From Carnegiea gigantea (Eukaryota > Streptophyta > Magnoliopsida > Caryophyllales > Cactaceae): 64,000 bases of DNA. Below the pieces are notes generated by a model, which made no database searches, was not told where the DNA came from, and saw only the letters and a program-made list of their open reading frames with translations. The stretch lies in contig JAKOGI010000109.1 of NCBI GenBank assembly GCA_029747015.1, positions 496,001 through 560,000 on the forward strand, written 5' to 3'. Numbering within the stretch: the first letter of the stretch is position 1; each line of letters opens with the position of its first letter. Positions 1 through 64,000 of this stretch are shown piece by piece. A program made the translations under genes and the position numbers.

Positions 1-330
1 AGTCACAATGAAGGACTTTTATTCTTACCTTTGTACAGCATTTCTTTCTTTCTCCCATTCTCATGTATATTCTGTTATGGCTTGTCCATTGTACATATTA
101 CGATTACTATCATTTTGTATCAGCCAGCTATGTTTTCTAATTTGTATCTTCTGGTGAGTGGACTAGAGCAGAAATGCTCTTTCCCAAGGCCATTATTCCG
201 ACCGATCCTGAGGATCACTAGCACTTGTTTCCCTCCTTTTATGTTAAGAAAATTACTTTTGCATATGATGGTTGCACTACCCACGGTCCAGAAGGGGTTT
301 CACCCTATGGAGCTCATTTTTATCCGGCTA
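1..330. other. Unassigned flank of the LINE
   Basis: No gene can be supported here. The segment lies directly upstream of the recognisable endonuclease domain of the LINE, so it may be its ORF1/linker region in decayed form or older flanking DNA. No zinc-knuckle or ORF1 motif is visible, and short reading frames do not resemble a known protein. Confidence 0.3.
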
Positions 331-1331
331 GGCCTTATTTAGTTTTAATAAAAGTTATTATCTGGTATATGCAGGGGGCAAAAAAAGCCCAACTACAGCT
401 CGAGGTTGGCTTTATTAATCGAACGATTAATCCCGACATTTTATTCCTGACGGAAACTATGCTTAACGAACATAATACGCAACGTATTATTAGTACTCTT
501 GGATTTCGTCACTTTGACTTCATATTACCACAAAATCATATAGGTGGAATCGGGGTACTTTGGAAAGATGACAATGTATTGCTTGATGTCCTCGTTAAAA
601 AACACCGAGCAATCCACTGTTTGGTGGTCGAAAAGAGTACTAATAAACAGTGTATAGTCACAGCAGTCAACGTCCTGGCTCAAATTCATGAAAAACATGA
701 ATTTTGGATGCATCTCAATCACCTTAGTACTTGTTTTTCTTTGCCATGGTGCATTATGGGTGATTTTAATGAAATGTTACATTCGGCTGACAAAATTGGA
801 GATATACCACTATGCGCTTCAAAGTTGAAACGTCTTCCCGACTTTCTCTCATTCTGTAACGGGCACGATGCTAACGTTCAAGGGCAAATTTTCACGTGGA
901 AGAAATTCCTGCATGGGAAACTCATTTATGAAAAATTAGATAGAGTTATCCTACGTGAGGATTGTCTTCGGCTATTCTCAGATTATTGCATAACTAATGG
1001 ACCATTTACGTGCTCTAATCACTCCTATGTGTATCTCAATACGGAACCTGCACACCCTCCCCGAAGGGGCGCTCATTTTCGCTACCAACATTCATGGGCC
1101 AACTACCATGATACTCATTGCATAGTTAAACGCAACTGGCAATTTTCTTTACCAGGAACACCGATGTACTGGATTACTCAGAAGTTGAAAAAGATTAAGC
1201 TAGATCTGAAAACTTGGAGTAAGAGCACTTTTGGCAACTTTTGCCATAAATTAGAAAGAAATGCTGCGAAACTGCTCCACGTTGAACAAAAACTTGTAAC
1301 CCAACCGAACAGTCCGCGCCTCAATAACTGA
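330..1331 (+). pseudogene. LINE endonuclease domain
   Basis: This is the longest open stretch of the LINE. It carries the exonuclease-endonuclease-phosphatase fold signature: an early LTET motif, then MGDFNE near 760, LDRV near 935 and a SNHSYV motif near 1015, where the family normally has SDH; the Asp-to-Asn change hits a catalytic position. In an active element the domain nicks target DNA to prime reverse transcription. The frame closes at 1331, before the RT begins, so it is cut off from the polymerase. The first residues of the open frame (225-330) are probably not part of the domain. Confidence 0.8.
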
Positions 1332-1595
1332 CACTACATACTACTCCGACAATGTGAAAAGATGCATTTATTCAACCAAAAATACTGGGGTAGATTTGCC
1401 CGAAAAGAGTGGCTCGTTAACGGCGATAGAAATTCTCTTTATTTTCATCAAGTTATGAAAACTAGAAAGTCCCGTTCTGCTATTATTAACATTAAGGACA
1501 CATCTGGTGTCTGGATTGATGATGCCGCTGCTGTCTAACAGCTATTTGTTGACGACTTCAAGCTACGCTTTAAGTCATCAAGTTGACATTCTCTA

Positions 1596-2872
1596 ATGAT
1601 TAATTTGCCCCCAAAAATCTCATATGAGGACAATATGGCTCTTATTAAACCTATTGAAGATGATGAGATCAAGGAGGCAGTATTTCAGATGGATAAGCTT
1701 AAAGCACCAGACCCTGATGGGTTTGGTGCAGCCTTTTTCCAGAATCATTGGTCTATTGTGCAAAAGGACGTATGCCATGCAATTCGGTCCTTTTTTCAAG
1801 ATGGCAAACTGCTAAAGCAAATTAACCACACTCTTATCGCTTTAATTCCGAAAGTTGACAACCCCTCAGTCACAGCGTAGTTCCGCCCATCAGTCTGTAC
1901 AACACGCTTTATAAGATCATTGCCAAAATTCTGGTAACCAGAATGCGGCCATTCCTTGAAAAAAATAATTGACCCGGTTCAAAGTGCTTTCATTTCGCAT
2001 CGGTCTATCCATGATAATATTCTCTTGGCATATGGGGTCATTACCAAATTTAATTCCATGAAATGGAAGAAGTCTTAGGTAGCACTTAAACTTAATATGG
2101 AAAAAGTGTATGATAGAATGGAATGGTCCTTCCTTTTTGAATGTCTTAGAAAGTTAGGATTTCACCCTAATTGGATTCAGTGGATTCAACAGTGTGTTAC
2201 CACAATATCCTATTCGGTTATTGTGAATGATGAAGTGCCGGGTTTTTTTTTACGCCAAGCAGAGGTCTACGATAGGGTGATCCATTATCCCCGTATCTTT
2301 TTTTTATCTGTATGGAAGTGCTTACCCATGTATTGCGAGCTGAATTATCTCAGAAGAAAAGTGGCATTGGCTTTAAAATTTCACCCCGTGCGGATATGTT
2401 GTCATGACTTTGGTTTGCTGATGATAGCCTCCTTTTTTGCCGCACCAACCTTGAGTCGTGCCAAAAACTCCTGGGCATCCTGAACAAATTCTGCCATCAA
2501 TCTGGACAACCCATTAACTTCCATAAATCGTCTCTTACCTTCTCAAAAAATGCAAATCCACATGATCGACGTATCGTGTCCTCTGTTTTCAATATTAAAC
2601 AGCAAGATAATTTGGGTAAGTACCTGGGATGTCCTGTGTTTACGGGACGACCAAATGTTCATACTTTTTCTGATTTGGTGAATAAGACCGCAGCTAAACT
2701 CCAAAATTGGAAGACTAAGAGTGTCTCAAAAGCAGGGCGTATAGCGCTGATTCAATCTAATTTAGAAGCCATGCGGCGCATACCATGCAATGCTTTCAAT
2801 TACCGACTGCCGCTAGTAAGCGAATTGACAAAATTAGTCGTGATTTCTTCTGAAAAACATCTGATAATCTGA
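1596..2872 (+). pseudogene. LINE reverse transcriptase, frameshifted
   Basis: The RT is spread over at least three frames. DKLKAPDPDGFGAAFF (near 1690) is the LINE motif upstream of the fingers, the RPIS-like block lies near 1885, a MEKVYDRMEWSFL block near 2095 corresponds to palm motif A (family consensus DMxKAYDRxEW, so the first catalytic Asp is lost), and FADD (near 2415) is catalytic motif C. NLGKYLGCPVF near 2610 and the NWKTKSVSKAGR block near 2710 are typical of the LINE thumb region. Multiple stops make it a pseudogene. Confidence 0.85.
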
Positions 2873-3269
2873 AAGGAGCACCAATGGTCTCATGGGATAA
2901 AATTTGCATACCCAAAAAAGCAGGAGGCCTGGGCCTTCGGAAGATAGAGGAGGTTAATAGTGCTTTCTTAAGTAAACTAACTTGAAAACTTTTTAACCAA
3001 CCATGCCTTTGGACAGAGCAAATGTTGGCCAAGTACCCTATTAACGAACAATTTTTCATAGCAAAGCCTCGGCAGACGGATTCATGGGTGTGGAAGTGTA
3101 TTCTAAGGAATCGCCATCAATTCCGAAAAGGAGTCAGGTGGAAAGTTGGGGATGGCACAAATATCAAATTCTGGTTCGACAGCTGGTGTGACAATCGGAG
3201 TCTAGCTGATCGAATGCTTATCGCCGACACGGCAAATATCTATCAGTCTCTCACTATTGCGTAGTTTAT

Positions 3270-4140
3270 TCTTCCATCAAAAGAGTGGGATACTATTAAA
3301 CTGCAAGGGCTTGTTAATCATTCCTGTATTCAAGCTATTTTGGCGACCCCAATTCCATCTCATCCTATTCCTGATTCCATCTGTCGGGGCCTTACTGGGA
3401 GTGGAGAATTCACCACTAAATCGGCAACATGGGCTGCGCACGGGCTTGATCTCCGTAAATCCCAATCCTGGAATTTTAGCTGGATTTGGACCCTAGATAT
3501 CATGCCTAAGTTAAAGGCCTTCCTCTGGCAACTCTGTTATGCAACCCTCCCCACTCGAGGGAATCTATTATGTAGGGGGTTGAATCTGGACCCCTGCTGT
3601 CCCCATTGTAATGGTGCTTTTGAAGACGGTGAACATCTGTTTCTCGAATGTCTCAATACGCAACTCATTTGGCAACTGGCAAGCGATCACATCTGGATTA
3701 ATAGTATCCCTATAGCTAATACTCAATTGAATCTTGTCGAATGACTATCCTCTCTTAAGCAATGCCAATCACACATCCAAATGGGAGAGTTGTCACTCTT
3801 CTTTGGAGTATCTGGAAGAATAGGAATAATCTAATTTTCCGTAACGAACCGTCTAGTCCGGGACTAGTCCTCCTACGTGCGAAACGAGCTAGCGCTGAAT
3901 GGTGTATAAGACATAAACTTTCACACTCCTTCCAACCATCCCCACACCCTCCTTCAAGATGTAGGCGTAAGCAATCGAGGTGGATAGCATGGCAGAAGCC
4001 ACTAGGAAGATTTGTCAAAATCAACTTTGACGGATCCAAAAGCTCCCAAGTTGCGGCAGGAGGATTTATCATTCGCGACTAGGCTGGGCGTTTCCTTCAG
4101 GCAGAATCCTTCAACCCAGGCGCGACATCAATTCTTGTGG
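3270..4140 (+). pseudogene. LINE zf-RVT and RNase H remnants
   Basis: The 3340-3744 frame carries the plant zf-RVT domain: GEFTTKSATW, the MPKLKAFLWQLCYATLPTRGNL block, then paired cysteines CCPHCN and EHLFLEC. From about 3930 a WQKPLGRFVKINFDGS motif followed by GGFIIRD marks the start of an RNase H-like domain that stops at about 4080. Both belong to the same LINE; the RNase H is incomplete. Confidence 0.8.
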
Positions 4141-4245
4141 CTCTGTTGTATAAGGCACATGCATTTTATTTTTGATAAAATACACACATGTGAAAGGGAA
4201 CTCTTCAGAAAGATATGCATAATTAGTTCTGTTTTACACTAGAAG

Positions 4246-4514
4246 AAACACATACAGGTGTATGTAATAAGATGGAATAATTGCTTGCTTTAATTCCGTA
4301 GAAATTAACTTTTTGCTACTAACATATATAAATAATTAGAAATTTTCCAACCAAAAAAAATAAATAATTAGAAATTAGAAAATGTTATTGTCTATTTATA
4401 TACACATAAGCTAGTATATATCCTCTTTCATTTTTGTAGAAAGTTAGAACCACAATTTTGGCTAAAATTTTAAAAATTCTCAATTTTTATTGAGAACTAT
4501 AAATTATTTTGATG
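4246..4514. other. AT-rich spacer
   Basis: No gene or repeat is recognised. The segment separates the LINE remnant from the target duplication of the Tourist-like element. Confidence 0.4.
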
Positions 4515-4517
4515 TAA

Positions 4518-5957
4518 GGCCCTGTTCTTTTCGTAGTTTAATGGACCCATCCCACTCGTTCTCACTTCCACCCACTCCTTCATCTCATTTCCCACCTCTT
4601 CCCACAATTTTAAAAAAAAAAAAATCACACTTTTCCACTCTCACCCACTTTCATACGCTCCTTCCCATTTATGCATATAACTATTATTTTTCATATTTTG
4701 AAAACTTTTATAATTTATGTAGTTGTGTGTACGAATAGTCTGATAACAATTAGAAAAATTTTATTTATTTTTTGGATGTTATGGAAATATTTGTTAGTCA
4801 TGTCGGAAATTGTAGATGACGTAATTTTTGTTATATATATAGAAGAAATAATATTTTTTTCCTGCTTCGTTCAGCAAATGTTAGTTTTTTTGTAACTGGT
4901 AGATATTTTGGGTTTGATTTTGTATATGGAAGAGATGTTTAAATTTTTTTATTTTTTTTGCACTGGTTATGAAGTATTTGTTATAGGTCACAAAAGCGTT
5001 GATGGTTGCTGCTGTATGTATAACAGATTTATTTTTCATTCATCGTAATTTGGGGTCAAATTTACAGATGTTTTTTCCGGCATAATGAAGAAACTTGTAA
5101 TTTTTTTGCGTTGTTCATAACTCATGACAGGAAGTGCATATATGTTGTACGTATATTTTGAGCATATATTTTTTTCCGTGTGCGTTAGTAACAAAATATT
5201 GGAAGTTCTTCACACAAATTGCAAATGATTGTTTTTCGTATACTAAGAGCATGTTCTTTTCATTGGAAAATAAGGATTGGTAAATGGGTGAATTTGTTTG
5301 AGATTGGTAGATGTGGGTTAAAGTCGGTTGAAGTGGGTATTTTTTTTATTGAAGTGGGTTGAAATATGTTAAAGTAGGTATTTTTTTGTTGAAGTGGCTT
5401 AAAGTTAGTTGAAGTGGGTTAAATATATATATTTTTGGGGGTATGATGGGTAGAAGTTGGTTAAAATAGTAAAAAATGGGTTAAAGTTGGATGAAGTGGG
5501 CTAAAATAGACTAAAGTGGGTTGAACTGGATTGAAATTGGTATTTTTTTATTGAAATTGGTAAAGTAGGTTGATGTAGGTTAAAGGTGGTTGAGGTTTGT
5601 AAATTTGAATTTACCAACGAAAAGAACAATGCCTGAATATATGTGTATTTTTTTAATTGTTCGTATTTGGCTTATACATTAAAAAAATACATCCGTAATT
5701 TGTTTTGGGAATAATAAAAGTTACAATTTTTTGGGGTAACAACGGCCACGAAACAAAATAAAAAATTAGATTAAAAAAAATAAAATACGTAACTTACATC
5801 AACTCTCCTACTTCATTCAACTACTTCCAACTGCTTCCCACTTCTTGCCCCCATTTCTCACACTTAAAAAAAAAAATTCACTCCCACTAACTCCTTCCCT
5901 CTATTTCCACTTCCACTCATCCCACATCTGCAATTTTCCAAAAAAAAGAACAGGGCC
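4518..5957. mobile_element. Tourist/PIF-Harbinger-like non-autonomous element
   Basis: Terminal inverted repeats are GGCCCTGTTCTTTTCG at the left and the complementary AAAAGAACAGGGCC at the right. They are flanked by the trinucleotide TAA at 4515-4517 and 5958-5960, the target duplication expected of PIF/Harbinger (Tourist) elements. The 1.44-kb body is AT-rich, has no transposase frame, and ends in a pyrimidine-rich region (5810-5930) that mirrors the left end (4520-4680). It is longer than most MITEs because a related sequence is nested inside. Confidence 0.75.
5247..5634. mobile_element. Nested relative of the Tourist-like element
   Basis: The left end GCATGTTCTTTTCATTGG and the reverse complement of the right end, GCATTGTTCTTTTCGTTGG, form an imperfect inverted repeat resembling the outer element's ends. 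The body is a run of degenerate units of the type GTTGAAGTGGGTT. A third related copy lies at about 45412-45686. The target duplication is unclear, so the boundaries are approximate. Confidence 0.5.
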
Positions 5958-6770
5958 TAAGTATGGTTGGAACCTGACTATATGACAATAGTTTTCAAAA
6001 ACTTCACCAGACAACAATTGAGCTAATTCCATGAAAAATTACCATCATCCCCCTCCCCCTCAAAAGAAAAAAAAAAAAAAAAAAATCCCTAAAACCGAAC
6101 GGGCCGACTTGATGCGTGAACAAGATTGGCCCACTATCGAAACAGCCCACTGTCTACTGTGCCAAACCCATCTCCTCGGCGTTGGCCCAAAACCAAACCC
6201 AAACCAAAACCCAAACCACTTGACTATCTCTCTTCCCCCTCCCCATTTTTGCCAGGCTTCACGTTTCGCGGCTTTTTAACTCTCCTTCCCCTCTCTGACT
6301 GTCTCCTCCTCCCCGACATCTTTTCGCTGTCAGTGTCAGGCTCTTTCTCAGCTCTACAAAAATGGCGATCACTCACCTTCTTCTCCTTCTCTCTCATATT
6401 TTTTAAGAACTCTACCAAAGTGTGACTATTCGCGGCTTGCTTTCACAGTTCAGGGGAGATTGCAACGTGAATTGCTCCTTCTGGTAAATACTTTTAGGTT
6501 TTTTTCTTTCCTGCTTTTGAATATCCTTTGCATTTTCCCGCTATTTATATTACTCTGAGTTTGAATTTTTCACTTTCTTGCCATATTTTGCAGTTCACAT
6601 AAGTGTGTGTTTGGTGCTACATCTCCAGTTAGTTATATTTTGATTCGAGCATGCGATCACATCTTCTTCCACAGCACTTAATCGATGTTTATTGTAAAAC
6701 CTAGTCCTGTGTCGATCGATGTTTGCAAGTTCATAGAGGTCTCGCAGGACTTAATATGGTTCTTGTAAAA
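5958..6770. other. Promoter-like or 5'-UTR-like spacer before the snRNA cluster
   Basis: It holds an A-tract near 6070, a pyrimidine-rich stretch (6220-6360) resembling a plant 5' UTR, and a GGTAAATA sequence at about 6483 that could be a splice donor. A short repeat (GTAAAACCTAGTCC) occurs near 6696 and again near 6764. No coding exon can be followed from it. Confidence 0.3.
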
Positions 6771-6774
6771 CCTA

Positions 6775-6817
6775 GTCCCACATTTCTGTTTTACGAAGCG
6801 TGTTTGTTATTTATATA
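6775..6817 (+). promoter_or_regulatory. U6-type Pol III promoter (USE + TATA)
   Basis: GTCCCACATTT at 6775-6785 matches the plant upstream sequence element RTCCCACATCG at 9 of 11 positions. TTTATATA at 6810-6817 is the TATA box. The 24-bp gap is the Pol III spacing known for plant U6 genes; Pol II snRNA genes use about one helical turn more. If the hAT element at 6826-7592 is removed, the TATA box falls about 30 bp before the U6 homology, the normal distance to the start. Confidence 0.75.
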
Positions 6818-6825
6818 GCTACAGA

Positions 6826-7592
6826 TAGGGCTGGCAATAAAACCTGTACTCGTTTAAAACCCGCAAAACCCGCCCCGATGGGTATGGGTACGATTTTTTT
6901 TTTTGAAAATGGGTATGGGGCGGGTATTGCTAAACGGGTATGGGTATGGGTATGGGTATGGGTTCCACCCGCCCCGTACCCGCCCCATAGCCATTTTACT
7001 AGTACCCACCCTGTATACCCTTACCCATTTTCATTTTTTATAAAATTAAAATTGGCCCAAGCCCAAAAACAAAACCCTAAGTATAAAGTTCTCTCTCACT
7101 CGGTCACTCCTGACTCTACTCGTCCCACTCCTCGTTTCATCCTCCCCAGCTCTTGGATTCTCCTAGCTAGTTACATTGTGGTTTCTCACAAAGGCCGTGT
7201 GTTAGCTTGGTTTTTCTTAAAGTTTTACGTGAGTTCTTGAGTATATTGGCATATACACTAGGAAGCTTCTAGTTGTGGATGTTCTAAGAATAATAATAGT
7301 CTTATACTTTTATGTGATATGATGTATTGTTGGAAATCGGAAGTCTAATATGAATGTAGCGTGTTTCCTTCTTTGGTTGAATATGGGTATAAAATGGGTT
7401 CAATTTTTTTTGTCTATATATACCCGAATAAAACCCGCAATACCCGCAATACTCGGTGGGTATGGGTATGGGTATGATTTTATAATACTCGGTGGGTATG
7501 GGTATGGGTATGGGTATGAGTACTGATTTTTCAAATGGGTATGGGTAAGGGTATGACAAAATCCGCCCGTACCCGCCCCATTGCCAACCCTA
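6826..7592. mobile_element. hAT-type MITE with GGGTAT minisatellite
   Basis: The ends are TAGGGCTGGCAAT (left) and ATTGCCAACCCTA (right), a hAT-type inverted repeat with one mismatch. Perfect 8-bp target duplications GCTACAGA flank it at 6818-6825 and 7593-7600. Both subterminal regions carry tandem GGGTAT and ACCCGCCCC arrays (6930-6962 and 7455-7520), which is why long but meaningless tyrosine/proline-rich frames appear. No transposase is encoded. The insertion separates a U6 promoter from its transcribed region. Confidence 0.9.
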
Positions 7593-7605
7593 GCTACAGA
7601 AGAGG

Positions 7606-7684
7606 GTCTTTGTGATACAGAGAAGATTAGCATGGCCCCTGCGCAAGGGCGACATGCACAAATCGAGGAATGGTCCAAATTTTT
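7606..7684 (+). ncRNA. U6 snRNA-like gene lacking the 5' stem-loop
   Basis: From GATACAGAGAAGATTAGC at 7614 to the T-run at 7680-7684 the sequence matches plant U6 almost base for base. It includes the ACAGAGA box that pairs with the 5' splice site, the AGC triad and the 3' GGTCCAAATTTTT end that also terminates Pol III. About 30 nt of the normal 5' end (5' stem-loop and the segment before GATACAG) are missing; only a GTC near 7606 recalls the canonical start. One small change, GGGCGACATGC for GGATGACACGC, lies in the U4/U2-pairing region. With the hAT element removed, the promoter would start transcription close to 7614. As it stands the promoter is about 775 bp too far away, so the copy is probably silent. 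Confidence 0.8.
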
Positions 7685-7689
7685 GCTGT

Positions 7690-9490
7690 ACTTCAGTGAG
7701 CAATGTAAGAATTTATCTTTCAAGACTTTCCATTAGTGGCAAATCTTCTCAGGTTTTACCCTACTGTTTTATTGTAGCTCTATGGAGCTCCCAAAAGTCA
7801 TTGAAGCCTTTGCTCAAAGAGCCGCGAGTTGGCTCCATTTGTTAGCCTTCCATGTCTTTGTTGAGTGCAAATAAAGCATGAAGCAAATTTACACCCTAGT
7901 TGTTGTATACCTTCAAAGACTTTCATTGCTGTGGCTTGTTAATGGTGATCATTTATTGTCCAGGTAACCTGTTTTGTCATTTTCCAGTTCTTCCTTTCAT
8001 GCACTTGCTTTACCAACACCCCCACCCCCCCGGTGTTTGGTCAATGTGGTATATGGAGCCCATCTTGAAAGGAAAGTATTTTGACAACAATCCTATTTGA
8101 ATACTAGCTAATGGGCTGTATTGATTCTTGCAGGTTGGATTCACAACTATTGGTTCTCTGGGCATATTGAAGTTGAAACGAAACAACCAAGCCATTGAAA
8201 CATCTCAATTGTTCAAGCCAGCATGCTAGTGCCATCTGAATGTGAAGCTATGGTACAATGGTACTTGGCTTCAGCTACAATTAAAATGAACGGATATATA
8301 TTTACGTTTCAAACTTGGCCTTCCTTTTGTAAAATTTATGTCTGTCTAAGTGCCCCTAACCTAGACCAAGATTACCCGACAGTGTCTCAGTTACATAGCT
8401 GCAAATATGGAATCAATTAATATATTTTATTGTACTTTTGTGATGCAGAGTCTTGGAAAGTTAACATAAGAACTCGATCCTGACATCTTCCACACTGGTT
8501 CTTATTGATGTAGGAAGAAGTTGGTAACGCAGCAGACGCATGTCAGAAGAAGCTATCGGTACATTACCCTATAGGTCCATCGAGGTAGCTAAGCTAATTA
8601 TGCTACTCAATTTTTGATGAGTTTGGTTTCTGAGTCTTGATGATGCTGTGATTAGACATCAAAAGTGCTGTGACGCTTTATCCAATCACGCTAACTACTA
8701 ATGTGGGATTACATTAGTAACTTGCTTGTGGGTCTGGGATCATTTGACGTGAAGGATACTTCTGCAGATGTCCTGTGTAATGTGAGTATGTGACTGAGAA
8801 GTGAGAACTGAGAAGTGCAAAGCAATTCCAACACCATTTTAGTGGCGTCTGATAAATTTGAAATGTCAATGAATCTGTGTAATGCACCTATGCTTGCAGA
8901 CACTTCTTGTTTACTTCAAGAGTCAAGAGAGTTCATGATTACCTGTCTATACGGGATTTTTGTATAACATAGACATCTCTCTTTGGAGGGGCTTAGGTTT
9001 CATTACCTTTGAATCTCATCAATTATCCTTTGGTGGGACTTATACTGTTGTTTGTTGTTGTGACTCTGCCATTGTTGAGAAAATTCCCACTTGACGATTG
9101 GTTTGTGTGATGCTTGAGGGCACTAGATGTTGTGCCAAACTGATTCTTTATCTCAGATTTGAAATGTCAATGAATCTTGTCTCATGTACATAGGACCATG
9201 TTAATGATGAGCTAAACTTTGATGAAGCCCTTAGATCAGATAGTCCTGCCCCCTGCCAAGTAGAAAAAATCCAGAAAGATAGTACTGCTTATGGCTTTTC
9301 CATCCTGTCCAAAGTTACGTTTCTGTAGACATTGGAATGGTTTAAGAAATTTCTGGGCATCAACTCTTCATTTGCTTATAATTCCTGACATTGAATTTTC
9401 TCATTTGCATGATCAGATGACAAAATTTTAAATTTGTTCCGTCCTTCTCTTCCAGTTTGAAATTAAAAACTAAGATTAAGACAGTTATAA
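7690..9490. other. Duplicated host DNA, copy A, with exon-like debris
   Basis: The part from about 8035 to 8900 recurs, diverged, at about 27440-28260. The shared order includes GGTCAATGTGGTAT, a segment around an acceptor-like TTGCAG near 8130, GAAGAAGTTGGT near 8515 and GGATACTTCTGCAGATGTCC near 8753. Acceptor-like sites followed by short open stretches suggest exons of a decayed gene, but no protein family is recognised. GGTCAATGTGGTAT is also the (reverse-strand) upstream element of the U1 copy at 27382. Confidence 0.5.
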
Positions 9491-9501
9491 CTGAAATTGG
9501 G

Positions 9502-9664
9502 TAAGGGGCCGCGCAAACACAGGCCCCCACTGCCACAAATTATGACATACGCTCTCCCACTTTGGGGAGACATTAGACAGGCACACCTCGTAAAGTACAA
9601 TAGAAGCCACCTACCAAGGCCATGAGCATTCTTGATCGTGCATTGACCCTCTCCAGGTAAGTTT
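9502..9664 (-). ncRNA. U1 snRNA gene or recent pseudogene (copy 1)
   Basis: Read on the minus strand, the 163-nt sequence starts AAACTTACCTGG (consensus ATACTTACCTGG), so the ACTTACCTG that pairs with 5' splice sites is intact. Stem-loop I carries GATCAAGAA, as U1-70K-binding loops do. The U1A-binding loop is ATTGTAC instead of ATTGCAC. The Sm site AATTTGTGG lies near 9535, followed by the GC-rich 3' stem ending GCGGCCCC. U1 forms the U1 snRNP that defines 5' splice sites. Position 2 and several stem positions differ from the remembered plant consensus, so it may be a variant or a young pseudogene. It is convergent with the upstream U6 and divergent from the downstream U2 genes. Confidence 0.85.
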
Positions 9665-9727
9665 GTACCTCCATACTTGGCATGCTTCTTTTCTAGCGGC
9701 CTCTCTTTCCTTCCACTTTTATTTTGC

Positions 9728-9738
9728 TGATGTGGGTC
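9728..9738 (-). promoter_or_regulatory. USE-like element of U1 copy 1
   Basis: On the minus strand GACCCACATCA matches RTCCCACATCG at 9 of 11 positions. It sits 64-74 bp upstream of the U1 start at 9664, the normal USE position. No convincing TATA box is present at -30, which argues that this copy has a weakened promoter. Confidence 0.55.
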
Positions 9739-9744
9739 TGGAGT

Positions 9745-10439
9745 CTAACCTCATAAGAGTGCTTGAAATGTTTTATTGGTTCCAATTTTAGGTCATCTTT
9801 GTTGGTGTATTCTTTAGCATCTTTAGTGGCTGAAGAAAAACAATGACCAATTCCCATTTCTTAATTGTTCAAGCCATCAAGGCCTTTCATCTTAAGCTAG
9901 TACTTAAACTGGTGAGGTCAAGCTACGAGGTGAATTTCGTATATTAAGTGACGCCAATTTCCTTTGTAATGGGTGCACGTTGATGGATTTGGCACAGAGC
10001 TTTGAGGTTTACAGAGTTCAATGGATTTTGATTCACTGAAAAGGGTAAGGAAAAATTGTAATAGATGAGTATTGTATTGTTGCATGCTTGCATTATTGTT
10101 CTATGTTGCTTGAATTTGGCTCCAACTCCCTTGATGGATTGCATGAATGCATATCCAGTTGTTGGGCTGATTCGTTTTCGAAAAGTTTTGCAAATTTGTC
10201 ATATACCCATACTTGAACTGAGAAATATAATTTCCAGTTGTCTTGTGTGCTTTCTGTCCGCGTCTTGGGCTGAGTTCTCTTTATCTGGACATAATCTAAG
10301 GCTCTTATACTACTGTAAAATGGTACTATAATTGAAGTTTATTTTTTTGAACTGATCACATTCAGATGATACAAGTGACGAATGAAGTTCGTGGTCAAAG
10401 GGGAAATTGTCATAGTGACATACTGAGGTTTGGTTTTGT
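9745..10439. other. Spacer between U1 copy 1 and the U2 repeat
   Basis: Only short frames are seen, with no recognisable gene, repeat or transposon end. Acceptor-like pyrimidine tracts occur but no exon can be supported. Confidence 0.35.
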
Positions 10440-11144
10440 TCACCCCCCCTATTATGAGGTTTTGTGAAGCTTGCTATGACTGCCCACTTTACTGAATTGG
10501 TTGAGAGTGGATGAGATATCCTATAGTTAAATGTGAATCGGTTGAGTTGCTTTACTGATCAGCTGTGCTACTGCCAACTTTAACAGGTTACAACGTGTCA
10601 TGGTGATTGTGGAGATTCACTTGCTTTCGGACGCTTACAAACTTGCAGAGAGGTGTTTGAGTTCAGTTATCAGGTCAACACCCCCAAGGCAGATGGGACT
10701 GCATACGTGTTAGATATGTGTGTGAAGAACTGCATAATGGATAGGTCTCCAGTCATAATTGTCTTTCTATGAAGTTATGATGTATAAGAGGTTGGCAACT
10801 GATCATTTCATCACGCTGGGGTTTGGTGGCAATATATTTTCTACCGCTACATGTTTCTTCTGTTTAATATGCTGCTACTGCTTCAATTGAACTGGAATGA
10901 TGTACCTGCTTCAGGAGGACAACATATAGGTACAGTTTTTGTTAGTGTGTTACTTCTTATTTCTGCATGTGAAGTCTGATTGACTGAGGGCGCTTGAGAT
11001 ACTTCCCAACACAGCTATTTTCGGCTCCTATATACCACTGTGCAGTATTTACTTTTGCTTTTGTTATAGATGTAGATGCCATGCTATATCTCCAACTTTC
11101 GACCGATCATTCTGTCATTCTAGGGTATTTAATGTCAATTTCGT

Positions 11145-11197
11145 CTCCCGCATCGAAAGGCAAAAAAGACGAGGCTGAGATGGCGAAGACATAAATA
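11145..11197 (+). promoter_or_regulatory. Pol II snRNA promoter of U2 copy 1
   Basis: CTCCCGCATCG at 11145-11155 is a 9-of-11 match to the plant USE, and ATAAATA at 11191-11197 is the TATA box. The 35-bp gap is the Pol II class spacing, and the TATA box is 30 bp before the U2 start. Confidence 0.65.
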
Positions 11198-11220
11198 GAG
11201 GTATGTGAGAGTAAACAAAG

Positions 11221-11421
11221 CGTACCTTTTTCGGTCTTTTAGCTAAGATCAAGTGTAGTATTTGTTTTTATTGGTTTAATATCTGATATGCAGGTTATTG
11301 ATCTACAATGATATTAAATTAATTTTTTGAAGGGAGAAGGGTCCATCACAGCAGCTTGCTGCTGAGGCCCTTGAGCGTTGCTCATGGCTTGCTCTACTAC
11401 ATGGGCCTGGTGCACCCCACC
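11221..11421 (+). ncRNA. U2 snRNA-like gene, copy 1 (diverged)
   Basis: The 201-nt sequence follows plant U2 from TACCTTTTTCGG to GCACCCCACC. The GTGTAGTAT branch-site recognition segment is intact. The Sm-type run AATTTTTTGA and the CAGCAGCTTGCTGCTG hairpin are present. Relative to copy 2 it has more changes (TCGGTCTTTTAGC for TCGGCCTTTTGGC, GAAGGGAGAAGGG for GAGGGGGGAGGG). Several changes in stem IIb are compensatory or G-U wobbles. U2 pairs with the intron branch site. It is either a variant gene or an ageing pseudogene. Confidence 0.82.
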
Positions 11422-12295
11422 AATTATCACATAATTTTTGATGATTGCTGTCAGTTGGATAAGTTATATGCTACATTTCATGTTATGGTCATTCTTGGGT
11501 TTGTTTGAAGAGGAATTGAGAAGGTATGCTTTAATGGTTGATCCAGCACATTCTGACTCATTCACCCCCCCCCGGGGCAAATATGAGGTTTTGTAAAGCT
11601 TGCTATAACTGTAATACGATTTTGCACTGGCCTTTATGTTTTTCTTCAGTGGATGAGATATCCTATAGTTAAATGTGAATCGGCTGAGAGTTGCTTTTCT
11701 AATCAGCTGTGTTACTGCCCACTTTAACAGGTTACAAAGTGTCATGGTGATTGTGGAGATTCACTTGCTTTCTGAAGGGTACAAACTTGCAGAGAGGTGT
11801 TCGAGTTCAGTTATCAGGCCCCCCCCCCCCCCCAAGGCAGGTGGGGGCTGCATACGTGTTAGATATGTGTGTGAAGAACTGCATAATGGATAGGTCTCTT
11901 GTCATAATTGTCTTTCTATAAAGTTCTGATGTGTAAGGTTGGCAACTGATCATTTCATCACGCTGGGGTTTGGTGGCAATATATTTTCTACCGCTGCATG
12001 TTTCTTCTGTTTAATATGCTACTTCTGCTTCAATAGAACTGGAATGATATATACCTGCTTCAGGAGGACATCCATATAGGTACAATTTTTGTTAAGTGTG
12101 TTACTTCTTATTTCTGCACGTGAATTCTGATTGACTGAGGGCGCTTGAGATACTTCCCAACACGGCTATTTTCTGCTCCTATATACCGCTGTGCAGTATT
12201 TACTTTTGCTTTTGTTATAGATGTAGATGCCATGCTATATCTCCAACTTTCGACAGATCATTCTGTCATTCTAGGGTATTTAATGTCAATTTCGT

Positions 12296-12348
12296 CTCCC
12301 GCATCGAAAGGCAAAAAAGACGAGGCTGAGATGGCGAAGACATAAATA
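12296..12348 (+). promoter_or_regulatory. Pol II snRNA promoter of U2 copy 2
   Basis: CTCCCGCATCG at 12296-12306 and ATAAATA at 12342-12348, 35 bp apart and 31 bp before the RNA start. It is identical in layout to the promoter of copy 1 because both belong to the tandem duplication. Confidence 0.65.
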
Positions 12349-12372
12349 GAGGTATGTGAGAGTAAACAAAGC

Positions 12373-12571
12373 ATATTTTTCTCGGCCTTTTGGCTAAGAT
12401 CAAGTGTAGTATCTGTTTTTTTCAGTTTAATATCTGATATGCGGGTTATTGACCCACAATGATATTAAGTTAATTTTTTGAGGGGGGAGGGTCCATCACA
12501 GCAGCTTGCTGCTGAGGCCCTTCAGCGTCGCCCATGTCTTGCATTACTGCAGGGGCCTGGCGCACCCCACC
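12373..12571 (+). ncRNA. U2 snRNA gene, copy 2 (better conserved)
   Basis: The 199-nt sequence matches plant U2 closely. CTCGGCCTTTTGGCTAAGAT and the AAGTGTAGTATCTGTT block, which pairs with U6 and the branch site, are intact. The CAGTTTAATATCTGATATG block, the Sm-region run AATTTTTTGAGG and the 3' stem-loops ending GGCGCACCCCACC are all present. The 5' end reads ATATTTTTCTCGG instead of ATACCTTTCTCGG. Stem IIb shows a C:G to U:A double change. Of the snRNA copies here this is the most likely to make a usable RNA. Confidence 0.88.
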
Positions 12572-12690
12572 AAACTATCACATAATTTGTGATGATTGCC
12601 TTCAGTTGGATAAGTTGTATGCCACATTCCACGTCATGGTCATTCTTGGGTTTATTTGGAAAGAAATTGAGAAGGTACGCTTTAATGGTA

Positions 12691-13050
12691 CTAACTAATA
12701 AAGGGAATCAGTGGAAAACCTTGAAGGATTCTCATTTTGCTGGTTTCCTAGGATATGCACATTCTGACTTGCATGTTTTTGTGCTTATTTTGGAACAACA
12801 GTATGTTTTGGTAATTCATTATGCAGTGGGATGGGTAGGAGGTGGTCTGAATCCTATTTTGGAAATAGGTGAAAGGTGCTTCCTTGATTTGTTCTAGGTA
12901 ACAAAAATTTGTGCAGAAGGGTTTACTGGAGGATATGTTGAGATGAATGGGCCTCTTGCTAGCCTAAGATCAGTTGGCTTTTATGCCTAGTTCATTTGTG
13001 TGGTAACCAGGTCAGAGCACTTGGATATGTGTGGAGTATTGTTAAGCATC
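12691..13050. other. Spacer between U2 copy 2 and U6 copy 2
   Basis: Nothing recognisable beyond short frames. The segment is not part of the 1.1-kb duplication. Confidence 0.35.
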
Positions 13051-13051
13051 T

Positions 13052-13095
13052 ATCCTATATCTGAGTTTTCTGGAAGAATTGTTCATTTTATATGG
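13052..13095 (+). promoter_or_regulatory. Remnant U6-type promoter of U6 copy 2
   Basis: ATCCTATATCT (13052-13062) matches the USE at 8 of 11 positions, and TTTATATG (13087 on) is TATA-like. The gap is again 24 bp and the TATA box is about 30 bp before the U6 homology. The correct spacing despite decayed bases supports descent from a real U6 promoter. Confidence 0.5.
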
Positions 13096-13115
13096 AGGGG
13101 AATAGTAGTTTGGTA

Positions 13116-13217
13116 ATCTCCTTGGATATGTGCGATAACATTGGAATGATGCAGTGGAGATTAGCATGGCCCCTGCACAAGGATGACACACAAACTGAGA
13201 AACGGTCCAGTTTTTTT
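13116..13217 (+). pseudogene. U6 snRNA pseudogene, full length
   Basis: The match to U6 begins near 13116 and runs through CGATAACATTGGAAT, ATTAGCATGGCCCCTGC and AAGGATGACAC to GGTCCAGTTTTTTT. The T7 run at 13211-13217 is a Pol III terminator. The essential ACAGAGA box reads GCAGTGGA and the 5' stem-loop is degraded, so a functional spliceosomal U6 is unlikely. Unlike copy 1 it keeps the 5' part of the RNA. Confidence 0.82.
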
Positions 13218-14461
13218 AAAACTCTTCTTTTCTTCTCTTTTTGGGTTTCCTGTAAGATTTTTTTGGTGAAGAGAGGGAGGGTGTGCTTGCGAAGTGAGTC
13301 TGCCATAGTTTCTTTTGAGTTTCTTTTTGGTGAGGCGACAGAAGTGTTTGTGACATTGTGAGTTTGCTAGTTGCAGAACTATTGTTTTAAGTAATGCAAG
13401 AACATTGATGTACGGGTAATCCTTAGAGGTTGGGTGTTTTGGCTTATGTTGATCCCGTACCTCAGGGCAATGAGTTGATCCAGCAATGCATAAGGCACCA
13501 GAACTCTAAAGACTTTTCTGATGAGGCTGGACTCTGACTGAAGAGGTATACAGAACTTGCTATCTACCGCTGCTTTCTTGTGCCATAAATCCATATTCAT
13601 ACACTCCGTCATGACGACTGAGGCAAGTCATCTCCATGCTTTGATTGTATCATGAAAAAGTGGTCTAACCGATGCTCATAAGCACCTCAGAATTAGGATG
13701 AATTGTGAGTTGGCTTGAACTGATGCCATCTCCATGCTTTGATTGTATCATCTTTTGTGGCATTATTTTTATTCTCTGGTAGCCGTCTGGATTATACATG
13801 ATATTTGTTTTCCTCGTCTGTGCTATACTGCTATTAACCCTGGACGAGATCATAGTTTTTGATTTACACTGAAGTATATTATGGTGTATAAGTCTGTGAG
13901 ACTTTTGAGACCTTTCATGCGCATTGCTGAGTTAGATTTGTCTGAACCCACTTCACCATAAACCTCTGCTAGAAAAAGGCGCGTGTTTGAAGCAGTGGAA
14001 GCGACGGAGTTCTCTGAGATGATTTCCATACAAGTTTTGGACATGAACTTTGCCATATCATGACATCGTGGCGTTCCGTGACATGTATGGCGTTCCCACG
14101 TGCCAAGTTTAGCACGTCATAGGCCATGGCTGAGGCCTGATTGTGCCAAGAGAGAGCTACTTCCTTCTCTGTTTTGTCCTTTCAGTCATAATGTACAGTG
14201 TGCTTTGAATGACTTCCCTCTTTCGTTCTTACATCCTAACTTTGAGCTTTGAATGTCCCTATCATCATAGCAGACTCTGGATGAAACATTTCTTGCTACA
14301 AGAATCTAATTTTTGTTTTCATGATAGTCCGGCTGCAAGCCTGATTGTTTTCCTTAACAAAATGGAACATTGTTCTTTAACCTAAAACCTTGCCCCACAC
14401 ATTGACTTCTGAGTTCTGAGTATCTATTTGCTGGAAGCATGTAAAAAACTTGTTTCATTTT
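13218..14461. other. Spacer between U6 copy 2 and U1 copy 2
   Basis: No gene is supported. A short repeat, ATCTCCATGCTTTGATTGTATCAT, occurs at about 13630 and again at about 13728. A C-rich to A-rich transition and short frames are not informative. Confidence 0.35.
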
Positions 14462-14585
14462 CTCCTCTACAGTTTTGAGATTATGAAAGTTACAACTGAA
14501 ATTGGGACAACAGTTTTGAGATTATGAAAGTTATAACTGAAGTTGGAATAGCAGTTTTGAAATTATGAAAGTTATAACTGAAATT
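14462..14585. repeat. Three tandem 41-bp repeats at the 3' side of U1 copy 2
   Basis: The unit beginning GTTTTGAGATTATGAAAGTT occurs three times with few mismatches. Each unit contains TTATAACTGAAATTGG, which read on the minus strand is the sequence directly after the U1 3' end (CCAATTTCAGTTATAA). The same sequence follows U1 copy 1 only once. Confidence 0.8.
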
Positions 14586-14589
14586 GGAA

Positions 14590-14663
14590 TAGGGGCTGCG
14601 CAAATGTAGGCCCCTACTGCCATAAATTATGACGTACGCTCTCCCATTTTGAAGAGACGTTAG
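14590..14663 (-). pseudogene. U1 snRNA copy 2, 3' half
   Basis: On the minus strand this is the second half of a U1 gene: the GGGAGAGCGTACGTCATAAT segment, Sm site AATTTATGG (consensus AATTTGTGG) and the terminal stem ending GCGCAGCCCC. It is cut at 14663 by the 12.6-kb insertion; the 5' half resumes at 27279. The final 8 bp GACGTTAG are the left target duplication. Confidence 0.85.
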
Positions 14664-14799
14664 TAGGGGTGTTCATTTCTCAGTCTTAGGACCGGATCGA
14701 AGAAAAGCTTTTTTGTTTTATATGTAAAGATTACGTTATAGTCTTGTGGAATTGCAATTCTTTTGCAACTTACCTTAAGGTGTTAGGTTCAATCATTCT

Positions 14800-15150
14800 T
14801 CTTCATCAGCACCCTATGTTATTTGAGAATCATTAACGTTCATATTTGGTTGCATCCAAACTATGTATTCAAAAGTTACTTTTAAAAGAGCAATATTATC
14901 TTTTAATAAATTTATAGTTATGGGATGAACTTGTTTGGGTATAGTTGATAAATAATTTAATCTGTTTTTATAGTGATTTACATGTTTTGTCTAATTCTTC
15001 TAGGAGTTAAATCAAAAGATTTGGTAAATTAAAACTTTATCATGCTAAATAGTTACCATCTTTATCTACCTTAGAGTTCGATTGTAATTTGTTTTTATAT
15101 AAAGTCATGGTTTATGAATGACCCTATCCTTGTAAATACTTTGTTCAAGG
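14800..15150 (-). pseudogene. Start of caulimovirid ORF1, left copy (decayed)
   Basis: This region is the inverted counterpart of the 26812-27087 frame and follows the primer-binding site on the minus strand. Stops and small deletions break it. Function unknown; in the family the first ORF after the leader usually encodes structural or movement proteins. Confidence 0.55.
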
Positions 15151-15153
15151 TTT

Positions 15154-15167
15154 AGGCTCTGATACCA
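15154..15167 (-). promoter_or_regulatory. tRNA-Met primer-binding site, left copy
   Basis: The minus strand reads TGGTATCAGAGCCT, the 12-nt complement of the initiator tRNA-Met 3' end plus CT, where caulimovirid minus-strand DNA synthesis begins. It lies between the viral leader and ORF1 as expected. Confidence 0.85.
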
Positions 15168-15511
15168 TTTAATAGTGAGTCGAGTGGTTTTTATGAAAAA
15201 AGCGGTAAAACCATTGGTTGAATTAGTTAGGTGATTCACATAAAGAGATCTATCAAATTTTAACAACGGTACTCGGATACTAGATTATCAAATGAAACTT
15301 TAAACTTAATGTTAGATAATCCTATTAAAACAAGATAGAATCAAAGAAATTGTACCTTTAAGAGTTGGATCTGTCTTACTCCACCCTAACGCGAGATTTA
15401 CCTACTCGTTCAGACCTTCTCCTTGATCTTGATAGTACTTTCTCTTTGATCAGAGTTGTAATAACAGAATTATAGACACAAAGTTTTGAGAAAAGATTTC
15501 TCTTTTATTTC

Positions 15512-17219
15512 TGTAACGGCCCAGGCATCCCGACACCGAGGTATTGTCCGCTTTGGGGACTGAAAGGTGCCCCTGCACGGTTTTGTCCTTCGGCTGACGG
15601 GCGTTTGCTGTAACGGCCTAGACATCCTGACACCGAGGTATTATCCGCTTTGGGGATTGAAAGGTGCCCCTGCACGATTTTATCGTTCGGCTAACAGGCG
15701 TTTAAGCCTATCACCAAAAGGCGCTTCGATGTGTTGAGGTATCTCCACCCTTATAAAGGGTGATGCGTTTTCCTCAACCACCGAGGTGGGACATCCGTAG
15801 CCTCCCTCCCCCCCGTAAGAGGGCCCAACGTCCTCGCTGGAACATCGGTCCGGGAACCTGCTCTGATACCAGCTGTAACGGCCCAGGCATCCCGACACCG
15901 AGGGAGGACTGAAAGGTGTCCGTGCACGGTTTTGTCCTTCGACTAACGAGCGTTTGCTGTAGCGGCCTAGGCATTCCGACACCGAGGTATTGTCCGCTTT
16001 GAGGACTGAAAGGTGCCCCTGCATGGTTTTGTCCTTCGGCTATCTTATATTAAGTTTTATTGCTGAGAAACATATGAGTTTTTGAAGAGCACAGGCAATG
16101 TACGTACCTGGCCTTAAGATTCTCTCCCTTTTATAATGAAAACGTGCATTGGCAGCTTGAAGCGACAAAGGTGACCTCATTCCTGCTTCGAATATGTTAT
16201 TTTTGAAATTAGTGCGAGATTAAGAAATTTTGTTAAATGCTATAACTGACTGATTAAATTATTTAAATTTCCTCGATCTGGCTTTTAATTGTTCGTGCAA
16301 TCCTCTAAACTTCGTCTGCATCAGTTCCTGTAGTGATGCAAATGAATTTCCAGTGACCTTGGTCAATTAATATTAGACCCTCTTGTCACATCTTATTGTA
16401 TAATTTAGCATCCTTGTTGACATCATTGGTTACTACCTAAAGTTAGACACTTCTTATCATGCAATAACATAAATTAATTTGCAATTCATTCCCACTCACA
16501 TTAAGTCTTGCAAACTATTTAATCGGTGCAGCAATATTTCATTACATATCTTGTCTCTTGTTGAATTTTTCAGGACATTCATTTTTGTCGGAAACCTTTG
16601 TCATTAAGATGAGTTGTCCTCTCTTGCTTTCACTCATCTCCTTTACTCAGCTTGCCTTTGCGATCATTATTTTATTAGTAACGTGATCTTTCGTGATCAT
16701 AACATCCCATCATTATATATGTTGCTATTTTACTATTAGTCTGGTTTTGGATGTCTGCATAACTTTTTGGTTCTTATGTAACCAATGATTGAAACTATCT
16801 TACTCTTATTGCCTGCCATTCTTAAATTGTCTACGCTTATAGTTATCTTCACTCCATCTACCTCACAGTAATATTTGAATTACTTATCATTCTGAAATCT
16901 ATCATCTGTCCTTTCTATTAAAATCCCTAGCAATGATTTTTAATACTTTTAGTCATTAACCCATTTTTCCCATAATCATTTTAACTGACGTATTGGACTC
17001 GTTTCCTTGCCACTATACCCCGTTTCCAGACGGCTGTCCCATATCGGTGGTTGAGGAGAACGCACCACCCTTTATAAGGGTGGGGATACCTCAACACATC
17101 GAGGCGCTTTTTGGCGAAAGGCTTAAACGCCCGTTAGCCGAAGGACAAAACCGTGCAGGGGCACCTTTCAGTCCCCAAAGCGGATAATACCTCGGTGTCG
17201 GGATGCCTGAGCCGTTACA
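15512..17219. mobile_element. Retroelement-like insertion with TGTAACGGC inverted ends
   Basis: It starts TGTAACGGCCCAGGC and ends GCCTGAGCCGTTACA, with 5-bp target duplications ATTTC at 15507-15511 and 17220-17224. The end sequence recurs inside (15615, 15874 and a relic at 15958), and the right-hand copy is inverted. At 15860-15871 the minus strand reads TGGTATCAGAGC two bases after a TTACA terminus, the arrangement of an LTR followed by a primer-binding site. No gag or pol is seen; 16050-16985 is AT-rich and unrecognised. I read it as an LTR-derived, rearranged element. The right arm of the host inverted repeat lacks it, so it arrived after the arms were formed. Confidence 0.65.
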
Positions 17220-17265
17220 ATTTCATTGATAATTGCCTGAGCCGTTACAATTTCATTGATAATTG
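17206..17265. repeat. Two 30-bp direct repeats at the insertion's right junction
   Basis: The unit CCTGAGCCGTTACAATTTCATT plus eight bases occurs twice without a gap (17206-17235 and 17236-17265). It spans the element end and the target site, so it formed after insertion. Confidence 0.85.
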
Positions 17266-17363
17266 TTCTCCTTTTCCTAAAGGGAGGAAATCAGAACATT
17301 TTTAGAGGGATATTGTACAGCGGAAAATTTCTTCTTACAAATGTTGATGCTAAAATCAGCTAA

Positions 17364-17374
17364 CTTATTTATAG
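17364..17374 (-). promoter_or_regulatory. Caulimovirid promoter TATA box, left copy
   Basis: On the minus strand CTATAAATAAG lies downstream of a GCTTATGTCATAGCGCACC block and after the last ORF, the position of the single caulimovirid pregenomic promoter. The right copy has the same block at about 26210-26255. Confidence 0.65.
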
Positions 17375-17579
17375 AAGAAGGGGTGCGCTATGACATAAGC
17401 GCTTACATCATAGGGAATCTTAAAAGATAAGATTTTCTGGCTAAAAGATAAGCTTTGTAGATAAGGCTTCACTGTTCTTGATAAGGCTGCTTCATGTTCC
17501 TTGTCGTGTTGTGTCGGTAGAGATAAGAGTTGATAATGTTGTGGCCCCTTGTGTCGTCACATGATGACTAGGTGAGACA

Positions 17580-17915
17580 AATCTGCTTCTGTGCCTTGTC
17601 TTACTCTGCTTTATAAAGTTCAGCAAATTTGGTGCGTACAACTGGGCTGCCTAGAAATTTCTTGGGCTCCAGTGCATAGCTAAAGTCAAAAAGTTGTTCA
17701 TCGACTGAGATGTTTTCAGCTTCTTCAATAGTGACTAGAATGAGATTTTTATCAGAGTATAGAGTTTTGGCTCCTTTAGTCATTAAACGCCCGCTTTGGC
17801 ATTTGATGGTGAGAGCGCCTGTTGAACGTCTATAATTGATTCATCCTTTGTCAAAATGAGGAGTTTTGTAGTGTTTATTTTTCTCTGCTATAATGGTAGG
17901 AAGTTTTGTAGTTGA
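17580..17915 (-). pseudogene. C-terminal remnant of the downstream caulimovirid ORF
   Basis: A 60-residue open frame (17601-17783) containing SDKNLILVTIEEAENISVDE continues, in broken frame, the ORF at 17916-18677. The same tail is preserved at 25826-26041 in the right copy, so it belonged to the virus. No family is recognised. Confidence 0.55.
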
Positions 17916-18677
17916 TCATGTTCTTGTAACATAAGTAATTTCAACTAAATGAATGGAATGGTAAATAGTATCTTCATGCTTTTCAGGAGAGATAGTAAAG
18001 ATTCGAAGGCAAATATGTCCTTGGCTGAATTGCTTAATAGCATGTTTAAAGTTGGCTGGGAAATTTTTTAGTTCAATGAGACTGCTTGGGTAAAGATAAT
18101 TTAAATAGCCATAAGTAAAGAGTTCAGAAATGATATCAGGGTTGACTCTGGTGAAAGCAAGGATTCTGGGAAAAAGAGAGTCCCTTGGATTATAGTAGAG
18201 TTCAGGTAAACCAGAGATCTTCTGATAAGCCAGCACAGTCGTTTCATAATAGTTCTTGTAAAAAGAGTCCGATAGATCAAGAGTTCGCATGCCAGTGTTT
18301 TGAATAACTGGTCTTGAAGCTAATAATTTAGCTTTTAATTGTTGCTTCTCTTTCTCTTCTTCAGAGAGGGAGTTTGAAACATTTTCCTGATTTGGTCGAA
18401 ATGAGAGTTCAGAGTAGACTTTAGTCAAATCCGCCTTGGAAGAGTTCAAAGAGTTCAACTTGAACTGTTCAATAGTTCGATGGAAATATGTTATTAGTTC
18501 TCGAACTTTTCCAAGATCAGCTCTGAGATCTTCAACAATTTCTTTGTTAACTTCAATTTTTTCATTAACAGTTTCATAGTCTTCGTTAACATTTATAAGA
18601 ATGTCTTCAAAGTTCTGGATTAGCTGGGTGCTGTTCACTTGTTCCATTGGTGCTTTGTCTTTGTCCGTTGAACTCAT
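17916..18677 (-). pseudogene. Caulimovirid ORF after RNase H (transactivator position)
   Basis: A 253-residue frame starting MSSTDKDKAPMEQ overlaps the RNase H frame by 71 bp, as short overlaps between viral ORFs do. An N-terminal charged, probably coiled-coil part (about residues 10-90) is followed by a globular part with LDLSDSFYKNYYE and RILAFTRVNPD. In caulimovirids with this gene order the ORF in this position encodes the translation transactivator/inclusion-body protein, but I see no decisive motif, so the assignment rests on position. It is the longest open ORF of the integrated copy. Confidence 0.6.
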
Positions 18678-19107
18678 GTTCTCTTATTAAATAATATGCA
18701 ATAAAGTTGTTCTTCCTTGCAACATGCTCATATACGGCATTAAACTGAGATAAAAATAGCCGCCAACGATGTAATTTACGCATGTGAAGTCCATTGTCTA
18801 AAGCTTGTTTTACAAAGGTAGTTGCTGCTTGAGTATCTGTTAATACTTTAAATGGCTTTGGTAATAAAAAGAGTCTCCATTTAGTAATTTCTCTAATAAT
18901 GGCTAATAGTTTCTTTTCCATAGTATTATAATTTTCTTTACGTTCAGAAAAAGTTTCACTGTGATCACCACAAATTTTATTTAAATATGTCTTTAAAACT
19001 GCTGCCCATGTTTTGTCAGATGCGTCTGTTTGAAGAATTAAATTATCTTCAGGTTTTGGAAGTCTAAGACTGGGAAGTTGTTGACATCCTTCCTTTAATT
19101 TTTTCAC
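18607..19107 (-). pseudogene. Caulimovirid RNase H domain
   Basis: A 166-residue frame with LQTDASDKTWAAVL (first catalytic Asp), ENYNTMEKKLLAI (catalytic Glu) and LTDTQAATTFV (third acidic position), then KLHRWRLFLSQF. This is the caulimovirid/Ty3 type of RNase H, which removes pregenomic RNA during reverse transcription. It lies downstream of the RT but in a separated frame: about 130 bp between 19107 and 19234 carry stops. Confidence 0.8.
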
Positions 19108-19233
19108 AATTTCTGTATGTTTTTCTGTCCAACCAAGAGTATTGTTTTATCTGAGTAGGCTTTGCAAATCTTTTTTCTTCTTTGCTTAGTCTGGTATATA
19201 AGAACTAGCATAGTTTAATAGTCCTAAGAAACC

Positions 19234-19923
19234 TTAAATTTGTTTCTTTGTTCGCAGTTGGTCTGGATATTCCATGATTTTTCTAGAGATATGAGGTCGT
19301 AAGCTGATTCCATTTGTGCCAACTTCAAATCCTAAGAATTTAATTTTCTCTTTTTCAATTACAGCTTTTTTCTCACTTAGGCAAATGTCTTCTTTAATAA
19401 CTGTTTCCAGAAATGTGTTGAAATGTACTTGATGTTCTTCAAGAGTGTCTGAACTTATTAAAATGTCATCTACATAGACTACAAGAAAACTGTTAAGGTG
19501 TTTAAAGGCATTGTCCATTTTTCGTTGAAAAATTTTTGCTGCATTTTTTAGTCCAAATGGCATAACAACCCATTCATAAAATCCTTGAGGTGTACTAAAA
19601 CCTGTATATTTAATACTTGTTTCTTTCATTTTAATTTGTCAAAAGCCAGATTTGCAGTCAAATTTTGAGAAGAATTTTTTGTTTTTTACAAGGTTAATTA
19701 ATACTTCTTTGTTGGGTAAGAAATAGTTATATATTTTTGTAAACTGATTTAGTTTTTTATAATTGATAACCATTCGGGTTTTGCCTCTTCGTCTTTCTGC
19801 TTCGTTAATTACCATAAAGGCTGGTGAAGAGTCTGCTCCATTGGATGGTCTAATTAGTCCTTTTTCAAGTTGTTCTTTTATTTGTATTAAAAATTCCTTG
19901 ATATCTTCTTCAGAGTATAACAT
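19234..19923 (-). pseudogene. Caulimovirid reverse transcriptase, one internal stop
   Basis: Two frames in the same phase (19639-19923 and 19234-19629) are separated by a stop after FSKFDCKSGF. Together they hold the RT fingers (RMVINYKKLN), the palm (PFGLKNA, then catalytic YVDDILI near 19470) and LGFEVGTNG. The conserved Asp of motif A (FDCKSG) is present. The polymerase copies pregenomic RNA into DNA. The stop and the later frame break inactivate it. Confidence 0.88.
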
Positions 19924-19992
19924 TGGTTTTTCTTTGATATAAATTTTCTGTGTTAGTTCTATCTTAGCTCGAAGATGTTCAGGTTTTCAAAA

Positions 19993-20541
19993 CTACAATA
20001 GATTTTCAGAACAAATTCGTTTGAGTTTTGCTAAAAGGTCATCTTTTTTGATTATATGAACTATAAAAGTAGGTTTTTGTGTTTGCATTTGTAGTGCAAT
20101 TTGTTCATAACCATGTCCACTATGCTTCGCGCGCACTCTGTAGGGTTGTTTTAGAGTGGGAATTTTTAAAGTGTGACCACATTTGGTAGTTAAGTAAACA
20201 GTATAAGGAGTTTGTGTAAACTTAGCAAACTGTTTTAAGAAATCATTGCCTAATAAAATATCATAACCAGAGTTATATTGTAATACTGTGGGTATTGTCA
20301 GGATTTTGTTTCCCAGAATAATGGAAACATTGTTCTGAACTAAATCCAAATAGGTAGGAATAGGATGGACACCTTTGATTATAATTTTACGATCATTTAG
20401 GAGCTTATCCCATTGTGGAAGTAAAAAGTCTTGAAAGAAAGTTACTTCGGATCCTGTGTCAATCAAAGCAGTGGTAGTAATATCTAAGTCTTTGATAGTT
20501 ATATCTATGTAAGTAAGAATAGGTATTTCAAGTTGCTTCAT
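19993..20541 (-). pseudogene. Caulimovirid aspartic protease
   Basis: A 182-residue frame with TTTALIDTGSEVTFF, the D-T-G active-site motif of a retropepsin, followed by a hydrophobic ILLGNDFL block typical of the family. It would cut the viral polyprotein. It is open over its length but separated by stops from the RT, which normally follows in the same polyprotein. Confidence 0.75.
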
Positions 20542-20585
20542 AAGTGTTCAAAAATGATGGTAGTGTGTTGATTTAAAAGGGTGAT

Positions 20586-20819
20586 CTAAGTAGGACGAAT
20601 CTCATAGTTGGCATATTGAACAAGAAAATTCATTCCTAAGAGTACATGGTGGAATTCGTTTTTAATTGAATGATCGATATAGCAATCAAATTCCAATAGT
20701 GTAGACTGAGGAGTTTTCATCATGATTCGAGAGATTTGATTTACAGTTGCTTTCTGACCATTGTAGGTAACAAGGTTATATTCCGATGTTGTTGAGACTG
20801 CGATGCGTAAGGTATACAA
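20586..20819 (-). pseudogene. Small caulimovirid fragment before the protease
   Basis: A 77-residue frame ending in HHVLLGMNFLVQYANYEIRPT. The LLGMNFL motif resembles the ILLGNDFL block of the neighbouring protease, which suggests a duplicated or degenerate protease-like fold without a visible DTG. Function unknown. Confidence 0.4.
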
Positions 20820-21067
20820 TGATTTTGTGATGCTCCTGTATCTATAAGGATTTTATTAGAGATCCATGTTTATCCATTAAAATAGTCCAATTTTACCTTG
20901 TAGGTGCTAGTAAGCTTAGTTGTTAATAATGGAGGTGTAAACCTGGATATAGTTGCTGTACTATAACTTCATGTTAAAACAGGTTGATTGGCTACTCTTA
21001 TTCCTTTTTTAGTATAAGAAAGCTTAGGTGCTTGATAGCTAGTTGATGCTTCATTTTCTTCAACTAA

Positions 21068-21829
21068 TTAAAAGTCTGTTAATGCAGGTATTTTGGCTTT
21101 TTGCATAGGAGGAGAAATAATAGTACTGATGGTTGAAAAGATTGGATCGACAGTTATTTTTTCTGTTTGTTTTACATCTTTTATTGGAAAGTTAGGATTT
21201 GAAAAAATATATAATCCTCTATAATAAAAGGATAAGGCATCATTTCTTGATTGTAATCCAATGTTTGTTAAGAGTTTAAATTGCAAATTTAAAGTATCCT
21301 CTATATTTTTACTTTGCAGAGTAACAGAATAATTCGGATAACATTCAAAGATTAATTTTTTATAAATTAGATTACTTTGTAATGTTCCCAGATGGCTATT
21401 CTGTATATTTCGGAATCTTTGATCATATAATGATAGAATAATAGGTGAAATAATACCTTCTTTGAAGCAAGCATTTACAGCAATTTGTATTCCTTGTAAA
21501 TGGACGTACTTAATTAGCTTTCTGTCTTTAGTAGGAATTTCTGCTAAAAATTCATCAATTATGTCTTGAGTCATTAATCTTAACCGGATATTTTCCTGTA
21601 AATGTTGAATTTTAACAGGTTGTTCTGTAGTATAGAGCTTAAAATATTCTATTAATTTTCGAGTTAGAAGATCATCTAGTTTTTTCATAAAATTTCGAGG
21701 ATCTTTTAGAGATAATTCAGTTGCTATAATTTCTTCATAAATTTTTTGGTTGAAAGTAATTATTCCAGTATAATTTTCATGATTTTCTTGTCCTTGTTGT
21801 TGAATAATTTCTGTTTCTTCAGTATTCAT
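21068..21829 (-). pseudogene. Caulimovirid movement protein
   Basis: A 253-residue frame with KYVHLQGIQIAVNACFKEG, ISPIILSLYDQRF, LGTLQSNLIYKKLIFECYP and YYRGLYIFSN. This block order is that of the 30K-type caulimovirid movement protein, which lines plasmodesmata for virion passage. The frame is intact here although its neighbours are broken. It lies after the coat-protein region and before the protease. Confidence 0.75.
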
Positions 21830-21839
21830 CTTCTGTATC

Positions 21840-23169
21840 TAAAGAACTTTTTGTTTCTGATGTACTTGTTTCAGTTTCTGAACTAATAGATTCATAACAA
21901 CTCAAAATTGCTTCATGTATATTAGTAGTTATTGGATAAAGTTCATCTTGAATTTCTTCAAATTCTTCTGAAAAGAGTTTTACTATATTTGCTTTTCTTT
22001 TGTTACAGTCAATAGATTTATGTCCTATTTCTCCACAATTCCAACATTGACAAGCAGTAGGTTTTTTATTTCTTTTATAATATCTATTCTGTGAGTTAAG
22101 GTTCTCTTGAGTTAAATTTTCGTGTCAAAAATATTTACTACTTTTTTGTGGTTTATTAACTGATTTTTCAGTATTTGTTTTTTCAGTCTTTGTTCTTTTA
22201 GTTGAAAATTTCTTCTTTTTAGAGAATTTTTTCTTTGGGGTTTTTCTAGGAGTAGTTTTCTTGGTATTCTGTTTTAAAGTTCTTTTTCTTTTAGGTCTAA
22301 AATTTGGATAATTTTCACAGTCATATTGTCCTGACTCTTTTACATCTTCACAGTAAAGAGTTACTTCTTTAATATATCTTCTTCTACTTTCTTGTAAACA
22401 AAGTTCCATCATTTCTTTGTTTATTAGAGTCTGAACTGCTACTACTGATCTAAAAATAGAAGGATGTTTTGCATATACTTCAAACTTGTCTGAAAAGTAT
22501 TTATTCCAAGGGTAAGGAAATTTATTTAGTAAAAGTTGGATATAAGGCTCTTGATTTTCCGTAGAATCATAAAGCTCATAGTAGTATTTTTTAAATTCAC
22601 AAAAGAAACTCTTATAGTTGCATAAGTTACAAATTCTTAAATTGGTAAGTTTGTATAAAGCTTCTTTTTTCCTTCTAGTCTGTTTAATTCTGGATTTTCA
22701 ATAAATTCGTATCCTTGAAATTATCTAATCAATATTTTTCAAAGGTCCAAACTCCATGTTCGATGGAAGTTTCAAGATTTCTTTTTACATCTACTTCTAT
22801 TAAATTTCTTAGTGCTAGAGATATTCCACTATACCAATTTAGTACATTTCCTTGCAAAGAGTAGATGATTAAATTATAGACAGCATTAACATCTCTGTCT
22901 TCCGCAGCGTAAGTTGGTTCTTGTATTAAAGATAGTATTAGAGAGCTTCTCCAAGTGTGTAAAGCTGCTCTTTTATCAGTTACACAGTCTATATTTAAAA
23001 AATATCCCCATGCAGGTACTGGTTCTAAAAGAAAAGAATTTTTTTGTTTAAATTCTTCATTGATAGTGCTCTTTCTTATGAAAGGTCTTTTCTTATTTAA
23101 AGTTCGCTGTATGTTTATTTTTATGGATTGAATTAGTTCTAAAAGGGTTAGAAGGCTCCCCAGTTTCAT
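21840..23169 (-). pseudogene. Caulimovirid coat-protein region with CCHC zinc knuckle
   Basis: The frame at 22729-23169 carries LHTWRSSLILSL, the EDRDVNAVYNLIIYSLQGN block and NWYSG. Further on, a very basic stretch (22130-22290, lysine-rich) is followed by CWNCGEIGHKSIDC at about 22006-22054, a C-X2-C-X4-H-X4-C knuckle, and then an acidic Ser/Glu-rich tail. Basic stretch plus knuckle is the caulimovirid capsid signature for packaging RNA. Frames change between the blocks. Confidence 0.7.
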
Positions 23170-23960
23170 AATTATTTGGATTGTTACTTCCTACACTTCC
23201 TGTGGGTGTTCCTGCTTGCATGTTTACTTATTTTACTAGTTCAGTTAATTGAAGATTTTCAAAATCATTTAACAATTCTTCAATAACTTTATTATATTCT
23301 CCCATTATTGGCTACTTTCTGCTTCTTCTTGTTTTTCTTTGGCTTTTAGTAATCTTCTTTCTTCAATAGTTTTTTGAATAGTTTCTTCTTATTCTTTTAA
23401 AATGTTATTCTGATAACGTTCAATATATTTAGCATCATCACTGTTGGGATTGACTTTGTCGAAAAGTTTAATTTCTATAAGAGTATATTCTCTTTTTTGT
23501 TTGGATTTTAACATTTCTTCAAAAGTTAAATTTATAAGTTACATCTGCATTACTGGTTGTTTAATAGAGTTATTTATTTCTCTAATTTTTTCTTTTACAG
23601 CTTTTAGTTCATTTTCTAGTTGTGAAAAGCTCATTATTTATTAATCCTCATCATTAAACTAAAATTCTGTATCAAACTGATCTAAGTTGTTATTATCATT
23701 GTTATATAAATTTTTACAAATTTCTAGATATGTTCTTCTTTCTTCTTCATTAATTAAAAGGTTTAGTCTATCTTCATTTAACCAAATTACTTCTTTAGAG
23801 CTGTTATTTTTTCTTAATTATTCAATTTTTTATATATAAAATTTTTCTTTTTGTATTATTTCTTTTTTTTCCGAAAAAGTTTTACACAAGTTGAGAACAG
23901 ATTCAAACTTTCTTTGAGTCATTATTTTGAGTTTGGGTATTTCAAGTTTATCCATTCCGC
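23170..23960 (-). pseudogene. N-terminal viral ORF remnants
   Basis: Short fragments of charged, probably coiled-coil protein can be read in shifting frames, starting near 23955 with MDKLEIPKLKIMTQRKFESV. They precede the coat-protein region in the viral sense. Too broken for a functional assignment. Confidence 0.45.
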
Positions 23961-24116
23961 TAAAAATTTTACTCAATTAAATAGATTTTTATTAGTCGGT
24001 TAATTATAATAATTATTTTTAATTCAAAAAACAAACAATTTCTTTTGTTTTGACATAAATATTTTAGTAATTGTAACATATCTGTGTCCCTATACATGCC
24101 TTCATCAAGTTCTAGC

Positions 24117-24246
24117 TCAAATTTTATAGCATTTACGCTTAAGGTAGTATGGAAGGACTAGGCAAGCAATTTTGGCAAACTTTGAGGACTAAAGAACAAA
24201 ACTACCTTTTACACAAAAATTTAAGCGTAAATGCTATAAAATTTGA
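24117..24246. repeat. 26-bp perfect inverted repeat at the junction of the two viral copies
   Basis: TCAAATTTTATAGCATTTAC at 24117 continues to 24142, and its exact complement occupies 24221-24246, with a 78-bp loop. A second short inverted pair, AAGGTAGT/ACTACCTT, lies just inside. The unit may be a small foldback MITE or the breakpoint where the two viral copies were joined. No target duplication is evident. Confidence 0.75.
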
Positions 24247-24253
24247 AAAAAAA

Positions 24254-24569
24254 TGTAATTGAAAAAGAGAAAATTGAATTTTTAGGATTTGAAGTTGGCA
24301 CAAATGGAATCAACTTACAACCTCATATCTCTAGAAAAATTATGGAATATCCAGACCGACTACGAACAAAGAAACAAATTCAAGGTTTTTTAGGACTATT
24401 AAATTATACTAGTTCTTATATACCAGACTTAGCAAAGAAGAAAAAAAGATTTGCAAAGCCTACTCAGAAAAAACAATACTCTTGGTTGGATAGAAAAACA
24501 TACAGAAATTGTGAAAAAATTAAAAGAAGAATGTCAACAACTTCCCAGTCTTACACTTCCAAAACCTAA
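24254..24569 (+). pseudogene. 3' part of viral RT, right copy
   Basis: Contains LGFEVGTNGINLQPHISRKIM and the QGFLGLLNYTSSYIPDL block, the connection region after the YVDD motif, which is itself absent. It breaks before the RNase H. Confidence 0.8.
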
Positions 24570-24620
24570 GATAATTTAATTCTTCAAATAGACGCATCTG
24601 ACAAAACATGGGCTGCAGTT

Positions 24621-25010
24621 TTGAAGACAGATTTAAATAAAATTTGTAGTCATCACAGCGGAACTTTTTCTGAACGTGAAGAAAATTATAATACTATGAA
24701 AAAGGAACTATTAGCCATTATTAGAGAAATTACTAAATGGAGACTCTTTTTATTACCAAAGCCATTTAAAGTATTAACAGATAATCAAGCAGCAACTACC
24801 TTTATAAAACAAGCTTTAGACAATAGACCTCACATGCATAAATTACATCGTTGGCGGCTATTTTTATCTCAGTTTAATGCTGTATATGAGCATGTTGTAG
24901 GGAAGAACAACTTTATTGCATATTATTTAATAAGAGAACATGAGTTCAACGGACAAAGACAAAGCACCAATGGAACAAGTGAACAGCACCCGGCTAATCC
25001 AGAACTTTGA
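24621..25010 (+). pseudogene. Viral RNase H, right copy
   Basis: Same domain as at 18607-19107, with ENYNTMKKELLAI and LTDNQAATTFI. The start of the domain (the ASDKTWAAVL block) is upstream at about 24590, broken by a stop. Confidence 0.8.
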
Positions 25011-25740
25011 AGACATTCTTATAAATGTTAACGAATATTGTGAAGCTATTAATGAAAAATTGAAATTATTGAAGAAATTGTTGGAGATCTCAGAGTTGAT
25101 CTTGGAAAAGTTCGAGAACTAACAACATATTTCCATCGAACTATTGAACAGTTCAAGTTGAACTCTTTGAACTCTTCCAAGGTGGATTTGACTAAAGTCC
25201 ACTCTGAACTCTCTGAACCCTCATTTCGACCAAATCAGGGAAACGCTTTAAACCCCCTCTCTGAAAAAGAGAGAGCGAAGCAACAATTAAAAGTTAAGCT
25301 ATTAGCTTCAAGACCAGTTATTCAAAACACTGGCATTCGAACTCTTGATCTATCGGACTCTTTTTACAAGAACTATTATGAAGCAACTGTGCTAGTTTAC
25401 CAGAAGATCGCTGGTTTACCTGAACTCTACTATAATCTAATGGACTCTCTTTTTTTCAGAATCCTTGCTTTTACCAGAGCCATTCTTTACTTATGGCTAT
25501 TTAAATTATCCTTACCCAAGCACCAATCTCATTGAACTACAAAATTTTCCAACCAACTTTAAACATGCTATTAAGCAATTCAGCCAAGGACATATTTGCC
25601 TTCGAATCTTTACTATCTCTCCTGAAAAGGATGAAGTAACTATTTACCATTCCATTCATTTAGTTGAAATTACCCATGTTACAAGAACAGGATCAACTAC
25701 AAAACTCTCTACTATTGTAGCAGAGAAAAATAAACACTAA
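24940..25740 (+). pseudogene. Viral downstream ORF, right copy (frameshifted)
   Basis: Begins MSSTDKDKAPMEQ as in the left copy and overlaps the RNase H in the same way. At least two frame changes (near 25120 and 25470) split it. The KLSTIVAEKNKH end is readable here. Confidence 0.6.
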
Positions 25741-26731
25741 CAAAACTCCTCATTTTGACAAAGGATGGATCAATTATAGACGTTTAACAGGCGCTCTCGC
25801 CATCAAATGCCAAAGCGAGCGTTTAATGACTAAAGGAGCCAAAACTCTGTACTCTGATAAAAATCTCATTCTAATCACTACTGAAGGAGCTGAAAACATC
25901 TCAGTCGATGAACAACTTTTTGACTTTACCTATGCACTGGAGCCCAAGAAATTTCTAGGCAACCTAACTGTACGTACCAAATTTGCTGAACTTTATAAAG
26001 CAGAGCAAGACAAGGCACAAAAACAGATTTTTCTCACCTAGTCATCATGTGAAGACACAAGGGGCCACAACATTATCAACTCTTATCTCTACCAACACAA
26101 CACGACAAGGAACATAGAGCAGCCTTATCAAGAACAGTGAAGCGTTATCTTTTAGCCAGAAAATCTTATCTTTTAGTCAGAAAATCTTATCTTTTAAGAT
26201 TCCCTATGATGTAAGCGCTTATGTCATAGCGCACCCCCTCCTCTATAAATAAGTTAGTCGATTTTAACAGAGACATCGGCATTTGTAAAAAGAAATTTCC
26301 CTCTGTACAATGTCTCTCTAAAAGTATTCTGATTTCCTTCCCTTAGGGAAAGGAGAACAATTATCAATGAAATAAAAGAGAAATTTTTTCTCAAAATTTT
26401 GTGTCTATAATTCTGTTATTACAACTCTGATCAAAGTGAAAGTACTATCAAGGAGAAGGAGAAGGTCTGAACGAGTAGGTTAGTCTCGCATCAGGGTGGA
26501 GTAAGACGGGCGCAAAGGAGTAAGATAGATCCAACTTTTGAAGGTATAATTTCTTTGATTCAATCTTGTTTTAATAGGATTATCTGACATTAAATTTAAA
26601 GTTTCATTTGATAATCTAGTATCCCAGTACTGTTGTTAAAATTTGATAAATCTCTTTGTGTGAATCATCTAACTAATTCAACCAATGGTTTTACCGCTTT
26701 TTCCATAAAAACCACTCGACTCACCATTAAA

Positions 26732-26745
26732 TAGTATCAGAGCCT
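26732..26745 (+). promoter_or_regulatory. tRNA-Met primer-binding site, right copy
   Basis: TAGTATCAGAGCCT, one base different from the canonical TGGTATCAGAGC in the left copy. It lies between leader and ORF1. Confidence 0.75.
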
Positions 26746-26811
26746 AGACGTTGAACAAAGTATTTACAACGATAGGGTCACTCGTAAACTATTGCTTTAT
26801 ATAAAAACATA

Positions 26812-27087
26812 TTGCAATCGAACTCTAGGGTAGATAGAGATGGTAACTATTTAGTAGGACAAAGTTTTAATTTATCCAAATTAGAATATTATACGCAAGA
26901 AAGAGTATGGAACTATCTAAGACCTTTTGATTTAACTCCTAGAAGAATTAGACAAAACATGTTAAATCACTATAAAAACAGATTAAATTATCTATCAACT
27001 ATACCCGAACGAGTTCATCCCATAACTATAAATTTATTAAAAAATAATACTGCTCTTTTAGAAGTAACTTTTGAATATACAGTTTGA
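26812..27087 (+). pseudogene. ORF1 start, right copy
   Basis: A 91-residue frame with LSKLEYYTQERVWNYL and IRQNMLNHYKNRLNYL follows the primer site. The same protein is decayed in the left copy. Family unknown; it is basic and probably helical. Confidence 0.5.
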
Positions 27088-27278
27088 ATGCAACCAAATG
27101 TGAACATGAATTATTCTGAAATACAGAGCTGAAAAAAGAATAATTGAATCTAACACCTTAAGGTAAGTTGCAAAAGAATTACAATTCCACAGGACTATGA
27201 AATACTCTTTACATATAAAACAAAAAAAACAAAACTTTTCTCCGGTCCAATTCTAAAAACAAGAAATGAGCACCCCTA

Positions 27279-27382
27279 GACATTAGGCAGGCACAGCTCC
27301 CAACTGCAATGGAAGCCACCTACCTAGGACATGGCCCTTCAGCCCCTTCTTGATCACCCATCAACCCCGTCCACGTAAGTAT
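27279..27382 (-). pseudogene. U1 snRNA copy 2, 5' half
   Basis: The minus strand starts ATACTTACGTGGACGGGG, then GATGGGTGATCAAGAAGG, and continues to the U1A-loop region (CCATTGCAG). Position 8 of U1 is G instead of C, which disrupts pairing with the 5' splice site. The rest of the RNA is at 14590-14663, 12.6 kb away. Without the insertion the RNA would be about 170 nt. Confidence 0.88.
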
Positions 27383-27404
27383 GTTCCATAGGTGCCCGTA
27401 TATT

Positions 27405-27456
27405 CCTTTTATATACTTGTTTTACAACCCCCTGTTTTGTTCGGTCAATGTGGTAT
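27405..27456 (-). promoter_or_regulatory. Pol II snRNA promoter of U1 copy 2
   Basis: On the minus strand ATACCACATTG (plus 27446-27456) matches the USE at 9 of 11 positions and TATATAAAAGG (plus 27405-27415) is a strong TATA box. The gap is 30 bp, and the TATA box begins 33 bp before the U1 start at 27382. Confidence 0.7.
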
Positions 27457-27459
27457 TGG

Positions 27460-28360
27460 CAGCCCATCCTGAAAGGAAGCTATTTTGACTACTGCCTAAT
27501 TTGAATACTAGCTAATAGGCTGTGCATTGATTCTTGCGGGATGCATTCTTAACTACTAGATCCCCCGGGCATTGAATCCGAAATAAAACACCCAAGTCAT
27601 TGAAACATCTCAATTGTAATGCTATCTTAGTGTGAAGCTACGTTACTTGGATTCAGCTACAGTTTCTGCAAACGGATATATATCTAGGTTTCAAACGTGG
27701 CCTTCTTTTTCAATTTATGTCTTTTTGAGTGTCCCTAATCTTGTCCAAGTCTTGATTGGCTGAAACTTGTACGTGATGTGATAGCCGTTACATAAATGTA
27801 AATATAGAATCGGTTAAGATATTTTATTGTACTTCTGTGATGCACAATCTTGAAATGATAAATAAACACTTGATGCTGACATCTTTCACGCTGCTTGTTC
27901 TTGATTTAGGAAGAAGTTGGTGACACAACATACTCATGTTCACAAAACAGCTATTGGTACATCACCCGATAGTCTCTCTGGGGTAGCTAAGCTTATTAGT
28001 GGGCAACTTGTGATCAGTTTGGTTATTAAGTCTTGATCGATGTAGACATCAAAAGTCCTCTGGTGCTTTATCCAGTCATGGTACTAGTAGATACTAGTGT
28101 GTGAGTAGACCAGTAACATACTAATTGTTCTGGGATCATATTGCAGACTTACATGAAGGATACTTCTGCAGATGTCCTGCATAATGCGACTGAGAAGTGC
28201 AAAGCAATACCAACACCATTAGCTTATAAGGGCCTAGCACTTGCGTTAGCATTCTACTCGCAAAGTGCACTGTTGCATGAGTGTCTTGGCAAACTCTGCA
28301 AGGTTAGATGGCTGGATAGCTGACGCCCTTGCCTGGAGGTTTTGGAAAGCACATGTATGA
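27460..28360. other. Duplicated host DNA, copy B, with exon-like debris
   Basis: Collinear with copy A at 8035-8900. A 60-residue open stretch (28141-28323, with KDTSADVLHNATEKCKAIPT) lies after an acceptor-like TTGCAG; its counterpart in copy A is broken. I do not recognise the protein. It may be an exon of a gene that was duplicated together with the snRNA genes. Confidence 0.45.
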
Positions 28361-31300
28361 CAGCTTAGGGCAAGTTCAGAAGACCTGAAGGTTGGGCCAT
28401 CAGTATGCATATTTTGACTTTATGCAGCTATCATACCAACTTCAATTACATTATTGATTTATGATTTCATTCTGTATCAACTATGAAATGCTAGACTGGG
28501 CAGGAAAGAAATTCCTTGAAGGGTTTAGCTGGCTTCATCTGTTTGATATATTATGTTGTTACATGTTTTGGGTTAGCTTGCTATAGTAGTAACTCCTCTG
28601 TTCTTGTTCACGGAAATGTTCTCTTCTGAGCATGGATTGTTGGTTTCTTCTTTATTTGAACCCCACCCCTTGTTTTTTGAGTTTTTTACTTTTTTCTTCC
28701 TTTCTGAGCATGATTTCGTAACTACTCCCTCCGTTCCAAAATAGTTGGCCCTGTTTGAACGAGGAGCCTACTTTCTTTTGGAGATATAAATGAGGCTTTT
28801 ATTTCTAAGACAGACTATTATATTTATTTATTTATTTGGTGCAAAGATGAGGGGCACACCCCTAAACTTCATTCATTACGAATCAAATGTCGCCAGGCCA
28901 CTCAAGAATTGTCTTCAAAAAGCATTCCATACAATAAGGGTGGGGGATCATCATAAACTACAAGAGAATTAGATTGGTCAAAACCAATATTAGCAAGAAG
29001 ATTCGCTGCCCTATTAGACTCTCGATAGCAATGCTCCAACCTCACAGACTAATTCGAGGAATTGAGTGGATTTTGGCACTCCTTAAAAGCGTGACAGTAG
29101 GCCTGATTAGGGTGCAGTTGGGCTTTCATGTTGTTGACAGACTATTATTTTTGAATGGAGACAATTTTTTCCAGTAAAAATTGTTTTCCATTCAGACTTT
29201 ATTGCCAATTTTAGCGTGGAATTTTGTAAACAGAAGTTTGGAATTCATCAATTTAAGGGTTACACTGTATGTGTAAGGACAAAAGAGGTTTTCATCCGAG
29301 GTGCATCACAGGTTGAGCTTTTCATCATATCTTCTATTCTATGTTATTATTGCCGTTTCTGTTTGATATTGATATTTTGATTTGTGTCTGAACATGAACA
29401 CTGTGAAACTAGGTGACGAGAGAAAGTAAGCTTGAGGATGAGAAGGGCATCATTGTTTGATTTATGCCAGAGCATCAGTTTATTCTTCTGAGCTGTTGGT
29501 AAGATACCATCTGAAGATGATGAGAAAATTAAACAGTTGAATTAGGAGAACTTTATCGGGTTCACAGGAAGAAGGTTGACGAAGAGAAGGGCATCAATAT
29601 TTGATTTATGCCAAGAGCATCGAGTTATTCTTCTGAGCTGTTGGTAAGGTACCTATCAAAGATGATGACAAAGTTAAATAATTGAAAGAGGAGAACCTTA
29701 TTGGGTTTGCCTTTTGCCATTGTTTTGGCCCTGATTGTTCTTTACTTTAAGAAGTTCTCAACGTTCAACTCGTAGTTCAATAGGTTCTATTCCCCGATAT
29801 TTCTGTTTATTGTTATCTCCCTCTACACCTTTGCTTTGTATGATTGTGTCCATCATGGGTTCTAGTGGATATTTCAGCTCAAGAAAAGTCTCGTCAAAAC
29901 ATCCTGGGTTTCCTCATGCATTTACGGAATTCCTTGCAGGTTGTAAGTTGCATTTCCCATATTCTTATCAATCAATCTACGTAAATTTTGCTCTACGTTG
30001 TCTCTGATTTTGAGAACTTATGCAGAGGAATGGGAAATCTACATCTGCTTTGCTCCTTGTTCTTTTTTTCAGACTTCTTTTGCCTGAGGGTGAGATGGCG
30101 TTGTTTGGAGCTAGATTGAATTTCTATGACCTCTGTTTCTTCTGTGCTGTCAGTTATTTCTGGGACATTTTACATATGGAGGTTTTTGGGGGTAGATTGA
30201 ATTTTCGTTACCTGTATTTTCACCATATTCTCTGTCTCCTATTTCTGTGATTTGTTAATGGAGGCAGGCTTCAGGTAATCCATGCAGCTAGCTGCAGGGA
30301 GAATAGCATTCGGCATCTAGTTTGCTGTTCCATTTTGATATAGTGTTTCATTCATAGGTTCCTGTTCGATTTTTGAGTAGTATTTATTTGTGGTGTAACA
30401 CTTTTTAAGGATAAATGTTTGCTCAGCAAGTGAATATTAAGGCTGGCATATTTGAATTATCAAGCATGTGAAGCTCGTAGTTTCATTTCCCCCCCCCCCC
30501 CATGAAGTCTTCTATATTGTCCTCATTCATTTATCCTTTCATTACAGAAGTTGAAGTTAACCCCGCCTGTAAGCCTTTGATTCTCTTGTTGAATCGAGGT
30601 TCAAAGCTATATCTCCGCATGTGTGCGAGATCCTCCTGTATGTGCTTTACTTCGGCCTTCTCATGGGCGTGCAACTCCCTGTTGTGTTGGATTGATCAAC
30701 AATGTCCAAAATGAGGGATCATGTGTCTCGGTGCATGTCCTAGTGAGAAGTGTCGGACATGCATAGTTGGGAAAAAATGAAGGGTCCGAGTGATATAAAT
30801 CTAGCGTGATAGTTTTGTGGCCTGAAATAACGTCAAGGGTTCTCCATTGAGTGTTGAAAAAAAAAAGAAAACCATATTGTGTGATTTTAGCATACTTTGT
30901 GAAAGTTTTATAGTTGTGAGCTCAGCTCCTTTCCATCTCGAGACTGTCATGCGTTCCTAGCTTAGTTGGATATTGAAAGCTAATGTTGGAAGATAAATGT
31001 TGTTGGATGAGGATATAGAGATTAAACATTGGTAAATTTTGTGCGACGACTATTCAATTGATCAATTTGTACCACTGATATCAGTAACGGGGATCTGGCT
31101 AAGAACAGGGCAAGCATCTTGTCATATGTTTATAAGTTGCTCTGCTTTGTGGAGTGTAAATAATCAATATGTACTTTCAATGCTTTTGCCATGTGTTGCC
31201 CAGGTGATCAGGTGCTTGACAGTGTCTTCCAAGTATTGCAATTGCGACTAAGAATAACAAGGCAACTATTGCTTGGGAGGACATTTGCAAATCTAAGGCG

Positions 31301-31836
31301 CAGAGCACTAGGTGTTTTCGGCACTGCTCTGCACAATTTCAATTGGCAAGTCGCGTAGTCATATGAAGGAGAAACTCTGGTCAGATGGGGGCGTACATAT
31401 TACATCCGACTGGTAGACTGAGGTACATAAAAGGCCTGCTTGGCTGTTAGGGAAAGGTAACAGACGGCATCAGGCATCATTGTTGTGATGCCTGTTATTA
31501 GTTGGGACTTTTATCCCTTCGCTGTTGTGCTTCTTGAGATGTGAATGGCTCAGTGCTGCTCGTTGCCAGTATGTAACTTCAGGAGTACTGTAATATTAAT
31601 ACATTCATCAGAGGAAGGTTTTGATCTTCTAAAGCATTTATCATATTTTGAATACATCCAAAAAAAAACTGATGGCAGAAAGGGCATGTAAAGATGGGAA
31701 CATTGGCTACAATGAAGCAATACAGCCAAGGACAGAAGCTTTCCCTTCTTTTGCAAACCGAGGTGAGAATAATGAATTTACACAAAATTCACTTTGCGTT
31801 AGTAAGAACTTTGTACAGCAGCCCCGACATTCGGTA
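28361..31836. other. Gene-poor region with an internal duplication and a MITE end
   Basis: A Stowaway-like terminus CTCCCTCCGTTCC is at 28725-28737, but its partner end was not found. A segment of about 140 bp is duplicated in tandem (about 29429-29575 and 29576-29715; shared GAAGGGCATCA and TTATTCTTCTGAGCTGTTGG). A C-run is at 30489. No complete gene is supported; the last part (31560-31836) is probably the 3' UTR of the phytochelatin synthase gene. Confidence 0.4.
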
Positions 31837-34800
31837 CTACAAGGAAGGTGCACTGAGATCACCATCTACCTCGTTATCTTGACATTGCTTAAGTAGAATA
31901 AGTTGACGCCGCAAATGCAAAACCTGCCATTGACAAATGTTAGTTGGCGGGAGGATTTATACAACATAGTTAATGCACAGGCAGAAGCGAAGAGATGCAA
32001 AGGAATACGAAACTGGGGAGGAAAGGTTCAACTCTCTGAATCTCTCATCTGATGATGGGATTTGAAGTGCAGGTTATAAAGCACTGGGACATCTTCTGTT
32101 TTCTCCGGTCACCCCTTAATCCGGTTATTGAATGAGGCGTAGTTAGCCTAATTCAGGTATCAATAAATGACGTCTGCGGATAGAAATGTCAGATAGTTCA
32201 TATGACAACAATTATACGAACATCTGACAAAAACACAAAAAGAAAATAATAATGATAGTAATTGGGTGGTCTTAGGGATATTGGTTTTGGACTTCATATG
32301 GTAATGATAATTTGCCAATTTGAAGCATATGATTAAGGCAGGAAGATTAACCAATACCCCATGATAGGATCAGGCAATGGACTCCAAAGAGAGTCCGTAT
32401 CTATTCACTTCAGCCAGATACAATAAGCATACTGCCACAGTCGATCCCACTTAAGTGATTTTCGGAAGATCAACATGCAAGCATGCAGGCAAGCTAACTC
32501 CTACAAGCAGACAGCTAGAAAGGCCGTCCAAGGAAGATGATATCATAGATTCCTACAGGTGAAAATGATTTGAGATTTCATAACAGAAGAGAGAGCACAT
32601 TAGTTGTACAAAAGGATGCACTCATGCACATAAGTGTGGTATTATGAGGGAGCAGTCATAGACTTACTGCTTTCAGGAGTATGCATAAAACATGTATGCC
32701 AATAAAGAAGGCATATAGTCATAAACTAGGAATACTTACCTCTTCCTTCAGTAAATTAGGAAGATTTTCAGCTGAAACAAGCCTTGATAGTTCCTGCAGA
32801 AGCTTTTCATCCTTAACACTGGACCAGGTCTTTACTGGTAGTGCAAGCAGAAGCACCGTCAGGATGTGATTCCCTTCGGGGTGTAACCCAGAGCATTTCA
32901 TTGGATCAGAGCAGCAATTTGGTGTCTCTTGAGTAGAAGGAACCAAAAATTGTAGTCCTTGCATATTTTTGCCATCCATAACTGTTCCAGAAATGATGGT
33001 TATGGGCCTGTGTTGCATATTTTTGCCATCCATCACTGCTCCAGAAATGACAGTTGCGGGCCTGCCACCATCACCCATCAGCAATTTAACGCACATTTTC
33101 TGACAACAAAAACCAGCAGAAGAACCTGGTTGACCGGTGAAAATCGAAGCCCCCTCACAACATACAGCTGCTGCAACATCAGATAGTGTCTCCTCAGGAT
33201 CCAACTTGGCAGCTTTCCTGGCACAAGTATTTGCTGAAGAGAGAAACTTAGTCACATATTTATATAGGCCAGTCTCTTGTACTTGTTTTAGTAATTCTTC
33301 CTGCAAAACAAGAGTTTAGTTTACATTAGAGCAATACATTTGAAATAGGTGTTTCGATCATCCCAAAAAGAGGGGGGCAGGGGGGGGATGAGGGAAGATT
33401 GACATGGATGCAAGGACAAAATTTGAGACTTCATCTGTAAACCTTAAGCTCAAGCCTTCTTATCTCTTCATTGCTTAGACTTTCACCATTATCCTCATTT
33501 CTCCGCACTTCAGCCACCCATTTGATGAAACCTCTGAAGTTTGAAGGTAAAGACATACAAACAACGGAGATGGCCTCCTCAACGTCCTTCATACTTGTTG
33601 ATTTCAAGAGGAAGGGTACATCTTCAATCAAGTACTTTGCTACACTTGCCCAGCTCTGATGCTTGCAACTCTGAGACGAAAGCAATAAAATCTCTATTGG
33701 GATTTGGAGCAAGAGACAGAAACATACTAAGAAGCATGTAGAAGAAATTTCATGGGGTAAACAAATTCCCATGAGAATAGTTAGAAGCACCAGAAGGGCA
33801 GATTTTTTTTACTATAAATACAAAAACAGAGCAATGATGCAGCAACCCAGGTTGATCTACAAGGAGCCCCCTTTTCTTTGTTGCTTTTTTTTTTTGGGGG
33901 GGGGGGGTTGGACAATCCCTTGTCAGTTGTTACCAAGAAATGTATATGGCAAGGCCCTGTAAGATTATCTTTTTTCCAGAACGGAAAGTCCTGAGAATCA
34001 TAAAAGAATCTCACTGTGCTCTCATCAGAAACCTTGAAGCTTTTTGGATGGCTTCAAAATTGGATCACACTACAATGTAGCAACTTAGCCAGCAAACTAA
34101 CTGCAAGTGAAACGGTCAGCTTAATAATTTGAAAGGAATCGCTGCCCTATGTTTAACTCTCTCCATCGAGACAAAGGCCTGAATCTCGCTGTGATAGTCC
34201 TTTATTATCACCTCTGCACCAACAGTCATGCAAAAAACAGATGGTAAACCCAAAACGAACTGCAAAGGAAAAATGGAGCAAGAATTTCTTCCATTCTTTA
34301 GATATATACTGCCCAAAATCCTTCTAGTTTACTTATCAGAAAACAGTGCTCTTTTACTACATCAGAAAATATGCAGCTAAATGATTAATTCACTTTTCAT
34401 TTATGTAACACGTATTTGGCAGACAGTAGGCCACTGGCTATGGCATGAGGCACAGTGGTATCAGTCCAGTCTTCACAACTTCTATGGCATGAGGCACAGT
34501 GGTATCAGTCCAGTCTTCACAACTTCTATTCAGATTCATTATTGAACTGAGCTCATTATGAATAGTTTTCCTAACAATCATCGGTCAGGAAACAGCTATC
34601 TATGTTAATGGAAGCACCACAGAGTCAACACGTGAGATCTATCCAGGTGTACGATTATTCAATTGTAAGCATCTACAAGAAGAGAGTCTGACATATGCAC
34701 CAGACAACATATCATACCAGGGTAAAAAGCAGTGCTGGCTCTTGCTGTTGTCTAGATATAAGCATGTACCTGGCCAAAATAGAAAATAAATTAAGGAAAA

Positions 34801-37800
34801 GGAAAAACCATTCAAGACAAATGGATGATTAAGAATATATGTAACATGAGTTGATATATTTCCAGTTGATAGAGAGCAGTAGGATGATTGTAATTATTAT
34901 CCACCAAAAAAAAGTACGGACAACCTGAGCATAAAGAACCAAAGAAATCTCCAAAGCAATTAAGAATTATTTCAAAAAAAAGGGGTTTAAGAGAAGAACA
35001 TCGTCTATTTTTGGGCTGCAGCATGGAAAACGAGAGCCCATAATCATATCTTCATAGCATTTTTGAAGAACATGTTCAGTCTAACTCTCTAACTTTGAAG
35101 TCAAAAGAAGATCATTTCACCAACCAAAGTATGCATTCATCAATATAATTGCATAAGCAACAGGACTGACAATTTCAGACAAAGGATCATAACTGTCTTA
35201 GTTTAACTTGATTATGCCAGTCACCAACTTGAAAAACTAATGATATCTTAAATTAACACAAAGTAGCCAAAGAGTAGCCAGAAGCATTATGTGCTCGTTT
35301 ACAACTGAACTTAAGTCAGTTACAGTACTATCACCGCAGCAGCATAATTGGAGAAAAACACAGACATATGCCTACCCTCTATTCTCACCACTAGCTTCAT
35401 CAACGATATCCATAGCCTCCCATAAAAGAGTAAGCGGGACCCAGTGAGGTGGATATTTGAACCGCGCAACATCTAAAATCAGGGCCATGTCCCTTCCGGC
35501 ATGATAACCACCGATAGGAGAGAAATGACCAGAGCCAGTCTAAGAGCACAATCAGAATTAAAAAGACAGAATTACTACAGACAATCCGGAAAGTATGGTG
35601 CTTAACTGTAAGAAGACAGGTAGGAATAGTAACAAGAGCAGCCACTTATTAAAAAACCACTTATAGCAAGAGCAGCCACTTATTAAAAAACCACTTATAG
35701 CATATCCGCAAGATGATAATAACGTTAGCAGAAATCCAAGGGAGAAAATCTAGAAGCATGTTCTCCGACACAGTGTATTCCATAGACAGGCCCCTTTAAC
35801 CCTGCTTGGGGCACCAAGGCATGCAGTACAGAACTTCAGATGGTTATGAGTATTTGCTATCAGAATAGAGGAACTATGGGCATTTTTCTTCATATTGACA
35901 ATAGAAGTGAGACAGTGGAAGTCAGATTAAATACAAGACTGCTTTACCTTGAAACTATTCTTGAACTGACAACTTGAAAGAAGATTCAGAAAAGCAGAGA
36001 CTGTGAACTCAGTAATACCTGTTTGAAAATCCCTCTATGGTATGATGACACAACATGAATATCATCTACTTGGGAGCACGCCTTGAGATAATTCCGAAAC
36101 TCATTGATGGAACTCTCATTAGTGCGAAAAGCCTGAACATTTGCTCCTGCACACTGAGCAAGACATGCAAGCTTCCCAAAGGAAATTCCTTTAGCTTTAA
36201 CCTTCTCCAGAGGCTCACAGCAGTCAAGCATAGATTCATCAAACCACCTCCATGGTCCTATGGAGAGGAAATACATGGTAAGTGCAAATATAAAGCAAAA
36301 TCAAATCGACTCAAGTTCAGGATTTATTTAAGCAGAACCTAGAACAATGGCTAAATTTACCATTAAGCCGGTTTTTGGAAAAGACATGAAAAATTAAGTT
36401 GCAGATGAAAGTTCATTACAAAGAGTAGACAAGTATTCTCTTTCTATATGGATATGAGTTTTTCTTCCACCGTCTTTTTAGTGTGTGTTGCCGCCCCGCC
36501 CGGGGGGGGTGTCTGGGCTTTCTGTGTCAGAATCAAACTAAGAAGTACTAAAAAAACATACAAAGCACAGCATTCATTCAAACACAAAAGACTTCACACC
36601 TGAACTAAAAGCATCAGGGACCTACAGGTTTGAAAGACAGTGTTTCCTCAATTCTCGTGTCAGATAGGAATCACTTTAAGTATAGATTATTCCAGTAATT
36701 TGATATATATCTAGGCAAAACTGAGATGTCATCAGGACACCATTATTACCCAGATCGTGGAACCTTTCAGGTCATGGAACTTCCACGGTCACAGTGAATC
36801 TTTTACAAGGAAGAAACCCAAATAAAAAGGTATTTTTACATCATTCAGGAGTGAAATTCTGATGAAAACTAGTTTGAATTATGGAACTACATTTTTTTTC
36901 TTCATCTCCAAATTTATACCTTGTTTTTTGGAAGTGTATGTATATTTCTTGCCAATAAACCAATTACATAACATTTCCAGCGATCATTAGAAGTACGCAG
37001 GGGTAATTTAGCATGATCTAAGTACAAGTTGCCTTTTTCAATTAATTATTCTTGTCTACATGAAATTTGGGTTCGAGTAGGATCATTAGCTTTCTGGAAT
37101 CAAACCATGATCCAAACTATTTCGGATCACAAAGGAATAGTGGTTCGATCGAAGACCTTGGGTCTCCGTTCAAGGGGGCTGAAGCGATTCGGTCACCACG
37201 GACAAACCTATTCCTGAATAATGAGCCTACTTGAAAGCTGAAACCAGCAAACAACAAATAAAAGAGAATGGTTGTGACCGTAAGCAAATTCTGCTAGATG
37301 CAATGGTTTTCATCATTGCTATATCCAAATTCTGCTGGATGCACTGGTTTTCATCATTGCCTTTATCCAGATCTAGAATTTGCACGTAAACCAAAAAGCC
37401 AACGTAGACAGCTCTGAAGAGAAATTTTGATGATATATCTTGTTCAACTGCTTCCTTCATGCTTCTCATTAATCTCAGTTCCATAGAACAAATAGTCTAG
37501 TTTCTGAATTCCTATGGTGACTTTGCCTAGACATTTGCATACTCAAATTTGATGCTCATTTTTCTTAAACATCATAGCTCATAATAAATGATTGCAAGTA
37601 CGTACAGACAATTTAACACCATTATAAGTCACAGCTCCTCTACTCACATATATAAGATTTTCTCTTCCTTCCTTTACCTTTCAGCTTGCATCATGATCAA
37701 TATGAGCAACACACGCAATGAAACGAGATATGCATTAAAGCAGCAGTATGATCATCCTGGTTTTTCCAAGAGCATCCTAAGCTTTAACTAACAAGACCCT

Positions 37801-39565
37801 TGTGAGCAAAACTTTCGTGTTCTACACCCCCCCCCCCCGGCTTTAATATCGTTTAGCTGCAAATTTATGTCATATTATAATCTATACACTAACACAAAAA
37901 GTGGCAGCCCATCAAGAGTAACAGTAACAAGTTGATCACATAAAAAAAACAGAATCAGATGCAGCAACAATTGTACAAGTAGACTCATTCTAGAGTGGTT
38001 GGCTATGCATATAAGTTTAAGCAAGTATGCAACTAAGAGTTTCACACCTTTCCAAGTCCTTCCAGGATCAATAGCAAGTGCATTCAAGACCATGGAAAGG
38101 CTGGCCAATCCACAATAGGCAGGCTCTGATTGTGTTTGAAAATGAGAAATGAGTTTATAGAAACCTTCCATGGTTCCATTTCCAACGGCTTCTATGAACA
38201 GTTTCTGCAAAGCCAGACAACGCACAAGGACTCTCAGCAGGTCAGTTTACAAAGGCATGAGATTCTAAAATTAGGAAAGTACAGGAACCATTGCAAGTGA
38301 TGCTGAATCATTCCTCTTCATCCATGCCTCACTGACTTAAGAGTTAGGATTAAGGATTTCAAGCTATATAAGCTGATTTGAATATAATGAATAACGATTT
38401 GACCAACAAATTTCTTCAAACCAGACAATTTCCACACATCTGAAATCTGTTATTTAGTGATGTCCACTCAGTCATTTAATTTAAGAGGGAGCCTATCGAC
38501 TTTGATGTCTATTTTTCCTATAAGTCATTTTTAGACAAACTTTTCAGATTCATACTCCAGTAGATTGGCACTTGTTTCCCTTAAGCAAGGCCTCAGGTTC
38601 GAACATCGTGAATAGAGAAAATTTGTAATGTGAGAGCTCTACCCTTTTATGGGCCAGCAGTAGCTTGATTTTGGTAAAAACGAAGGCCCAAAAACTAATG
38701 GGAAAAAAAAAAAGCAAAATCCCTCATTTACCTATCCTCTATTTGTCTTTTTCAGCTGTGATGTATGCGATCAATCCTTTTTAAACTGAGACCCGGCCCA
38801 ACTAATCTTTCCGCCATCCATAGTGAGGTTGTGATTGGTGTACATCTAACCCTCTATATCATACATAGAGAATATTCCAGGGCATTAATTAGTTTGGTTT
38901 AGCCTACCTTTTTTCTACGTTTCCCATGATTCTTAACTCTGACATCAAATTCTACAACTCACCCTTGTTCTTTTCCCGGTCCCCCTTTGGGGGGGGGGGG
39001 GGCTAGTGAGTAGTGACTATGCTAGGAATCTACATCTAAATTTCTTTAATTTAATGGATGCCATAAATCTATATCCTCTAAATGAGGAATCTCACATTTC
39101 TATACTCGAGAATATTGAGAAGCCAGGAACTTCACTGATTTTGAGCTACAACAATCATTAAAAATTTTTTTAAAAAAAAAACCTAGTATATTGTTCCCCG
39201 TTACTTTCAGAACCTTTGTAAACCAAAGAACTCAAAACGCGCCCCCCCCCCCAAAAAAAAAAAACAAAACAAAAAACCTTGAATAGATGACAAGACCAGC
39301 AACAATTCCCAATTTCAAGCATAAATGAACAACAGAAAGCAACTACAAAAACAATCAGAGCATTATCAGCAGCCAAATTAAAAGCAATTCAGGTAGCAAA
39401 ACCACCTTCTAATAGAAAATTCCCGGTAAAAGAGGTAGAGAATTGAAAACCTAAATCAGAAAAAATAAATGAGTAGCAAAGGAGAATGACCTTTCCTTCA
39501 GAGGAAGCGAAATCAATGGCTGGAGGTGAAGGAAGGACTCGTCGGTACAGACCCGCCATCGCCAT
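31837..39565 (-). CDS. PCS1: Phytochelatin synthase (glutathione gamma-glutamylcysteinyltransferase)
   Basis: Eight exons join in phase: 39491-39565, 38048-38204, 36019-36257, 35376-35539, 34718-34769, 33443-33670, 32740-33300 and 31837-31923; all introns are GT-AG, and the product is 520 residues. The enzyme makes phytochelatins from glutathione in the cytosol when activated by metals such as cadmium. The papain-like N-terminal domain carries the catalytic triad C56 (in [10 protein letters not shown]), H162 (SGHFSPIGG) and D180, at the residue numbers of the Arabidopsis enzyme. The C-terminal metal-sensing half is less conserved and has Cys pairs (CC near the CCQKMC and PNCCSDP motifs). The start MAMAGLYRR matches the family. 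An 18-residue tandem repeat in exon 7 explains the length slightly above the usual 490-505. It looks intact. Confidence 0.95.
32961..33062 (-). repeat. In-frame 54-bp tandem duplication inside phytochelatin synthase exon 7
   Basis: Two copies of GCATATTTTTGCCATCCAT and following bases, in frame, give [13 protein letters not shown] then [13 protein letters not shown] on the minus strand. Family members have this segment once, in the metal-sensing domain. The copies differ at several bases, so the duplication is not recent. Confidence 0.8.
34439..34526. repeat. Tandem 44-bp repeat in a phytochelatin synthase intron
   Basis: The unit starting TATGGCATGAGGCACAGTGG occurs twice without a gap in the intron between exons 5 and 6. 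Confidence 0.85.
35635..35702. repeat. Tandem 34-bp repeat in the intron between exons 3 and 4
   Basis: The unit GAGCAGCCACTTATTAAAAA with following bases is present twice in a row. Confidence 0.8.
36258..38047 (-). other. Large phytochelatin synthase intron 2
   Basis: This 1.8-kb intron contains a short imperfect repeat (AAATTCTGCTRGATGCAMTGG near 37287 and 37329), a C-run at 37828 and an open stretch at 37029-37217 (with [20 protein letters not shown]) that I cannot assign. Introns 1 (38205-39490) and 6 (33301-33442) hold G/C-runs and nothing recognisable. Confidence 0.5.
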
Positions 39566-40885
39566 TGTTGCTGCCAATTTTCTCTCTCCTGCCTAGGGTT
39601 TTAGCCTGGGTTTACGGACAGGCCCCGCGAAATTGACCGTTTCAAAAGTAGGGGAAAAGCTTGATTTGTTTGAGTTGTCATTTCGAAGGATATTCAGGGC
39701 CTTTTTTTAAAAAAAATTAAACACCGTGTGTGCTGCTTCCATCTCCTGGGCTCGGGCCGAGCTGTGGCCTCGGGCACTGGGCTGGCCTCCGGCCAGACCG
39801 AAGCTAGGGTTTTTGCAGGATCTATCAGAAAAATAAATTTTTTTGGATTTAAATTAAGGGTAAATATTAGCATATATGTCCATATCTATATTTAACTTAC
39901 ATGTACAAGGACTCTTATAGACAACACTTTTGACTTACACATACAATTACTCTCTTCAATGTATAAGTATGTGTATGAGTTTCTCTACTTTAATAATATA
40001 TGGTAAAGACTCAACTCTTTAAATTACAGCTTATTATTATTTTATTTTTCATGAACTTGAGTGCAACGCATCTAATTTGACTCAAATACCAAAGTACACT
40101 TTTTTATTCAGTAATGATAAATTGGATCCCTATTGGTCCAATATTCATGATTATATCTGATGGGACTGACAAATCTAAGATGAAGGGAGTAAACATGTTA
40201 TAGCTTGAATAAATCAGTGTTCTATTAGTGTTAAGCTAACGAGCACAAGGTGAAGGGTTAATTAGGTATAGCCTGAATACATTGGCTCTAACTATTTGTT
40301 AAGTTGGAAACACCTCGTTGCAACCAAATTGTCTCTTCTCAAATTTGAATCTGAGACCTTATAACTAGAAAGTGTCTTATATATCACTTGAGGTGGAGTT
40401 TATACACACATGAGAAACACCTCTTTGCAAAGAAAATGTCTCTTTTTGAGTTAAACAACACTAATCAAACTATCATTGACCATTTTCGATCGAAATGTGT
40501 CAAATCAAACTACAATGAGAAAAAGGTTATACATTTAATATGTATTTTAACAAATCATAATTCCATCTCTGATCCGCAAAAAAGAACCCAAAATTATACA
40601 AAAACTTGTATGGGATACTTGATATTTATGCAAAGACTTTAAAAAGGATAAATTTTCTGTTTTCCCCCCTTAATTTGTTGCTCCTACTCACAATGTTACA
40701 AAAGGATGCATCATTATATAGGGAAGTTGAAACCAAATAAATTTTCCTCTCCAAGGATTGACTTGTTAGAGATTAGAAACTACCAATATGCCAACTTCCT
40801 CTCTAAGAGGCTTTGCATTTTGTGTCCCTTTCAACCCCCTTTTTTGGGTCTTCCCCCATTAAAAACAACTCAAAGGTGATGCTCA
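39566..40885. other. Intergenic region between phytochelatin synthase and the RIC gene
   Basis: The first 100-200 bp should be the promoter/5' UTR of phytochelatin synthase; a pyrimidine-rich leader is visible, but no clear TATA box. The last 250 bp should be the 3' UTR of the RIC gene. No transposon ends are recognised. Confidence 0.4.
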
Positions 40886-42847
40886 TCATCCATGATCCTC
40901 TTCCCTAAGAGTAGTTAAGCCTGAACTCGAGTACCCATCACTGGCAAACTGCTTCACCGACCCATCATCCGATCCATGTCTAGAACCACGTCTGGATCCT
41001 TTGTCTTTCGACTTAGTAGAACGCGTTGAGTCTTCCCCATCCTTGGATTTCTTCCTTCGCGATTTCTTAGGTATGTTAGGGATGTCTTGGGAGGTGGATG
41101 ATTCAGTTGCTTTCGGACTGGAGCTTTCCTTGTGTTTGGAGCGCCTCCTAGAGGCCTTGGATGACTTGCTTGGACTCCCGATTGGAGAGTCTACTGATCC
41201 CAAGCTTTCTGTTGACGGCTGCCTTCTTGATGCCTTTGGTAAATTGGGCACATCTCTTCCTGGAGAATCCCTTACTCCTCTCTTGGCTGATGAGTCTGAA
41301 CCAAAAACAAATAAATGAGTGCAAATAATGTATATGGGTTGTAATTGACAAACACTTTGCTTTGAACATATTCAAGCCATAAGACTTGATTGACAAATTG
41401 GTTTTCAATTTCAGGTTTGATTATGTGGTCGTAATAATGTGGTAAAATACTAGGTTGGATTGGGTTTTACAGTAGATCAAACCTTATTTAGATTTTTGTT
41501 CAGTCTAAAGTTCCAAATAAATTATTATGGGTTCATTTTCTTAGTATTGAGCAAAAATTGAGGTTTTTTTTTTAATTTCATAGTTTTACTCGCTGTATTT
41601 ATGTTGAGATTTTTTATTATCATGAAAAATGACTGAATTTCATAAGATTCTACCATGCTTACAATAGTCTATTGAAGGAAGAGTAAGTAATCCATGGGGG
41701 AAAGAAGATAGAGACTAGTAAACATGAACCTTGTGGAACATTTTTATTGACCTCCGTAGGATCCTTGTTAGAATCATCATTAGGTTGTCCTGATCCTGGT
41801 GATGATTTGAACTCAGTCATCTGCAACCAGTGACATATTTGTTTATTTGTTTATTTTCAATTGAACAAGTTCAAAGTTTTCAATCTTTTTCATTGAGTTT
41901 TTCTAAAAGTTTTTTTTTTCCAAAGAAATATCTATATTTTTTTTGGGTGGGGGGTGGAGGGACATCTTGTGAAAGTGCTTGAGTAGAACCAAATATATTG
42001 TTCTTTTGTTACGAGTAATTGATTCAAAATAATATACTTTAAGCGACGACGTTATTAATTTTATGATTTTTCATTAGAATGTAATTAACGCCTTGGTTTT
42101 TCACATCAAAATATTGAAATTTACACCAATTTTTTTAAAAATAAATTATAACTTTTAACAAAGAACTAGTTCAATTTTCAATTGGTATGGATGATATTGA
42201 GCAATGTAGGCTGGCAGTAGTTGTTCATACCCGCTGATGCTGAACATCATTATACATTGGTACTGATTAGATAGTATGTTGTTTCTTTAGATCTCTAATG
42301 GGCTACTCTAGTCTTGAACACTGGTTAAAAACATTCCTTTAAGTTAATTAATTAGTAATATAAATGAAAAATTCAAAGTATTGGTGAAAAACATACCCAA
42401 CTGGGTGCGCTAGCCGATGGACCATCCCACCCAATATGAGCCACATGCTTTACATCAGTGGGAAACCCAATTTCAATCTCCGCCTCCTTCTCCTCCTCCT
42501 CTGTACGTTAATTACATTACAATTAACCCTATTAGTCTAAACCTGCACTTTGTACGGTGCATGCTATAGTAGACAGTTTAATAAGATATATATAAAAAAT
42601 AATTATTACACAGACAAATTAATTTGATTCCTTAAAATAAAAATTTAATTAAGAGTTTATACTTTTGTCTTGGAAAGAAAATTCAAAAAAGTGATTTTTC
42701 TTTTTCGTTTTACCAAATATTTCCTTAGTGACAGCTTCATACCAAAAAAAAAAGGAAAAAACAAGAAAAAAAATTGAAAGGAAGACTACCAAAAATATGA
42801 GAAATATATCTGAGACCCTTTAAAAGCCCCTTCATTTTGATGCTCAT
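40886..42847 (-). CDS. ROP-interactive CRIB motif-containing protein (RIC family)
   Basis: Four exons join in phase: 42790-42847, 42397-42500, 41730-41820 and 40886-41295, giving 220 residues. Exon 1 encodes [19 protein letters not shown], the N-terminal signature of plant RIC proteins. Exon 2 holds the CRIB motif ([17 protein letters not shown], about residues 30-46), which binds active ROP/Rac GTPases. The remainder is a Ser/Lys/Arg-rich low-complexity tail ([14 protein letters not shown] and similar) ending REEDHG. RIC proteins are plant effectors linking ROP GTPases to the cytoskeleton, vesicle traffic or membrane signalling. Which member this is cannot be told. The start could also be Met5 (42835). 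A GA-repeat leader lies upstream at 42925-42947. Confidence 0.92.
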
Positions 42848-45157
42848 AATTCAAAAATTGAAATCTCTTGCTGCAAGAGTGTCTGTCACCTGCACAGTCA
42901 ACGGAAGAAACAAATGAAAATCAAAGAGAGAGAGAGAGAGAGAAGGAGGCTTTGGTGTTGCATATGGCTCCGTGAGATCAAGCATGGGATTCCGATGTTT
43001 ATTCCCCATCAAAGGTTCAGATCCTGGGGCTCAAAATTGTCTTGGAGAATTTGGTGAATGATATAGTAATTAAAGTTGATTTGTATCTAACTGTCTCTGG
43101 TGATGTAAAGGTATGATTGACCTAAATTCGCTAAATATGAGTTAAAATATCACGATTTGAGTTATAAAGCAAGCTTATATAAAGTTTTCGTAGCAAACAT
43201 ATATCATCACATTTGTTTTTATTGGTCGTAGATCTTCCATTTCATTTGAGTCGAGTTATTGTTGCCCCAATAAAGGGCAGAGTTTTTCCATCATAGATTT
43301 TCTCCATTCGCAAAACTCGAATCTAAAACCTTACTTGAGGAAAATAAGTACTAAACAACTTAAACTAACCTGTGTTGATTATACCGTCACATTTTGTTGA
43401 TGATCGTGTTGGATCAAGTAACTATTAAACGTAGTTACAGGCTAGTCAAGCCCAAAATGACACGATCAAACCACATGGACTAATATTTCATTATTTCAGC
43501 ATGTGCGGATCAAAGCTAAAACATGACCAAATCCAACACAATGTAACAAGATTTCGACCTTAGCCCGGATGAACCCGACATGAAATAAATGAACCCCAAA
43601 GTTTTGTCCACCAATATTGATTTTACTTTTTAGATCAACCAATATTGTTTTTTTACTTTTGACCGACGAATTAATGCTTAGTTAGTAAATCTACAGCAAC
43701 CTAACTGGACAAATATTCCATCAGTTCCAATATGACCTTGGCTAAAAGATGATCAGATCTAAATGGATTGTTATCCAAGTTTGTTCACTATTGTAAGAAG
43801 GGTATGTACGCATACAAACCTCTTGCAGACAACGGGTTCAATATCGGCCATTTTTTTCATGCGGCGTTGAAAGACAATGTCATTGTTCAATTGAAGGTAT
43901 AATTTAGGAGGAACAATACATGTATTATAGGTTATATCAATAGGAATTTGGAGGAGGAGGCAAGAGAAAACATGCGTCAAGAAAAATGTACTTGTTATGA
44001 TCTCTCTCTTTTTTCCTTCTTTTTTTAGGGCCGAGACAAGAGATTTGGCTTTGGGAAAAAGAAGGGAAACGAATTAACGAAAGCTAGAGGATGTGTTTAA
44101 ATTAAAAGGAGGGGGGAACCTAGCTATCTAATTTAGCTTTCGTTAATCAGATGGCGAAGCAAATGTGTTGATCCTAATAAACCCTTAATTAATGGAAGGT
44201 CGAAATTTTAGCATTGTTGAGACCAAAACAATGAGTTTTTCTTTCAAAATCTAATTTTAGGATGGTTTTAATAAGTCGTTGGCTTGTTTTATGTTTGTTC
44301 TGTCTAAATTAAATGCAAAATATACGCAAAGTTTCTTGTCATATATGATTGTTTCTTATTTCACTATATTCGATATCAAATCACCATATGTTTTATTATA
44401 ATTTTTAGAAGATTGTAGGGGCCTAATGGTGTGTCAAAGAGAGAGAGAGGAGCAACATTGGTTTACAAAAATGCCAAGGTATTGAAGCGCTATTTCCCTA
44501 GCGATTGAATAAGATTTTGATCATATTTAAGAATCGGTTATTTAGATGATTGTATTAGATTTCAATTATTAATTGTTTAGATTAACTATTGTTAAAATAA
44601 AGTATTTTTAAGTAAAATTAATTACTTTTGAAGAATATTGTACCTCGTCAACATTCAGGAAAGACGCATTGATATTAAGGAATGCGGTTGGTGGTAATTG
44701 GTAAGATATTGCCATAAGTTTAGAGCCAAGTAACAGTATATCTATAATTAGTTTTCTGGAGAGAGATTTATTTTGATGTTTTAGAATTAATTTTGGTAGG
44801 AGATATCCACAACATATAAAAAATTATAAAACTAATCTTTTTTCCCCAAAACTATTTCTTATAATTAATCTTTTTTCTTATAATTATAAAAAACTATTTT
44901 TGAAAAATATTATGAGATAAATACTAATTGTAAAGGCTCATCGTTAGATTTTTCCCAAAATAACTAATTGTAAGCGCCCCCCCCCCCCCCCCCCAAAAAA
45001 AAAAAAACCAACACAAAAAAGGGGAAAAAAGGCAAACACGTGTTGCAAAAAAGAACAGTTACTTCTGCATTGTCAAAATCAATGTTATGTTGCATTACTG
45101 CTCATTGTGAAAAAAAAGCACGACGCTTAACCACTGAAAATTAGAATTTCACAAAAA
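42848..45157. other. Intergenic region between the RIC gene and tRNA-Ile
   Basis: Promoter/5' leader of the RIC gene with a GA microsatellite (42925-42947), then AT-rich DNA. A frame near 43771-43980 includes MKKMADIEPVVCKR but has no recognised homology. A pure C18 run followed by an A-run lies at 44977-45007. Confidence 0.4.
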
Positions 45158-45231
45158 TGGCCCATCCAGGTCTCGAACCTGCGACCTTCGCGTTATTAGC
45201 ACGACGCTCTAACCAACTGAGCTAATAGGCC
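45158..45231 (-). tRNA. tRNA-Ile (anticodon AAT)
   Basis: The minus strand reads GGCCTATTAGCTCAGTTGG to CCTGGATGGGCCA, 74 nt. The acceptor stem GGCCTAT pairs with ATGGGCC apart from wobble, the anticodon loop is CTAATAA, and the B box GGTTCGAGACC and A box TAGCTCAGTTGG are intact. No CCA is encoded beyond the discriminator, as in nuclear genes. A T5 run directly downstream on the minus strand is the Pol III terminator. Confidence 0.96.
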
Positions 45232-45411
45232 ATGCGGCTGCAACCCCATTGTGTTAAATTAAATGCTAAACCACATGGAGAATATGCATGCCGGCACATC
45301 TGTAGCTCACTGGAGCTCACATTTAAGGAACTATACGTTAATTTTTAGATACCTCCAAATTCCTGAGATTAATTTTTTAAATCTTGAGTTATTTGAATTA
45401 ATTTTCAAGAA

Positions 45412-45686
45412 CCTATTCTTTTTGTTAGGAAGTAGGGATTGGTGACTAAGTAAAGTTAGTTAAAATTGCTATTTTTTCATTAAAGTTGATAGAAGTGAGT
45501 TGAAGTTTTTTTTTTTTTTTTTTTGGGTTATGATATTTAGAAGTTGGTTGAAATTTTTAAGGAGATGGTTCAAGTTGGTTGAAGTTGAAATTCTTTTTGT
45601 CAAAATTATTAGAACTAGGTTAAAATGGGTTGAAATTAATTGAAGTTGGTAAAATGAGATTTACCAACAAAAATAACAAACCCTAA
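45412..45686. mobile_element. Relative of the nested Tourist-like element
   Basis: The left end CCTATTCTTTTTGTTAGG, body units TTGAAGTGGGTT/TGGTTGAA and the right end TTTACCAACAAAAATAACAA mirror the element at 5247-5634. Boundaries are approximate and no target duplication is certain. Confidence 0.5.
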
Positions 45687-45829
45687 GTATCCTCGCCTAT
45701 AAATTCATTACAATTTAGTCCTGAATTTAATATAATACCCTTACTATTCTCCTTTTTGTTATTTTCTTTTTATAAAAGAGTGAAAAACCGTCTCTTTCAC
45801 CATTACATCTAACATCTCTTTGTGGATAG

Positions 45830-46269
45830 TAAGGGTGGATAATGAATTGGGTCAAATCAGATTAGGGTAAATCTGTTTACAAAGTGGGTCGGATCGGTCA
45901 TGCCGGTCTGTTAACGATTCGAGTCGGTCAGGCCTTACATGTAAATAAATAGGTGGGGTTGGGTCGGTGAATTGGCCTGCTTTTAGCCCATTTTAAAATA
46001 GAACAAACTTAGACCCAAAAAACTATGTATAATAATTATTATTATGTATAAAGTATTGGTAATAAGCTTAATTAATTGTAGCATGTTGAAAAAGTAACGG
46101 ATTACTAAACAAGTTGTTAATGGGTCAACCTGATCTGACCCGTCAATATGATTTAATGGGTTAGCGCACCATTGATCGGGTCCATTATTAACCCGATCAT
46201 TTATTGACCCTATTTTAAACGATTCAACCCGCTTGACCAAATAGTTGTCCGGCCCGTTGCCCACCCCTA
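45830..46269. mobile_element. hAT-type MITE
   Basis: Ends TAAGGGTGGATAATG and (reverse complement of the right end) TAGGGGTGGGCAACGGG. Flanking octamers GTGGATAG (45822-45829) and GTGGGCAG (46270-46277) are the target duplication with two mismatches. It has no coding capacity; the body is rich in GGGTC/GACCC motifs. Confidence 0.7.
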
Positions 46270-46277
46270 GTGGGCAG

Positions 46278-46682
46278 TAGTTGGGTGAGTGGAGAGCGGT
46301 GCTAATAGTGAAAAGAGAGGTTTTGAGGTTTTTTTCAAAAGGAACGGAAAAAAATTCGAGAACAAGAATTATAAGGGTGTTATAGTGATTTCAAGGTAAA
46401 AGTGATAGTTACAAAATAATTCAACTAATTCAAGTCTAAAAAATTAATGTCTATAATCTCAGGTACCTAATCAACTAATTCAAGTCTAAAAAATTAATGT
46501 CTATGACCTTGGGTACCCAAATATCAACAGCTTCACTTTAAGCCATCAAGGCAAGTAGGGCAACAAATATACCAGTCTCCCAATGCATGATATCTCGTGT
46601 CATTCTTTGCAGATACACGAATGGGTGAAAATAGAAGAGTTTTATGGAATTAAAAAAGAGATGATGTCTAGATACCATATTA
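46278..46682. other. Spacer with a short tandem repeat
   Basis: A 60-bp unit (CAACTAATTCAAGTCTAAAA and onward) occurs twice near 46419 and 46470. Nothing else is recognised. Confidence 0.5.
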
Positions 46683-46687
46683 CAAGG

Positions 46688-49371
46688 TGTTAGGATTAAT
46701 ATCAAAGTAACAGTATAGCGGAAGCAATAGGATGAATTAGAAATTCAGAAATCAAGTGAATAACAGAAAACAGAAATAAGAAGACAAGGGGTTTAACGTG
46801 AAAAACCCAAATCGGGAAAAAACCACGGACAGCTACAGCACCAGAACAACTCACTATGAGCAGGAAGAATTCAACACGATCACAATCACCACAGTGATTT
46901 GATCTAAGAGCAGAATTACAACCTCTCTATTGTAATCTCTCACAAAGTACTTCTACCTCTCAATGTATGTATGAGTACTGGAGATCAAGAGTTTTTTAGA
47001 TCCTAGACTTGACCCCCTTTATATAGGGTCTAAACAGTAGGGGTTTTCCCTTTAAAGTAGAACCCTAGCCGTCAGGAGGAATCCCCCTCGGAGACAGAAA
47101 CCCTAGCCGCCATCCGAAAGAGGCGGCGAAAAGACACGTGGCACGACCGTGCCGCGTGGCACGGCACCCCCGTGCCAATTTTCTGCCCCTCTCGGCTTGG
47201 TGCTCCTTCGTCGTGGCACGCCCGTGTTCGCGCAGCGTCGTCCCACCGTGCCGGGACTCGAATTTTGGGCCATAAAACCCAATAATCTCCACCTTGGACC
47301 AAAATCTCCAATCTTTAACTTTTCGTTGCCGTCGTCTCACCCCTAGGGGTGATGCCCCCTATGGGGCTATGCCCCGCAGGGCCCTCAAATACTGCGAATG
47401 CCAACTAAGTCCAAATAATGCTTGAACTTAGCTCTGGGAGATGACTTATATGAACTTTCCTTCATATAACCTGTCACAGTAGATGCCTGCAAGACATAGA
47501 GGCCTCCTTGCCTCAAACCCTTTCAGCAGAATCCTACTGCCCTTTGAGACCTTCAGAACTCCACCTTCAGCTGAATATTTGCACCCTTTGGATTCAAGGG
47601 TGCCCAACGAGATGAGGTTACGCTTCAAGTCAGGAACGTGACGAACATTCGATAATGTCCTGACAACACCATCATGAGTCTTGATTTTAACAGTACCAAT
47701 TCCAGTTACATTACATTGGGCATTATTGCCCATGTGAACAACAGTTGAGTCAACTGGATCATATGTTGAAAACCAATCCTTGTGAGGACACATATGATAG
47801 GTACACCCAGAATCAAGAATCCAATCAGAATCGCTCCCCCCTTCAGTAGAGGTAGCAAACAGAACGTCACCATCAGAATCAGATTCAGCAAACGAAGTTT
47901 CAGCAGGCTCCCGAGAATTATCTTCCTCTTTCTCCTTCTTCTTTTGCAGTTTCCAGCAGTTAGCAATAATATGACCCAATTTACCACAGTAATTGCAGGT
48001 CTTACCAGCATGAGGATTTTTAGACTTAGAACGGTTCTTACTCCTATTACCGTTCCCCTTTTCAGTTGTTGTACCCCTTACTGCTAATCCTTCAGCAGAA
48101 TCAGCATGAATGTCAAGATCAAACTTCTCCTTAGACAACAAGTTTGACTTAACATCCTCAAACGATATAGTATTAGAATTACTATATAGCATAATCTCCT
48201 TAAAGTGTTTATAAGAGGGGGGTAACGACACAACAAGCAAAATAGCCTTATCCTCATCCTCAACTTTCACATCTGGACTCTCCAAATCTACTAGAATGGA
48301 ATTAAATTCATTCAAGTGTTTTTGGATAGGAGTACCTTCAGCCATACGAAAGGTGTACAACCTTTCCTTTAAACGGATCTTGTTGGCGAGACTCTTCGTC
48401 ATGTAGAGTTCCTCCAGCCGAGCCCAAAGATCCACCGCAGTTGTCTTATCTAGCACCTCTCGCAGAACATGTGGTGCCAAGCACAACTGTATGGCTGAAA
48501 CCGCTTTCAGCTCCAGTTCCTCCCATTCGTCCTCCGTCAACGACCCACGTCTCTTCTTTACATCTTCAACCCACTGTTCTTCTGTCATCTTCTCAGGTTT
48601 TACGTGAGGTCCCTTCAGAACCTTCCACAACCCGTGCTGAATGAGAACTGCTCTCATCTGCACCTTCCAGAGATTAAAACTAATCTCCCCATCGAATTTC
48701 TGAATATCTACCTTCATGATAGAAGACATCCTATAACCAAAGCTCTGATACCACTTGTTAGGATTAATATCAAAGTAACAGTATAGCGGAAGCAATAGGA
48801 TGAATTAGAAATTCAGAAATCAAGTGAATAACAGAAAACAGAAATAAGAAGACAAGAGATTTAACGTGGAAAACCCAAATCGGAAAAAAACCACGGACGG
48901 CGACAGCACCAGAACAATTCACTATGAGCAGGAAGAATACAACACGATCACAATCACCACAGTGATTTGATCTAAGAGCAGAATTACAACCTCTCTATTG
49001 TAATCTCTCACAAAGTACTTCTACCTCTCAATGTATGTATGAGTACTGGAGATCAGGAGTTTTTTAGATCCTAGGCTTGACCCCCTTTATATAGGGTCTA
49101 AACAGTAGGGGTTTTCCCTTTAAAGTAGAACCCTAGCGCATCAGGAGGAATCCCCCTCGGAGACAGAAACCCTAGCCGCCATCCGAAAGAGGCGGCGAAA
49201 AGACACGTGGCACGACCGTGCCACGTGGCACGGTCACCCAGTGCCACATGGCACGGCCGTGCCAATTTTATGCCCCTCTCGGCTTTGTGCTCCTTCGTCG
49301 TGGCACGCCCGTGTTCGCGCAGCGTCGTCCCACCGTGTCGGGACTCGAATTTTGGGCCATAAAACCCAACA
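46688..49371 (-). mobile_element. Copia-type LTR retrotransposon with gag only
   Basis: The 3' LTR (46688-47284) and 5' LTR (48756-49371) are about 600 bp and highly similar, both bounded by TG...CA. On the minus strand the primer site TGGTATCAGAGCT follows two bases after the 5' LTR (plus 48741-48753), and a purine-rich tract (AAGGTGGAGAT) precedes the 3' LTR. The 1.47-kb internal region encodes gag plus the start of protease and the pre-integrase region; integrase, RT and RNase H are missing. It is a non-autonomous derivative. The outer flank CAAGG (46683-46687) matches the base after the neighbouring TRIM, not after its own LTR. Confidence 0.9.
47446..48729 (-). CDS. Copia gag-protease protein, retained open frame
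   Basis: The open frame extends upstream to 48795, into the LTR, but the likely start is MSSIMKVDIQKFDG at 48729. The product is about 427 residues. It begins with the Copia gag domain (FNLWKVQMRAVL, LWARLEELYM, then the TIQKHLNEF-type block), has a CCHC knuckle CNYCGKLGHIIANC and a charged linker. A retropepsin-like part follows, with WILDSGCTYHMCP (DSG active site), and the GAG-pre-integrase segment LEARRPLC-like end. The frame is intact, so the element may supply particles, or use them from relatives. It stops just before the purine tract. Confidence 0.85.
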   Translation of the reverse strand: MSSIMKVDIQKFDGEISFNLWKVQMRAVLIQHGLWKVLKGPHVKPEKMTEEQWVEDVKKRRGSLTEDEWEELELKAVSAIQLCLAPHVLREVLDKTTAVDLWARLEELYMTKSLANKIRLKERLYTFRMAEGTPIQKHLNEFNSILVDLESPDVKVEDEDKAILLVVSLPPSYKHFKEIMLYSNSNTISFEDVKSNLLSKEKFDLDIHADSAEGLAVRGTTTEKGNGNRSKNRSKSKNPHAGKTCNYCGKLGHIIANCWKLQKKKEKEEDNSREPAETSFAESDSDGDVLFATSTEGGSDSDWILDSGCTYHMCPHKDWFSTYDPVDSTVVHMGNNAQCNVTGIGTVKIKTHDGVVRTLSNVRHVPDLKRNLISLGTLESKGCKYSAEGGVLKVSKGSRILLKGFEARRPLCLAGIYCDRLYEGKFI

Positions 49372-49376
49372 ATCAT
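49372..49376. other. 5-bp junction between Copia and TRIM
   Basis: ATCAT lies between the outer end of the Copia 5' LTR (CCCAACA) and the first base of the TRIM LTR (TGTTGGG). CCCAACAATCATTGTTGGG is a perfect 9+1+9 palindrome because both LTRs begin TGTTGGG in opposite directions. Confidence 0.8.
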
Positions 49377-49966
49377 TGTTGGGAACGTCACACATGAGTA
49401 AAGAAGTCCCACATCGGGAGTTTGAGAAGAAGTGTCATGGTATATAAGTCAAGTGGGCTACTCCTCCTATTGCCAATTGGTTTTAGGATGGAACCTCACT
49501 TGGGGTTGTTGCCATGGACCTTGGTTGAAGTGAGCTCCCTCATTGGATCTCCCCAACAAGTGGTATCAGAGCCGATGGTGCGTTCGGCTAGGCAACAAAA
49601 AGGTGTGGCATGGTGGACCCCATGGACGAGCTTGGTGAAATGACACGCAGGTGTTGATCGAGCAGTAATACGTGTGCTGTAGCGTGGCTCGATGGTGTGG
49701 ATAAGCTCTTGATGGGTGGCTTGACACCTTGGTAAAGGCTTCCGCTCAAGGGGGAGCTTGTGCACTCATGTGTGAGGGGGAGATTGTTGGGAACGTCACA
49801 CATGAGTAAAGAAGTCCCACATCGGGAGTTTGAGAAGAAGGGTCATGGTATATAAGTCAAGTGGGCTACTCCTCCTATTGCCAATTGGTTTTAGGATGAA
49901 ACCTCACTTGGGCTTGTTGCCATGGACCTTGGTTGAAGTGGGCTCCCTCCTTGGATCTCCCCAACA
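49377..49966 (+). mobile_element. TRIM (terminal-repeat retrotransposon in miniature)
   Basis: Two 182-bp terminal repeats (49377-49558 and 49785-49966, nearly identical, TG...CA) flank a 226-bp interior. The primer site TGGTATCAGAGCC starts 2 bases after the left repeat (49561-49573), and the purine tract TGTGAGGGGGAGAT ends at 49784. There is no coding capacity. The base following is CAAGG (49967-49971), identical to the base before the Copia element. Confidence 0.92.
49405..49447 (+). promoter_or_regulatory. snRNA-type USE + TATA inside the TRIM LTR (left)
   Basis: AGTCCCACATCG (49405-49416) is a perfect plant USE, and TATATAA starts at 49441. The 24-bp gap equals the Pol III U6 spacing. 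The same pair occurs in the right LTR (USE about 49813-49824, TATA about 49849). Confidence 0.7.
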
Positions 49967-49971
49967 CAAGG

Positions 49972-50654
49972 TACTTTTGAGGCTGTGCTCTGATTTGTAC
50001 ACATTATACTGTAGTCTTGAAAACATTGTCCAAGAAACTAACAATATTGACACTCTTTGGGTTTTCCCTCATTTCGCTCCAAGAACTCAACCCTTCTTCT
50101 TATTGCCCAGGACTGTAGTTCCAAATGCTCGGTATAATTGTTGTTCATAAAAGAAATGCCTTTGAGGTTCAACATAAAAACAACCGGTTAATTAAATTCA
50201 ATTTTAATTTTATTTAATGGTTCTTGCGATTCTAACTTTGGCATCCAACTGAAAGCCAAAAAAAAACTGCTTTGATGACAGATTAAATATGGGATCCACT
50301 TGAAACCCAAAGAAATTTAAAAAATAAAAAAAAAGTACTCTCATTCCAAAGAATTGGTTGCAACATTTTGCAGATTTACATAACGCAGGTTTATTACATC
50401 ACACTTTACATTCAGCTGAACAAACATTTCACCACACAGTTTATATAGTACAGTTCACTTATTCAAAACATGTGTACTCAACCAAAACCACATACAAAAC
50501 TGGTGTTCTGTATTTCTGTAATTTCTCTTTTCCACTCCTCTCTTCTACCAATATGAGTATGAGCCAGCAGCAGATGTCAATGACACTGGATGAGACTTGC
50601 GGAAAATATATGGTTCAATGAAAGAAATCGCTACTGCTCCGACAAAATGGGAAT
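49972..50654. other. Spacer and probable 3' UTR of the TBC gene
   Basis: The last 250-300 bp before 50655 are likely 3' UTR of the minus-strand TBC gene. No other gene is seen. Confidence 0.45.
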
Positions 50655-53600
50655 TTATGATGGTTTCTGAGCCTGCAAAGGAAGGCAAAGAGCTCTGAAA
50701 TTGATTGCATAAGTATGAATTGAAAGAATTGACAAGAATGAAAATTTACCATTTTCAGAAACTTCTTCTGAATGTTCAATGCCTCATTGCACGCTTTTTT
50801 TGCATCTAGATTTCCTGTTACGTCATTCAGAATCTGTTCACATGAAGAAGAGATTATATACACACTGAAAACATAATTGAGGATGGCTAACACTGAAATC
50901 CACATGCCCTCATTCAAAAAGAAGAAGAAGAAGAGGATATAAATTCTTCGGCCACAGACTGAAGACCCGAAGAGAGGCACAGAGCCTGGCATAGACAAGT
51001 CATGAACCTAGACCTATGGTACCAACTCAGGGGACTTTAGCTCCTTTTGGATTCGCTACCGTGAGCATGGCTCTGAGAAAAAGCAGTAATACTCAAAAGG
51101 CAAATCCTAATGATGCCTTACTAGCTAAGGTAGCTGACACTGCAGAGAGAGAGGGAAGGGCAGAGAGACCTGTACAATATCATCAAGGCCTTTTGCTTCT
51201 TTCAAGATTTGTTTCTGCTTGTTCTCAAGGATGCTTGCAGCAAGAAAAACTGCCAATGCACCCTGGTAATTCTTGCATCCAGTTTTCACATTGTTCCTCT
51301 CAAATTTCCCATACTTCCTCAGCATTTTCTCACTCAGGTCAGCTGAGGTTGCATCTGCAGCACTGGTCTCATACAATAAGAACGTGTTGGGATTGTACTC
51401 CATGGCCCACATCAACTGCAACCAATCTTAATCACAAAGGTAAGCATTTTATCAGAGAAGAAACTAAGTCACTAACACGGGAAGCATACCAGCAAGATAA
51501 TTATGCAGGACTCTTGATGATCTTCCTTACCTCCCAGAGATACAATGCATCAACAAACGAGAACTCTCTTCTAAAAAGTACCATCAGCATGCGAAATGCA
51601 AATAAGTACTGCCCTCCGTCTAGTTCCTCTGCCAAACAAAGCAGTGCTAAGTTAAACAGCAGTTAACCCAATTATAATGCATTTTCACAGTTCAATTGTT
51701 GCCCTGATACTGCCTCTGCACATTGAAAGTTGAAACAAGAAACTCATCTTACCCTCACTCCAAAGACCCCCCCGGGGGGGGGGGGGTGTCGGGGAGGGGG
51801 CGCCCTCCTTTTTTCCTTTGAGGGGCTCAAGGATGAGGAGCTGTACTTCTCCCAAATAGTTGTTGAACTAAACTTGGAAAAAGATTCCAATTGAAAAGTT
51901 AATTAAAAGCCGCACCCTTCAAGCTGTTGTTTCCCAGCATTTTCCCATTTTATACCAACAAACCCGAGCACTCAAGCCAAGCAATGACTGCTATTTTTTT
52001 GGGGAGGGGGGGGTACTAATTTAAGAAGCACGGACACCGACACCGACACGCGACATAGATACGACACGGCACTGACACGTAGACACGTGATTTTTCAGAA
52101 ATGCAGGACACGACACGTAGTAGTTAGAAAATATTTATTCTATTACCTATGTGTTTGTAATTTGTTTTATGTCTTTATCATTGCAAGGGTCATGTTTGGA
52201 TGAGAACAATAGCAAATTGTTTACATTATATGCGGTCCACAACTATCAATAATATAGCCTAATTTCTTCATACTGTCAACATGTTTTGCATGTGTTTGAG
52301 AGTGTTCATAGAGTGTCCAAGAGTGTCAGTGTCCGATACGTGCCGGACACGGATACGTGAAGCCATGGAGAGTGTCCGTGCTTCTTAGGTACTAATCTAA
52401 AATCTTTATTACCAAAACCATAAAAAGTATCCTCTTTATGAAACCCCACAAGGCAAATCAGTTTGATCCAACCCTTAAGGTATTCATATGAAAAATTTAT
52501 CCATTTACTCTCCTATTTCTGCTTCCAGCCCCTCGAAACTAGAATGTCATTTTAATTATATGAATTCAATCAACCACCATGCCCGGTACATTTGTTTCCA
52601 TTGGTTCGAGAGTTCCGCAATTCCTCTCCCCCCAAAGAGACGGCATAGCAGAAACAGTAAGCATTTCCTCACAGATCCACCTTTGTAGGATATGATAGCC
52701 CTTCCTAGTGTTTCCAGATGGGTAAGACCAGTGAGCAACCTATATCAATTCATTAGTCCCTGAATGCGTTGCCCACTGCAGGGAAGGGGAAAAATATACA
52801 TGTTCCTTCCTCGGCTTTGAAGAGACAGCAAAGAACATCATTGACATATGACACCAATGTCATCCTCTCCTCAAGCTGTCTTCTGTATTAAGTCCACCAA
52901 GCGAGGCTCTCCATATGCTAAAGCATGTCTGAAAGATTAAATTTACACCAGATGGCATTTCCCATACGGTAGAGAGCTAAAGTACCTTGTAGCCAAGAGT
53001 ATCCACCTGAGATGCAGTATACTGCCATTTTGAGACACAATCCAAGTGAAGCCCCTATAACCGGCAGCAAACAGCAAATTCTGCTCTAAGGTTCAAGACT
53101 TCAAGATATTTTTCCACTACATGAATCATTACCATGCTAAGCATTCCAAATGCGATAGCTTCTAAGGTAGATCTCAGGCACCCATTTCATCCACAAACAA
53201 GTCTTCTCAGTCACTAAGGCATTGCAATCAGCTTTGGTCCATCACTAATGCATCAGTAAAACGATGGAGCAGAGTCAATTATACACCTTTCTTCATGTGC
53301 CAAGTTCCACTCTTTGAGGTACAAATGTCAATTTCTCTATTCTTGCTTCTTGTTTTTCTATGTTTTGATCCTAAGGTTTTTAGCTTGTCCTATATAAACC
53401 AACATTCACATATACATAACACATGAATTGCTGATTAATCCCAAGTTCCCTGCAGAATCTATGTTCAGTAGACAAACAGCAAAAAAGAACATACCAAGAT
53501 GTTGGTGTAATTTAGGATCAATAGCTTTGATAATTGCTGAAAGAGTACTCAGTCGAGATTGAACTCCCATTGAAGTTGCACTTGTCATGAAATTGTCCCT

Positions 53601-56600
53601 CTTTTTCCATGCACATGCACGAACCAAAAAGAAATGGCTATGGTGTTAGCTTAAGCACATATGAAGAATACCTTGACCCTGAACCTATAGGCTAAGTTGG
53701 TCTAACTTTTTAGCTTCTTCCTTCGGCATTCATTTGGAAATTTATTTGTCAAAATACTTCCTCCAATATCTTTCTTGATAAATCCTTAGTATCCTAGACA
53801 GCAATGTGAATGCAGGCAAATTTTCTGCCACAACATGATGCAATTATCTAGATAAATATTGATGGATAAACAATTGGCAAAGAATATAATTTTAGATAAA
53901 AACAGCACAAGAAACTCCAGAAAGGAATTCAGTAGTTTAAAGGCAAATGTGCACTTAGGGTAGAATTCTCTTGATGGCATTTTCAACACTATATTAAGAG
54001 AAGAGTTCCTAAGCAACAGTTTAAGGAACCTGCCAATGGAAGAAACCAGATGCTTTTGTTCTATACCCCTGCGCTTTCTGCCGTCAGCTCAACCCCCCCC
54101 CCCCCAAAAAAAAAACCCAAGAGAAAGGAAGAAAAAAAAGAGCAAAGAACAAAGGATCTTTGTCATCTAGAAACCAATATACTCCCTCCGTCACATTTCA
54201 TGTTATACACTCCCCTTTTTTGTATATCCCTGTTGAAGTCACAAAACGCAAAATAGGAACAGACAAAGCCCATAAATTAAAATTATGATGAACATGAAAG
54301 ATTTTATGCAGAAGTTACATTGTCAGATAATATGGCACAGCAAGAGTAGAAGAAAAAACTTTGAAATTTGCTGAAAATTAAAAACTCCTCCGCATTCCCC
54401 ACCATTCACCTCCTAATCATAAGATGTTCCCTAGCATATTAATCAATAGGGGCCACAAAGCATTCAAAGTGACCGTTCCATCTATCAAGAGAAGCACAGA
54501 AGAAAGACAATGCTTAAGCACTCAAATCCAAGGAGGAAAAAACAATCTGTGAATTTCTTGAAAGAAAAAACTGACAGAAGTAGATTCAAACCCAAAGAAT
54601 CAACAGAAGTATCAATCCTACTACACTCCATTGGCATATGAACTTACTCATACCGAGTTACATCTAGGGAGGACATTGATGTAGCAGATTTGGTTATAAA
54701 TTGAGCAGATTTGGATTTAGAGATTATTATTCAGGAATAAAAATCAACGTTAGACTCAAAGGATAGTCAAAGTAATAGGTTAGCTTCAAACAAGTGAATC
54801 AACCATCTTTTAGGATGAAGAACCAATTGACAAAGAAAAATCTAGTTTGGCTGTATACAATATGGACTCTGATCATAAGCTGTATTTGCTTGAGTCAAGG
54901 ATTTTATGGGATTACATAAAATGACTCTCTTATACTCCATTTTTGTTTGGCTATTTTTCTTTTTGGGATGTCCTAAATTTTTATCCACCTTGAATGTTCA
55001 ACTTCTAGAGGCATTTTGATGACATAAACATAATGGTTATATTGCTAAGAAAATAAGTTCTCCGTTGACTCATTGAGTATTCTTTTTTCAGACCCAGACC
55101 ACCGCTATTAAGAAGGATGATTGTCAGTGCCGCTTTGAACAATGAAACCATCAAAATTCAACAGCAATTCTGAGAAAATCACGTAAAAATCTCAGAGGAA
55201 AAGCTATGGTCTGAAACACGATCAAAACTTCAACTTGTATGCACGCGAATAGCATGCCGGAGAACGAACATTACTAAAGGTGAACTATATACCATTACTT
55301 ACCAATCTACGCATTGTACGCTCAAAGCACCAGTAGGCATCTGCTTCATTTTCAAGAAGTACAACCATTGGAGAACATATGTCACTCATCCCTGTAGAAA
55401 AAAAAGTAGTTGTTGTAGTAATAAATGTTATACCAAGTCGTATCATATCGCCTATTTGAAAACCATTCCTCCATTCATTTAAGAATGGCTACCATAGTTG
55501 GAAGACCATGCATACCAAGGAACGTAGTAAAATTCCATGACAATCTGAACCGGAGAACAATTTAGTAGATTAAGGCATTGATTAGGGAGAGCTGGTGTGC
55601 AGGGAACTTGTCCGCTAGTACCAAACATTCTCCTAACATAGAGGGTAGTCAATGTGAATCATCCAAAAACTGAAGGCGATCGCCGTGAAATGGAGGGAGC
55701 AGATATGGACATTCTGTGATGCAGAAATTTTTGCCAACACTTAAGTGCGTGCACACTAACTTATCTTCAATTATACTGAATCAACAGAAACCCTAAGGAA
55801 CCTAGGGAATAGTATTTGAAAAGGAGACCCCACAAGAAAGAAAAAAAGGAAAAAGCATTAGCTGGAGGCAGGGATAAGAATGTGGTGAAAAAGTGGGTGC
55901 ATGCCATGTGTTGGAGTGTGTTTATTGCAAGTTCATACCTTGAACATAACCAATGTCACTGTCCACCCAAGCATAAATGGAAAGCACATTCCAGAGTTTT
56001 GCCTGGTTACTTTCAGACTGATAAAAGACAAGTGCTTGATCCGTCCGCACAACATCCAATCCTACAGTAGGCATTGCATTAATAATCAACAAAAGCAACA
56101 GAAAGTAAAGAGCTTTTTTCCTGGTTTGAATTCAACAAAGTTATTGCAAAGCGATCTGAGAAAACCGAATACTGTTCTTATCATAATTGTTAGCAATGCA
56201 TTATTGCTGCTGCCACCACTACTATTACCACCATCCACTGGTATGATTACATTACTGTCTACCTATATGATGACCAGATCACCAGAGTGGTGATGGTGAG
56301 ACTATGATGACAGCAGATCACCAACTCGATTTTAATCTGTTCCATACCCATAAGCATTTCCACTGTACTAGCCTATGTAGATGAGATTGCAAAATATGCC
56401 ATGCCCCCTTAAACGACACAATAGTTTTGTTGGTTTTGTACTTTTAGCATGAAATGAAAGTTGAAGTCTCCACAACTAAGTGTAAGTAAAGAGGTCCACA
56501 TAAAACACTAAAACACTACTTCCTATGTCACCTAAAATCTATAGGGTTGAGAACAAGTCAAAACCATTTTTAGGGACAAAATTAATTATTTTGCAATCTC

Positions 56601-58503
56601 TATCCAAACCCATCATATCAAACTATAATGGTTGGCAACTTGGCATTAACTTGTTTCTTTTACGATTAGACATGGCATACCCTACACTCATCAATTTGGG
56701 AGGAGGGGATGGCAGCCGGACAATAATATAAGACAAAGAAATATTTAAACAACGAAAATAACAAATCTCCCTAACCAGGGGCTGCCACATTGCAATGTGC
56801 TACCAACCATCCACTTCCATCTCATCCTCCACCTCATCCTGTGAACCATTACACCCGTGTCCCACTACTGCAACATAGGCTACCAAGAAGCACAGGTGTG
56901 GCCTTCCTAAATTGATTAACCAGACTCCATAACATCATGCATCGATTTCGGATATGAAGTCAAGAGTTCCAAAGAGCTGCAAGAATTAAGTACCATCCGC
57001 CACCAACCAGGGACCACCACATGGATGTATTACTATCCAACCCAGCACAGTCCACACCCTTGATCTCCCCTGCCTCATCCTACCCGCCATTGCAACCTCA
57101 CTCCCTGCTGCTACCTTGGCTACCAGGGAGCACAATGATGGGCTCCCTAAGGTTGATCAACAGTACCCAATAACACAAGGTTAATTTAGCATGTGATAAG
57201 CTCAGCATTTGAAGTAGATGAAGAAAGCTGAGCAATTGAATACTGCCCATCAGCAACGTTCACGGTGGAAATATATGCCCTTATTTGGGCCAAACGAGAG
57301 GGGAAAGGGAAGGGGAAACAGAAACAAAAAGGGAAAGGGAAAGCCTGTTCTACCCCTCATAATGAAATGAATATCGTTTCTAAACCAAATCATCAGAACT
57401 TTAGAGAAATAACCACTATGAGTGGTAAAATAATGCAATAAAACGAGTACAACTACTAAAATAAGCAATTTGGGGGGGGGGGTAGATGATTCAGTAAGCA
57501 CATATAAAGATGCCAAATGCATACCAATTTGCGGCAGAACTTTCTTCCATCGTATCACTTTCTTATCTAAAGCAGGATCATTAGCATTCTCGTCATGATT
57601 ACCCTGGAGGGGCTGGACATCCTCAGCATCTTCTATTGGTTCGCAATCGCCTTCAATTGGCCAGCCATCATCAGTAACAATAGGGGTTGTGATGAACTTT
57701 CCACTGCCAATAACAGGAACCATCTTCTGACACGCCGCCTTCAATTCATCATACTTCTCTCTAAGTTAACAAAGTGTAGCAGATTCAGTCAAAATACATA
57801 CACATAACTGTCTGCATTTATATGCACTGCATACAATATTGCAGACAGCGTGTGGTCTAATTGTGATTGTAGAAGTGTTTGTGAGACTGCCTTATGAATA
57901 GGATGCAGTTTGAAAGACTGTAAAAATTGTATCCACTGATAGGATTTCTGGACAACTTCCAAACTTCTGTGTACTAGATACATCTTATGCACAGCAATAT
58001 GAAGGTTAAATAGTAAGGGCTACAATCATGAAGACAACATGCAAAAAAAAGGAGGTTCTTGTTGTAGAATAATTTGGCTGCTACTAAAACCATCATTGCA
58101 AGTTCGTAGTTTCCATTACCTGCGACGTGTCCTGATTAGACTCCGGTCGTTGAAAGTGCTGCTGGGATCATAACAGCCCAACAAGAACTCCCACACAGCT
58201 CCTCTGATAGATGGGTGGACACCCTAGTAGTAGGAAAAAGTAGAAATACAACATAATCAAATTTCTCTCTGAAAAATACATCACCGATCTACCACACAAT
58301 ATGAGGAGATTAACAGTTGACTCTGACAAAATGTAAATTTCTATCTGGAAAACACATCAGTAATCTACCACACAATTTGGAATCCATTAAATTTAAGCCA
58401 TTTAAGCTCCCCCAAAACATTCTAATTTATCAAATCTTCATTTGGAAGACTCACAAAATGCAAAATATCTCCTTTTCCTCCTCCGCCCCTACCCCCCCCC
58501 CCC

Positions 58504-58541
<38 letters not shown>

Positions 58542-60387
58542 AACACAGCCTACTATGCATCTATTGGCAAATAGCAGATGAGAAACTGTGTTTTTTTTTT
58601 TTTTTAATCCCAGACATAGGGAAGAGATTTGGCCAACTCACCCAATCACTGACCTCTGTTCTCTCTCTTCCCATTTCTTGCAATGCCAAGCACCACCAAA
58701 TTATTGTGAAGCCCGAGTAACCAGCCACGAGTGAGCTTGATGGTAGCCATTTCTCTCTTGTCTGACAACATCAACCCACCCCCCAAAATAAAACATAAAA
58801 AAATCCATCTCTCTCATTGACCAGCTCTATGCCCCCCTCCCTTACTCTATCTCCATTTACCACCTTCCCTAAAACTGCCCCCTATTTTCAGATCCTTAAA
58901 ATTTTTTAGAGTGTTTTTATCTAACCCATGTTGTCCTCCTACTAATACCTTATCAATGACGATGTCAGAAAGTAAAATCCTGTGCATGTACATGAACCTG
59001 CATTGAATTTCCAACCAAGTGTTTCAGTTCAGGTTCTGCCATTTCTGGGAATTATGGTTCTTCAGTCTACCTGACATATTGGTATTGTATACACACAAGA
59101 CTCAGACATGGATGAGACACTCAGATACTTCAAGCTGTACTAAAGTCCAGGTAGCATGGTCCAGGATAGTAAGGCCTGTTTACATTAACAGATCACTCCA
59201 GAAAAGAGACGGTTTCTGTGGTAAGGATAAAAAGGAGGACTAGTTATTTTGATGATCTTATGGAGAATCATGTCAGGAAAGCATGCTAGAACCATGCCAG
59301 ACCATGCCAAAATAAATCCTTAATTCTATCATAAATTTGGATCACATGGTTTCATAATATTTTCCCCATGTTACTGAGCAGTTGCTTCGCAGGGCCATTC
59401 CACAGTATCGCTACTGCAATGCTGATGATTTCCACAACTGGGCAGATATTATCATCATCACACTAATTACTAACAAGACCTCATTTGCGCCCAATGATGT
59501 ATTTTTGTCTTCCTGACTCAAAGCAGCTACGTTGAGATCATACTGAGAGAAATCAACCAGCAGGATATTAAGCCAGGGAGTTCAAATTCCTCAGAATGCT
59601 ATTCTCAGTCAAAGCTTTGCATCTTTTCTTAATAACGGAAGTGTGTTTCCACAATGGCCAAGGAGAAATATTAGTCCCATGAGTATTTTGTACCCAGATG
59701 TCAATCTAGATTCATAAGAGCTAAGAAGCAACCTCGATCTACAAGAGGTGGTTCGCTTCTAGCTATTGCAGGAAACAGCTGGAAAGATGACTACATAACA
59801 AATGTGAAAGGAATAACCATTTACCCCTCGCTGAATCCGTTTTAGCACTCCTGCAATATCCAAGTGGCCTTCTTCAGAGAATGAAGCATTCCACTTCCTC
59901 GCACTAAGAGTTCTCCCTGGCTGCAGAATTGCACAATAAGAACTTGCCATCAACAAAGCGAAATTCACATATGTTAACAGGCACAAACAAGGCCGTAACC
60001 AGGAATCAGGCATTGGGTGATAAACGATGATAAAGCATTGCAACATATACTTCTCCATAGTATTCCAGCGCAAGCTCCCACCAAGAGCAAGCATCGTGAA
60101 CATGGAGATTTATCCACCAAATTAATCATGATGCTACTGACTGCACCAAAACGAATAAAAAAAGCCATAGAATAGGACATAAAAGGCTGCAGAAAAGATG
60201 ACAAGTCCAATGTATAAAATAAATGAGTTTAATAAAATAGCTGACAAAATGATAAAGAAACTATAAGCAGGAAGAAACAGAAAAGAGATCCCACCCTAAG
60301 CTTGAACCGGGGCTTGGGGACAGTTTCCCGGCAATCTGGTCTAATCGGATAGTACTCATCGAGTTCTGCTTGCGTAGATTTTCTCAT
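50655..60387 (-). CDS. TBC domain Rab GTPase-activating protein (Gyp7/TBC1D15-like)
   Basis: Eleven coding exons join in phase: 60295-60387, 59825-59920, 58120-58223, 57525-57760, 55939-56061, 55303-55391, 53495-53600, 51531-51628, 51170-51415, 50750-50833 and 50655-50672; the product is 430 residues. The TBC domain starts at IRGAVWEFLLGCYDP. It contains the arginine-finger motif GLDVVRTD (R182) and the glutamine-finger motif YVQG (Q217), which together speed GTP hydrolysis by Rab proteins. GMSDICSPMVVLL, FERTMRRL, the EELDGGQYLFAFRMLMV block and LYLWELMWAMEYNP follow in the family order. A charged insert lies between the two halves (about residues 130-170), as in plant Gyp7-like proteins. 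It acts on membranes in vesicle traffic. The first ATG (60387) is just after an acceptor, so a 5' leader exon lies upstream. Confidence 0.93.
52021..52387. mobile_element. Mutator-like MITE in a TBC intron
   Basis: Ends TTAAGAAGCACGGACAC and GTGTCCGTGCTTCTTA form an inverted repeat. Flanking 9-mers GGTACTAAT at 52012-52020 and 52388-52396 are identical, the target duplication length of Mutator-like elements. The interior is AT-rich without coding. It lies in the 1.9-kb intron between 51628 and 53495. Confidence 0.85.
53601..55302 (-). other. TBC gene intron with homopolymer and Stowaway-like end
   Basis: This 1.7-kb intron holds C13A10 at 54093-54115 and a Stowaway-like terminus ACTCCCTCCGTCACATTTC at 54181; no opposite end was found. 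Other large introns (56062-57524, 58224-59824) contain C/G-runs (57472-57483, 58492-58537) and nothing else recognised. Confidence 0.5.
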
Positions 60388-61343
60388 CAATGCGCCTGTC
60401 AAAACAACTATGTCAATGTCCAAAAGAAACCCCAAAAACCAATTTTTCGTCTACCAATTACTGAAGAAGAAAGACAACGTGACTATTGGCACTTCCTCAT
60501 GACTTAACTGCACTTGAACATCCTCCAGAAATGTACTCTTTGCTACTCTTTTCCAATACTTCCCCTTTTTCGAAATGTGTTCCTCTTTTATGAGTGATTA
60601 ACCAGCTGAAAAAGTTAATGCGTCAAAAAAGAATGAACAAAAGTCAGCCAATTTTGACAGATTACTGTCACACACCATTGAAGTCGTCCTATAGTAAAAT
60701 TCTTTGCACAGCAATCAGAAATCGGAAACCAAACAGCATAAAAACAGTTTAATCAATTAAAACGACTCCGAATTGCACAACACAAATCAAATTAACATCT
60801 ACACATTTATATGCAATCAAAATGCGGAATCATTCAAACTGCTGAATCAAATTAACACAAACCAAATCGACATCTAAACCGATCAATCATCAAAAATCCA
60901 GCACTGAACAAAGCTGTAATCTGTCGAAATCGGATGGATAGAAAGAGAGAGAATGGGTGCATCATACTTGAACTTTGATGGCTATCAAGACAGAGTTCTC
61001 CTTTCAAGACAGTAGGTGATGAGTTCCTATAACATTAGTCAGAATTTGCAGGTTTGATTGATTGGGATTTGGGATTTGGGATTTGGAAAGAGGGAGGGGA
61101 TGATTTGTGTATGAATCAGTTGTATGAAAACGGAAGAATCAAAGCGACGACGAGGTGATCGGCAGTGTCAATTGCTTGCGCTACTTGCTTTATCACAATT
61201 CACAAACCTAGTAGACCACTACAAGTGGTACCTACGTGCCTACGTGTATATGGAGTGACAAAATCCCGATAGTTTCTCCTGCGAGAGCTGTGCAAATGTC
61301 ATCCCTTAATTAGTTTGATAGTTGTCACAATTAAATTAAGGGT

Positions 61344-61386
<43 letters not shown>

Positions 61387-62217
61387 CTTAATCTTTGCTA
61401 TTAAAGTAAAATCACTAACAAATGCTTATAATTTTATAAGCATTTGGTCAATTTTTAGTTGTAAATTTTTAGTTGTGCTCTAATTTCAATATGATAGCCG
61501 ATATTTAATCTAATTTTAAGCAAAATATTTAAAATAAACAAATAACACCTCACTTAAATTATATTCAACAGGATATGTAATAGAGACGCAAATTTAAACC
61601 CACTAGAAGCTCATCTCAATAATTCTCATCCCCTTCACTCTCTTGTACGGTTGTACCCTTCTTTTTCCATAAGTGAGTTATGATTGATTCTAACAAAGAA
61701 GGAGTGAGTTACATCAACAAATTCCACCGATTGGAAAAAAAGGAAAATTGCTGACAAAAATTCAAAAAATTTTGAAATGCAAAGCAATTAATATTTGAAG
61801 CGCTTTCAAGCAATACCGTGTTCATACATTAATAAAAACATAAATAAAATAAAAACCGCGCCACCCCAAAAAAAAAAAAAAAAAACACAAACAGAACCGG
61901 CCAAAAAGAGCAACGATATTTGACATCTCGACCCGGACACTTTTGGAAAACAGAAAAAACAATTTGGTACTCAAATGTATTCTTTCCCAGCAGGGAATAG
62001 ACCCTGCTTGATTTGAACCTATAATGCTACATCCATATGTACAATTAGAGAGTAATTTACAAATTCTGTAAACTGGCCCTATACATACGACTACAACTTA
62101 AACCTTTTTTCAGGTTCCTACCTCGACTTTGAAGTTCAAACTTGCTGATATTCCGGTACTTTATACAGACAGAGAACGGATTATCTCATGCTTCTTAAGC
62201 AAGGCAAACTTAAGATG
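60388..62217. other. TBC 5' region and intergenic DNA
   Basis: The 5' leader of the TBC gene probably extends to about 61170, where A+G-rich sequence resembles a leader exon. A TATATA microsatellite occupies about 61347-61385. An A-run near 61867 and the presumed 3' UTR of the next gene complete the stretch. Confidence 0.45.
61347..61385. repeat. (AT)n microsatellite
   Basis: About 19 perfect AT dinucleotides. Confidence 0.95.
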
Positions 62218-62358
62218 CTAGAGTTTCACATATATGCGTTTCATGTGAAGTACACCTGCAACAAGGCCCCAAAATACGATCTCGAGTATCACAAAAGCCA
62301 AAGTGCCCCATTTTTTTGAATGAAGCAAATTCTGCAAAAATGATTGGGTCCAATCGAC
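62218..62358 (-). CDS. Terminal exon of an unidentified membrane-protein gene (partial)
   Basis: After an acceptor-like TTTGCAG at 62359-62365 a 46-codon frame runs to TAG at 62218-62220. It begins VDWTQSFLQNLLHSKKWG, followed by a 20-residue hydrophobic segment (TLAFVILEIVFWGLVAGVL) and a basic end HMKRIYVKL, the look of a C-terminal transmembrane anchor. The codon pattern and clean acceptor favour a real exon; upstream exons at 62359-64000 or beyond could not be identified. Tetraspanin-like proteins end in this way, but no family can be claimed. Confidence 0.5.
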   Translation of the reverse strand, partial: VDWTQSFLQNLLHSKKWGTLAFVILEIVFWGLVAGVLHMKRIYVKL

Positions 62359-64000
62359 CTGCAAATGCACCCATCTGACCAGTCAAAATTTGCACAGGAA
62401 GATAATAAAAGGATTGAAGAATTAATTGCAGAATGGGGGACAACGGTCATGTTCATTTTCCTCCAATCCGGCGGAGTCTGCTTGGATTTTTTTTAGAGCT
62501 CTAGAACTTTTTAACAGAGCCCTAGTCCTTTTTAGTAGAGCTCTGAAATTTAGTAGATGTACATAGGAGCCACAGTCTGACACTGTCTTCCTCTACCATG
62601 AGCTTTGGACATGAAAGCTTTCTAACTTATTTTCCAAATCCAGTGCGCATATTGAAATGAACATACCAACATTGCTGGATGAGACCAAGAAAGGTACTGT
62701 GTGCACAAGAACATAGCCAATATGATGGAATGAACCTTTGGACAGGATGCCAAAGAGTACAGGTGGATAAAATTTGGCAACAGGAAAGCTCAACTAACTT
62801 TAGTTTTCCATGTACAGAAAATTATTAAATAAAGCAACTACACAAGGTAAACATGCGTGGCATGAACCCACAGAAACCCATTACTCGTCTAGTCTAGGCA
62901 AGATCCTAAACATTGGACAACTGAAACTTGCGTCCAACTAGCCAACTACTGTTGATTTGCTTACATAATGTACACAGCCCCCAAATCGTAGACCAATCAT
63001 AAACTCATTATTCAGAGCTAAAACTCATGAAAATTTTATACCCATTATTGCATGAATCTGATTCCAACAGAAACAGAAATATGTCAGCCTTTGCATGCTT
63101 ACGAAACCATAAACTGCCTTTACTACACAGCAACAGAAGAGGATGATGATATAGCCAGGCACTTTGCTTTTTGAGTACTACAGGCAGAGTTGGCAACCCA
63201 TAAATACAAAGATGTTGCAGATGCATCTGCAATGTGAGGCGCACAAATTCAGGAAACAACAGTAAGGGATGTTTGTTTCCAGAGGTAAACATCCGAAGGC
63301 TTGAAATAGCTTTCTTTTCTGGAGGGTTGTTTTCCATCTCAGGCTTTGATAGCAGCATGGTTTCATACATTTAGCCAATATTTTACATCCTAACTTTTAC
63401 CGTGCATGTTTAAAGTGGAGGACTAAAGATCAAGTTCTCATCCACCAAATGGAGTAGGATGATTGAGTTGACCACACCACAAAAGTTGTTCAGAGCATGG
63501 ACTTACCTGATGTTATTTTTAACCTCTCAGGGCACCTGTCGACTTTGTCCATTAAGAGAATCAAAGGGAAAAGGGAAGAGTGAGGAAAGGGGAGAGAGAA
63601 ATAGATGCAACACCCCCCCCCCCAAAAAAAAAGAAGAAGAAAGCCCTCTCAGAAGGATGATAGCCGATGTACAAGATGCTGCTATGGAGAAACACCATAT
63701 TTCCTTTTCCCCGTGCCATTAACTTGGTGTTATCATGGGGAATGTCGAGGCAAAATACGTAACGTGAAATGTACTCTGCTTACATTACACCCAGCTTTGT
63801 GCAACACTTTTAATTATAATAGTCTTCGATGGAGTTTGTTCATTGCTAGTGGACTGACAGCTCATCCAATGTTTTGAAGGAAAAAAGAAGCTACACTTTT
63901 AAGTCAATCACAAGCTTGCAAATTTGCATTTGTCAGCACATAGGTGGCGCAGAGATTTATTGACAACTCAAAGAACACAGGAAAGGGAATGTTACCAAGT
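62359..64000. other. Unassigned region at the window's right end
   Basis: Presumably introns or the 5' part of the gene ending at 62218. A minus-strand frame at 63008-63370 is open for 120 codons, but its composition is not convincing. A C11A9 tract lies at 63613-63632. No exon can be supported. Confidence 0.35.

Follow-up and report, generated by a model that had tools for sequence, protein, structure and literature searches.

The available part of the Arabidopsis gene survey (PMC545797) describes seven U1-U4 clusters and one U2-U5 cluster, besides one tandem each of U2 and U5. Here, we analysed a window of 64,000 nucleotides (the whole stretch of DNA under study) from Carnegiea gigantea. 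It contains one block with six copies of three splicing-RNA genes (U1, U2 and U6), mostly worn out. The initial annotation held that plant snRNA clusters usually combine fewer types, and the block does combine more of them than the Arabidopsis clusters in the consulted part of that survey.

Composition of the snRNA block

The block comprises the following features (coordinates of the window):

6324..6667, no strand: spacer remnant, of the kind preceding U6 in the C8 arrays; 78% to L039 2559-2805 and 85% to L039 7587-7685, the second of these situated between U2 and the U6 that follows
6775..6785, plus: USE of U6a, GTCCCACATTT, 9/11; TATA at 6810-6818
6826..7592, no strand: hAT-like insertion, 767 bp; TIR TAGGGCTGGCAAT / ATTGCCAACCCTA; TSD GCTACAGA at 6818-6825 and 7593-7600
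7614..7684, plus: U6a, reaching from about nt 33 of U6 as far as its T run, without the region of the 5' stem-loop
7940..9059, no strand: spacer A, common to C8 and C126 units
8042..8052, minus: relic USE, ATACCACATTG, 11 letters identical to the U1b USE
9502..9664, minus: U1a at full length, differing by 20 substitutions from the majority row built on 24 further U1 of the genome
9728..9738, minus: USE of U1a, GACCCACATCA, 9/11 at -74; TATA position reads TAGAAAA
10506..11538, no strand: first copy of the U2 tandem duplicate, 91.5% to 11648-12689
11145..11155, plus: USE of U2a, CTCCCGCATCG, 9/11 at -77; TATA-like CATAAAT at -32
11222..11420, plus: U2a, differing by 31 substitutions from the majority row built on 9 further U2 of the genome
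11648..12689, no strand: second copy of the U2 tandem duplicate
12296..12306, plus: USE of U2b, same as U2a USE
12373..12570, plus: U2b, the best preserved of the copies; 20 substitutions relative to the majority row used for U2a
13052..13062, plus: weak USE of U6b, ATCCTATATCT, 8/11; TATA TTTATAT 35 bp on
13114..13216, plus: U6b, full length; ACAGAGA box reads GCAGTGG
13437..14362, no strand: spacer pieces shared with C126 (L041 4689-4911 and 6696-7319, 72-82%), whose counterparts lie between U6 and U1 with U2 in between
14589..14663, minus: 3' half of U1b
14664..27278, no strand: hAT-like insertion, 12.6 kb (12,615 bp); TIR TAGGGGTGTTCAT / ATGAGCACCCCTA
27279..27382, minus: 5' half of U1b; USE 27446-27456 at -74, TATAAAA at -31
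27438..28220, no strand: spacer A', second copy, upstream of U1b

All six identities and strands first proposed (U6+, U1-, U2+, U2+, U6+, U1-) were recovered. Covariance-model scores exceeded the Rfam gathering cut-off at five of the six loci: U6a(+) matched at 7587-7684 with 65.8 bits (cut-off 44), U1a(-) at 9502-9664 with 103.7 bits (69.5), U2a(+) at 11222-11420 with 120.9 bits (46), U2b(+) at 12373-12570 with 151.3 bits (46) and U6b(+) at 13116-13216 with 73.4 bits (44). The second U1, U1b(-), appeared as two sub-gathering Rfam halves, found at relaxed threshold only. One matched at 14589-14709 (28.9 bits, E 0.002), its host part ending at 14663, and the other at 27218-27382 (31.5 bits, E 0.00036), its host part starting at 27279. 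These halves lie on either side of a single insertion (TSD GACGTTAG/GACATTAG), which cuts the gene in two. With the 767-bp and 12,615-bp insertions removed, about 7.2 kb separate the USE of U6a from the start of U1b.

The interleaving of Pol II and Pol III genes, also part of the initial annotation, was borne out, each copy having a promoter remnant spaced for its own polymerase. Measured start to start, the distance from USE to TATA is 43 bp in U1a (where the TATA is poor) and U1b and 45 bp in each of U2a and U2b, i.e. the spacing of about four helical turns characteristic of Pol II. The Pol III spacing is seen in U6a (35-37 bp by reading the listed sites, insertion left out) and in U6b (35 bp, its USE being below the motif cut-off), against a genomic U6 median of 36. 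Among genomic copies passing the motif cut-offs, the median was 43 for U1 (range 42-52, 14 of 18 copies), 42.5 for U2 (37-43, 6 of 10) and 36 for U6 (25-37, 15 of 30). This class-specific spacing, in block and genome alike, fits the rule that USE lies one helical turn nearer to TATA in Pol III snRNA genes, as given in the accessible part of PMC9845283. The U1 and U2 promoters of the window were not clearly inferior to those of high-scoring copies elsewhere in the genome. A perfect 3' box (CAN3-10AGTNNAA) was found in none of the four U1/U2 copies of the window and in just 3 of 28 other genomic copies tested.

Decay of the copies and the two insertions

U6a lacks about 32 nt at its 5' end and is separated from its own promoter by the 767-bp hAT-like element; its remaining 71 nt share 94.4% identity with a C8 U6 of 113.4 bits. 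Neither U6a nor U6b combines an intact 5' stem-loop with an ACAGAGA box, as expected of a functional U6 (for the role of this box, see the consulted part of PMC9803359). Both are probably dead, U6a without its 5' part and U6b with its altered ACAGAGA. As for U1a, its body differs from the C8/C126 counterparts by 16.0, 16.0 and 21.5%, and spacer A by 18.3, 19.0 and 16.5%; because the gene body diverges as fast as the spacer, U1a is probably a dead copy, i.e. a pseudogene. U1b, split by the 12.6-kb hAT-like insertion, is probably dead as well, and the match of the relic USE at 8042..8052 to that of U1b suggests that a U1, now lost, once lay near it. With at least four of the six copies (both U6, U1a and U1b) probably pseudogenes, the local cluster is mostly fossil. 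An excess of C>T changes was considered as a mark of silencing and rejected: it is not confined to window copies but occurs in high-scoring ones too, and is therefore no proof of silencing.

Short TIRs together with an 8-bp TSD are the signature of hAT elements, and from this combination both insertions are classed as hAT-like. The initial annotation had placed insertions in the block, and these two, of 767 and 12,615 bp, were confirmed by their TIRs and TSDs. In the larger one, the 8-bp TSD has one mismatch, caulimovirid-derived sequence lies in inverted arms, and the five ORFs scanned gave caulimovirid-type, RNase H or marginal matches. Both elements sit inside snRNA genes. Dada transposons, which target U6 and U1 genes, resemble them as DNA transposons inserted within snRNA genes; however, Dada elements have 6-7 bp TSDs and no TIRs, while the window insertions have 8-bp TSDs with TIRs (PMC3706591, consulted part, which also gives about 8 bp for hAT TSDs). 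A Dada-type site-specific insertion was rejected on account of these 8-bp TSDs and TIRs.

The cluster could also be read as still producing snRNA locally, at least from its U2 copies. This reading draws on U2b, which scores 151 bits and possesses USE and a TATA-like box, and on the U2a and U2b promoters, which are identical over 117 bp, the run stopping right at +1 (P 0.0004 if differences were scattered, for a feature picked after being seen). Selection on this promoter was rejected, however, as the identical stretch has diverged from C8 like its surroundings (21/116 vs 78/363 sites), which makes gene conversion the more likely cause of the identity. Moreover, U6b is without its ACAGAGA box, U6a without its 5' part, U1b is split and U1a evolves like spacer. 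We thus regard a working cluster as improbable, although U2b, and less likely U2a, may still be transcribed; a function of U2a is doubtful.

Origin of the block

Elsewhere in this genome, on contigs C8 and C126, the spacers of the block recur around U6(+)-U1(-)-U2(+) units. The homologous pieces keep their order relative to U6, U1 and U2 (C8: L039, L042, L028, L043; C126: L041, L045), at 72-90% per piece. The initial annotation had attributed the repeated blocks to tandem duplication. This stood for U2a and U2b (91.5% identity), which look like the only pair from a later local tandem duplication, but not for the block pair 8035/27440 (74.6% identity between 8034-8782 and 27438-28186). In a spacer tree of 9 copies, the 27437 copy grouped with C126 copy L041, and the 8034 copy joined C8 copies and a different C126 copy. 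From this, the block pair is older and the locus a fragment of a wider array family rather than a stand-alone expansion; a simple two-unit tandem duplication of the whole block is contradicted.

An origin of all six loci as separate retro-insertions (snRNA retropseudogenes) that gathered by chance would agree with the degenerate state of several copies, which score below the best genomic ones. However, USE- and TATA-like sites with class-specific spacing lie upstream of +1 in all six (weakest in U6b), and a copied RNA would bring no upstream promoter. The spacers are common to other snRNA clusters, direct repeats flanking U6a, U1a, U2a, U2b and U6b within 40 bp do not exceed 6 bp, and no poly(A) tail follows U6a, U2a, U2b or U6b or lies 3' of U1a or U1b. 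Retro-insertion with poly(A) and target duplications, which the initial annotation had named as counter-evidence, is thus highly implausible, and its proposal of DNA-level duplication is upheld by the promoter remnants and common spacers. An assembly artefact seems equally far-fetched. C478 and C688 do score alike at a fixed offset, which makes uncollapsed haplotypes probable; however, the duplicate blocks of the window differ by about 9-25% and the same snRNA types come together on several contigs.

The block is very probably a decayed segment of an old mixed U1/U2/U6 array multiplied at the DNA level, with U4/U5 linked separately. In the model we propose, the ancestral unit would be spacer-U6(+)-spacer A-U1(-)-U2(+), with a separate promoter for every gene, of Pol III type in U6 and of Pol II type in U1 and U2. 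Such units multiplied by tandem and segmental duplication of DNA, as the shared spacers show, presumably through unequal crossing-over. Other clusters (C217, C8 and C126) would have retained high-scoring copies, while the window segment would have largely lost function and taken two hAT-like insertions; genome-wide, U1, U2 and U6 would cluster together, with U4 and U5 as a separate linkage set. On C217, high-scoring U1 (145 bits), U2 (173) and U6 (113) all lie within 16 kb. In the C8 units nearest to the window, the U2 is a deleted copy of 58-62 bits (L028, L035-L037, L039, L050), so these units do not show three intact genes together. An earlier idea, that a C8 U2 is split by a U6-bearing insertion, was dropped: a separate deleted U2 is followed further on by another U2 copy, partly N. 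Gene order varies (U2-U6-U2-U1 on C126, mostly U1 on C478, U2 only on C1246), which makes a single ancestral unit a simplification.

Linkage sets in the genome and in known systems

The genome holds most detected U1 and U6 in mixed arrays, with U4 and U5 mostly elsewhere. Among the copies listed, which give lower bounds, 36 of 42 U1, 21 of 46 U2 and 41 of 48 U6 belong to clusters that combine two or all three of these types, and 5 of 11 U4 have a U5 no more than 1.3 kb away. Within 25 kb of the listed U6 there is no listed U4 or U5. The Arabidopsis-type U1-U4 and U2-U5 pairing was likewise not encountered among listed copies, apart from a single U2 (of 46) that has a U5 at most 25 kb away (C193); for U1 within 25 kb of U4, the count was 0/42. 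Eight of 46 U2 lie within 10 kb of a U1, against 0.034 expected for the 42 listed U1 placed at random over 1.13 Gb, so chance is no explanation of U1-U2 proximity. Unlike neighbour pairs numbered 46 within the sets and 2 across them, and 0 of 20,000 shuffles was as low, the repeated units not being independent. The family searches gave no matches in their 14 control genomes.

The window block is a decayed outlier of this two-set arrangement (U1+U2+U6 vs U4+U5), which is the interesting part, more than the block itself. It seems rather unlikely that the partition is kept by selection and is not a by-product of the duplication of one ancestral mixed unit; if it were, co-located promoters with the same USE could share a local pool of activating factors or a nuclear body. 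The genome offers a natural test of chromatin sharing by Pol II and Pol III genes that have their upstream element in common, of array homogenisation across gene types and of the turnover of linkage sets between plant lineages, and the window an example of how a mixed snRNA array dies. In titles and abstract openings, a search mostly outside subscription literature, we recognised no account of a plant with mixed U1/U2/U6 arrays, and the consulted part of PMC5758608 holds nothing on snRNA gene linkage.

The U3-U5 genes of Euglena (PMC2784804, consulted part) are similar in their repeated two-gene linkage, their families of spacer similarity and duplication as the explanation, but they concern other RNAs, two-gene units and a protist. 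The Arabidopsis clusters (PMC545797, available part) are likewise small groups that mix major snRNA types, have USE/TATA promoters, include pseudogenes and grew by duplication. That survey, as far as consulted, links different types only as U1-U4 or U2-U5, with which the mixed U1/U2/U6 clusters contrast: in Arabidopsis, U1 goes with U4 and once U2 with U5, whereas here U1, U2 and U6 go together, U4 lies beside U5, and clusters, which include Pol III genes, extend to about 190 kb when linked at 30 kb.

The mixed cluster and its insertions

The snRNA cluster in the window is genuine and of mixed types, and most of it is probably dead. When the 64-kb window was scanned with Rfam at the gathering threshold (the family cut-off), six matches were obtained, five snRNAs and one tRNA, and a relaxed threshold added the two halves of a further U1. 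By these scans and the insertion ends, the initial annotation was right about the six loci, their strands and the insertions.

Features of the cluster (window positions)
6826-7592, small element, 767 bp, TSD GCTACAGA
7587-7684, +, U6a, above gathering
9502-9664, -, U1a, above gathering
11222-11420, +, U2a, above gathering
12373-12570, +, U2b, above gathering
13116-13216, +, U6b, above gathering
14589-14663 and 27279-27382, -, host parts of U1b, each below gathering
14664-27278, large insertion, 12,615 bp, TIR TAGGGGTGTTCAT/ATGAGCACCCCTA, 8-bp TSD GACGTTAG/GACATTAG

The small element splits U6a off from its own promoter, and the U1b halves sit on either side of the large insertion. A 41-bp unit, present in three tandem copies at 14470-14592, repeats the U1b 3' flank, including AGTTATAACT of the presumed 3' box.

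The large insertion is a hAT-like element with an interior of inverted arms, 88-96% complementary. The caulimovirid-type fragments within it are what is left of an endogenous pararetrovirus, which the DNA transposon either carries or has received as a nested insertion. Elsewhere, a LINE-type remnant (222-3741) retains endonuclease, reverse-transcriptase (below cut-off) and zf-RVT pieces. Exons of a phytochelatin synthase gene occupy 32722-38246 on the minus strand, where ORF 32722-33315 matches Phytochelatin_C and ORF 37875-38246 resembles an N-terminal exon. The stretch 46681-49374 looks like a non-autonomous LTR element: its one ORF, a copia-type gag (47449-48804), lies between direct repeats with 89-96% similarity, located within 46681-47287 and 48749-49374.

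Other matches in the window
18610-19146, -, caulimovirid-type RNase H, inside the large insertion
19996-20547, -, caulimovirid-type Peptidase_A3, inside the large insertion
22128-22697, -, caulimovirid-type coat-domain match, exactly at its own cut-off, inside the large insertion
45157-45232, -, tRNA-Ile (AAT), Rfam match at 45158-45231 above gathering

Origin and state of the copies

In plants, the promoter of an snRNA gene combines a TATA box with an upstream sequence element (USE, RTCCCACATCG), and according to PMC9845283 the distance between them is one helical turn shorter in Pol III genes. For copies in the window's own assembly that reached at least 9/11 for the USE and 6/7 for the TATA box, we measured the distance from USE start to TATA start. 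Median spacing was 43 for U1 (range 42-52, 14/18 kept), 42.5 for U2 (37-43, 6/10) and 36 for U6 (25-37, 15/30), the U6 outliers being probably wrongly picked TATA sites. In the window, both U1 copies gave 43 and both U2 copies 45; U6b gave 35 with a USE of 8/11, under the cut-off, and U6a gave 35-37 with the insertion excluded, depending on the T chosen as box start. Because this spacing is class-specific, all six copies most likely descend from real genes of their own class and not from retro-copies, the case being weakest for U6b.

Most copies have probably decayed. The 71-nt U6a remnant, starting at about nucleotide 33, shares 94.4% identity with a 113.4-bit U6 on contig C8 of the same assembly; U6b shares 85.1% with that C8 copy across 87 columns and has GCAGTGG at the place of the expected ACAGAGA. 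Against the majority row of 24 other genomic U1 (loci L013, L014, L024, L032, L036 and L037 excluded), U1a had 20 substitutions and the reference rows themselves 6 to 22; against that of 9 other genomic U2, U2a had 31, U2b 20 and the reference rows 11 to 28. The U1a body differs by 16.0, 16.0 and 21.5% from counterparts on C8 (L028, L039) and C126 (L045), and spacer A (7940-9059, shared with units on both contigs) by 18.3, 19.0 and 16.5%, so that body versus spacer divergence from these three counterparts gives no sign of constraint on U1a. The two C8 copies differ from each other by 2.5% in the U1 body and 6.2% in spacer A. Judged by sequence, U6a, U6b, U1a and the split U1b are probably dead, and a functional state of U2a appears doubtful; U2b is not among the copies called dead. 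Most of the segment may have lost function before or along with the insertions.

Growth of the arrays

Comparison of the window with fetched loci by BLAST revealed spacer homology in the same order, at 72-90% per piece, near 1.89 and 1.96 Mb of C8 and 0.71 and 0.76 Mb of C126. The C8 order is U6+, spacer A, U1-, deleted U2+, spacer, U6+, and in the 1.89-Mb unit a weak U6 and another U2, masked in part, are interposed. The U2 in these units is a deletion copy (58-62 bits), which counts against their being complete working units. Window 6324-6667, ahead of U6a, matches the C8 spacer between U2 and the next U6. At gathering level, Rfam found U1, U2 and U6 and nothing else in the 67 fetched loci scanned out of 77 (all except L048, L049, L051-L054, L067, L068, L073 and L077).

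Growth by tandem duplication, as initially proposed from two pairs of blocks, holds for one of them. The U2a and U2b blocks are 91.5% identical over about 1.04 kb and appear to be the sole clear later local tandem duplication in the window. They differ at 35/612 upstream sites, 0/100 in the promoter, 25/198 in the body (12.6%) and 19/125 downstream (15.2%); 117 bp at 11105-11221 and 12256-12372 are identical, ending exactly at +1, and gene conversion may have acted on these promoters. As for the spacer-A blocks, in a midpoint-rooted tree of nine copies the one at 27437 (27438-28220) clusters with C126 copy L041 (support 96/97), and the one at 8034 falls with another C126 copy and C8 copies. 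From these groupings, the two blocks most likely diverged before, not by, local duplication.

The comparisons show that the genes have promoter sites of their own, spaced according to class, that the arrays share spacers, and that high-scoring copies occur on C8 for U1 and U6 and on C217 for all three types. The arrays could have grown through unequal crossing-over and segmental duplication, with each snRNA gene presumably transcribed independently.

Two sets of linked snRNA genes

The assembly containing the window (1.13 Gb, 5575 contigs) holds at least 46 U2, 42 U1, 48 U6, 28 U5 and 11 U4 listed loci; these are lower bounds, as the U1 list ends at 105 bits, thus without U1a, and the U6 list at 82 bits, thus without U6a and U6b. 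The same five family searches were positive in none of 14 control genomes. Clusters with at least two of U1, U2 and U6 (30-kb linkage) contained 36/42 listed U1, 21/46 U2 and 41/48 U6. A U1 lay within 10 kb of 23 of the 48 listed U6 (0.036 expected if scattered), and a U5 within 1.3 kb of 5 of the 11 listed U4 (0.001 expected within 2 kb), the other six having no listed U5 nearby. The U4-U5 pair recurs five times, about 1.0-1.3 kb apart, on C1292, C5, C511 and C193. Among listed loci, neither U6 nor U1 occurred within 25 kb of U4, nor U6 within 25 kb of U5. High-scoring copies of U1, U2 and U6 lie together at 265-281 kb of C217 (U1 145 bits, U2 173, U6 113).

Among listed loci, excluding C688, apparently a second haplotype of C478, 46 pairs of unlike neighbours fell within the sets {U1,U2,U6} and {U4,U5} and two across; when the labels were shuffled 20,000 times, the number across was never as low, although repeated units are not independent events. 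Of 15 mixed clusters, ten lay within {U1,U2,U6}, three within {U4,U5} and two across, the exceptions being C193 (U2, U4, U5) and C1152 (U1 and a weak U5 match). Single-type clusters also exist among listed loci (13 U2 only on C1246), and C478 holds 17 U1 and 4 U2. At C350:321098-347002, 13 listed U5 form a tandem array with no other listed type.

The window locus is valuable as a pointer to a genome-wide division of the snRNA genes into two sets, known here from one plant genome and meriting proper comparative study. Among the titles and abstract openings surveyed, which did not extend to older tomato, soybean and maize snRNA work, we recognised no report of such plant arrays. In Arabidopsis, PMC545797 describes seven U1-U4 clusters, one U2-U5 cluster, one U2 tandem and one U5 tandem. 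Compared with that account, the present genome links other types, at another scale, and places U6, a Pol III gene, among genes of Pol II.
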